DNA of 35,809 bases from the NCBI GenBank assembly GCA_017465155.1, contig JAFTWV010000128.1, positions 1 to 35,809 on the forward strand, given 5' to 3'. The DNA is from Clostridia bacterium (GTDB taxonomy: Bacteria; Bacillota; Clostridia; Christensenellales; Aristaeellaceae). This document shows positions 1-35,809 of this stretch, in pieces. Each line of letters begins with the position of its first letter. Position 1 is the stretch's first letter. The position numbers and the translations under genes were made by a program. Under the pieces are notes generated by a model. The model did no database searches and was not told the DNA's origin. It was given only the letters and a program-made list of their open reading frames with translations.

Positions 1-404
1 ATACCCAGGCCCGTCTGGACACCCAGCTGGCACTGATGGAGCGTCTGCAAGCCCTGATCACCGAATCGGCCGACCTGAACGACCTGCTGGCCCTCGAAAG
101 TCAGATCGCCGATACACAGTATACCATCGACACCCTGCAGTCCTCGCTGAACGCGACCGACCGTCAGGTTACATACGCCACGATTTCCATCACCCTTCGC
201 GAGGAAACCACGCCCGCTCTGACCGACACAACCGTCTCTCTCAGCGAGCGCATTACCGCAGCCATCCGCATGGGCTGCCGCATCCTGACTGACTTCACGC
301 AGGATGTTCTGGTATTCCTCATGGCAGCAATTCCCTTCATCGGCGCTGCAATCGCCATCGCGCTGATCACGCTGATCATCCGCCATATCAAAAGGAGGAA
401 ATGA
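1..404 (+). CDS. DUF4349 domain protein, C-terminal part (5' truncated by window)
   Basis: The reading frame is open from base 3, so the start lies outside the window. The visible part has a coiled-coil-like stretch, a segment of the form LLALESQIADTQYTIDTLQ followed by LDRQV-like and TYATISITLRE motifs, and ends with a transmembrane helix (about residues FLMAAIPFIGAAIAIALI) and a basic tail HIKRRK. This order is typical of DUF4349 proteins, which are membrane-anchored with an extracytoplasmic coiled coil; their function is unknown. The stop codon overlaps the ribosome-binding site of the next gene (AAAGGAGGAAATGACATG), so the two are translationally linked in one operon. The first residues of the protein, including any lipobox, cannot be seen. 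Confidence 0.8.
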   Translation, partial: TQARLDTQLALMERLQALITESADLNDLLALESQIADTQYTIDTLQSSLNATDRQVTYATISITLREETTPALTDTTVSLSERITAAIRMGCRILTDFTQDVLVFLMAAIPFIGAAIAIALITLIIRHIKRRK

Positions 405-405
405 C

Positions 406-1110
406 ATGAACAAGCTGCTCTCCATCATTCTTGCGCTGCTGATGCTGACCCTGCCGGCACTTGCTGCCGCAGAAGGCTCGCTTTCCGCGGCAGACGCGGC
501 TACCCTGACGGTCACCGGCAGCGCCGTCGTCACCCTGAAAGCCGATTACGCCCGCGTATCCGTCGGCGTGAACACACGCGCGGATACCATCGACGCGGCC
601 ACGGAGCAGAACGGAGCAGCAATCCGTGCCGTCATCGCTGCACTGGCTGCTGCAGGCGTGGCGGAGGAGGACGTTGCCACCAGCAACTACTCCGTCTATG
701 CGGAATATGATTATTCCACGGGCGTCGCCGTACAGAGTGGATACAATGTATCCAACCAGCTGACGGTCATCCTCAAGGACATGACCCGCATCGGCGCGGT
801 GCTCGACGAAGCCAGCAAAGCCGGCGCGAACACCATCCACAGCATCGAATTTCTGTCCACCAGCAGCTCTGCCGCGCAGGATGAAGCCGCAGGCCTTGCC
901 GTTCAGGAAGCCATCCGCAAAGCCAATCTGCTGGCCGCAGCTGCCGGGCTGACCGTCGGCGGCGTAATCTCCATCAGCGAGAGCAGCACGGTTGTCTATG
1001 CCGCCACCCAATCCTTTGACTCTGCCAAGCGCAGCGCTGCCAGCAACGTCATCCTTCCGGATGATCTGAGCGTTACGGCCAGTGTCACGATGGTGTTTGA
1101 ACTGAAGTGA
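406..1110 (+). CDS. SIMPL domain (DUF541/YggE-like) secreted protein
   Basis: This is a 234-residue protein with a Sec signal peptide (MNKLLSIILALLMLTLPALA, cleavage near AAA-EG) followed by a SIMPL/DUF541 domain. The segment LTVTGSAVVTLKADYARVSV, the internal YEDVATSNYSV-like region and the C-terminal VTASVTMVFEL strand are family landmarks. SIMPL proteins are secreted or periplasmic; YggE of E. coli is linked to oxidative stress tolerance, but a biochemical activity is not known. The ATG at 406 has AGGAGG eight bases upstream. It lies directly after the DUF4349 gene and is followed by a hairpin, so it is probably the last gene of its operon. Annotation to family is firm; role is not. Confidence 0.87.
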   Translation: MNKLLSIILALLMLTLPALAAAEGSLSAADAATLTVTGSAVVTLKADYARVSVGVNTRADTIDAATEQNGAAIRAVIAALAAAGVAEEDVATSNYSVYAEYDYSTGVAVQSGYNVSNQLTVILKDMTRIGAVLDEASKAGANTIHSIEFLSTSSSAAQDEAAGLAVQEAIRKANLLAAAAGLTVGGVISISESSTVVYAATQSFDSAKRSAASNVILPDDLSVTASVTMVFELK

Positions 1111-1125
1111 ATCCATTCAACAGAG

Positions 1126-1156
1126 CAGCCCCGCAGACGTCACGCCTGCGGGGCTG
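1126..1156 (+). terminator. Hairpin downstream of the SIMPL gene
   Basis: An 11-bp perfect stem, CAGCCCCGCAG (1126-1136) with CTGCGGGGCTG (1146-1156), starts 15 bases after the SIMPL stop codon. The T-tract is weak (TCTGTAT), so this is a probable but not ideal intrinsic terminator. Confidence 0.65.
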
Positions 1157-1169
1157 TCTGTATATGCGA

Positions 1170-1322
1170 TTGCCAATGTTGGGCGCGGAAGACGACTCCG
1201 CAGCCCGTCCAGTCGGGCGGAAAAACGGGACGAAGTCCCTTACCAAACGACTTCCAATGTTGGACGCGGAAGACGACTCCATAGCCCATCCAGTCGGGGG
1301 AAAAACGGGACGAAGTCCCTTA
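1170..1322 (-). repeat. Tandem duplication of about 80 bp, each unit with a small terminator
   Basis: Two near-identical units (about 1170-1242 and 1251-1322) repeat with an 80-bp period; for example CGAAGTCCCT occurs at 1231 and 1311. Read on the minus strand, each unit begins with TAAGGGACTTCGTCCCGTTTTT (written here as stem GGGAC, loop TTC, stem GTCCC, then a T-tract), a compact intrinsic terminator. The first unit contains the stop codon of the ABC ATPase gene, so the repeat is a duplicated gene 3' end and terminator. The two units differ at several positions, so the duplication is not very recent. Confidence 0.75.
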
Positions 1323-2105
1323 CTTGAGCACCTTGCGCAGGAAGTCTTGCGTGCGGGGCTGCTGCGGATTGTCCAGCACAGCTTCCGGCTTGCCCTGCTC
1401 CACAATGTAGCCGCCATCCATGAAGATTACGTGGTCGGCCACGGAGCGCGCAAAGCCGATCTCATGCGTCACGACGACCATTGTCATGCCTTCCTTCGCC
1501 AGATCAGTCATGACCGTCAGCACCTCGCCGACCATCTCCGGATCAAGGGCGCTGGTGGGCTCGTCGAACAGCATGACCTTGGGATCCATCGCCAATGCAC
1601 GCACAATGGCAATACGCTGTTGCTGGCCGCCGGAAAGCTGGCGCGGAAATGCATTTGCTTTCTCCTGAAGGCCTACGCGCTTGAGCAGCTCGATCGCCTT
1701 CGCCTCTGCCTCATCCTTGTCCATACCCTTAAGCTTCATCGGGCCAAGGGTGATGTTTTTCATAATGGACAGGTGCGGGAACAGGTTGAACTGCTGGAAC
1801 ACCATGCCCATGCGCTGACGCACCTTGTTGATGTTGCAGCCCGGGGCAGTGATATCCTCCCCTTCAAAGAAGACCTGGCCGCCGGTAGGCTGCTCCAGCA
1901 GATTCAGGCAGCGGAGCATGGTGGTCTTGCCGGAGCCGGAGGGGCCCAGCAGCACGACCTTCTCGCCCGTCGTGATATCCTGATCCACACCACGCAGCAC
2001 ATGCAGATCGCCAAAGGACTTCTTCAGGTCGCGCACAGAAATCAGCGGATTCTTTTTCTGCGCGGAAAGGACAGCCTCGCCCGTCATGGTCTTATCTTGC
2101 ATCAC
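1320..2105 (-). CDS. Polar amino acid ABC transporter, ATP-binding protein (GlnQ/ArtP family)
   Basis: This is the nucleotide-binding subunit of an amino acid importer. Motifs in order are Walker [10 protein letters not shown] (residues 54-62), Q-loop [10 protein letters not shown] (102-111), signature LSGGQQQR (157-164), Walker B VMLFDEP (177-183) and the H-loop His214 (VVVTHE). The length of 261 residues is slightly above the usual 240-250 because of a short N-terminal extension. GTG at 2105 is preferred over ATG at 2102 because AAGGAGG lies ten bases upstream of it. It overlaps the 3' end of the permease gene by 14 bases, which implies translational coupling. The family marks such as SALDPE and the NLFPHLS Q-loop place it with GlnQ/HisP/ArtP transporters; the substrate cannot be read from the ATPase. 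Confidence 0.93.
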
Positions 2106-3279
2106 TCTGACGCAGCCTCCTTTCCAGAATACCGACCAGCTTGGTCAGCACCATAACGATCACCAGATAGATCACCGCAACGGCAATCAGTGGCATGAAG
2201 TCGGAGAACGTCTGGCCACGGATTCGGTTGCCCGCCATGGTCAGCTCCATCACACCTGCATAGGCGGCGATAGAGGTTTCCTTGATCAGGGTAATGAACT
2301 CATTGGCCAGCGTAGGCAGCACATTCTTAATGACCTGCGGGGCGATAATGTACCACATCGTCTGCGCATAGGTAAGGCCGATGGAGCGTCCCGCTTCCAT
2401 CTGCCCCTTATCGATAGACAGGATGCCGCCGCGGAAGATTTCCGCCACATACGCGCCGGAATTCAGGCCAAAGGAGATAATCGCCACCAGCATGGCATAG
2501 GGAATACCCTTGAGGATGACGAAGGTCATCAGAAGCAGCTGCACCATCATGGGCGTACCGCGGAAAACCGTCGTATACACCGTAAAGAAGCCATCCAGCG
2601 TGCGCAGCAGGAACTTGCCGACACCGGGCTGCATCTTGGCTCCGTTGGTTTCCCAGACGCTGCGGGTCACAGCAATGATGATGCCAATCACCACGCCAAT
2701 CATCAGCGCGCCGACAGTCATCACCATCGTGTTGCCCAGACCCTGCAGCAGAAGAAGCCAGCGGTCATACTCGATGATGTTCTTGTAGAAGTCCTCCGCC
2801 AGATTGATGAACCACTGCTGGAACGCGCTGTTCACCAGCGGCTTGACAGACGCATCGTGGACATATACACTGCCCACTTCCATCTCCACAGGCACGAGAC
2901 CTGCCTTCTCCGCCTGATTGACGATGTTGGTTTCCTTTTGCGGATTCTTCACGGCAGCGCGGTCGATATAGACGGACGTGACCTCGCCGCCCTGCTTCAG
3001 CCATACCTGCACAGCGCCTTCCGCCGTATAGGATGTGGCCAGCAGCGTCACCTTCTTGCGCAGGAAGCCGCAGCGGCTCTCCTCCGTCAGGCTTTCGTCC
3101 GCATAGAAGATCGTCGCCTCCGCCGCGGTAACATAGGCGTATCCGCTCTCGTCGATGGCAGCGTACAGCTTATCCGTCTCGGCGCTGCCCGTTTCAGCGA
3201 TGGCCGGAACCAGCGCTCCGCAGATCAGCAGCAGCGCCGCCAGCAGCGCAAGGATCCGCTTCTTTCCGATGATGCTCAA
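2092..3279 (-). CDS. Polar amino acid ABC transporter permease with N-terminal extracytoplasmic domain
   Basis: The C-terminal part (about residues 165-395) is a HisM/GlnP-type permease with several transmembrane helices and the coupling-loop region [21 protein letters not shown]. Unusually, it is preceded by a signal-like hydrophobic segment ([19 protein letters not shown]) and about 130 residues of soluble sequence with SH3-like strands ([18 protein letters not shown], then [10 protein letters not shown] and VWLKQ). Classic permeases of this family are 215-240 residues; this one is 395. The start is taken at TTG 3279 because GAGGAGG lies eight bases upstream; a longer open frame exists but has no ribosome-binding site. 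It sits between the binding protein and the ATPase in the same operon, downstream of a hairpin at 3329-3358. Confidence 0.9.
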
Positions 3280-3328
3280 TCGTATATCCTCCTCAGGGTC
3301 GGGACAGGTGCTTCGCAAAACTCAAGAA

Positions 3329-3358
3329 AGAAGGGAACGGCGGAAACCGCTCCCTTCT
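3329..3358 (-). terminator. Intra-operon hairpin between binding protein and permease genes
   Basis: AGAAGGGA pairs with TCCCTTCT around an inner GCGG/CCGC stem with loop TTTC. On the minus strand it is followed by TTCTTGAGTTTT. This resembles a leaky intrinsic terminator or 3'-end stabiliser, a common way of giving the binding protein more transcript than the membrane subunits. Confidence 0.65.
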
Positions 3359-3372
3359 GCATCATTGTGCAA

Positions 3373-4128
3373 TTACTCCTCGGCGGGGATGTACTTCTCG
3401 ATGATGGCGGGGATGGTGCCGTCAGCGATCAGCTCCTGCAGCGCGGCGTTGAACTCAGCCAGCAGGGGATTGCCCTTCTTGAAGCAGGCAGCGTAGTTCT
3501 CGGTCACGTACTCGGTCTCGAGAATCTTCAGGCCTTCGTTGGCAGCAACATATGCCTTGGCAGGCTCATTGTCGATAACCACGCAGTCGACCTTGCCGGC
3601 TTTCAGCGCCATGACAGCCTCATTGCCGTTGGGATAGCGGTTGATGACGGCCAGACCGGCGTCCTCCAGATCCCAGGTGGTGTACAGGTCGCCGGTGGTG
3701 GTCAACTGAACGCCGATGGTGTGCATCGCGCCCTCAGCAAACAGATCCTCAACAGAGGTGATGGGAGAATCCTCGCGGACGATGACAACCTGCACGCCAG
3801 TGGCGTAGCTGTCAGAGAAGTCCACAGACAGCAGACGCTCCTCAGTCACGGTCATGCCAGCCAGGCCGAAGTCAGCCTTGCCCGCATTGACGGCGGAGAT
3901 GATGGCGTCAAACTCCATATCGGCAACCTCGAAGTCATAGCCCAGCTTCGCAGACACCGCAGCGGCGATCTCCACGTCGATGCCGACAATCTCGGTGCCC
4001 TCGTAGTACTCATAGGGGGGGAAGGATGCGTTGGTCGCCATGATCAGCGTACCCTTGGTCTCGGCCAGCACAGCCGCGCAGGACATAATCATCATCAGGG
4101 ACAGAACAAGCGCAATCAGCTTCTTCAT
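3373..4128 (-). CDS. Polar amino acid ABC transporter substrate-binding protein (SBP_bac_3)
   Basis: This 251-residue family 3 solute-binding protein starts with a signal sequence MKKLIALVLSLMMIMSCAAVLA. IMSC could be a lipobox, which would make it a lipoprotein, but AVLA-ETK is also a plausible signal peptidase I site. Family motifs are NASFPPYEY near the start of the mature chain, GIDVEIAAAVSAKLG, FDAIISAVNAGKADFGLAGMTVTEER (split here over residues about 75-100) with the ligand-binding Arg, and a C-terminal ALQELIADGTIPAIIEKY. The start at 4128 has GGAGG eight bases upstream. It is the first gene of the importer operon, behind a perfect promoter and an ARG-box-like site, so arginine or another basic amino acid is a reasonable but unproven ligand. 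Confidence 0.93.
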   Translation of the reverse strand: MKKLIALVLSLMMIMSCAAVLAETKGTLIMATNASFPPYEYYEGTEIVGIDVEIAAAVSAKLGYDFEVADMEFDAIISAVNAGKADFGLAGMTVTEERLLSVDFSDSYATGVQVVIVREDSPITSVEDLFAEGAMHTIGVQLTTTGDLYTTWDLEDAGLAVINRYPNGNEAVMALKAGKVDCVVIDNEPAKAYVAANEGLKILETEYVTENYAACFKKGNPLLAEFNAALQELIADGTIPAIIEKYIPAEE

Positions 4129-4170
4129 GTTTGTTTCCTCCATTTCTTGTGCTTGGAAAGTACAGTACGA

Positions 4171-4199
4171 ATTATACGCTTATTCGGTCTTCTTGTCAA
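4171..4199 (-). promoter_or_regulatory. Consensus sigma-A promoter of the amino acid importer operon
   Basis: On the minus strand TTGACA (4194-4199) and TATAAT (4171-4176) are separated by exactly 17 bases. Transcription would start near 4164, about 36 bases before the start of the binding-protein gene. Confidence 0.9.
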
Positions 4200-4205
4200 T
4201 GGGTG

Positions 4206-4254
4206 GAGTGCATAAAAATTCACAAAATCATCCCAATTTTCAGTGTTATGCACT
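4206..4254. promoter_or_regulatory. Candidate ArgR/AhrC operator (ARG boxes) upstream of the importer promoter
   Basis: TGCATAAAAATTCA at 4209-4222 matches the 18-bp ARG box pattern of ArgR/AhrC repressors (TGNATWWWWATNCA). A second, weaker match, TGCATAACACTGAA, lies on the opposite strand at 4239-4252. The outer bases form a perfect 10-bp inverted repeat, GAGTGCATAA (4206-4215) with TTATGCACTC (4245-4254). The first box is just upstream of the -35 element. The alternative reading, a terminator of the neighbouring genes, is weaker because the loop is 29 bases. Confidence 0.5.
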
Positions 4255-4280
4255 CTTTTATCCAATCGACTGCAAGAAGA

Positions 4281-4826
4281 TCACGCGTCGATCACAACCT
4301 CCGATGAATGCCGCGCCTGCCATGCCGCCCTGTCTATGCAATAGACGCGGGTAATGGTATTGACAGGGTCGTCGTATTCCTCCACAAAGCGCATGCCGTT
4401 CTTCATGGCAGTGCGCCATGATGCTTCATTGCTGCACTTCATATAGGAATACACTGCCGGAAAGCCGTGCTTCTCAAATGCGATCCGGATACAGGCTGCT
4501 GCCGCTTCAGAGGCATAGCCCTTGCGCCAGTGCTTTTTATGAATGTGGTAGCCGATCTCCGGCAGCCACTCCCCGTGAATGGGCTGCATGGTTATCCCAC
4601 AGTCCCCGATGAACTCCCCGGTTTCCTTCAGCATCACAGCCCACAGGCCAAAGCCGTGTTTCGCGTAGTTATCCAGCGTCCATGCAATCCAGCGATGAAC
4701 GCCAGCGGCGTCATAGGGCTCAGGGTAGTGCTGCATGGTTTCCGGGTCAGAGAGAATGCCATAGAGGCTGTCGAAATCATCCTCCGTCATTTCGCGGAGG
4801 ATGAGGCGTTCGGTTTCAATCTGCAT
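4281..4826 (-). CDS. GNAT family N-acetyltransferase (RimJ/RimL-like)
   Basis: This 181-residue protein begins MQIETERLILREMTEDDFDSL-like (ETERLILRE is the hallmark of the Acetyltransf_3/RimJ-RimL group). The acetyl-CoA binding region is seen as EIGYHIHKKHWRKGYASEAA, with the R-K-G-Y-A-S motif typical of the pyrophosphate loop. It transfers an acetyl group from acetyl-CoA to an unknown amine. ATG 4826 is chosen over an upstream TTG because AAAGGA sits six bases before it. It lies 32 bases downstream of the AAC(3)-like gene on the same strand and probably shares its transcript. Substrate is not predictable. Confidence 0.88.
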   Translation of the reverse strand: MQIETERLILREMTEDDFDSLYGILSDPETMQHYPEPYDAAGVHRWIAWTLDNYAKHGFGLWAVMLKETGEFIGDCGITMQPIHGEWLPEIGYHIHKKHWRKGYASEAAAACIRIAFEKHGFPAVYSYMKCSNEASWRTAMKNGMRFVEEYDDPVNTITRVYCIDRAAWQARHSSEVVIDA

Positions 4827-4858
4827 AGGGGTTCCTTTCAATGCGGTTTCTGAATCGT

Positions 4859-5593
4859 TCAGGCCAAACCATATAGCTGCAGCGGATTTGTCTCCAGCTC
4901 CCGCTCATAGATGCTCACGACGTCCCAGATATCAAAGAACATATATTTGCAGCAGCCGATGTATCCTTCTTTGACCAAACCATGCTCACAGGCCATCTCC
5001 TGAATCGTGTACCACGCCTTCACCGGCGGCTCGCCTGCTTCAATCAGCCATTCCTCCGGAGGGTATTTCATACGCATCTCCTCTGACGGCGCAAAAATGT
5101 CCCCGATTTCTTTCGGCAGCAGGTCTTCCACATAGTGCATGGCCGTCAATTTGTAAATATCCACACCCAGCAGCAGCGCCTTTCCTCCGTGATGAATGAC
5201 ATAATCCAGGCCGCCTTTGGCCGCTTCCTCTGCATGGCGCCCCCAACCAGCGGTGCGGATAATCCCGGCGCCTGTAATCACATCGCGTCTCTGCCGGAAT
5301 GTATCTGCAATCACGCCCATGGCCGTACGGGGCGCATCCTCCGGAAGGATTCTGATTTTCGTGGTGATTCCCATGGTTTTATCTTCCTCTGTCAGCGCTA
5401 TGGCAGGACTGAACCTCATGGCGGGCATGAAGATGCTGCCGCTCTCTCCCACGCATTCGATCAGTGCATCAATGACCGTTTCTGCCCCGCCCTCGACATG
5501 CCCGAAGCTGCTGAGAGAGCTGTGCACTTCGATGCTCATGCCTTCCTGCAGTCCGATCTGTTTCAGGGCGGCAGTCAATTCTTCTTTTTTCAT
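4859..5593 (-). CDS. AAC(3) family N-acetyltransferase
   Basis: This 244-residue protein has the aminoglycoside 3-N-acetyltransferase fold marks: VHSSLSSFGHVEGGAETVIDAL near residues 23-44, IFMPAM, TAMGVIADTFRQR, GGKALLLGV and a conserved TAMHYVED (His near the acetyl-CoA/substrate site). The usual RSxHPxxS segment is replaced by GIIRTAGWGRHAEE. The family also contains YokD-like proteins without proven resistance activity, so an aminoglycoside substrate should not be assumed. It is a little shorter than most AAC(3) enzymes (260-280). The ATG at 5593 has GGAGA seven bases upstream. It pairs with a second acetyltransferase gene downstream. Confidence 0.85.
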   Translation of the reverse strand: MKKEELTAALKQIGLQEGMSIEVHSSLSSFGHVEGGAETVIDALIECVGESGSIFMPAMRFSPAIALTEEDKTMGITTKIRILPEDAPRTAMGVIADTFRQRRDVITGAGIIRTAGWGRHAEEAAKGGLDYVIHHGGKALLLGVDIYKLTAMHYVEDLLPKEIGDIFAPSEEMRMKYPPEEWLIEAGEPPVKAWYTIQEMACEHGLVKEGYIGCCKYMFFDIWDVVSIYERELETNPLQLYGLA

Positions 5594-5785
5594 GTTCTTT
5601 TCTCCGTGAAGGATTTCATAGTGGTTATGTCGTGGCTTCTTGCCATGTGTTTATGGTGCCCTGCGCTTTTGGGCGGAAGCTGGAAGAGTACGTAACTGCC
5701 TTGCGGACTCGGCAGCTTATTCTTTTTCGGAGCGGTGTGGATTGGAGTTGCTTGTTTGCTGTGCCTTTTGGGGAAACGTGAACTG
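5594..5785. other. Non-coding stretch before dispersed element A
   Basis: No convincing gene was found. A small CTGCC/GGCAG hairpin (5697-5716) is followed by a T-rich run. The segment TGTGCCTTTTGGGGAAACG leads into the first stem of element A and has a similar counterpart before element C. Confidence 0.4.
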
Positions 5786-5925
5786 TTTGACGGATCGAAG
5801 ATTCGTCAAAGATGCTGTGTTTCTTTGCGCCTGTGGGTGTTGAGGGCTCCGACGGGGAGGGGCGCCGCCCCTCCACCCCGCAAGGGACATCCTCCCTTGA
5901 CCCATTTTTTGCCCAGCTGGTCTTG
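5786..5925 (+). repeat. Dispersed structured element, copy A
   Basis: Stem I is TTTGACGGATC (5786-5796), loop GAA, GATTCGTCAAA (5800-5810), eleven pairs with one G-T. A linker with GATGCTGTGT and TTTGCGC follows. Stem II is GGAGGGG (5856-5862) with CCCCTCC (5868-5874). Stem III is CAAGGGA (5881-5887), loop CATCC, TCCCTTG (5893-5899). The tail is ACCCATTTTTT, ending at 5910. The minus-strand permease gene stops at 5926, only 15 bases away. Copies B, C and D share this plan. No protein or transposase is associated. Confidence 0.7.
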
Positions 5926-6717
5926 TCATGTGCCGGTTGAGCGGTAGTGTTTGGCCCCGGCATACCAGATGGCGGCCATCAGAGCAAAAAATACCAACCC
6001 CGCCAGCGGCGTCACATAGTACCATCCCTGCGCCAGTACCACCATCGGCTGCCCCAGCACCCAGCTTATCGGCCAGTGCATGCACAGCGCCACCGGTGCC
6101 GCATACGTAAACAGTAACCTCAGCGGCGTCGGAAAGATATCCACAGGATACTGACAAGTCGACCTGCCCCCGTAGGTCAGCACATTCACCATCTCAATCG
6201 ACTTTACAGAGAAGAAGCACATCGTAGCCTCAATCAGGAATAAGCCCAGCAGCAGCATGACGCTGCATACGACAACCTCCGCCATCAGCAGCGCCTTTGC
6301 TGCCGTCCACGCGATCTTCAGCTGCACCGCCGCCATCCAAATCGCTGCAAGACCCACAATGAACGAGCCCAGCCGCCGCGGATCAAGCTGACTGCACATC
6401 ACCTGCAGCAGCAGCGGCCGGGGCCGCAGGAGGACCGAATCAAACTCCCCTCGCCCGATGAAGCCCTGAAACGCAGCAATCCCGCGACCAAACAGCTCCG
6501 TCAGTGCAAAGGTAGACTGCATCACACCAAAGAAAAACATGATTTCCGCCGCGCCCCAGTGTCCAATGACCCGAAAGCGGCTCAGCAGCACCGTAACTGC
6601 CATCAGCTCGCCGCCAGTCATTACAAACTGCGCGATCACCTGCATCAGAAGGCTGGAACGATACTGCATCGCTGACTTCATCAGCATCTTAACCGAATGG
6701 ACCACATACCGCATCAT
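5926..6717 (-). CDS. ABC-2 type exporter permease (COG3694 group)
   Basis: This 263-residue membrane protein begins MMRYVVHSVKMLMKSAMQYR and has about six hydrophobic helices. The region FGRGIAAFQGFIGRGEFDSVLLRPRP contains the GEFDxxLLRPRP motif characteristic of the uncharacterised ABC-2 permeases that pair with a COG4586 ATPase. ATG 6717 has GGGAGGG five to six bases upstream; the next ATG at 6714 is equally possible. It is the last gene of a three-gene exporter operon, two bases after the stop of the sister permease. The complex exports an unknown compound. Its stop lies 15 bases from the T-tract of element A. Confidence 0.87.
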   Translation of the reverse strand: MMRYVVHSVKMLMKSAMQYRSSLLMQVIAQFVMTGGELMAVTVLLSRFRVIGHWGAAEIMFFFGVMQSTFALTELFGRGIAAFQGFIGRGEFDSVLLRPRPLLLQVMCSQLDPRRLGSFIVGLAAIWMAAVQLKIAWTAAKALLMAEVVVCSVMLLLGLFLIEATMCFFSVKSIEMVNVLTYGGRSTCQYPVDIFPTPLRLLFTYAAPVALCMHWPISWVLGQPMVVLAQGWYYVTPLAGLVFFALMAAIWYAGAKHYRSTGT

Positions 6718-6719
6718 CC

Positions 6720-7529
6720 TTACCCTCCCTGTACCGTCATATCGTTCATCCGCTGCTGCCACATCCATCGGCCCAGCAGCCGCAGCACGACAATCCACGC
6801 AATCTGCACAGTCACATTCAGCAGCCACTCAGGCAGACCCGCGGCATGCTGGTACATGCGGATGGGCGCATCCAGCGCCTGCGCAAAGGGCTGATAGCGT
6901 ATCAGCATCTGTACCGAATCAGGGAACAGCGTCAGCGGGATCACATTGCCGGAAAAAGTCATCATCGTCAGGTTCAGAATAGCGGAGATACCGCGCCGGT
7001 CAAGGGTTTTCATGTTGATCGCATCCACAATGGCCGACAGCTCGCACAGACATACCGCCCCCAGCCCCACCGACAGCAGAAACTGCGCCAGTGCCGCCGG
7101 ACTATCCGGCAGGGCCATACGGCAGCCCTTGGGAAGCAGCAGCTGCACCAGCAGCATCGGGAGCATGCGCATCCCCGCGCCTACCAGCCGTCCGCCCACA
7201 TCCCTGCACACCCAGAACCGGTGCTGATCCAGCGGCCGCACCATCATATAGGCCACGCCGCCAGACATGATCAGGTTCGTCAGCTCTCCATCATTGGAGA
7301 ACATCATTCGAAAAAACATCTGCTGCAGCCACACATAAGTGATGGTATCCTGCAGAGCAGCGGCGTCGGCGCCATCGTAGAGCACCGTATACAGGCAGAC
7401 ATACACCAGTCCGAAGAACACCTGCGTCACAAGGCCGCCAAGCGCTGCAGCACGGTACTGCGTCTCCATCAGCGCCCGCAGCCGGAAAACCATCAGGTAG
7501 GGCTTCCACGATATCCACAGCCTGTTCAC
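6720..7529 (-). CDS. ABC-2 type exporter permease (COG4587 group)
   Basis: This 269-residue membrane protein starts MNRLWISWKPYLMVFRLRALM and has six predicted helices. The central motif GGVAYMMVRPLDQHRFW corresponds to the GxxxxxLxRPL motif of the sister permease. The start codon is GTG 7529; it overlaps the TGA of the ATPase gene in a GTGA junction, so the two are translationally coupled. With the second permease it should form a heterodimeric membrane domain for the ATPase encoded upstream. Family assignment is by architecture and motif; the cargo is unknown. Confidence 0.87.
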   Translation of the reverse strand: MNRLWISWKPYLMVFRLRALMETQYRAAALGGLVTQVFFGLVYVCLYTVLYDGADAAALQDTITYVWLQQMFFRMMFSNDGELTNLIMSGGVAYMMVRPLDQHRFWVCRDVGGRLVGAGMRMLPMLLVQLLLPKGCRMALPDSPAALAQFLLSVGLGAVCLCELSAIVDAINMKTLDRRGISAILNLTMMTFSGNVIPLTLFPDSVQMLIRYQPFAQALDAPIRMYQHAAGLPEWLLNVTVQIAWIVVLRLLGRWMWQQRMNDMTVQGG

Positions 7530-8497
7530 AACGCCATCTCCTTGTACATGCGGGCAATCAGCTCATCCACATTCTGTTCCTTCAGCGTCATTTCACGCAC
7601 CCGTCCGGCTGACAGCACCTGCGGCAGCAGCACGCTGGTGGCAAGCTTTGCGGGCTCATAGGTCAGGATGTACGCATCGCCGTCGCGGGTGACTGACGCA
7701 GGAACAGCCGACAGATCCGGCGTTTTCTCGAACATCACCCGCAGCGTGTGCACAGTGTCGTAGCGCTGCAAGAGCGCATCCAGCCCTCCGTCATAAAGCA
7801 GTTTTCCATGCCCCAGTACCATCACGCGGCTGCACAAGGCCAGCATATCCTCCATGTCATGGGTAGTCAGCAGAATGGTGGTGCCGTGGGCATGATTCTC
7901 CTTCTTAAGGAAGGCGCGGAGCTTCAGCTTGCTCACCGCATCAAGGCCGATCGTCGGCTCATCCAGGAACAGCAGCTCTGGTTCATGCAGGAGAGAGCCG
8001 CACAGCTCCGCCCGCATCCGCTGACCAAGGGACAGCTGTCGCAGAGGCGTATGCAGAAAATCCGCCAGATCAAGCTCTGCAATCAGCTCGTCCAGCCTTC
8101 GCTGCCATACTGCATGATCCAGGGCATAGATATCCCGCAGAAGCAGGAAGGAATCACGGATTGGCACATCCCACCACAGCTGGGTCCTCTGGCCGAACAC
8201 TGCGCCCAGATGGCGTACATAGGCCTGCCGGTCCTCCCAGGGCATCCTGCCATTTACCGTGCAGGTGCCCTCTGTAGGCGTCAGGATACCTGTGAGCAGC
8301 TTGACCGTGGTCGATTTGCCCGCGCCGTTGGGACCGATCAGGCCGACCAGTTCTCCCCGCTCAATGCTGAAATTCGCGTCCGTCAGCGCCGGAATGTGCT
8401 GCGTTTCCCGTTTCCACAGGCGCGAGATCCCGCCCGTTTTCGGCGCGGCATGGCGGACATAGGTCTTCCCCAGACCCCTGGCTTCGATGAATGGCAT
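7526..8497 (-). CDS. ABC exporter ATP-binding protein (COG4586 group)
   Basis: This 323-residue ATPase has Walker A GPNGAGKST, signature LSLGQRMRAEL, Walker B LLFLDEPTIGLD and H-loop LLTTHD. The N-terminal GLGKTYVRHAAPKTGG segment and an insertion before Walker A (ISRLWKRETQHIPALTDANF) are typical of the COG4586 type, which is longer than ordinary drug-exporter ATPases. The 80-residue C-terminal tail after the H-loop may contact the permeases. The ATG at 8497 has GGAGGG seven bases upstream. It is the first gene after a leader with a promoter and an internal terminator, so expression is probably controlled by attenuation. Confidence 0.9.
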   Translation of the reverse strand: MPFIEARGLGKTYVRHAAPKTGGISRLWKRETQHIPALTDANFSIERGELVGLIGPNGAGKSTTVKLLTGILTPTEGTCTVNGRMPWEDRQAYVRHLGAVFGQRTQLWWDVPIRDSFLLLRDIYALDHAVWQRRLDELIAELDLADFLHTPLRQLSLGQRMRAELCGSLLHEPELLFLDEPTIGLDAVSKLKLRAFLKKENHAHGTTILLTTHDMEDMLALCSRVMVLGHGKLLYDGGLDALLQRYDTVHTLRVMFEKTPDLSAVPASVTRDGDAYILTYEPAKLATSVLLPQVLSAGRVREMTLKEQNVDELIARMYKEMAL

Positions 8498-8501
8498 GGT
8501 T

Positions 8502-8594
8502 TTACCCTCCTTTTGTGTGCCCGGAATCTGCCCCCACGCGAAAAAACGCCATCTGAATGCGGATGGCTTTCCCGCAGTTCAGACAGCGCTGCAT
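8502..8594 (-). CDS. Candidate 30-codon leader peptide of the exporter operon
   Basis: A short frame, ATG at 8594 to TAA at 8502, encodes a 30-residue peptide with a CLNC motif near its start. Its stop is four bases before the ATPase start codon, and it runs across the leader terminator. No strong ribosome-binding site is visible, so translation is uncertain. Confidence 0.25.
   Translation of the reverse strand: MQRCLNCGKAIRIQMAFFRVGADSGHTKGG
8541..8567 (-). terminator. Leader terminator (attenuator) of the exporter operon
   Basis: On the minus strand GCCATC (8562-8567), an eight-base loop and GATGGC (8548-8553) are followed by GTTTTTT. This lies between the promoter and the ATPase start, about 45 bases before the gene. 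The leader also contains CTGCCACG and CGTGGGGGCAG, which could pair to give an alternative fold enclosing the terminator. Confidence 0.6.
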
Positions 8595-8632
8595 CGTGGC
8601 AGATGTCGATTTCGAGCAATATTTGGAGCGCC

Positions 8633-8661
8633 ATTATAACACTGGGAGGGGAGCATGTCAA
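8633..8661 (-). promoter_or_regulatory. Consensus sigma-A promoter of the exporter operon
   Basis: TTGACA (8656-8661) and TATAAT (8633-8638) on the minus strand have a 17-base spacer. The transcript start is near 8626, giving a leader of about 130 nt. Confidence 0.88.
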
Positions 8662-8711
8662 TGGCGAATCTGGCATATCTCTGTATTGTCAAATCCCCGC
8701 TGCGTTAATAA

Positions 8712-9623
8712 TCACCTCCTCACGTAGGAATCACGAACAAGACGTCCGTCTTTATACATGGTGTACACCGAAGTAACAGTCACAGCATCTGTTGTGAACT
8801 TCCAGAACAGGCCAAGCTTGACAGTCCACGTTGTACGAACAGTAATATAGTCCGCACACTGATACAGAACCTTTGTGCCATCTTTTGAGATCAAACATAA
8901 AAACCCCGTATCCCTCTTACTCTGGTATACATCACTTTCAACAATCTTTCCTGTCAGCCCGTCTACAACAACAGAGATATTGTCCTTCATGTAATACGGC
9001 CACTCGGAAGCAACAGTGTAGCTTTTTGAGTATATCTTGGTCTTAGGCACAGTTATCTTGCAGGTTGCAATCTTATTTCCTTCCTTGGATATTGCTGAAA
9101 TGATCGCTGTGCCGTAGCCCTTCGGAGTCACCACACCCTTGGACGAAACAGTTGCCACCTTTGTATTACTGCTTTTCCACGTTACGCTCTGATTTGCAGT
9201 TGCGGGAGAAACCTTAGCCTTCAATGTATAGCTTTTTCCTCCAACAAGCTCCAAACGAGTCTGATTCAAGCTGACGCTACTCACCTTTGGCGAAGTAACC
9301 GTGATCTTGCAGGTCGCTTTCAACTTCGAGTTGGATTTCGATGTTGCAGTAATCGTAGTAGTACCAGCTTTCTTGGTAGTAACCATTCCGCTGCTGGAAA
9401 CAGATGCGACCGAGCTATTACTGCTTTTCCAGGTCACACCCTTGTTCGTTGTATTGGTTGGGGTGATTGTAGCTTTCAACTGATAACAGGTACCCAGCGT
9501 AAGGGTTACGCTCGTCTTATTCAACGATATCTTCTTCGCTTTCACACTCGCTGCCAATGCAGGGCTTACAATCCCGAGCAGCATACACAACACCAGCAGA
9601 ACAGCACCGATTTTCCGTTTCAT
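8712..9623 (-). CDS. Secreted protein with two Big_2-like Ig repeats
   Basis: This 303-residue protein has a Sec signal peptide (MKRKIGAVLLVLCMLLGIVSPALA). Two bacterial Ig-like (Big_2) domains follow, about residues 30-110 and 112-190. Each has a SLNKTSVTLTLG or SLNQTRLELVGG start, a VTWKSSN core, a VASVSSSGMVTTKKAG or VATVSSKGVVTPKGYG turn and a TCKITV end. The remaining 110 residues are not recognised. Such proteins are extracellular and often mediate adhesion or wall attachment, but no sorting signal is seen here. ATG 9623 follows AAAGGATGG. The gene is visibly richer in A, T and lysine codons than its neighbours. It is transcribed divergently from the XRE regulator. Confidence 0.85.
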   Translation of the reverse strand: MKRKIGAVLLVLCMLLGIVSPALAASVKAKKISLNKTSVTLTLGTCYQLKATITPTNTTNKGVTWKSSNSSVASVSSSGMVTTKKAGTTTITATSKSNSKLKATCKITVTSPKVSSVSLNQTRLELVGGKSYTLKAKVSPATANQSVTWKSSNTKVATVSSKGVVTPKGYGTAIISAISKEGNKIATCKITVPKTKIYSKSYTVASEWPYYMKDNISVVVDGLTGKIVESDVYQSKRDTGFLCLISKDGTKVLYQCADYITVRTTWTVKLGLFWKFTTDAVTVTSVYTMYKDGRLVRDSYVRR

Positions 9624-9699
9624 GCAGAAACCATCCTTTCCTTCGATCCTCACGTAATAACAAGTGCCAACATTGCCATCTGGAAATGTATGTAAAACA

Positions 9700-9728
9700 A
9701 TTATACTCAATCTTTGAGTAATTGTCAA
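9700..9728 (-). promoter_or_regulatory. Consensus promoter of the Big_2 protein gene
   Basis: TTGACA (9723-9728) and TATAAT (9700-9705) on the minus strand have a 17-base spacer. The spacer contains one of two operator palindromes, so a bound repressor would block RNA polymerase. Confidence 0.88.
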
Positions 9729-9744
9729 TACTCAAAAGCTGAGT
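9705..9744. promoter_or_regulatory. Two ACTCA-N5-TGAGT operators
   Basis: Two copies of the same palindrome occur at 9705-9719 and 9730-9744, with centres 25 bp apart. Site 1 fills the spacer of the minus promoter and site 2 abuts its -35 element. The divergent XRE gene is the natural candidate for the repressor that binds them. Confidence 0.7.
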
Positions 9745-9772
9745 CGTTATCATAATTCTCGAGGTGATGGAG

Positions 9773-9985
9773 ATGGACTATCGTAAACGACTTCGAGATG
9801 TACGCGAGGATCATGATCTTTCGCAGGCTGATGTAGGAAAAGTAATAAACAAATCTCAGCAAGGCTACAGTCATATTGAAAACGGCCGAGCAGAGTTAAA
9901 GATCGAAGATCTCATTACTCTATGTCGCTTTTACAATATAACTGCTGACTACTTGATCGGTCTAAGCAATGACGAAAGAAAATAA
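9773..9985 (+). CDS. Small XRE-family HTH transcriptional regulator
   Basis: This 70-residue protein is essentially a single HTH_3 domain: RLRDVREDHDLSQADVGKVI then the recognition helix SQQGYSHIENGRAELKIEDL. Such proteins are dimeric Cro/CI-type DNA-binding repressors. Three in-frame starts exist; ATG 9773 is preferred because GAGGTGATGGAG provides the ribosome-binding site at a sensible distance, whereas GTG 9764 and ATG 9767 lie inside it. The gene diverges from the Big_2 protein gene with two shared palindromes between them, so it probably represses that gene and itself. Confidence 0.87.
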   Translation: MDYRKRLRDVREDHDLSQADVGKVINKSQQGYSHIENGRAELKIEDLITLCRFYNITADYLIGLSNDERK

Positions 9986-9994
9986 CCATTGAAC

Positions 9995-10023
9995 TTGCGC
10001 ATAAAAGCAAAATGCGTTACAAT
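9995..10023 (+). promoter_or_regulatory. Promoter of the LexA-like repressor gene with an internal inverted repeat
   Basis: TTGCGC (9995-10000), 17 bases, TACAAT (10018-10023). The spacer carries CGCAT and ATGCG as an inverted repeat, a possible autoregulatory operator. Confidence 0.6.
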
Positions 10024-10061
10024 ATGATTGCCTATTAAACTATAGAAAGAGGTCGAAGACC

Positions 10062-10796
10062 TTGAGCAGACTCGGAGACCTGATCCGCACGGAACGACTC
10101 CGTGCCAAAATGACCCCCAAGCAAGTTGCAAAGAAGTGCGGCGTGGCAGAGAGTTACCTTGTCGCCGTTGAAGCCGGTACGCGTATCATCGCGGATGACC
10201 AGGCCCGCCGCATCCTGAAGGCCATCGGCCTGCGTGAGCAGACGGAGGCTGACTTTTCTCTGGACGATATCGCCGCGACGGTCGATCTGGCCGCAGTAGC
10301 CTCCCCTGTCGCCAAGACAGTCGCGGCCAGGCCTGCGCCCAAGCCTCAGCCGGAAGCCGAGGTGGTCGCCTCCACCGATGAGAAGGGCGTTGGCGGCAGC
10401 ATCTGGCTGGACGCCCTGACCAGCGTGCTCAAGCGCGTGCCGGTCATGAACGCCGTCATGAAGCCCGTCGATTATCGCCTGCTGCCCATCCAGTCCGGCA
10501 AAATCGAGGGCGCCAACCCTGACAAGGTGTTCTATTACCTTGCTCCCGATGACAGCATGCGCGGCTTCCGCATCCATCAGGGTGATCTGGCTCTGATCGT
10601 CCCCGCCCACAGCCCGATTGACGGCTCCGTGATGCTGGTGGAATACAACAGCCACCGTTACCTGCGCAAGGTCAAAAAGCTGGCAGACTTCACCGTGATC
10701 CTTCAGTCCTTCGACAAGGAATACGACGCTGTGACCGCTCAGATCAACGAGTGCACTTTCCTCGGCCGTGCGGTGAAGCTGGAGGTTTCGCTGTAA
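10062..10796 (+). CDS. HTH/S24 LexA-like transcriptional repressor
   Basis: This 244-residue protein has an N-terminal XRE helix-turn-helix (LIRTERLRAKMTPKQVAKKC then ESYLVAVEAGTRII), an Ala/Pro-rich linker (about residues 80-110) and a C-terminal S24-type domain (DDSMRGFRIHQGDLALI, then PIDGSVMLVEY and RYLRKVKKL). In LexA and CI the S24 domain carries a Ser-Lys dyad for self-cleavage. Here the Ser of DSM is present, but my alignment by eye puts Arg (of LRKV) where LexA has the catalytic Lys156, with Lys residues next to it. Autocleavage is therefore uncertain. TTG 10062 is the start, with AAAGAGGT eight bases upstream. Targets are unknown. Confidence 0.8.
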   Translation: MSRLGDLIRTERLRAKMTPKQVAKKCGVAESYLVAVEAGTRIIADDQARRILKAIGLREQTEADFSLDDIAATVDLAAVASPVAKTVAARPAPKPQPEAEVVASTDEKGVGGSIWLDALTSVLKRVPVMNAVMKPVDYRLLPIQSGKIEGANPDKVFYYLAPDDSMRGFRIHQGDLALIVPAHSPIDGSVMLVEYNSHRYLRKVKKLADFTVILQSFDKEYDAVTAQINECTFLGRAVKLEVSL

Positions 10797-11054
10797 CAAG
10801 ACACATGTTCCCTTCAGAATCCCGTATCGCAATTGCGCCGGACGGTCTCTTCGTGCAGGCGCACGCGGTTTCTGCTTCCGCTGACCGCGAGGTACTTTCC
10901 TCCTGTCATATATTCCGTTTCAGAAAGGACTGGTTCATCATCTACGCGGGGGTAACGCCCTCACTGCACCATCTGTGCCCGAAAGGATGACCATCGTCTC
11001 GGCATAAAGCCGGCAGGGATAACCTGCACCCATCAGCTCTGTTCAGAAAGGAAA
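10797..11054 (+). other. Structured non-coding stretch between the repressor and RNHCP genes
   Basis: No convincing gene was found. GAAAGGA recurs at about 10922, 10979 and 11045, roughly 60 bases apart. Each copy is followed by a small hairpin (GGGGGTAACGCCCTC, then GCAGG/CCTGC, then CCGGG/CCCGG further on). It matches no riboswitch class that I recognise. Confidence 0.35.
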
Positions 11055-11147
11055 ATGTGTAAGTATGAAGAAGGCTACCGCGTAAACCGGGAGGTCTGCC
11101 CCCGGCATTCCTCCCACGATCATTCACCTGCTGCACCGAATGATTGA
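11055..11147 (+). CDS. Candidate 30-residue small protein
   Basis: An ATG-to-TGA frame encodes a hydrophilic peptide beginning MCKYEEGYRVNREVCPRH. It has two cysteines and several histidines. AAAGGA lies upstream, but only two bases from the ATG, which is tight. The stop is 19 bases before the RNHCP start, as expected for a co-translated neighbour. It could be chance. Confidence 0.3.
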   Translation: MCKYEEGYRVNREVCPRHSSHDHSPAAPND

Positions 11148-11166
11148 ATTGTGAGGAAGAATATCA

Positions 11167-11592
11167 ATGAACCGCGAAAACAAGCGCAAGCAATACGACA
11201 AAGGTTACTATAAGCATCATGCCTGCAACGAAAGCTTCACCTGCAAAAACTGCGGCCGTCTGTGCGTACCGCAGGGTGCAGGAAGCGACCACCGCAACCA
11301 CTGTCCCAACTGTCTGACCTCCCTCCACCTGGATATTGAACCCGGTGACCGCGAGGCCGACTGCGGCGGACAGATGGAACCCATCGCCGTCTGGGTACGC
11401 AAGCACGGCGAGTGGGCCATCGTGCATCGCTGCCGCATCTGCGGATGGATTTCCTCCAACCGCGTCGCCGCAGATGACAATCCCATGAAGCTCATGTCCA
11501 TCGCCATGAAGCCGCTGTGCAACCCGCCCTTCCCGCTGGAACGCATCGAAGAGATGACGGCGCTGATGGGCGGAGCGGGCAGCATCAGGTAA
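11167..11592 (+). CDS. RNHCP domain-containing zinc-ribbon-like protein
   Basis: This 141-residue protein contains the family-defining RNHCPNCL motif (residues 43-50) preceded by FTCKNCGRLC (25-33) and followed by HRCRICGWISSNRVAADDNP. The paired CxxC motifs suggest two zinc ribbons. The family is widespread in Firmicutes and actinobacteria and has no established function. ATG 11167 has GAGGAAG seven bases upstream. The gene ends in a strong intrinsic terminator and converges with the secreted protein gene downstream. Confidence 0.88.
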   Translation: MNRENKRKQYDKGYYKHHACNESFTCKNCGRLCVPQGAGSDHRNHCPNCLTSLHLDIEPGDREADCGGQMEPIAVWVRKHGEWAIVHRCRICGWISSNRVAADDNPMKLMSIAMKPLCNPPFPLERIEEMTALMGGAGSIR

Positions 11593-11606
11593 CCTGAAAT
11601 CAAGCA

Positions 11607-11656
11607 GCAGCCGCAGGAACAGGCCTTCGCCTTGCATCCCTGCGGCTGCTTATTAT
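11607..11656 (+). terminator. Intrinsic terminator of the RNHCP gene
   Basis: A perfect 11-bp stem, GCAGCCGCAGG (11607-11617) with CCTGCGGCTGC (11639-11649), is followed by TTATTATT. Confidence 0.85.
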
Positions 11657-11660
11657 TCCG

Positions 11661-12272
11661 TTATTTTACCTTTTCGATCTTGCAGGGCCATATACCGTCC
11701 AGCTCCTTTAGCGACTGCTTCTTGCCGCCCAGATCAATGTATCGGTCATAGATCCATGCTGCATCGTCTCCGGGTATGACCACACGGCCCGTCATCATTT
11801 GTTCGCCGCCGGAGGAGAAGCAGACGGTAATCGGATCATCCTTCTTCTGCTGCGCCAGCGCCTTGAGGAAGGGCAGACTCTCATCCGTCAGACAGAAGGT
11901 GTAATCATCCATATACACGCCGTCATACTCGGACTGGCGGCAGTCTGCCGTGAAGGTATACGCCTTACCCCCGACGGTGAAGGTAACCTCCTCCGCCTGT
12001 GCCGGTTCGTAGATCATCATGGAAACCATCACCCGCACGAGGGTCACATCCAGATCGATCTTCTCTACATAATCAATAAACACGGCAAGCGTGCCATCAT
12101 CCATCTCGCCCATGAAGGGCTGGTTCATCGGCCGGACAACGGTATCCAGCGTGCCGGGATTTTCAAACACTGTGCAGTTTTCCGTCCGCAGCAGCTCCTC
12201 CGTATCAAACGCCAGCGCAGCAGCAGGCAGCATCAGCAGCATCGCGATGGTCAGGGCAATCAGCTTCTTCAT
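11661..12272 (-). CDS. Secreted protein of unknown function
   Basis: This 203-residue protein starts with a clear Sec signal peptide (MKKLIALTIAMLLMLPAAALA, cleavage before FDTEE). The mature part is acidic and has no domain I recognise. It contains alternating beta-strand-like segments (TLAVFIDYVEKIDLDVTLVR, EVTFTVGGKAYTFTADC) and a lysine-rich C-terminus. ATG 12272 follows AAAGGAGG by six bases, and a good promoter lies just upstream, so it is probably monocistronic. It converges with the RNHCP gene. The signal peptide is nearly the same as that of the amino acid binding protein. Confidence 0.78.
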   Translation of the reverse strand: MKKLIALTIAMLLMLPAAALAFDTEELLRTENCTVFENPGTLDTVVRPMNQPFMGEMDDGTLAVFIDYVEKIDLDVTLVRVMVSMMIYEPAQAEEVTFTVGGKAYTFTADCRQSEYDGVYMDDYTFCLTDESLPFLKALAQQKKDDPITVCFSSGGEQMMTGRVVIPGDDAAWIYDRYIDLGGKKQSLKELDGIWPCKIEKVK

Positions 12273-12304
12273 GGGAATCCTCCTTTGGCTCTGTCTTATT
12301 CCGC

Positions 12305-12334
12305 ATTATACCACAAGGCGCGGCCTGCTTTCAA
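12305..12334 (-). promoter_or_regulatory. Promoter of the secreted protein gene
   Basis: TTGAAA (12329-12334), 18 bases, TATAAT (12305-12310), both on the minus strand, about 33 bases before the start codon. Confidence 0.75.
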
Positions 12335-12598
12335 CCGTGAAGCGCACTCAGCCATCCTGCACAGGAAAATGTTACAGGAATCACATTTGATTCCCCAAGC
12401 CGCTGCCGCTGCTATTCCATCATACAGGGAAAAGGAGAGGCACAGAATAACATGCAGAAACACACGGAAGCTGGTACAGGAGCAGATGACCATCGTTATC
12501 CGCCAATTGTTACAACTGTAAACCGCCGTTTCCAGAAGATTCCCTGCCCCATGTTCGTTATGTAGACGGACAACACGTCCGGAAAAGGAGGAATCATC
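12335..12598. other. Intergenic region between divergent secreted-protein genes
   Basis: No gene was found. CGGAC-AACAC-GTCCG (about 12567-12581) forms a small hairpin immediately before the AAAGGAGG of the next gene. No clear promoter for that gene could be assigned. Confidence 0.4.
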
Positions 12599-13369
12599 AT
12601 GAAGAAAAAGGCTGTTTTCGTCCTGCTGACCGCCATGCTGCTGTGCGTGTCCGCAGCCATGGCTGCAGAAGGGCCCGCGTACAGTCCGGAAATGCAGGCG
12701 CTGCTACAGGCAAATCAGGCATTGACCGACCGTTACGGCCTGACACGGGGTACCCTTGGTCTGTTCAACACCAACGTGGAGCAATACGGCGACACGTTCA
12801 TCGTAACCTACACAACGACTGACGCCATCCACGAATCCCTGACGGGCACATATGCCGTTATCGTGACCGACGGTAAGTCATCCGCCTACTGGACGCATGA
12901 CGACCTCGATCCAGCCCTGTGGCAGACAGGATCGCTGACCAGTCCTGCGTGGGGAGTGAAGCAGCTGCAGGCTTATCTTGATGCAGGCCCGGCTGGCCGC
13001 AATGGCTTCTGCCTCCCCTATCTGTCCGATGAAGCCATTGCCAATGACGATCCGGCTGAGCTCGCCCGTCTATGGCAGGATGAATATGTGTACCCGCTGG
13101 TTACCGCCGACGGTACCGAAGCCATGGACAGCACAAAAGCCCGGGCCCTTTCCAAAGCAGCGTTGATCAACGCCTACAGTCTGACCGAAGCCGAGATGAA
13201 CAGCGCCGCCTTCCTTTGGTGTGACCTCTACCTGCGCCCCAATGGCAGCCTCATGTGGGAGGTCGGTTATTATCTGGATGCTGATGAGGAATACAATTTC
13301 TATGTCACACTGGACGCCGTGACCGGGGAAATTCTCTCCCTCAGCCACGGCACCGGCGGCATCGGCTAA
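12599..13369 (+). CDS. Secreted protein of unknown function, PepSY-like C-terminus
   Basis: This 256-residue protein has a Sec signal peptide (MKKKAVFVLLTAMLLCVSAAMAA). The C-terminal segment, WEVGYYLDADEEYNFYVTLD followed by AVTGEILSL, resembles the last strands of a PepSY domain, in which the D-x-x-T-G-E turn is typical. The central part has no recognised motif. PepSY-type modules are often inhibitory or regulatory and extracytoplasmic; that role is only an inference here. ATG 12599 has AAAGGAGG eight bases upstream. A strong terminator follows. Confidence 0.75.
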   Translation: MKKKAVFVLLTAMLLCVSAAMAAEGPAYSPEMQALLQANQALTDRYGLTRGTLGLFNTNVEQYGDTFIVTYTTTDAIHESLTGTYAVIVTDGKSSAYWTHDDLDPALWQTGSLTSPAWGVKQLQAYLDAGPAGRNGFCLPYLSDEAIANDDPAELARLWQDEYVYPLVTADGTEAMDSTKARALSKAALINAYSLTEAEMNSAAFLWCDLYLRPNGSLMWEVGYYLDADEEYNFYVTLDAVTGEILSLSHGTGGIG

Positions 13370-13380
13370 GCATATACGTT

Positions 13381-13425
13381 AAAGCCCGGCAGTCCCCCAT
13401 TGCGGCGGGATTGCCGGGCTTTTTA
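13381..13425. terminator. Bidirectional intrinsic terminator
   Basis: AAAGCCCGGCA (13381-13391) pairs with TGCCGGGCTTT (13412-13422) and has T runs on both strands. It ends the secreted-protein gene on plus and pyrI, and so the pyrimidine operon, on minus. Confidence 0.88.
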
Positions 13426-13449
13426 TACATGATGGACGCTGACTCTCGC

Positions 13450-13881
13450 TTATCGCAGCGCTTTGGACTTACGCTCTGCGTCGCAGAACATGCAGCGGTA
13501 TACGCCGCGCTCGCGATCCTTGAGAATGAAGTGCTGATCCAGTGCAGATTCCACGGTCGTGATGCAGCGGGGATTCTTGCAGTGGATGACATTCACCAGC
13601 TTTTCAGGCAGGGAAAGCTTCTTCTTCTCGATGACAACGCCATCCTTGATGATGTTGACGGTAATGCCGGGATCAATGTAGCCCAGCACATCAAGATCAA
13701 GGTCGATGGCCGCGTCAATCTTGATGATATCCTTGCGGCCAATGGCGCCGGAGCGCACATTGCGGATGTAGGCAACGGGACAATCAAGCTCATCAAGCTT
13801 CAGGTAGCGGTAGACGTCCATGCCGCGTCCGGCCTTGATATGATCCAGCACAATGCCCGAGTAGATCGAATCGATGTTCAT
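13450..13881 (-). CDS. pyrI: Aspartate carbamoyltransferase regulatory chain
   Basis: PyrI binds CTP/ATP and holds catalytic PyrB trimers together in allosteric aspartate transcarbamylase. This 143-residue protein has the allosteric N-terminal domain ([20 protein letters not shown]) and a C-terminal zinc domain with Cys101, Cys106, Cys130 and Cys133 (CKNPRC and CMFC), all four ligands intact. The length is close to the usual 145-155. ATG 13881 has GGAGG seven bases upstream; it overlaps the pyrB stop in ATGA, which ensures equimolar synthesis. It is the last gene of the operon, ahead of a bidirectional terminator. Confidence 0.96.
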
Positions 13882-14798
13882 GCGTTTTCCTCCCACTCCA
13901 GCAGCGTCTTGATCAGCGCCATGCGGACAAAGCGGCCATTGCGCACCTGCGTGAAATACACCGCGCGAGGATCGTCATCCACCTTCGTGGAGATCTCATT
14001 CACGCGGGGCAGCGGATGCAGGATGGACATATCCGACTTAGCCGTCCTGAGCTTTTCAGGATCAAGGATGTAGGTATCCTTCAGGCGGATGTAGTCGGCC
14101 TCGTTGAAGAAGCGTTCCTTCTGCACACGGGTCATGTAGAGCACGTCCAGCTCGGGCATGACCTCCTCCATCGTCTCCACCTCGCGGAAGGGAATCCCCT
14201 TGCGGCGAAGCTCCTCGGTGATGTAGGACGGCACCTTCAGCTCCGGCGGAGAAATCAGCACGAAGTTCACGCCCTCGTAGCGGCTCATTGCTCCGATGAG
14301 GGAGTGTACCGTACGGCCAAACTTCAGATCGCCGCACATTCCGACGGTCATATGATTCAGACGGCCCTTCTCGCGACGGATGGTCATCAGGTCGGTCAGG
14401 GTCTGTGTGGGGTGATTGTGGCCGCCGTCGCCCGCATTGATGATCGGCACGAAGGACTTGAGGCTGCCGGCCATGGGCGCACCCTCCTTGGGATGGCGCA
14501 TGGCAATGATGTCCGAGTAGCAGCTGACCGTGCGGATGGTGTCCATCAGACTCTCACCCTTGGCCGTGGACGAAGAGTCCGCCGAGGAGAAGCCCAGCAC
14601 GCTGCCGCCCAGACTCAGCATCGCCGACTCAAAGGAAAGTCGGGTACGGGTGCTCGGCTCAAAGAACAGCGTTGCCAGAATGCGGCCCCGCAGGCTGTCA
14701 CGATAAGCGGAAGGATCGGCTATCATCCTGTCGGCAAGGTCGAGAACCTTCTCGATCTCTCCGACCGTAAAATCAGTGATGTCAATCAGGTGGCGCAA
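13878..14798 (-). CDS. pyrB: Aspartate carbamoyltransferase catalytic subunit
   Basis: PyrB condenses carbamoyl phosphate with L-aspartate, the first committed step to UMP. Motifs are [13 protein letters not shown] (STRT at residues 49-52, carbamoyl phosphate binding), the mobile SSSTAKGES loop (Ser77, Lys80) and HPTQ (129-132). The length of 306 residues matches the family. TTG 14798 is chosen because AAAGGAG sits eight bases upstream; an in-frame ATG at 14822 has no ribosome-binding site. The gene follows the embedded ABC permease by 36 bases and overlaps pyrI by four. The presence of pyrI implies feedback control by nucleotides. Confidence 0.96.
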
Positions 14799-14834
14799 GG
14801 GTATCGCTCCTTTATCTGTCATCAGTCATGAGTG

Positions 14835-15659
14835 TTACAGAGATACTTTTTTATCCAGCATCCATGCACAGCCGAAGAGGCTGATCAGGATGGTTGCAAG
14901 GCTGACGCCCATCGCGGGGAGCATCGCAGTCAGGATGTCGTTCAGCGTTGCCGTCTTTGTCAGACCGTACTGGGTCGTAATCTGGATGGTCGCAGCATTT
15001 TCGTAGATGACCAGTTCATCAATGGCTGAAGGCAGCAGGCCTGTCAGCTCACGAACGCCCCAGTTCAGCAGGAAGAAGATACCCAGCGCAGCCGCACCTC
15101 GCCATTTTTTGTCCCGGAACAGCGTGTGGCTGAGGGTAATGGCCAGATACGCGATGGCAAAGAAGGACAGCAGGGACAGGAAGATGTCCAGCACAATGAT
15201 CAGCACGGCCAGGCCAAGCTGATCCATATGAAGCCCGTAGCTCAGCAGAAATTCATTCAGCTCTGCCGCGAAGCTCTCATATTCCCCCGCTTCCTTGAGG
15301 ATCATTACGATGTCCAGATAGGCAAGCAGCGCGTATACACCCGCGAACAGTACGCCGTTGACAAAGGTGTACAGATACTTCGAGCCCATGATCTTCAGGC
15401 CCGAATTGGGCGTCATGAAGATCAGATAGGCGCTTCGGTTCTTCATCTCTGCGGAGTACGTCGTTACGCCGCGGATGAACACGTAGATCGCTACCGCATA
15501 GGTACAGCACATCAGCATCACAATGGAGATCATCAGATGCATGGCATTCTCCATGTGCATGGCAATGAGGAAGTACGCCTCGATACCGGCGGTGATACCC
15601 AGCAGCACCAGCATCGCCGTGAGGGCCTTGCGGAATTCGTACTTGATCAGCTTAAGCAT
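14835..15659 (-). CDS. ABC-2 type transporter permease embedded in the pyrimidine operon
   Basis: This 274-residue membrane protein begins MLKLIKYEFRKALTAML, a typical start of ABC-2 exporter permeases, and has about six transmembrane helices with a long loop between helices 3 and 4 (residues ~125-145). TPNSGLKIMGSKYL matches the segment after helix 2 in bacitracin/lantibiotic-type permeases. It overlaps the ATPase gene by eight bases, so the two form one transporter. It lies between pyrE and pyrB on the same strand without a terminator. The cargo is unknown; the position allows a pyrimidine-related role, but chance insertion is equally possible. Confidence 0.88.
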   Translation of the reverse strand: MLKLIKYEFRKALTAMLVLLGITAGIEAYFLIAMHMENAMHLMISIVMLMCCTYAVAIYVFIRGVTTYSAEMKNRSAYLIFMTPNSGLKIMGSKYLYTFVNGVLFAGVYALLAYLDIVMILKEAGEYESFAAELNEFLLSYGLHMDQLGLAVLIIVLDIFLSLLSFFAIAYLAITLSHTLFRDKKWRGAAALGIFFLLNWGVRELTGLLPSAIDELVIYENAATIQITTQYGLTKTATLNDILTAMLPAMGVSLATILISLFGCAWMLDKKVSL

Positions 15660-16365
15660 GCACCGTCACCTCCTCCGGCTCGTGGCTGCCGTAGATGCGC
15701 AGGTACAGATCCGTCAGCGTGCCTTCGACGGCCAGCTCGTCACGGCTGCCCATGCGTTCGATCACGCCGTACTTCATGAAAATCGCATGATCAATATAGG
15801 GATCCAGCTCATCCACCAAATGGGTGGAAATGATCATGGAGCGCCCCTGCTGCCGGTTGCGGACGATCTCGCTGACCACCTGTGCGCGAGTCAGGATATC
15901 CACGCCGTTAAGAGGCTCGTCAAACATCATCAGCTTCGCATCACGGGAGAGCGTCAGGGCCAGACGCACCTTGGCGTTCATACCGCTGGACAGGGTACGG
16001 ATCTTGTCCTTGGGATTCAGCTCCATCCGGACCAGGGTTTCCTCAAATCGGACCATATCAAAGTCATGGAAGAAGTCTGCGTAATACTTCCCTGCATCCA
16101 TGATGGTCATGTAGTTGTAGAAGTAGCTTTCTGTGGGCATATAGGCGATGGCCGCCTTGGTTGCCGGGCCAACCGGCAATCCCTCAAAACGGATGTCGCC
16201 CGAGGTAGGCTTGGTCAGACCCGCGATCATCTTCATCAGCGTAGTCTTGCCGCTGCCATTGGGCCCCAGAAGTGCGTATGTCCGGCCCGGCTCAATCGTC
16301 AGCGATACATCGTTTACCGCCAGCTTGCTGACATACTTGCGGGTCAGGTTGGTGATTTCCAGCAT
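15652..16365 (-). CDS. ABC transporter ATP-binding protein embedded in the pyrimidine operon
   Basis: This 237-residue ATPase has Walker A GPNGSGKTT, Q-loop AYMPTES, a slightly unusual signature LSSGMNAKVRLALTL, Walker B LMMFDEPLNGVD and H-loop IISTHLVDE. The signature with SSGM in place of SGGQ and the short length are typical of the CcmA/YtrB-like exporter ATPases. The start at 16365 follows AAAGGAG. It comes 33 bases after pyrE and partners the overlapping permease gene. No regulatory domain is seen. Confidence 0.9.
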   Translation of the reverse strand: MLEITNLTRKYVSKLAVNDVSLTIEPGRTYALLGPNGSGKTTLMKMIAGLTKPTSGDIRFEGLPVGPATKAAIAYMPTESYFYNYMTIMDAGKYYADFFHDFDMVRFEETLVRMELNPKDKIRTLSSGMNAKVRLALTLSRDAKLMMFDEPLNGVDILTRAQVVSEIVRNRQQGRSMIISTHLVDELDPYIDHAIFMKYGVIERMGSRDELAVEGTLTDLYLRIYGSHEPEEVTVHA

Positions 16366-16398
16366 GATTGGCTCCTTTTCGGAGGAGCGGGCGCAGGC

Positions 16399-17055
16399 TT
16401 ATGCCTTTGCACCGTTCACTTCCAGATAATTCTTGATGCGCTGTACATTCTCGGCGTTTTTCTCGTCCTGCTCGAGGTACTCGATGATGTCGTACACATC
16501 GACCACCGCATACACCGGGAAGCCGAACTCATCCTGCACCTCGGCCATGGCAGACTTCTCGGTCTTGCCCTTCTCCTTGCGGTCGACCATGATGAAGGTC
16601 GCGGCGACCTTCACGCCCTCCAGGTGGCTGAGGATAGCCATGCTCTCGCGGATGGCCGTACCGGCGGTGATGACGTCCTCAACGATGACGACTTCCTCGC
16701 CCGCCTTCGGAACATAGCCGACGAACACGCCGCCCTCGCCGTGATCCTTCACTTCCTTGCGGTTGAAGAAGAAGGGCACGTCCAGGCCCTGCTTGGACAG
16801 CGCCACAGCGGAGGACACCGCGATGGAGATGCCCTTGTAGGCAGGGCCGTACAGCACGGTGCGCTTGTTTCCAACCTTCTCCATGTAGGCCTTGGCGTAG
16901 AATTCGCCGAGCTTGGCGATCTGGTCGCCGGTCTTGATATCGCCGGCGTTGATGAAGTAGGGGATCTTGCGGCCGGATTTGGCGGTGAAATCGCCGAACT
17001 TCAGCACGCCCGCGTCCTCGAGGAACTTAATAAACTCATGCTTGTAAGCTTCCAT
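16399..17055 (-). CDS. pyrE: Orotate phosphoribosyltransferase
   Basis: PyrE joins orotate to PRPP to form OMP. The PRPP-binding signature VVIVEDVITAGTA is at residues 122-134, and FFFNRKEVKDHGEGG (96-110) is the catalytic flexible loop with the conserved Lys and Asp-His. The protein has 218 residues, within the family range. ATG 17055 has AAAGGAG nine bases upstream; longer frames run into the intergenic palindrome and are not supported. It follows pyrF, from which it is separated by a 116-bp palindromic element, and precedes the embedded ABC genes. Confidence 0.96.
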   Translation of the reverse strand: MEAYKHEFIKFLEDAGVLKFGDFTAKSGRKIPYFINAGDIKTGDQIAKLGEFYAKAYMEKVGNKRTVLYGPAYKGISIAVSSAVALSKQGLDVPFFFNRKEVKDHGEGGVFVGYVPKAGEEVVIVEDVITAGTAIRESMAILSHLEGVKVAATFIMVDRKEKGKTEKSAMAEVQDEFGFPVYAVVDVYDIIEYLEQDEKNAENVQRIKNYLEVNGAKA

Positions 17056-17102
17056 TGTTACATTCTCCTTTTCATTATGAATATCATCATTGCCGCAGAA
17101 GG

Positions 17103-17218
17103 CTCCCACCGTCATCGCCTTACGGCGATGCCACCTCCCTCAGAGAGGGAGGCTGGGGCCTCGCGTACCAAAGGCCTCCCTCTCTGAGGGAGGTGTCGCC
17201 GTCAGGCGACGGTGGGAG
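17103..17218. repeat. Palindromic miniature intergenic element between pyrF and pyrE
   Basis: This 116-bp segment is almost entirely an inverted repeat. The outer arms CTCCCACCGTC (17103-17113) and GACGGTGGGAG (17208-17218) match exactly. Each half has a small hairpin (ATCGCC-TTAC-GGCGAT left, TCGCC-GTCA-GGCGA right), then a 22-bp arm containing CCTCCCTCAGAGAGGGAGG and its complement. The inner loop is about 20 bases. It ends one base from the pyrF stop codon. It has no coding capacity and resembles a MITE or cruciform-forming intergenic repeat. Confidence 0.85.
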
Positions 17219-17219
17219 T

Positions 17220-17918
17220 TCACTCGCCGAGGAACTCACGCACGCAGCGATTGTACGCCGCCACAGGATCGGCAGCAGCGGTAATCGGGCGGCCCACGAC
17301 GATGTAGTCGCTGGCAGCCTTGGCCTTCTCGGGGGTCATGATGCGCACCTGATCGCCCACGTCGCCGTCAGCGAAGCGGATGCCGGGGGTGACGGTCATG
17401 AAGTCCGCGCCGCAGGCTTCCTTGACCAGCGCGGCTTCCAGCGGAGAGCACACCACGCCGGAGAGGCCCGCAGCCTTCGCGTTCTGGGCGTACTTCTTCA
17501 CGGTGTCGGGCATGGAGGCGTTGATCAGCAGCTCGTTCTGCATGCGCTCCTCGCTGGTGGAGGTCAGCTGGGTCACGGCCAGCAGCACGCCGCAGGTGCC
17601 GTCCTCCTTGGTCAGGCCTTCCTTGGCGGCTTCCATCATCGCGATGGTGCCGGAGGCGTGCAGGTTGGTCATGTCCACATCAAGGTGGCGCAGCACCATC
17701 ATGGCCTTCTTGACGGTGTTGGGAATGTCGTGCAGCTTCAGATCCAGGAAGATCTTGTGGCCGCGCGCCTTGATCTCCTTGACGATGGACGGGCCTTCGG
17801 CGTAGTACAGCTCCATGCCGATCTTCACGAAGGGCTTGCGGCCGGTGAACTGATCGAGGAACGCGAGGGTCTTTTCCTTATTTTCAAAGTCGAGGGCAAT
17901 GATGACGTCCTTAGCCAT
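17220..17918 (-). CDS. pyrF: Orotidine 5'-phosphate decarboxylase
   Basis: PyrF decarboxylates OMP to UMP, the last step of the pathway. The catalytic array is [11 protein letters not shown], with Asp59, Lys61 and Asp64 in the DxKxxD arrangement. The substrate phosphate loop is visible near the C-terminus as VVGRPIT. The length of 232 residues fits the PyrF type 1 group. ATG 17918 has AAGGAGG ten bases upstream. The gene follows element B (and pyrD) on the same strand and is followed at one base by the palindromic element. Confidence 0.96.
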
Positions 17919-18027
17919 TGTTATGTGTCCTCCTTATGTCGTCGTATATGTATATCTACATGCGGAATGCATGCGGATGACGGAAGTTTGTGGACTAATG
18001 TTCTATCCCTTGATGATTCATGAGCTG

Positions 18028-18163
18028 TTTTCCGAATCCAGAGATTCGGAAAAGACGCGTGTGGCGTTGCGCTCCGGCGTGGACGCCTTCCGGGGTGCTG
18101 GGCCTCCGCGGCCCTGCACCCCGGAAGGGGCATCGCCCCTTAACCCTTTTTCCCGCTTCCTTG
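18028..18163 (+). repeat. Dispersed structured element, copy B, within the pyrimidine operon
   Basis: Stem I is TTTTCCGAATC (18028-18038), loop CAGA, GATTCGGAAAA (18043-18053), a perfect 11-bp stem that differs in sequence from copies A and C. The linker GACGCGTGTGGCGTTGCGC parallels that of copy A. Stem II is large: TTCCGGGGTGC (18088-18098) with GCACCCCGGAA (18116-18126), extended by GGGCC/GGCCC. Stem III is AAGGGG-CATCG-CCCCTT (18125-18141). The tail ACCCTTTTT ends at 18151, and the pyrD stop codon is at 18164. Confidence 0.72.
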
Positions 18164-19069
18164 TTACACTCTTGTGATGTCGCTCAGCTTTTCGATATGC
18201 AGCTTCTCCATCTCGATGGGCAGCTGCTCGATGATCTCCTTGCAGGCGTAGGGATTCACCAGGTTCGCCGCGCCGACCTGCACTGCCTTGGCGCCGGCCA
18301 TCATCATCTCGATGACGTCGCGGGCCGTGCTGATGCCGCCCATGCCGATGACCGGAATCTTCACCGCGCCGGTCACCTGATACACCATGCGCACCGCCAC
18401 CGGGAAGATGCCCGGGCCGGAGTAGCCGCCCATGACGTTCGCCAGAATGGGCTTGCGGCGGTTGAGGTCAATGCGCATGCCCAGCAGGGTGTTGATCAGG
18501 CTCAGGCCGTCCGCACCTGCATCCTCGCAGGCCTTGGCGATGGACACGATGTCGGTGACATTGGGGCTGAGCTTGATGTACACGGGCTTGGTGGCGACTT
18601 CCTTCACCGCGCGGGTGACACTCGCCGCAGCCTCGGGGCTGGTACCAAAGGCCATGCCGCCGCCGTGGACGTTCGGGCAGGAGATGTTCACCTCGAGGAT
18701 CTCGACCTGGTCTTCCTTCGTCAGCTTGGAGACGCAGTTCACATACTCCTCGATGGAGAAGCCGCTGATGTTCGCCACGATGGGCTTGTGGAACACCTTG
18801 CGCAGTGCAGGCAGCTCGTGGGCAATGACGTGATCCACACCGGGGTTTTGAAGGCCGACGGAGTTCAGCATGCCATTGGGGCACTCTGCGATGCGGGGCG
18901 TGGGGTTGCCGAAGCGGCTCTCGGCAGTCGTTCCCTTGAAGGACAGGGAGCCGAGAATGTTAATGTCGTAGTACGGCAGGAATTCCTGACCGAAGCCGTA
19001 TGTGCCGCTGGCGGGGATGATGGGGTTGTCCAGCTTCACGCCGGAAAGGGTTACGCTCAAATCCTTCAT
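18164..19069 (-). CDS. pyrD: Dihydroorotate dehydrogenase 1B, catalytic subunit
   Basis: PyrD oxidises dihydroorotate to orotate with FMN. It is a class 1B enzyme because the active-site base is Cys131 in [12 protein letters not shown] and because pyrK is adjacent. Other family marks are the N-terminal [13 protein letters not shown] (FMN site) and [12 protein letters not shown] near the C-terminus (phosphate binding). Length is 301 residues. ATG 19069 has GGAGG nine bases upstream and lies four bases after the pyrK stop. Electrons pass through PyrK to NAD+. Element B follows the stop codon by 12 bases. Confidence 0.96.
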
Positions 19070-19073
19070 ATCA

Positions 19074-19802
19074 TCAAGCCTCCCACAGAACTTCGTCACG
19101 ATCCAGAATCGGGCCGTCCTTGCAGATGCGCTTGTAGCCGCCCTTGACCTTCACGGTGCAGCCCATGCAGGCGCCGAAGCCGCAGCCCATGCGCTCCTCG
19201 AAGGAGAGCTGTGCGGGCTTCTCGCTGGCGTTCATGATGGCCTTGAGCATCGGCAGCGGGCCGCAGGCGCAGATGTCGGTAAAGTCGAGGTCCGCCATCG
19301 CATCGGTGACCAGACCCTTCACGCCCGCGCTGCCGTCCATCGTGGCCAGCACGAATGCCGCACCCATGGCCTCCACCGCGTCGCGCAGGAAGACCTCGCT
19401 TTCGGTGTTGAAGCCCGCCAGCACGGTGGGGTGCTTGCCTTCCGCCAGCAGCTGACGGCACAGGCCGATCATGGGGGGCAGGCCCACGCCGCCGCCGATG
19501 AGCAGTGGCTTATCGCCGCAGCGGGAGGTGTTAAAGCCGTTGCCAAGGCCGTTCAGCACGTCCAGCTCCATGCCGGGCTTCATCACGGACATGGCCTCGG
19601 TGCCCTGACCGACGACCTTGTAGACCAGAGTGATTGTGGTGTCGTCCCAGTCGCAGATGGAGATGGGGCGGCGCAGGTAGAAGCCGGGGACGGTCAGCTG
19701 TACAAACTGGCCGGGGTTCTTGATGGCGCTGGTATCGCCCTCAAGCCTCATGCGCCAGACGGTTTCTGTCAGCTGGGTATTTTCAATCAGGCGGTAGAGC
19801 AT
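19074..19802 (-). CDS. pyrK: Dihydroorotate dehydrogenase 1B, electron transfer subunit
   Basis: PyrK carries FAD and a [2Fe-2S] cluster and passes electrons from PyrD to NAD+. The FAD-binding RRPISI motif is at about residues 44-49, GGGVGLPP (103-110) is the nucleotide-binding loop, and Cys207, Cys212, Cys215 and Cys227 (CGFGACMGC and RIC) are the cluster ligands, all present. Length is 242 residues. ATG 19802 has GGAGGAGG six bases upstream. It follows pyrC by 24 bases. Confidence 0.95.
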
Positions 19803-19826
19803 GATGTTCCTCCTCCTTCATTGTTG

Positions 19827-21098
19827 TCACATGTTCTGGTAGGCGACCTTGTCGCCGCAGATCGTCAGCTTGCACTCTGCGTGCACCTTCCATCCCTCAA
19901 AGGGCGTAGCCTTGCCCTTGGAGAGGAAGTCGTCAGGGTCAATCACCTTGTCCGCATTCAGGTCAAAGACGGTGATCTCCGCGCGGTCGCCAAGTTCGAT
20001 GCCGCCGTCCAGCCGGAAGCGGCTGCGGGGTGCATAAGCCATGCGGTCGATCAGCGTTTCAAGGGACATCCGCCCGTTCTCCACAAAGTAGGTATACATC
20101 AGCGGAAAGGCCGTTTCGATGCCCACCACACCCATGGCGGACTTGGCAAGGCCCTTCGCCTTTTCCCCGGCAGAGTGGGGCGCATGGTCGGTGGCGATCA
20201 TGTCGATGGTGCCGTCGAGGACGCCCTCGATCAGCGCGGCCTGATCCTCCCTGTCGCGCAGGGGGGGATTCATCTTGAACCGGCCCAGATCCTGCAGGTC
20301 ATCCTGACAGAGCAGCAGGTAGTGCGGCCCGGTCTCGCAGGTAACATTCAGGCCCTCCGCCTTCGCCCTGCGGATGATGTCCACGCTCTCCTTCGTGCTG
20401 ACATGGCAGACGTGGTAACGGCAGCCGGTTTCCCGCACCAGCTCCACGTCGCGGGCAATGGGCGCCCATTCGCTTTCGGAGGGGATGCCGGGAATGCCGT
20501 GTTCCTTTGCAAATGCGCCGTCGTGGATCGCGCCGCCGGCGGGGATCAGGCTCATGTCCTCGCAGTGGGCCGCGATGATGGAATCCGCCGCCGCGCAGCG
20601 CTTCATGGCCTCCTTCATGGTCGTTTCTTCTTTCACGCCGCGCCCGTCGTCAGAGAAGCCCATAACGCGCTCCGCAAGGCCCTTGATGTCCGTCAGCTCG
20701 CCCTCGCCCTTCTGGCCGATGGTGATCGAAGCATAGGGCAGCACGCTGATGACCGCCTGTGCAGCGATCATGTCCTCCTGCACCTTCAGATGCTCGTCGC
20801 TGTCGGGAGCAGGATTCAGGTTCGGCATCGCGCCGACCACCGTATAGCCGCCGCGTGCGCAGGCCTTCGTGCCGGTTTCGATCGTTTCCTTATAAGAAAA
20901 TCCCGGCTCACGCAAGTGCACATGCACATCCGCAAATCCGGGAAAAACTGCCATACCATGGCAATCAAACACTTTATCCACATTGTTGGACACAATAGCC
21001 TGACCACGGCCGGTGACGATACCGTCCGTAACCTCAATATCCATGGGGATGAGCTGACCGTGATCGTACACCCGACCGCCCTTGAGCAGCATTCGCAC
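19827..21098 (-). CDS. pyrC: Dihydroorotase
   Basis: PyrC cyclises N-carbamoyl-L-aspartate to dihydroorotate. It is the type I, roughly 420-residue kind (423 here). The zinc motif HVHLREPG has His59 and His61. Further metal ligands are seen in AAHCEDM and CHVSTKES, and the catalytic Asp in ATDHAPH. GTG 21098 is chosen because AAGGAGG is eight bases upstream; an ATG two codons later is less well placed. It is the first gene of the pyrimidine operon, 60 bases from a good promoter, and no attenuator is seen in its short leader. Confidence 0.95.
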   Translation of the reverse strand: MRMLLKGGRVYDHGQLIPMDIEVTDGIVTGRGQAIVSNNVDKVFDCHGMAVFPGFADVHVHLREPGFSYKETIETGTKACARGGYTVVGAMPNLNPAPDSDEHLKVQEDMIAAQAVISVLPYASITIGQKGEGELTDIKGLAERVMGFSDDGRGVKEETTMKEAMKRCAAADSIIAAHCEDMSLIPAGGAIHDGAFAKEHGIPGIPSESEWAPIARDVELVRETGCRYHVCHVSTKESVDIIRRAKAEGLNVTCETGPHYLLLCQDDLQDLGRFKMNPPLRDREDQAALIEGVLDGTIDMIATDHAPHSAGEKAKGLAKSAMGVVGIETAFPLMYTYFVENGRMSLETLIDRMAYAPRSRFRLDGGIELGDRAEITVFDLNADKVIDPDDFLSKGKATPFEGWKVHAECKLTICGDKVAYQNM

Positions 21099-21159
21099 GT
21101 GGACATCCTCCTTGTTGCTGTATTGAGATCAATCATTGACCGACTTGGTTATCCAATTG

Positions 21160-21188
21160 ATTATAGCAGATTTCCCACAGTTATGCAA
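21160..21188 (-). promoter_or_regulatory. Promoter of the pyrimidine operon
   Basis: TTGCAT (21183-21188), 17 bases, TATAAT (21160-21165) on the minus strand. The leader is only about 55 nt. It contains no intrinsic terminator and no PyrR-type binding loop that I could identify. Confidence 0.8.
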
Positions 21189-21290
21189 GCCTTTTTTGTG
21201 ATGTTTTTCTCTGCAGGCCAGACATACAGTCCCTGCCTTGTAAACGATATGAAAAAATGTCCAAAACGGGTAACAAACCTGCGAAACGCT

Positions 21291-21319
21291 TTGCATTTTT
21301 CCTGTAAGTATGATACAAT
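21291..21319 (+). promoter_or_regulatory. Promoter of the coiled-coil gene pair
   Basis: TTGCAT (21291-21296), 17 bases, TACAAT (21314-21319), about 42 bases before the TTG start. Both this and the divergent pyr promoter use TTGCAT as -35. Confidence 0.78.
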
Positions 21320-21360
21320 ACTTGAAGCGACCAACCACACAGGACGGGAGGTGTTCCCTG

Positions 21361-21807
21361 TTGACAACGCGAATGCTGCCCCGCTGGTTCCGCGTGCTGT
21401 TTGTACTGGTGATGCTGACACTGAGCGCCGTGATGGCAACGCAGCTTTTCCGTCAGGCTTCGCTGCGTTCCCAGATTGTCCAGCTGACAGACGAGCTGTC
21501 CATCAGTCAGCAGCGGCTGGCCAAACAGCAGCTTGAATATGATCAGGCGCTTGCTTCGCTCCCTCAGATTCAGCAGGAGCTTGCCCTCGTCGCCCCCAAG
21601 GCGGAAGCTGTCTACCAGCAGGAGCAGACGCTCCGCGATCAGCGCAAGACGCTGCGCGCCCAAAGCAAGGAGCTGCAGAGCACTCTGGCTGCCCTCCAGC
21701 CTGAGCTTGACGCCGTCCGTTCCGATTTGTCCGGCGTTCAGTCTGCCATCACCCTGATGCAGTCTGCGCTGACCGATATGCAGGCGCTGATGCAGCTCCT
21801 GAAGTAA
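21361..21807 (+). CDS. Membrane-anchored coiled-coil protein, function unknown
   Basis: This 148-residue protein has a short N-terminal basic segment, one transmembrane helix (WFRVLFVLVMLTLSAVMATQ) and then about 110 residues of continuous coiled coil rich in Gln, Leu and Glu (LRSQIVQLTDELSISQQRLA, later LRAQSKELQSTLAALQPELD). The helix orientation suggests an outside coiled coil. TTG 21361 is the start because GGAGG lies nine bases upstream; the ATG four codons later lacks a suitable site. The next gene encodes a larger protein of similar design, so the pair may act together, for example at the cell envelope. No family is recognised. Confidence 0.72.
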   Translation: MTTRMLPRWFRVLFVLVMLTLSAVMATQLFRQASLRSQIVQLTDELSISQQRLAKQQLEYDQALASLPQIQQELALVAPKAEAVYQQEQTLRDQRKTLRAQSKELQSTLAALQPELDAVRSDLSGVQSAITLMQSALTDMQALMQLLK

Positions 21808-21882
21808 TCTTTCTTCGTCTCCTGCGCGCTGGCAAAGCGCGTCTGGTATATGCCGAACATTCAATTAAGGAGGTTTTCCCTG

Positions 21883-23070
21883 ATGTCCCAGAAAAAGAAC
21901 GCCAACAAGAAGAGCACATCCTTTATTGCGCTGATCGTCGTACTGGTCGTTGCTCTGATCATGATCGTGGTGCTCTTCAGCCAGTCCAACAGCCTGAACT
22001 CGCAGGTCGATACGCTCAACACCGAGCTGTCCGAGAGCCGTGCCAGCCTGCAGCAGACTATCGCTGACAAGACCGCCATTCAGGAGCAGCTGACAGCTGC
22101 CGAGCAGAGCCTGAAGGAAGCTCAGGCCACGCTGGAGGAGTCCACCCTGAAGGTGGCTGATCTGGAAAGCCAGCTGACCACCCTGACGGCGGAGAACAAC
22201 GCCAACAAGGAGCAGATCGCCGTCCTGACTGCTGATCTGGAGACCGCCAAAGCCAACAAGGCTGCCGCGGAGGTTTATCTGGCCAATGTGTCCAGCAGCA
22301 TCCAGATGGCACTGAACGCCCTGAACGGCGTGACGCCCGCCCCTGCTGCTACCGCCGAGCCCGAAGTTACCGCCGAGCCCGTCGTCGAGGAAGCTACCGA
22401 GCCCGAAGTTACCGCCGAGCCCGTCGTCGAGGAAGTCGCCGAGCCCGAAGTCACCGCTGAGCCCGTCGTCGAGGAAGTCACTGAGCCCGAAGTTACTGCT
22501 GAGCCCGTCGTCGAGGAAGTCGCCGAGCCCGAAGTTTCTGCTGAGCCCGTCGTCGAGGAAGTCGCCGAGCCCGAAGTTACCGCTGAGCCCGTCGTCGAGG
22601 AAGTCGCCGAGCCCGAAGTCACCGCTGAGCCCGTGACCGAGGAAGTCGCCGAGCCCGAAGTTACCGCTGAGCCCGTGACCGAGGAAGTCGCCGAGCCCGA
22701 AGTTACCGCTGAGCCCGTGACCGAGGAAGTCACTGAGCCCGAAGTCACCGCTGAGCCCGTCGTCGAAGAAGTTACCGAGCCCGCTGTGGACGAGGTTGTT
22801 CTGCCCGTCGTCACCGTCAACGAAGACGGCAGCACCACCGTTGTGACCGAAACTGCTAATGTCACCGTGACGCTGGATGAGACTGGCGCAATCGCCACCA
22901 TCAAGGCCATCGTCAACGAGACCGAAGTGGTCGACGCCTTTACAGCTCAGTTTGTCGGCAAGCTCCTGCCCCTCGATGCTGCCGCCATCGCGCTGGATGA
23001 TACTGGCGTTGCGCAGGCGATCATTGATGCACTGAATGTTCTGGCCACTCCTGTGGAGGCCGCTGCCTGA
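21883..23070 (+). CDS. Membrane-anchored coiled-coil protein with ten 14-residue repeats
   Basis: This 395-residue protein has a lysine-rich start, a transmembrane helix (SFIALIVVLVVALIMIVVLF), a coiled coil of about 115 residues (to residue ~150), then ten tandem units of EPEVTAEPVVEEVA or close variants (residues 159-298). A C-terminal globular part of about 97 residues follows, with VTVNEDGSTTVVTETANVTV and VDAFTAQFVGKLLPL. The acidic Pro/Glu/Val repeats probably form an extended wall-spanning rod. ATG 21883 has AAGGAGG nine bases upstream. It lies 75 bases after the smaller coiled-coil gene, in one operon. No enzymatic domain is recognised. Confidence 0.8.
   Translation: MSQKKNANKKSTSFIALIVVLVVALIMIVVLFSQSNSLNSQVDTLNTELSESRASLQQTIADKTAIQEQLTAAEQSLKEAQATLEESTLKVADLESQLTTLTAENNANKEQIAVLTADLETAKANKAAAEVYLANVSSSIQMALNALNGVTPAPAATAEPEVTAEPVVEEATEPEVTAEPVVEEVAEPEVTAEPVVEEVTEPEVTAEPVVEEVAEPEVSAEPVVEEVAEPEVTAEPVVEEVAEPEVTAEPVTEEVAEPEVTAEPVTEEVAEPEVTAEPVTEEVTEPEVTAEPVVEEVTEPAVDEVVLPVVTVNEDGSTTVVTETANVTVTLDETGAIATIKAIVNETEVVDAFTAQFVGKLLPLDAAAIALDDTGVAQAIIDALNVLATPVEAAA
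22357..22776 (+). repeat. Ten tandem 42-bp coding repeats
   Basis: Each 42-bp unit encodes 14 residues of consensus EPEVTAEPVVEEVA. Variants are VTEE in units 7-9, VSAE in unit 5 and AT, VA or VT at the unit end. Nucleotide identity between units is high, as expected for recent expansion by slippage or recombination. The opposite strand is also open across the repeats, which is a by-product of the repeat. Confidence 0.93.
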
Positions 23071-23076
23071 TTCACC

Positions 23077-23110
23077 TGCCCCAGGTCGCTTATGACCCGG
23101 GGCATTCTTC
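23077..23110 (+). terminator. Hairpin terminator of the repeat-protein gene
   Basis: TGCCCC-A-GGTC pairs with GACC-C-GGGGCA (23077-23104), followed by TTCTTC. The U-tract is modest. Confidence 0.65.
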
Positions 23111-23129
23111 ATATCAGAAAGGAAGCCGC

Positions 23130-24128
23130 GTGAGCAACCGCCTGCATTACAAGTCCTGGTCTGATCTCCGCAAGCGCCAGTTGGAACTGCTCGCGCCCTC
23201 CCTGCAGGGACGGGTGGACTACTTCCTCACCCGATACCACGAGGTACACAATGCCTACGGCCTGGCCTGCATCCTGGTCGACGGCACAGAAGCCGTGTGC
23301 TTCTCCTGGGTCGAGATGTACGAGCAGGAAATGTACAACTATGACGAGGTACACCTGCCTCGCTGGGAGAACGACGCAACCTTCTGCGACCACGACTTCA
23401 TCAACGCCCTGACAACCTGCCGCAGCCTGTCCATTACAGACGCGCTGGCGCACAAGGATTTTATCGTGCGGGTGCTGGCGATTCTGGACAGGCGCGTGGG
23501 CAGGCGCACACTCCAAAGGTTGGTGCATGAGGACGACTGGAACGGCTTTCCTCCGTGGGTGCATCGGTTTTACATGCTGCGCTTTGATGCGGAAGGGATC
23601 GCATACGAGGACAAAGCGCGGCCCTATCCGCACCCGCCGGCGACGCAGGAACGCTACAGCATTCTCGACGAATGCGCCCAAATAAAGAAGGAACGCGGCC
23701 TTGGTGGGGCTGCGTTCCTTTTGCTTGTTGGTTTAGTTTGTGTTTTGGTACTTTTCCTCTGTTTCTTGCACGAACTGTTTGTGGGCTGGTGCTTTTCCTT
23801 TGTTTGTTGCGTGAACTATTTGAGGGATTCTCCGTTTCGGAGAATCCCTCAAAGTCGTTATGGGGTTATGGGGGCTTACTTTGGTTTTTCCTTTTTTATT
23901 GTCTTTTTCGTGGCGTGCCTCCGGCGGGGAGGGCTTACGCAGCCCTCCACCTGCGCCAGGTGCTTCACCCCTGGACCCTTTTTGGCCCCTGCTTGTCTTA
24001 GGCTTTGCAGTAGCGGTTCATCAGGGCCTCCAGCGTGTCAAGCGTCAGCTCTGCCGCCTTTTGATCCGCGCCCCTGGCAAACAGATACGCCTTCAGCTTG
24101 GGTTCTGTGCCGCTGGGACGCACAATGA
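23130..24128 (+). CDS. Hypothetical protein; native end probably near 23690, extended by loss of the stop codon
   Basis: The first 185 or so residues look like a real cytoplasmic protein (MSNRLHYKSWSDLRKRQLEL, later FCDHDFINALTTCRSLSITD), with no recognised domain. GTG 23130 has AAAGGA six bases upstream. From about residue 190 the character changes to a Cys/Phe/Leu-rich sequence that crosses an intrinsic terminator (23688-23722), a 41-bp tandem repeat and element C, and then overlaps the last 131 bases of pgm in antisense. A TAA lies one frame off at the expected end (GCCCAAATAAAG), so a one-base insertion in a C or A run could have removed the stop. I consider the C-terminal 145 residues unlikely to be native. 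Confidence 0.6.
   Translation: MSNRLHYKSWSDLRKRQLELLAPSLQGRVDYFLTRYHEVHNAYGLACILVDGTEAVCFSWVEMYEQEMYNYDEVHLPRWENDATFCDHDFINALTTCRSLSITDALAHKDFIVRVLAILDRRVGRRTLQRLVHEDDWNGFPPWVHRFYMLRFDAEGIAYEDKARPYPHPPATQERYSILDECAQIKKERGLGGAAFLLLVGLVCVLVLFLCFLHELFVGWCFSFVCCVNYLRDSPFRRIPQSRYGVMGAYFGFSFFIVFFVACLRRGGLTQPSTCARCFTPGPFLAPACLRLCSSGSSGPPACQASALPPFDPRPWQTDTPSAWVLCRWDAQ
23688..23722 (+). terminator. Intrinsic terminator lying inside the extended ORF
   Basis: AAGGAACGCGGCC (23688-23700) pairs with GGCTGCGTTCCTT (23708-23720), 13 pairs with one G-T, loop TTGGTGG, then TTTTGCTTGTTG. This is where transcription of the preceding gene should end. Confidence 0.8.
23747..23826 (+). repeat. Two tandem 41-bp units leading into element C
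   Basis: Units at 23747-23785 and 23788-23826 share GGTxCTTTTCCTxTGTTTxTTGCxxGAACTxTTTG. Copies A and C share the GTGAACTGTTTGA-like end just before stem I, so the duplication concerns the 5' flank of the element. Confidence 0.6.
23819..23997 (+). repeat. Dispersed structured element, copy C
   Basis: Stem I is TTTGAGGGATTCTCC (23819-23833), loop GTTTC, GGAGAATCCCTCAAA (23839-23853), a perfect 15-bp stem. A T-rich linker is followed by stem II, GGAGGGCT (23928-23935), loop TACGC, AGCCCTCC (23941-23948), and stem III, CCAGG/CCTGG (23956-23974). The tail ACCCTTTTT ends at 23983. The pgm stop codon is at 23998, 14 bases away. This copy overlaps the extended ORF on the plus strand. Confidence 0.7.
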
Positions 24129-25650
24129 TCTTGCAGCCGTCCGCCAGCGCAAAGGACAAAACATCGCTCTTGGGCAGACCCGTCTCGTCATTCTCATAGT
24201 CAATACGCCCAGCCGTCTGGAACGCCTCATCCGCAAACTCGCCCAGCGGCTTGCGCAGATTCGCCATGATGCCCGCCATCGTCTTCGCGCCGCTCTCGCC
24301 CTCATATTCGAAGGTCAGCAGGCGCTGGGCAAAGAAGCCATGCTCCTTGCGCAGCAGATCCAGCTTGTCCAGCAGCGTCAGTCCCTGAGCCTTGTAATTC
24401 GCAGCCATCTCGCACACGAGGACAGCAGCATTCACAGCGTCCTTATCGCGCACATCGGTACCGCTCAGATAGCCGTAGCTCTCCTCGAAGCCAAAGATAT
24501 AGCGCTCCGGATGACCCTCCTGCTCCAGCAGACCAATCTGCTCGCCGATGAACTTGAAGCCCGTCAGCACGTTGCGCAGCTCCACGCCGTACTTCTCACA
24601 GATCGGCACGGCCATCTCGGTGGTCACGATGGTCTTGACAGCAACAGGCTTCAGTTCGGTGGCCTGACGATGGCTGCAGATGTAGTCCAGCAGCAGCACG
24701 CCCATGTCATTGCCAGAAATCAGCGTGACATCATTGCCCACGCGCACACCCGCGCCGATGCGGTCGCAGTCCGGGTCGGTGGCAACGCACATATCAGCAC
24801 CAGTTTCGATGGTCTTGGCAATTGCCAGGCGCATCGCCTCGCGGATTTCGGGGTTCGGATAGGGGCAAGTGGGGAAGTTGCCGTCAGGCAGCTCCTGCTC
24901 GGTCACGATTTCCACGTCGATGTTGCCCATACGCTTCATCATTTCGCGTACAGGCACATTGCCGGTGCCGTTCAGCGGGCTGTAAACCAGATGCAGGCGC
25001 TCCGTAGCAGGCGCAATACGCAGGCCCTCCATCACCTTGTAGTAGCTCTCGATGGTTTCCTCATCGATCCAGCTGATCATGCCTGTGGCCATCAGCGCAT
25101 CGAAATCCGGCAGCTCCGGCACAAGGGTTTCTTCGGCGCAAATGTAGCCATAGATGCGATCGGCAGCTTCGATGGTGATCTGACAGCCGTCCTCGCCGTA
25201 AACCTTATAGCCATTGAACTTGGCAGGATTATGGGACGCGGTGACCATCACGCCCGCGCTGGTGTGCAGGTGGCGCACAGCGTAGGACAGCATGGGCGTA
25301 GGCATCAGCGTCTTGTAGATATGCACACGGATACCCATCTGGGCCAGCGTCGCAGCCGTCAGGCGGGCAAAGTCCGTGGAATGGATGCGGCTGTCGCAGC
25401 TGACTGCACAGCTGGGGTTCTCGAAGGTTTCCAGCAGATACTTGCCCAGACCGCGCGTCGCCTTGGACACAGTGTACAGGTTCATGCGATTCGTGCCCGC
25501 GCCCAGCACACCACGCAGACCGCCGGTGCCAAAGGCCAGCTCACGGTAGAAGCTGTCGCTGATCTGTTCCTCGTTCATCGCCTTGAGCTGGCTGAGCAGC
25601 TCCTCGGGCATTCCGGGGCAATCAAGCCATGCCTGGTACTTTGCGTTCAT
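23998..25650 (-). CDS. pgm: Phosphoglucomutase/phosphomannomutase
   Basis: This alpha-D-phosphohexomutase interconverts glucose 1- and 6-phosphate (or mannose phosphates). All four domain signatures are intact: the phosphoserine loop TASHNPAKFNGYK (Ser139), the metal loop DPDCDR (292-297), the sugar loop GFEESYG (387-393) and the phosphate loop RPSGTEPK (511-518). At 550 residues it belongs to the long PgcA-like group found in Firmicutes. ATG 25650 is preferred to ATG 25656 because AGGAGG is nine rather than three bases away. It stands alone between terminators. GEESYG rather than GEMSGH marks favour phosphoglucomutase, but mannose activity is possible. Confidence 0.94.
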   Translation of the reverse strand: MNAKYQAWLDCPGMPEELLSQLKAMNEEQISDSFYRELAFGTGGLRGVLGAGTNRMNLYTVSKATRGLGKYLLETFENPSCAVSCDSRIHSTDFARLTAATLAQMGIRVHIYKTLMPTPMLSYAVRHLHTSAGVMVTASHNPAKFNGYKVYGEDGCQITIEAADRIYGYICAEETLVPELPDFDALMATGMISWIDEETIESYYKVMEGLRIAPATERLHLVYSPLNGTGNVPVREMMKRMGNIDVEIVTEQELPDGNFPTCPYPNPEIREAMRLAIAKTIETGADMCVATDPDCDRIGAGVRVGNDVTLISGNDMGVLLLDYICSHRQATELKPVAVKTIVTTEMAVPICEKYGVELRNVLTGFKFIGEQIGLLEQEGHPERYIFGFEESYGYLSGTDVRDKDAVNAAVLVCEMAANYKAQGLTLLDKLDLLRKEHGFFAQRLLTFEYEGESGAKTMAGIMANLRKPLGEFADEAFQTAGRIDYENDETGLPKSDVLSFALADGCKIIVRPSGTEPKLKAYLFARGADQKAAELTLDTLEALMNRYCKA

Positions 25651-25701
25651 GGTCATCTTCCTCCTTGAGATTGATTGAACAGCGGATTATTCCACTGCCA
25701 T

Positions 25702-25757
25702 AAAAACGGCAGCATCGCCGCACCATGAGCTTCTCCGTGCGCTTGCCGATACTGCCG
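25702..25757 (-). terminator. Strong intrinsic terminator of the unknown gene upstream of pgm
   Basis: On the minus strand CGGCAG (and inner ATCG, GCGCAC) pairs with GTGC, CGAT and CTGCCG, followed by TTTTTAT (25702-25706). It separates the pgm transcript from the upstream gene. Confidence 0.82.
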
Positions 25758-25774
25758 GTTTACAAACTGTTTGG

Positions 25775-26350
25775 TTACATGACGTTGGCGTAGTCCTCCG
25801 CATCGGCGACGGGCATCTGCTCCGCCGTAGGCTGCACCATCTGGGCAGTCTGCTGCGACAGGGGGCTGATCGGATGTATCATCTGCCAATTCCAGACAAA
25901 GCTCTCCACCGTCAGACCAATACCATAATCATAGAGCATCTCTGCGATGCTCTCCAGCATCATGCGCAGGCGGCGGGCATACATACCGCGCTGGCTGTTG
26001 AAGGGTGCGAGGATCAGCGTATTGATTTCATCACAGATGAACATCGGATGTCCCGCAAAGCCGAACATACAGGAATACTGCGGTTTGCCGCTTGCCTTGA
26101 TATTCAGCGGAATCTTTCCCATCCACCAGGCCTGGCTTTCCAGGATCATCATATAGCGGCCCAGCACATCCGGCGGCAGCTGGAACGTGCTGTCATCCAC
26201 AACCTGCCCAGCCCCGTTGAAGCGGCGATAGGTCAGCGTATTGTCCGGATACAGGGCCACGTTGAAGCCCCCGTCCTCACTGCCCGCTGCCACTCTGCCG
26301 GGCCGGTAAATATACCAAAACAATGGGGCCATACCCGTGTTGACGATCAC
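25775..26350 (-). CDS. Protein of unknown function
   Basis: This 191-residue protein has no family that I recognise. It is rich in aromatic residues (MAPLFWYIYRPGRV, SFVWNWQMIHP). The central part, GQVVDDSTFQLPPDVLGRYM and SCMFGFAGHPMFICDEINTL, suggests a compact beta-rich domain. The C-terminal 35 residues are Gln/Pro/Ala-rich and probably disordered. GTG 26350 is the start because GGAGGGG is five to seven bases upstream. It has its own promoter and terminator and is therefore monocistronic. Confidence 0.7.
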   Translation of the reverse strand: MIVNTGMAPLFWYIYRPGRVAAGSEDGGFNVALYPDNTLTYRRFNGAGQVVDDSTFQLPPDVLGRYMMILESQAWWMGKIPLNIKASGKPQYSCMFGFAGHPMFICDEINTLILAPFNSQRGMYARRLRMMLESIAEMLYDYGIGLTVESFVWNWQMIHPISPLSQQTAQMVQPTAEQMPVADAEDYANVM

Positions 26351-26391
26351 GAAAGCCCCTCCTCTCCAGTGGTTACTGATACATATGTAAC

Positions 26392-26420
26392 ATGATAAAT
26401 CCAAATCTACATTTCGTCAA
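26392..26420 (-). promoter_or_regulatory. Promoter of the unknown gene at 25775-26350
   Basis: TTGACG (26415-26420), 17 bases, TATCAT (26392-26397) on the minus strand. Confidence 0.72.
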
Positions 26421-26531
26421 TACCCAACAGCATTATTCCTGCAATTTCGGCAAAAACGACAGGAAAACGGTTCTGATTTGTTCATATTTGTGAGCCGGAG
26501 CCGGTCACCCCAAAGGCCTCTCTTTTGGGAA

Positions 26532-27455
26532 TTACAGTTGCTCTACATACGCACAAAGCCCATCGGCAACAAAGTCAATATTACCCTGATCGGCCTTCGT
26601 ATCACGGCTGGTATGAATGTCACCGGTAAAGAAGCCCACGCCCGAAACCTTCCGATACGCCGAAACGCCCACGCCGCACTTGAAGGAACGGAAATCTGAA
26701 TTGCCGCGGGTCGTCACGGCGCTGAAGAAATGTACCGTCCGCCCCTTCTGCTCCGCCAGCACACGCTCCAGCAGCACATATGCTTCCATGTTTCTTGCCA
26801 GTCGCGGAACAGAGAGAATAAAGTGCTCGCCCACACCAACGCAATCAAGATTCACGATCAGCGAGGTATGCTGCACCTGCAGATGATCCCGTGCATAGGC
26901 CTTGGAGCCGCGGCAGCCCTTCTCCTCGTTATCAAAGAAAATGAAGGCCGTTTTGCCGCGCTGCTCCTCCGGAATACGCGCCATCAGTTCCAGAATCGAC
27001 GCCACGCCAGAGGTATTGTCATTGACATTATGCTTGTTCGCCGGGCCATAAAGCATGAGCAGCATCAGCACCATATACACGCCAAAGTAACCCAGCATCA
27101 TTGCTTGCCGATTCTGCAGCAGTGCGCCCAGTCCCAGACCCGCCGCCAGTGCAATGGCCAGCATGCCGCCCACTACCAGCATCTGGTACAGGAAATAGAC
27201 CGGCCAGTTTCGCGGAATCATCAGGTTCGGGATACCAATGCAGGCCGGCGTATCATAGTGTGCAGTGAAGATGGTTCTGGCCTGCTCCGGATCGCCGATG
27301 ACGATGTTCCTGTGCTTGCCCTTATCATGCTCCTCCACACGGGCCTGATAGCCCATTTCTGCAGCCTGCGCGACCACCCATGTGCGGAACGCCTCCTTTT
27401 GCTCTGCGCTCCGGCGGATGGGAAACTGCTCGTTGATCTGTTCAAGGATGGTCAT
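26532..27455 (-). CDS. M28 family zinc metallopeptidase with inserted transmembrane hairpin
   Basis: This 307-residue peptidase keeps the M28 metal ligands and catalytic Glu: HYDTP (His66, Asp68), NDNTSG (Asp146), FDNEEKG (Glu177/178), NLDCVG (Asp204) and GDIHTSRD (His281). In ordinary M28 aminopeptidases the first His and the bridging Asp are about 12 residues apart; here they are 80 apart because a segment with two hydrophobic helices (about 85-112 and 117-136) is inserted. The active site would then lie at the membrane surface. There is no signal peptide. It follows its paralogue by 18 bases. The substrate is unknown; DxHTxxD near the end is usual for aminopeptidases. Confidence 0.87.
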   Translation of the reverse strand: MTILEQINEQFPIRRSAEQKEAFRTWVVAQAAEMGYQARVEEHDKGKHRNIVIGDPEQARTIFTAHYDTPACIGIPNLMIPRNWPVYFLYQMLVVGGMLAIALAAGLGLGALLQNRQAMMLGYFGVYMVLMLLMLYGPANKHNVNDNTSGVASILELMARIPEEQRGKTAFIFFDNEEKGCRGSKAYARDHLQVQHTSLIVNLDCVGVGEHFILSVPRLARNMEAYVLLERVLAEQKGRTVHFFSAVTTRGNSDFRSFKCGVGVSAYRKVSGVGFFTGDIHTSRDTKADQGNIDFVADGLCAYVEQL

Positions 27456-27473
27456 ATTTTCCTCCCAAATACC

Positions 27474-28424
27474 TTACAGCCTGCTGACGAAATCCGTCAG
27501 TCCCTCCGCGAGGAAGTCCAGATTGACCTGCTCGCAGATGGTGTCCTTCTTCGTGTGGATCTTATCGCAGTAGTAGCCGATGACCTTCATCTTATTGCAG
27601 GCGCACACGGCGATGCCGTACTTGTAATTCGCCTGATCGGAGGGATAGATGCAGCTTTCCAGCTTATTCATCAGGAAATTCCGGCCCGTCGCGGCATGCA
27701 TCGCCTCCTCCAGCTGCGGGAAGCAGGGCAGATTGCGCGTGCGCTTGTTGGCAAAGAACAGCATGTGCTCGCCGTCGCCCACGCAGTCCATGTTGATCAG
27801 CAGCTTCTCCTTCTTGACCGCCTTGTGCTTGCTGGCGTAGGCCGCGCTGCCCAGCATGCCCTTCTCCTCGTTGTCAAAGAGGATGAACGCGGCCTTCGAC
27901 CGATTTTCAGGAGGAATTCGCTCCATCAGCTCCAGAACCGCCGCCGTGCCGGAAGTGTTGTCATTGACGTTGTTCCTGTTCGCCGGGCCAAACATCATCA
28001 GCCCCAGCGTCACATACACCATCACAAAGCCCAGCAGCCCGCCGATGGACGCCGCCAGCTCCGCATTTCCGGTCAGGAGCTTGAGCACATAGCCGCCCAG
28101 CGCACCCGTCAACAGTCCCGGAACAAGGAGCACCGGCACCAGCAGCAGCTGGTACAGGAGGTACACCAGCACATTGCACGGCGTGATGAAATTCGGGATA
28201 GGCATCGTCGCCGGGGTATCATAATGCCCGGTGAAGACGACCTCCGCCGTCTCCGGGTCGCCGATGACGACGTTGTGGCACCTGGCAATATTGCGCGCCG
28301 TTTCCACATGCGCCTCATAGCCCTGCTCCTGCGCATATGCCACCGCCCACTCCCGGAAGGCCGCCTTTTGCGCCTTGCTCTTGCGGATGGGGAACTTCTC
28401 CACCAGCGTTTCAATGATGCTCAT
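27474..28424 (-). CDS. M28 family zinc metallopeptidase, paralogue with inserted transmembrane hairpin
   Basis: This 316-residue paralogue has the same plan: HYDTP (His67, Asp69), NDNTSG (Asp155), FDNEEKG (Glu186/187), NMDCVG (Asp213) and DKIHTKKD (His290). The membrane insert lies between residues 82 and 146. It differs from its neighbour in the C-terminal half (many cysteines, NYKYGIAVCACNKMK). Both are probably a tandem duplication that has diverged. ATG 28424 overlaps the trmO region: AAGGAG is nine bases upstream and the trmO stop is six bases upstream, so the genes form one operon. Confidence 0.87.
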   Translation of the reverse strand: MSIIETLVEKFPIRKSKAQKAAFREWAVAYAQEQGYEAHVETARNIARCHNVVIGDPETAEVVFTGHYDTPATMPIPNFITPCNVLVYLLYQLLLVPVLLVPGLLTGALGGYVLKLLTGNAELAASIGGLLGFVMVYVTLGLMMFGPANRNNVNDNTSGTAAVLELMERIPPENRSKAAFILFDNEEKGMLGSAAYASKHKAVKKEKLLINMDCVGDGEHMLFFANKRTRNLPCFPQLEEAMHAATGRNFLMNKLESCIYPSDQANYKYGIAVCACNKMKVIGYYCDKIHTKKDTICEQVNLDFLAEGLTDFVSRL

Positions 28425-28430
28425 TTTCTG

Positions 28431-29114
28431 TCACTCCTTGCGTATTTCTGCGACGGTCAGCGTGCCGTCCTTCACGGTAAAGCGTACGTCCATGCCGGCA
28501 TAGGCAAAGCCATACACGCGATTCTCATCATGCTGATAGGCCGGGCGGGGGTCCTGCGCCAGCACGCCCAGCAGCGCCTCCCGCTGCTGCTCCGGCACGC
28601 AGGCCATGAGCGCCTCCGGGAAATCGACGTTCAGGTGATAGTCCGCCGTCTCCTGCGTGAACCCGCCCACCGCCTCCGGGATGCTGTCCACATAGGGCAG
28701 GTAGGGCTTGATATCGTAGACAGGCGTGCCGTCCATCATGTCCGCCCCGCTGACGACGATCACCTTGCCCTCCGTTGAATCGGCCACCGACAGCAGCTTC
28801 ACGACGGTCAGCCCCAGCGGATTAGGCCGGAAGGGCGAGCGCGTCGCAAACACGCCCATGCGGGTGTTGCCGCCAAGCCTCGGCGGACGAACGGTGGGCC
28901 TCCACGCTGCCGACGCATCTCCGTCCCTCACCGCCTGATGAAATCCCCAGATGATCCACAGGTGCGAGTACGTTTCAATGCCCCGCAGCGCCTCGGGCAC
29001 GCGGAATTCCGGCTCGAACACGATGGTCGACACCAGCTCCGGCACAAGCCCCGACTGCCTCGGCAGCCCGAACTTCGTCGGGAAATCATTGCGGATATGG
29101 GCGATCGGCTGCAT
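28431..29114 (-). CDS. trmO: tRNA (N6-threonylcarbamoyladenosine(37)-N6)-methyltransferase TrmO-like
   Basis: This is a UPF0066/YaeB-family SAM-dependent methyltransferase that methylates t6A37 in tRNA. Family motifs are IAHIRNDFPTKFGLPRQSG at the start, the IETYSHLWIIWGFH strand, PPRLGGN and GVFATRSPFRPNPLGLT (the SAM loop). The length of 227 residues matches the family. ATG 29114 has AAAGGAG nine bases upstream, whereas longer frames do not. It is the first gene of an operon with the two M28 peptidases. The coupling of the functions is not obvious. Confidence 0.92.
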   Translation of the reverse strand: MQPIAHIRNDFPTKFGLPRQSGLVPELVSTIVFEPEFRVPEALRGIETYSHLWIIWGFHQAVRDGDASAAWRPTVRPPRLGGNTRMGVFATRSPFRPNPLGLTVVKLLSVADSTEGKVIVVSGADMMDGTPVYDIKPYLPYVDSIPEAVGGFTQETADYHLNVDFPEALMACVPEQQREALLGVLAQDPRPAYQHDENRVYGFAYAGMDVRFTVKDGTLTVAEIRKE

Positions 29115-29152
29115 CCGACGATGCTCCTTTCCAAAATAAGAATCCAGGATAC

Positions 29153-29181
29153 AGGATAGCACAAATCCTGGCAGAATTCAA
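29153..29181 (-). promoter_or_regulatory. Promoter of the trmO-M28 operon
   Basis: TTGAAT (29176-29181), 17 bases, TATCCT (29153-29158) on the minus strand. Confidence 0.68.
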
Positions 29182-29203
29182 CCCAAAGTGCGGGCTGGTC
29201 GCA

Positions 29204-29653
29204 TTACATCCTCCGCGAATACCACGCCTTGAGCGCCAGCGTCACCAGCAGCACCGCCAAACCTGCCGCAATCAGCGTGAGCGCCACGGTCATATCGAAG
29301 AACGTCGCCACCAGACCGGCAGCCTGCAGCCCCGCGCCCATGAGCAGCGTCACCGGCACGCCCGCCTTGGCGCGGATGGCCTGCATGCGCTCGTCATGCT
29401 CCTTGTTGTACAGGCGGCGCAGGGCAGTATCATCCTTGAGCGCCTTGTGCAACTTGCCCATGCCGATGATCCCCACCAGCAGCCCGCCGACCATAAAGCC
29501 CATCAACCCCGAAAAGGCCGGATGCTCGGCGAAGCGCTCATTCGCAAGGTTCCTCGCTGCAACCAGCAGCACGTAGAACAGCCAGCCTGCACGGAACGCA
29601 TTCATCCGGCGGCGGATTTTATTACGGTATTGTTCAAGACTCGTGGCATTCAT
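29204..29653 (-). CDS. Four-helix membrane protein paired with an XRE regulator
   Basis: This 149-residue protein has four predicted transmembrane helices (about 22-38, 50-67, 97-114 and 118-140) and a charged loop ALKDDTALRRLYNKEHDERMQ. It resembles small membrane proteins that follow 66-residue XRE regulators in many Firmicutes. Its function is unknown; a role as a sensor or as the regulated product is likely from context. Its start overlaps the regulator's stop; ATG 29653 has seven bases to GGAGG and is preferred to ATG 29656. Confidence 0.75.
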   Translation of the reverse strand: MNATSLEQYRNKIRRRMNAFRAGWLFYVLLVAARNLANERFAEHPAFSGLMGFMVGGLLVGIIGMGKLHKALKDDTALRRLYNKEHDERMQAIRAKAGVPVTLLMGAGLQAAGLVATFFDMTVALTLIAAGLAVLLVTLALKAWYSRRM

Positions 29654-29853
29654 CATTCTTCCTCCTCCAGCAGAAACACATCCTCGATCTTCAGCCCGAA
29701 ATACTTCGCGATCCGGTACGCCAGCGGCAGCGAGGCGATGTACTTCCCCGTCTCGATGGACGTGATCGTCTGCCGCGTCGTCCCCACCGCATCCGCCAGC
29801 TCCTCCTGGCTCAGCTTCCGTGCCTTGCGCAGCTCTTTGATGCGCGTGTTCAT
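29653..29853 (-). CDS. Small XRE-family HTH regulator (about 66 residues)
   Basis: This is a single HTH_3 domain: [20 protein letters not shown], then [18 protein letters not shown]. Proteins of this length and pattern (YgzD/YozG-like) are common in Firmicutes and usually precede a small membrane protein. ATG 29853 has GAGG eight bases upstream. The promoter and an array of TTTGCAT-type sites lie directly upstream, so autoregulation is likely. The acidic tail LLEEEE overlaps the downstream start. Confidence 0.9.
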
Positions 29854-29876
29854 ATGCGTAACCTCATTTCCCCAAA

Positions 29877-29944
29877 ATGCAATGTCGACTTTGCAAATCC
29901 AGCATAGCACGCTTTGCATTTTTTGTCAAGTCCGCTTTGCATTT
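29877..29944 (-). promoter_or_regulatory. Promoter and 23-bp-spaced operator array of the XRE gene
   Basis: The minus promoter is TTGACA (29924-29929), 17 bases, TATGCT (29901-29906). On the plus strand CTTTGCAWTTT occurs at 29889, 29912 and 29935, exactly 23 bp apart, about two helical turns. The first is half of a near-perfect palindrome, TGCAATGTCGACTTTGCA (29878-29895). The sites bracket the -10 and -35 elements. Confidence 0.72.
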
Positions 29945-29993
29945 TTCTTTTTTCGCCATCATGTACCAATAGGCTTCCATTGTCCTGAAAGCC

Positions 29994-30022
29994 TTGCAAG
30001 TCCCATGTTTTTATGCTATACT
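29994..30022 (+). promoter_or_regulatory. Promoter of the phosphodiester glycosidase gene
   Basis: TTGCAA (29994-29999), 17 bases, TATACT (30017-30022), about 45 bases before the start codon. Confidence 0.72.
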
Positions 30023-30067
30023 GATATTTGGACGCCAAACGACACACAAGATCGAGAGGTACTGAAC

Positions 30068-31015
30068 ATGAAGCATTTGAAAGCACTTCTGCTGATGCTG
30101 CTGGCGCTGATGATGGCTATGCCCTGTGCGCTGGCAGATGAGGTTCCCTACGCTCCCCTCGAGCCGTGGCTGATCAACAAGCAGCCCGCGCCCGCGCCCT
30201 ACACCCCCAACCCCGACTGCTACCTGCCCAATAACACCGGCTACATCGATGATTCTCTGTCCATCACCATCGAGACGACCTACTGGGACCGCAACGTTCA
30301 GCAGGTGGAAGGCCCCGGCGAGGGCACCACGACCGTCATGGCCATCCGCATCAAGCTGGCAGACGTGACCCAGTTCCGCACCGCGCTGGCCATGCCCTAT
30401 CCCTCCAAGAATACCACCCGCGTCGATCACATGGCCCGCACCAACAACGCGGTTCTGGCCGTCAACGGCGATTACTTCAATTATCATTCCAGCGGCATCG
30501 CCTACCGCAACGGCCGCAAGATGCGCTTCAACGCCAATAATCAGCGCGATCTGCTGATCATCGACGAGCAGGGTGATTTCCACTTCCTGCGCCCCACCAG
30601 CCAGCGCGCCTGGGATAACTACATCAACAACGGCGGTACCGTGCTGCACACCTTCTGGTTCGGTCCCTGCATGCTCAACGAGGACGGCACGCCCATTGAG
30701 CGCTTTACCGAGGACAAGGTGAACAACGGCGCATGGACCAAAGCGCAGCGCATGGTCATCAGCCAGACCGGCCCGCTGGAATACCTCATCCTGTGCAACG
30801 AGGGCCCCGAAAGCGTCGAGCCCCTGTCCGAGGGCTATGATCTGGCCCAGCTGTCCAAGCTGTGCTACGCCTTCGGCATGACCAACGCCTACAACCTTGA
30901 CGGCGGCTCATCCTGCACCGTGACCCTTAACTGCGAAAAGATCAACTCCCCCTCCAATCCCAAGCGCCGCGAGGTGGGTGACTGCATCTACTTTGCCACC
31001 CTCATCCCCAACTAA
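30068..31015 (+). CDS. Secreted phosphodiester glycosidase family protein (NAGPA-like)
   Basis: This 315-residue protein has a Sec signal peptide (MKHLKALLLMLLALMMAMPCALA) and a NAGPA/DUF2233 domain. The core marks are NNAVLAVNGDYFNYHSSG (about 125-142) and the C-terminal AYNLDGGSSCTV, both with the conserved active-site region. Members remove N-acetylglucosamine from phosphodiester-linked glycans, a possible role in wall teichoic acid or host glycan turnover. ATG 30068 has GAGAGGT seven bases upstream; the frame is open further upstream, but that part lies across the XRE promoter. It is monocistronic, with its own promoter and a terminator. Confidence 0.87.
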   Translation: MKHLKALLLMLLALMMAMPCALADEVPYAPLEPWLINKQPAPAPYTPNPDCYLPNNTGYIDDSLSITIETTYWDRNVQQVEGPGEGTTTVMAIRIKLADVTQFRTALAMPYPSKNTTRVDHMARTNNAVLAVNGDYFNYHSSGIAYRNGRKMRFNANNQRDLLIIDEQGDFHFLRPTSQRAWDNYINNGGTVLHTFWFGPCMLNEDGTPIERFTEDKVNNGAWTKAQRMVISQTGPLEYLILCNEGPESVEPLSEGYDLAQLSKLCYAFGMTNAYNLDGGSSCTVTLNCEKINSPSNPKRREVGDCIYFATLIPN

Positions 31016-31090
31016 GGAGACTTTACTCCATTTTCCGGGGGCGCACTGCGCAAGCTCCTGGCAAACACAGAATACATCCCAACACAAAAA

Positions 31091-31125
31091 CCGTGCATGT
31101 TCGTATTGACCATGCGCGGCTTTTT
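31091..31125 (+). terminator. Intrinsic terminator of the phosphodiester glycosidase gene
   Basis: CCGTGCATG (31091-31099) pairs with CATGCGCGG (31111-31119), nine pairs with one G-T, followed by CTTTTT. It overlaps the recO promoter. Confidence 0.78.
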
Positions 31126-31134
31126 CTGTATCAT
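31106..31134 (+). promoter_or_regulatory. recO promoter embedded in the preceding terminator
   Basis: TTGACC (31106-31111), 17 bases, TATCAT (31129-31134). The -35 overlaps the terminator loop and right stem, and the T-tract lies in the spacer. Confidence 0.65.
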
Positions 31135-31167
31135 ATAGGTATCACCCTACAGGAAGGAGACTGCTGC

Positions 31168-31896
31168 ATGCGCCAGACAGAACGCACCGCCATTGTCCTG
31201 CGGTATGCCAATTACCGTGACAACGACCGCATGCTCACGCTCCTCAGCCCGACGCAGGGACGCATCGAAGCCCTTGCCCGCGGCTGCCGCAGACCACGTT
31301 CGCCCATCCTTAATGCCAGCGAAATGTTCGCGCTGGGAGACTTTGAGCTGTACCAGAAGGGAGCGCACCTGACGGTCATCAACGCAACGCTGATCGAAAC
31401 ATTTTATCCTCTCCGGCAGGATTTTGATCGTCTTTCCGTGGGAACCTATCTGCTGAATGTAGCGGAATGCATCGCACAGCCGGGCGTAGCTGCACAGGAG
31501 CTGTTCATGCTGCTGCTGCATACCCTGTCCCGTCTGACCTTCTCCGATCAGCCCTGGCGCCCTCTGACAGCAGGTTTCCTGCTGCATTTATCGGCATGTG
31601 AAGGCTTCAGGCCGCGTCTGCAGCATTGTGTGCACTGCGGCCGCAGGCTGGAAGAGACCGAGTCTACCTGGTTCGACCATGCGGAGGGCGGCCTTGTCTG
31701 CCGCGAATGCCATCAACAGGCGCATGTGCCGGTTTCTGCCGCGCAGGTACGCTGGATGAAACATATGCTGCAGGCAGGTTCCGCCGCATGGGTGGATTCG
31801 CCTGAGATGACCGTACCCTATCAACTGCTTCGCAGCTATGTGGAAACCCGTCTGGACAAGCCCGTCCGGGCCGCTGCGATGCTCCCGCGAGATTGA
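31168..31896 (+). CDS. recO: DNA repair protein RecO
   Basis: RecO loads RecA on SSB-coated DNA with RecR. This 242-residue protein has the N-terminal OB fold (TAIVLRYANYRDNDRMLTLL then GRIEALARGCRR) and a C-terminal zinc site CVHCGRR with VCREC, all four cysteines present. ATG 31168 has AAGGAG eight bases upstream; a frame that begins at 31093 lies across the terminator and is unsupported. The Spx/ArsC-like gene follows 18 bases after the stop, on the same transcript. Confidence 0.93.
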   Translation: MRQTERTAIVLRYANYRDNDRMLTLLSPTQGRIEALARGCRRPRSPILNASEMFALGDFELYQKGAHLTVINATLIETFYPLRQDFDRLSVGTYLLNVAECIAQPGVAAQELFMLLLHTLSRLTFSDQPWRPLTAGFLLHLSACEGFRPRLQHCVHCGRRLEETESTWFDHAEGGLVCRECHQQAHVPVSAAQVRWMKHMLQAGSAAWVDSPEMTVPYQLLRSYVETRLDKPVRAAAMLPRD

Positions 31897-31914
31897 AGCA
31901 AGGAGGAATTCATC

Positions 31915-32268
31915 ATGCTGTTCAACTGGTATCCCGGCTGCATTTCCTGTCAGAAGGCCAGGAAGTGGCTCGATGAGAAAGGCCTTTCCTACACCGTCCG
32001 GCATATCCGGGATGAGAAACCTACCCTCTCCGAGCTCACTGAATGGTACCATCGCAGCGGACTGCCGCTCAAGCGTTTCTTTAACACCAGCGGCAAACTT
32101 TACGCCGAATACGGCCTGAAGGATAAACTGCCCACCATGACCGTGGAAGAACAGCTTGCCCTCCTCGCCTCCGACGGTATGCTGATCAAGCGGCCGCTGC
32201 TGGTCACAGCGGACAAGGTTCTGGTTGGATTCAAATCAGCCGAATGGGATACGCTGCTGAACGCGTGA
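31915..32268 (+). CDS. ArsC/Spx family reductase-like protein
   Basis: This 117-residue protein has a thioredoxin-like ArsC fold with a CxxC motif (CISC at about residues 9-12, YPGCISCQKARKWLDEKG) and the family's RPLLV segment with a Lys-Arg before it (KRPLLVTADKVLVGF). In the ArsC/YffB/Spx group, members without the third cysteine are not arsenate reductases, and none is visible here. Spx itself binds RNA polymerase; this shorter protein is closer to the YffB/MgsR-like subset by eye. ATG 31915 has AAGGAGG eight bases upstream. It shares the recO transcript. Confidence 0.85.
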   Translation: MLFNWYPGCISCQKARKWLDEKGLSYTVRHIRDEKPTLSELTEWYHRSGLPLKRFFNTSGKLYAEYGLKDKLPTMTVEEQLALLASDGMLIKRPLLVTADKVLVGFKSAEWDTLLNA

Positions 32269-32322
32269 CTATGGCATTTGCAAATCCATCCCGATTGCGC
32301 AGGAATCCTCCCTGACACAAAT

Positions 32323-32363
32323 CGCCCCGTTGCACCGGCAATGGTGCGACGGGGCGTTCTTTC
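32323..32363. terminator. Bidirectional terminator between the recO operon and ribF
   Basis: CGCCCCGT-T-GCACC (32323-32336) pairs with GGTGC-G-ACGGGGCG (32343-32356), followed by TTCTTTC. It separates convergent transcripts. Confidence 0.82.
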
Positions 32364-32369
32364 ATTTGA

Positions 32370-33290
32370 TCAGATCAGGGATGCAAAATACGTCTTCGCT
32401 TCCTCTGCATCCATGGCAATCTGAGTCTGCAGTGCCTCCTTGGAGTCGAAGCGCTGCTCAGGCCGCTGATGGCGCAGGAACGACAGCCGCACTCTCTGTC
32501 CGTACAGATCAAGCTGCTCGTCCAGTACATGCGCCTCCACGGTCACATGCCCTTCCGGAAGCGTCGGGTGACGGCCCACATTGACCACCGCAGGGTGATA
32601 CGAGCCATCCGCAGTCTCTAGCCAGCAGTCATATACGCCGAAGGCCGGGAGCGCCTTGCCCTTGGGGATGGTCACATTTGCAGTGGGGAAGCCCATCGTC
32701 CGTCCCAGCTGCTTGCCGTTCTCGACCTTACCGGACAGGGTATAGGCATGACCCAGCAGGCGGCTGACCATAGGGATATCGCCCTCCGCCAACAGCTTCC
32801 GGATCCGGGTGGAGCTGACCGTCGCCCCCTCAATGATAACCTCCGGTACGATGACTGTGCGGAATCCATGCTTCTTTCCGTATTCTCTAAGAAGCTTGCC
32901 GTTGCCCGCGCCGCCCTTGCCGAAGGTGAAATTATACCCGCAGACCACCACAACCGGTGCATAGACCTCTACCAGCTCCGCCATGAAATCCTCCGGCGTC
33001 TGATCAGCCCGGGCACGGTCAAAGGTGGTGATGCACAATCCATCCACACCGAAGGTCTGCATGATACGGGCCTTTTCCGGCAGCGTCGTCAGCAATGCCG
33101 GGGCCTTCTCAGGCTTCAGGACACGCAGCGGATGCGGCTCAAAGCTGCACACCGCCAGAGGGTATACCATCTCCTGCGCCAGCTCGTCGCCGCGCATGAG
33201 CAGCGCCTGATGGCCGCGGTGCACGCCGTCAAACATGCCCAGCACCAGCACGCAGGGATTCAGACGCTTGGGGTCACGCAGGATTTTCAT
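32370..33290 (-). CDS. ribF: Bifunctional riboflavin kinase/FAD synthetase
   Basis: RibF phosphorylates riboflavin to FMN and adenylylates FMN to FAD. The N-terminal FAD synthetase domain has GMFDGVHRGHQALL (His24, His27) and CGYNFTFGKGGAGN. The C-terminal kinase domain has GRTMGFPTANV (FMN/ATP binding) and TVEAHVLDEQLDLYG. Length is 306 residues. ATG 33290 lies in the 3' end of truB, with GGAGGAG upstream, so translation is coupled. It ends the rbfA-nrnA-truB-ribF cluster. Confidence 0.95.
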   Translation of the reverse strand: MKILRDPKRLNPCVLVLGMFDGVHRGHQALLMRGDELAQEMVYPLAVCSFEPHPLRVLKPEKAPALLTTLPEKARIMQTFGVDGLCITTFDRARADQTPEDFMAELVEVYAPVVVVCGYNFTFGKGGAGNGKLLREYGKKHGFRTVIVPEVIIEGATVSSTRIRKLLAEGDIPMVSRLLGHAYTLSGKVENGKQLGRTMGFPTANVTIPKGKALPAFGVYDCWLETADGSYHPAVVNVGRHPTLPEGHVTVEAHVLDEQLDLYGQRVRLSFLRHQRPEQRFDSKEALQTQIAMDAEEAKTYFASLI

Positions 33291-34227
33291 GCTTCTCCTC
33301 CTTGATGGAGACGGGATTCTTGGTGGACTCAGCCTGCTCCGGAGGGATCTGGCACTTCCACACCAGCATCTCGCCTTCCCGGACAGCCATGCCCCAGAAC
33401 TGGTCTTCTAAATAGATGCGCACGGCCTGCCCTTCCGCCGTATCTGCTGCGGATGCAACGCGTTTCACGGGCAGCTTCACGCCGTTGGCCACCTGCTTTT
33501 TCAGGAATGACGGCACATCAACACGCCGGATGTGCTGAATCGGCCAATCCAGCGGCAGGAGATTGTCCGCGAGGGTGCCTGCATCCCGATGGTCCGTCAT
33601 TTCCTCAATGGTCATGCCGGTATCCAGGGTGAATACACCGCTCTGACTCCGCAGCAGGAAACGCATGTGGGCCGGACAGCCCGTCAGCTTGCCCAGATCG
33701 TCACAGATGGAACGGATGTATGTTCCACGTCCGCAGCGAACCGTCATGAGCATGCCATGATTGGGCGTTTCCTCATGCAGGGTGATGGATTCGACATGCA
33801 CCTGACGCAGCGGCACCTCGACCGTTTCACCTCTGCGGGCACGCTCATACATGGCCACACCGTCCTGCTTGATGGCGCTGTACATGCTGGGCCGCTGGAG
33901 GATATCACCGGTAAGCTGATCAGCAGCAGCGCGAATCTGCTCCCTCGAGGGGTAATCCGTTCCGGCTTCAATCACAACGCCGGTTGCATCCTGCGTGTCC
34001 GTTGCATAGCCAAAGGCAACCTCTGCCACGTAGGCCTTCTCCTTATCGACAAGGTAGTCGAACAGCCGGGCTGCACGGCCGATCATAACAGGCAAAACAC
34101 CTGCCGCTTCCGGGTCAAGGGTGCCCGCATGTCCCACGCGCTTTTCCCCCGTCAGACGCTTCACCACAGCAACCACCGCAGCACTCGTCATTCCCGGAGG
34201 TTTGAGGATATTCAGGAATCCATTCAT
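33274..34227 (-). CDS. truB: tRNA pseudouridine(55) synthase
   Basis: TruB makes pseudouridine 55 in the T-loop of tRNA. The catalytic Asp38 lies in HAGTLDPEAAGVLPV, and the KPPGMTSAAVV motif starts the catalytic domain. The C-terminal part (GMAVREGEMLVWKCQIPPE) is a PUA-like tail. Length is 317 residues. ATG 34227 overlaps the nrnA stop in ATGA; the upstream open frame is out of frame with nrnA and unsupported. It overlaps ribF by 17 bases. Confidence 0.95.
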   Translation of the reverse strand: MNGFLNILKPPGMTSAAVVAVVKRLTGEKRVGHAGTLDPEAAGVLPVMIGRAARLFDYLVDKEKAYVAEVAFGYATDTQDATGVVIEAGTDYPSREQIRAAADQLTGDILQRPSMYSAIKQDGVAMYERARRGETVEVPLRQVHVESITLHEETPNHGMLMTVRCGRGTYIRSICDDLGKLTGCPAHMRFLLRSQSGVFTLDTGMTIEEMTDHRDAGTLADNLLPLDWPIQHIRRVDVPSFLKKQVANGVKLPVKRVASAADTAEGQAVRIYLEDQFWGMAVREGEMLVWKCQIPPEQAESTKNPVSIKEEKHENPA

Positions 34228-35219
34228 TCTTCCTTCTCCAGTTCCGCTTCCATCAGGCTGACCACTGCGGCAACAGCCTCTTCCACGGTCATCTGCAGCG
34301 TGCAGCCTGCTGCCTGCGCATGGCCGCCGCCGCCAAAGGCCAGCGCAACCTTGTCCACTGCCGCAGGCTCTACCGCCCGCAGCGAGCACTTCACTGTGCC
34401 CGGTACACTGGTCTCACGGGCAAACACGCACATGCGGACGCCCGCCATGTCAAGGCCGACGTTGACAATCGTATCCGTATGCTCAGGAAGCGCATTGCAC
34501 GACTGCATGTCCTCCTTCGTCAGCTGAAGGGAAACGATCTGTCCATTATGATGGAAGGCAAGCGTATTCAGTGCACGTCCAAGGAGCTTGATCTGCCTTG
34601 GATCACGTTCGCGGTAGATTTTGCGATGTGCACCGCTCAGGTCGAAGCCCGTCCGCATCAGATCACCCATTGCATCAAAGGCTTCAGCCGTAGTATTCGG
34701 GAAGGAAAACTGGCCCGAATCAGTACAGGTGGCCACATACAGGCATTTGGCGATCTCCGGCGTGATGGTGCAGCCAAGACGCTCCAGCAGCTCCTTCACG
34801 ATCAGCGCACAGGCTGTCGCAGTACCGTCGACGCAGTTTGCCTCGCAGAAATTCGGGTTCGTACCATGATGATCCACCTGCGCGGTGTGCTTCGCCAGCT
34901 TCATCAGCGAGGCGCAGCGGCCCATCCGGCTTTCGTCAGACACATCCACGCACATCAGCAGATCAAACTGTTCGCCCTCCGCAATGTTTTCCGGAAGACG
35001 GAAGCCCTCTGCACCTGGCAGGAAAGCCAGATCATCCGGAATTTTATCCTGACAAAACAACGTGACCGGACGGCCCAGCTGCAGCAGGCCCTGCCGAAGG
35101 GCCAGCACGCTGCCGACCGTATCTCCATCAGGATTCACATGAGACACCAGCGCAAAGCTCTTCGCCGTGCGGATTGCCTCCATGACGGACTCAAGGGGTC
35201 TCGGATTCGTTCTCCTCAT
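34224..35219 (-). CDS. nrnA: Bifunctional oligoribonuclease/PAP phosphatase NrnA (DHH-DHHA1)
   Basis: NrnA degrades nanoRNAs and dephosphorylates 3'-phosphoadenosine 5'-phosphate. It has the DHH family motifs SHVNPDGDTVGS (His27, Asp31, Asp33), VDVSDESR and VDHHGTNPNF (the DHH triad). The C-terminal DHHA1 domain ends with GGGHAQAAGCTLQM. Length is 331 residues. ATG 35219 has GGAGGG eight bases upstream and overlaps rbfA by 29 bases. Its place between rbfA and truB is the usual one in Firmicutes. Confidence 0.94.
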   Translation of the reverse strand: MRRTNPRPLESVMEAIRTAKSFALVSHVNPDGDTVGSVLALRQGLLQLGRPVTLFCQDKIPDDLAFLPGAEGFRLPENIAEGEQFDLLMCVDVSDESRMGRCASLMKLAKHTAQVDHHGTNPNFCEANCVDGTATACALIVKELLERLGCTITPEIAKCLYVATCTDSGQFSFPNTTAEAFDAMGDLMRTGFDLSGAHRKIYRERDPRQIKLLGRALNTLAFHHNGQIVSLQLTKEDMQSCNALPEHTDTIVNVGLDMAGVRMCVFARETSVPGTVKCSLRAVEPAAVDKVALAFGGGGHAQAAGCTLQMTVEEAVAAVVSLMEAELEKEE

Positions 35220-35574
35220 TGGTAACACCCTCCGTTTTCTGGGCGTCAGCAAGCACCTTGGCAATGTGTACGCCATAGGCAATGTTCTCGTCGCTGACGA
35301 AGGTCAGCTCAGGGCTGTAGCGGATGATGATGTTCTGACCCAGCGCCCGGCGGACATAGCCCGCAGCACTCTTGAGTGCCTTCATCATGCCTTCGCGCTT
35401 GTCATCCTCCAGCACCGACACATAAATCTTAGCATGCCGCAGGTCGCGGGTGACCTCAGCACGAGTGACGGAGAAGGTGCCGGAAACACGAGGATCGCTC
35501 AGCTCCTCGCGGATGATACGGTCGACCTCGCGGCGTACCTCCTCGGAAATGCGGTCAATACGGTTATAGCTCAT
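35191..35574 (-). CDS. rbfA: 30S ribosome-binding factor A
   Basis: RbfA is a cold-adaptive 30S subunit maturation factor. The KH-like fold marks are RIDRISEEVRREVDRIIREE, KIYVSVLEDDKRE and RRALGQNIIIRYSPELTFV. Length is 127 residues. ATG 35574 follows AAAGGAG by five bases. Upstream lies a hairpin and not infB within the window, so either infB is beyond the window end, past element D, or the cluster is split here. Confidence 0.94.
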   Translation of the reverse strand: MSYNRIDRISEEVRREVDRIIREELSDPRVSGTFSVTRAEVTRDLRHAKIYVSVLEDDKREGMMKALKSAAGYVRRALGQNIIIRYSPELTFVSDENIAYGVHIAKVLADAQKTEGVTNEENESETP

Positions 35575-35653
35575 TTTATCTCCTTTACAGCAGGGATGCA
35601 CCTGCTGCTTCGCCTCAAGGGAAAGCCTTTGAGGCCGTCCTTACAATCAAGCA

Positions 35654-35685
35654 AGGGGAAGGCACGGTTTACGTGGCCCTCCCCT
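35654..35685. terminator. Hairpin upstream of rbfA
   Basis: AGGGG (35654-35658) with CCCCT (35681-35685) and CACG with CGTG (35663-35675) enclose a GTTTA-type loop. U-tracts are weak on both strands, so it could be a terminator or a processing stem. The stretch 35575-35760 has no gene; a TATAAT-like hexamer occurs at 35694-35699 on minus, without a good -35. Confidence 0.4.
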
Positions 35686-35760
35686 GCCTAATGATTATAT
35701 AGTTTCCATCCCCCATACTTCCACGCGCACTCAACCCCAACCGAAGGCACTCAGCTCAAT

Positions 35761-35809
35761 CGCGAAATGGGTGTCGAGAGGGCTGAAAGCCCTTCGCGGG
35801 TGCAGGGCA
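35761..35809 (-). repeat. Dispersed structured element, copy D (inverted, truncated by window end)
   Basis: The segment AAATGGGT, AGGGCT-GAA-AGCCCT (35779-35793) and GCGGGTGCAGGGCA matches the reverse complement of copies A and C near their 3' ends. It is therefore the same element in the opposite orientation. Stem I would lie beyond the window. Confidence 0.5.

Follow-up and report, generated by a model that had tools for sequence, protein, structure and literature searches.

The window analysed here, 35,809 nucleotides from an uncultured gut bacterium, raises the question of what a folded sequence that recurs between its genes is and what it does there. An earlier note had proposed three copies (A, B and C) and a probable fourth (D) of an element with three stems. 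Direct reading placed copies A (5784-5914), B (18026-18156) and C (23815-23990) on the + strand, all in intergenic DNA, and the scores of two covariance models bore this out: R1 gave 83.6 bits to A, which is one of its five seeds, and 32.5 and 28.4 bits to the non-seeds C and B, and R2, built from other genomes only, gave 76.8, 74.9 and 66.4 bits to A, C and B, respectively. The three copies are thus confirmed as real and beyond chance. As had been noticed, stem I keeps 11 pairs in A (one of them G.T), 11 in B and 15 in C while differing in sequence; it is followed in all three by stem II, stem III, ACCC and a T-run. Folded as RNA, copies A and B gave z-scores of -2.2 and -5.7, and the 3' half of copy C gave -1.6. 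The linker (GAYGC-GTGT-TTGCGC) and CATC loop described as shared were not confirmed for copy C, in which the linker is missing and the loop reads CTTCA. As for D, no full copy was found in the range given for it, and all that could be found was a weak 3' module and a duplicated 5' segment (Table 1).

Table 1. Positions and strands of the element copies and associated features in the window.
Feature	Position	Strand	Remarks
Copy A, whole element	5763..5925	+	read directly, covariance model scores; ends inferred from the family profile
Copy A, stem I	5786-5810	+	
Copy A, T-run	5905-5910	+	
Copy B, whole element	18005..18163	+	between the OMP decarboxylase and dihydroorotate dehydrogenase genes
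Copy B, stem I	18028-18053	+	
Copy B, UNCG hairpin, UCCG loop	18073-18076	+	
Copy B, T-run	18147-18151	+	preceded by stems II and III
Dihydroorotate dehydrogenase gene (pyrD)	18164..19099	-	PF01180, E 3e-87; stop codon abuts copy B
5' segment, truncated tandem duplicate TTTTCCTCTGTTTCTTGCACGAACTGTTTG	23752..23781	+	just before copy C; direct reading
Copy C, whole element	23796..23997	+	long variant linker; mini-hairpin, stems II and III
Copy C, stem I	23819-23853	+	15 pairs
Copy C, T-run	23979-23983	+	
Probable 3' module (stem II end, stem III, ACCC)	35766..35809	-	13.2 bits and E 0.15, a weak match; truncated where the contig ends

Across the family, the element is a GC-rich sequence of about 160 nt with several hairpins, and the family profile extends from about 21 nt upstream of stem I to 11-15 nt beyond the T-run. 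On the + strand it forms a chain consisting of a 5' segment, stem I, a c(UNCG)g hairpin, a CUCCG mini-hairpin, stems II and III and the T-run. The three-stem plan was therefore right as to stems I, II and III but incomplete, as it lacked the mini-hairpin and the UNCG hairpin, the latter being present in copy B and most of the family. In a scan blind to loop sequence, a C-G-closed hairpin with a 4-nt loop was found in 72 of 92 copies and 69 of these 72 loops were UNCG (compare with 7 of 190 hairpins in the shuffle control); the C-G pair closing the UNCG loop is nearly invariant (77/78 copies). Copy A runs in the order 5' segment, stem I, linker, P2 (with a UGUG loop), CUCCG loop, stem II, stem III, T-run and tail, with a G.A mismatch beside the CUCCG loop. 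Of the 92 copies, 89 have no called gene within them, and the family thus resembles MITE or BOX-type repeats in having many dispersed, related copies without a protein-coding gene.

These 92 copies correspond to 97 flank-anchored matches less five that were dropped: a false match in coding sequence, three duplicates with wrong starts and a true copy with a wrong end. The set takes in B and C and excludes A, whose flanks do not fit the pattern. In a tree-aware covariation test, predicted base pairs made up the top 7 of 2,415 column pairs, with scores that were not reached in any of 200 tree-based null alignments, and the pair ranked eighth was not a predicted one. Within stem I, pairs 2-5 had E values of 0.055-0.215 only and pair 6 gave no signal. 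The inner pairs of stem I were paired at 87.8%, against 62.3% (maximum 68.6%) in shuffles, with 39 distinct pairs of arms, and the P2 arms were paired at 97.8% against 50.0% when shuffled (78 copies). The outer R-Y pair is G-C in 52 copies and A-T in 40, with no exception among the 92, and the mini-hairpin pair is C-G in 44, T-A in 43 and something else in 5, one of which is copy B, through a misparse. Both of these pairs are broken in copy A, as A.C and G.A, respectively, by reading. Folding z-scores were below -2 in 75 of 85 copies, and stem I contains 29 G.T against 10 A.C; mismatched or bulged stem arms recur in many copies. That the fold is preserved although the sequence varies between copies suggests that the fold matters, and the significant test on 92 copies supports selection for the fold, as the earlier note had suspected. 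The strand asymmetry of folding energy was smaller than in shuffles and was set aside as evidence for the + strand.

Copies of the element are dispersed. In its own 2.8 Mb assembly, R1 found 21 places at E<=0.1, or 18 once three antisense echoes were removed, and three of these form one tandem array. Such arrays, of the element and of 5' units, were also seen elsewhere in the family. When 60 relatives were searched (18 of them in the genus, the host included), 131 R1 matches were obtained in 11 genomes, all within the genus, only part of them being fetched or passing the flank pattern. Copies per genome ranged from 0 to 39, several close relatives carrying many, so that the search for further copies proposed earlier was productive. 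A draw of 200 genomes from the host's taxonomic family under strict filters gave matches in 5 genomes, again all within the genus. Copies within one genome tend to look alike by eye. The element occupies 18 sites that are common to more than one species, and stem I differs in 15 of these, mostly with its arms still paired; the counterpart of copy C in genome G009 has the same site and the same stem I. Such a number of common sites is as compatible with old residence or hot spots as with ongoing mobility. At the pyrD site, inspected by eye in 17 genomes, 7 have the element, 6 have other repeats, 3 are short and 1 is unclear, and filled and empty alleles are too diverged to place an insertion junction or a target-site duplication. 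Other repeat families occupy the same sites. Among the three possible roles that the earlier note had left open, the patchy copy number (0-39), the presence or absence at pyrD and the tandem arrays favour an interspersed repeat of the mobile type.

The position of the element relative to genes, called with a simple codon-usage caller, is strongly directional. In the window, the tail of copy A extends as far as position 5926, where the ABC2_membrane_6 gene (5926-6828), which runs the opposite way, has its stop codon; the tail of copy B, CCCGCTTCCTTG, runs straight into the stop codon at 18164, and the stop codon (23998) of a phosphoglucomutase/phosphomannomutase-family gene lies directly 3' of copy C. 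More generally, 72 of 86 copies have, beyond their T-run end, a gene that reads toward the element and presents its stop codon at a median distance of 12 nt. For 48 of 69 T-runs the distance to the stop is 0-20 nt (10.2 expected under uniform placement), an arrangement that uniform insertion does not predict. Between tandem genes, antisense copies outnumber sense copies by 46 to 13 (p=2e-5), counting several copies from each tandem array; reducing each locus to a single copy per strand left the bias in place (43 against 13). For 23 convergent pairs, the 3' side was within 25 nt of a stop codon in 17 and the 5' side in none. The gene downstream was co-directional in only 14 of 86 copies, which does not fit a riboswitch-like cis-regulatory 5' leader.

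What could a T-run do behind the stop codons of opposing genes? A T-run of 3-7 T follows the hairpins in 78 of 92 copies; it was not recognised in the other 14, some of them owing to contig ends or nested inserts. As in intrinsic (Rho-independent) terminators, the T-run comes after a GC-rich hairpin; unlike them, the element has a spacer of about 5 nt, (G/A)ACCC, between stem III and the T-run. A closing GGG/CCC helix beside the T-run was considered and rejected, the CCC having no conserved partner. With this spacer and a partnerless CCC, the end is not a textbook intrinsic terminator. It differs further in that its sequence is repeated and genus-specific and is antisense to both neighbours in 46 of 83 copies. 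A terminator scan of positions 17200-24200 called 7 sites (5.6 expected), copy B being called terminator-like, and the scan had no + strand promoter site near B or C; by eye, no promoter was noticed upstream of stem I. Judging from sequence, the likeliest effect of the element would be that of a one-way terminator facing antisense transcription.

The explanation that we give about an even chance is that the copies are genus-restricted, non-coding, non-autonomous interspersed repeats, BOX/REP/MITE-like in behaviour, that fold as + strand RNA into a hairpin chain ending in a T-run. They would spread as mobile elements by means of some enzyme, selection would keep their fold, and the antisense copies between tandem genes would be the ones retained because, in the sense direction, an end resembling a terminator would have polar effects. 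More tentatively, they may act as a one-way valve: operon transcription would pass through the reverse complement, and antisense or convergent transcription might halt at the T-run before entering the gene from behind. An action in the mRNA of the preceding gene seems unlikely to us. The reverse complement would then form a hairpin chain about 20 nt past the stop codon that shields the 3' end or delays ribosomes at termination, as for REP in E. coli, and the orientation bias would reflect only purged polar insertions. The close spacing from the stop codon, seen on one side only, the perfectly paired stems that form in the reverse complement too and the REP precedent, as given in PMC12306157, fit such a role; however, the conserved UNCG loops and the excess of G.T over A.C belong to the other strand, and the first hairpin is somewhat farther from the stop than the 15-nt limit of REP. 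A purely selfish element is likewise improbable; here a transposase or recombinase would require the hairpins as single-stranded DNA, the docking at stop codons would be a target preference and the host would not be affected. Such an element would explain the patchy copy number and tandem arrays, the related motifs TTCCTTTG/CTTCCTTG at both ends, the other repeat families at the same sites and the presence of Y1_Tnp in three (G009, G001 and G017) of the five genomes carrying at least 11 copies. Yet UNCG loops with a C-G closing pair are an RNA signature, stem I is too variable for ordinary sequence-specific recognition, and Y1_Tnp was not found in the incomplete assemblies of the host genome (G000) and of G004, which has 39 copies.

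Covariation could also arise without selection if template switching or gene conversion at replication rewrote one arm from the other, so that palindromes drift and stay perfect. The stem I differences between species at common sites, with arms mostly paired, and the likeness of copies within a genome agree with it, but the outer R-Y pair beyond the internal loop and the mini-hairpin pair covary too, and plain arm copying leaves the recurrent mismatched or bulged arms unexplained; we regard it as very unlikely. A bolder form of the preferred explanation is quite unlikely: the element would belong to a new class of mobile elements with an RNA fold, integrating at gene 3' ends, docking its terminator end on the stop codons of opposing genes as a portable one-way valve against antisense transcription, and having stem I rewritten fast with pairing kept at common sites. 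An element that does halt antisense transcription would be an insulator of natural origin, and a portable one; otherwise, it would still raise the question of how it finds, or is merely kept at, gene ends.

Candidate enzymes were sought in the 18 genus genomes, all searched as incomplete assemblies. PF01797 (Y1_Tnp) occurs in 6, including G009 (two matches), G001 and G017, and was not found in G000 or G004; PF00078 (RVT_1) occurs in 8, including G000, G001 and G004, and gave no match in G009, with 39 copies, or G017, with 16. Each is present in three of the five genomes with at least 11 copies. Neither tracks copy number in these incomplete assemblies, and no mobilising enzyme was established; a Y1 transposase and a reverse transcriptase would each still be a candidate driver. 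Three exact-match patterns found nothing in viral contigs that would indicate phage carriage.

Most of what is known of interspersed repeats in bacteria comes from a few cultured species, and the present family gives a strong structural signal over many copies and species. In line with the earlier note, which knew of no named family with this plan, Rfam (release 15) gave no match in the window at the gathering cut-off, and for five other loci the sole weak bacterial match was Clostridiales-2 (22.8 bits, cut-off 58.6). No description of the element was found among the matches listed in open-licence papers, which does not prove its absence. REP/RAYT systems are characterised by a short palindrome with a GTAG foot. 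According to PMC12306157, 446 of 4,072 REP of E. coli lie within 15 nt of stop codons; the element likewise comprises intergenic palindromes close to stop codons, but it is a multi-hairpin sequence of about 160 nt rather than a single palindrome, it has one preferred orientation, and Y1_Tnp was not found in its host or in G004. BOX, RUP and SPRITE of Streptococcus pneumoniae are described in PMC3049150 as small, strongly folded intergenic sequences, enriched between convergent genes and, for BOX, built of modules A-B-C; a parasitic nature has been proposed for them, with possible effects on co-transcribed genes. The element, compared with them by description, is also small, intergenic, interspersed, strongly folded and modular, and it differs in being GC-rich and without Rfam match, in its direct-repeat-like ends, in its UNCG hairpin and in its antisense docking behind stop codons. 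DNA-uptake-sequence terminators, also dispersed repeats, serve in addition as terminators at the ends of genes. They are mentioned in PMC2267715; the element differs in being long and multi-hairpin, and no short uptake word was noticed in it.

The ends of the element, TTCCTTTGGGG.. and ..CTTCCTTG, are direct and not inverted. An integron-type attC was set aside by reading for this reason, and the terminal inverted repeats of a MITE are lacking. The 3' one of the two related end motifs lies at most 22 nt from the T-run in 22 of 78 copies (5.6 expected), and the 5' one was found in 52 of 78. The 3' end of the element is also present in other repeats, an observation that, like the placement behind stop codons and the UNCG hairpin, adds to what the earlier note had described.

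Three copies of a folded intergenic element, A, B and C, had been placed in the window, and all three were found at these positions, on the + strand and between genes, with the 11, 11 and 15 paired positions reported for stem I. Two covariance models were used, R1 for the 5' half of the element and R2 for its 3' half. R1, which has A among its five seeds, gave 83.6 (A), 32.5 (C) and 28.4 (B) bits, and R2, whose seeds come exclusively from other genomes, 76.8 (A), 74.9 (C) and 66.4 (B) bits. A, B and C all match both models; C deviates in its linker and stem III loop from the common plan proposed in the earlier note. The presumed fourth full copy, D, was not recovered between 5786 and 23997.

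Copies of the element and other features of the window
Feature	Positions	Strand	Remark
Copy A	5786-5925	+	abuts stop codon of gene for ABC2_membrane_6 protein
Copy B	18028-18163	+	abuts stop codon of dihydroorotate dehydrogenase gene
Copy C	23819-23997	+	abuts stop codon of gene for phosphoglucomutase/phosphomannomutase-family protein
Weak 3'-module match	35766-35809	-	truncated by contig end
Neighbour gene of copy A	4859-5593	-	PF02522 match, aminoglycoside 3-N-acetyltransferase family, E 1.7e-29
Tandem array	22269-22856		about 14 units, 42-bp period, within long ORF
Pair of direct repeats	1167-1305		58 bp, 86% alike, starts 81 bp apart

The anatomy was drawn from 92 copies with common conserved flanks, B and C included and A excluded. 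A conserved 5' segment of 21 nt (TTCCTTTGGGG..GCGGRC) precedes stem I, which is closed by TTT/AAA and has an outer R-Y pair set off by a small internal loop, and the linker comes next. A scan blind to loop sequence detected a C-G-closed four-base hairpin (P2) in 72 of the 92 copies and none in the other 20; the loop was UNCG in 69 of these 72 and UGUG in 3. Next is a mini-hairpin of consensus G(Y)CUCCG(R)C. Behind it come stems II and III, which exist in several versions, and a 3' side that reads ACCC and then, in 78 of the 92 copies, a T-run of 3-7. The tail after the T-run was CCGCTTCCTTG-like in 22 of these 78 (5.6 expected from shuffles). Tandem occurrences involve lone 5' units or entire elements, and in some copies stem II is interrupted by another palindromic repeat. 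This nested palindrome reads CATTCCTCGTCGC...GCTCCCACGGAATG or similar at loci L006, L008, L010 and L014, with variants at L030 and L077.

Since the stem I arms were taken at fixed offsets from the conserved flanks, their alignment is independent of pairing. The inner cells of stem I were paired in 87.8% of cases, compared with 62.3% in 2,000 shuffles (maximum 68.6%), and the 92 copies held 39 distinct arm pairs. The outer R-Y pair was G-C in 52 copies and A-T in 40, without exception, and the mini-hairpin pair was C-G in 44, T-A in 43 and other in 5; copy A, outside this set, has A.C and G.A, respectively, at these positions. P2 arms were paired at 97.8% (50.0% when shuffled; 78 copies). The covariation suspected from paired changes proved significant in an in-house script modelled on R-scape, though not R-scape itself. 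The tree came from FastTree, and substitutions were redistributed along its branches to give 200 null alignments: predicted pairs fill the top seven of 2,415 column pairs, and no null alignment reached their scores. The eighth-ranked pair (E 0.03) lies between two P2 columns with no predicted pairing to each other. In this test, which left out stems II and III and whose fixed offsets penalised bulged stem I versions, stem I pairs 2-5 gave E 0.055-0.215, pairs 7 and 8 E 0.4 and 1.5, and pair 6 E 39.5; two further pairs, nearly invariant, were uninformative.

Two signs point to + strand RNA: the UNCG loops are closed by a C-G pair, and G.T mismatches outnumber A.C. G.T and A.C numbered 29 and 10 in stem I and 21 and 3 in P2, 18 of those in P2 coming from one outermost position, and the cells are not independent. 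The strand difference in folding energy speaks against a + strand preference rather than for it, because it was larger in shuffled sequences than in the element.

We then considered the neighbouring genes, as predicted by a codon-usage gene caller. Among the 83 copies with both neighbours, 46 were antisense between tandem genes, 13 were sense between tandem genes, 23 lay between convergent genes and 1 between divergent genes (43, 13, 19 and 1 when counted once per locus and strand). The downstream gene, where known, was oriented toward the T-run end in 72 of 86 copies, and in 48 of 69 copies the distance between T-run and stop codon was 0-20 nt, compared with 10.2 expected from uniform placement in the gap. 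In convergent pairs the 3' side was at most 25 nt from a stop in 17 of 23 cases and the 5' side in none of the 23; stop-codon docking is therefore a property of one end of the element, not of short gaps as such.

The source genome (2.8 Mb, 136 contigs, estimated completeness 68.5%), of which the window is contig 109, held 21 places matched by R1 at E<=0.1, or 18 once L041, L044 and L045, antisense echoes of other R1 matches, were removed; 3 of the 18 form one tandem array on contig 77. Under strict filters, with which weak matches are lost, R1 matched 11 of 60 relatives, every one among the 18 genomes of the genus (own included; 0 to 39 copies), and none of the 42 from other genera. A family draw of 200 genomes, filtered likewise, gave matches in 5, all genus members; the draw held at least 11 genus members, and its 189 others were apparently without match. 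Named genus records belong to Clostridia assembled from metagenomes, and several of these come from goat, sheep or deer gut. The 3' module alone reaches wider (18/18 genus genomes and 5/42 others), and at 18 loci selected for absence of an R1 match no stem I unit was seen by eye in the 110 nt upstream.

On a two-gene tree the copies are concentrated in one clade (support 0.66), and the sole matches in a second clade, in genomes G005 and G012, are both at pyrD. By eye, the element occupies the pyrD 3' end at the same place and in the same direction in 7 of 17 genomes, the others having other repeats (6), a short (3) or an ambiguous (1) region. A hand count gave 18 sites common to at least two species, with flanking identity of 81-94% and two alignments below 100 nt excluded; stem I arms differed between species at 15 of them and were identical at 3. 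These shared sites fit old residence, with stem I rewritten rapidly under a pairing constraint, and they fit repeated insertion at favoured sites as well. Other species carry AT-rich repeats with GAATTC/TTAATTC words at the same gene 3' ends (L255, L256 and L215, in G010 and G009).

We favour the view that the element is a mobile but non-autonomous repeat under selection for its RNA fold, and that its terminator-like end would make co-directional insertions polar, so that antisense copies remain. Going by position and T-run, it might also block antisense transcription. Efficient intrinsic termination is disfavoured because a spacer is present and the closing helix is missing. Searches of the genus genomes for Y1_Tnp and RVT_1 identified no mobilising enzyme: in these incomplete assemblies Y1_Tnp was detected in G009, G001 and G017 and not in G000 (the window's own genome) or G004, and RVT_1 in G000, G001 and G004 and not in G009 or G017. 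Exact-pattern searches revealed no viral carrier. The behaviour resembles that of the pneumococcal BOX, RUP and SPRITE repeats (PMC3049150), although, unlike that kind, the element has no terminal inverted repeats; its closeness to stop codons recalls the E. coli REPs (PMC12306157), but no REP transposase could be linked to it. Palindromic candidate RNAs, mostly predicted terminators, are reported from human microbiomes in PMC8040213, and none of those in the passages considered has this plan.

A second composite repeat (L314, L315, L316, L324, L326, L330 and L331) has the 3' module followed by a CTTCCTTGCGGGGGTCACGG-like stretch and by a GACAG hairpin whose stem varies in step (GGGGCGT/ACGCCCC versus GGCGCAC/GTGCGCC); it has a CTTCCTTG-like start motif in common with the present element. 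One relative's genome, G007, has 84 R2 matches in 2.1 Mb and rows of at least four GC-rich hairpin cassettes with ACCCCGC-like spacers between them (L318-L321 and L328).
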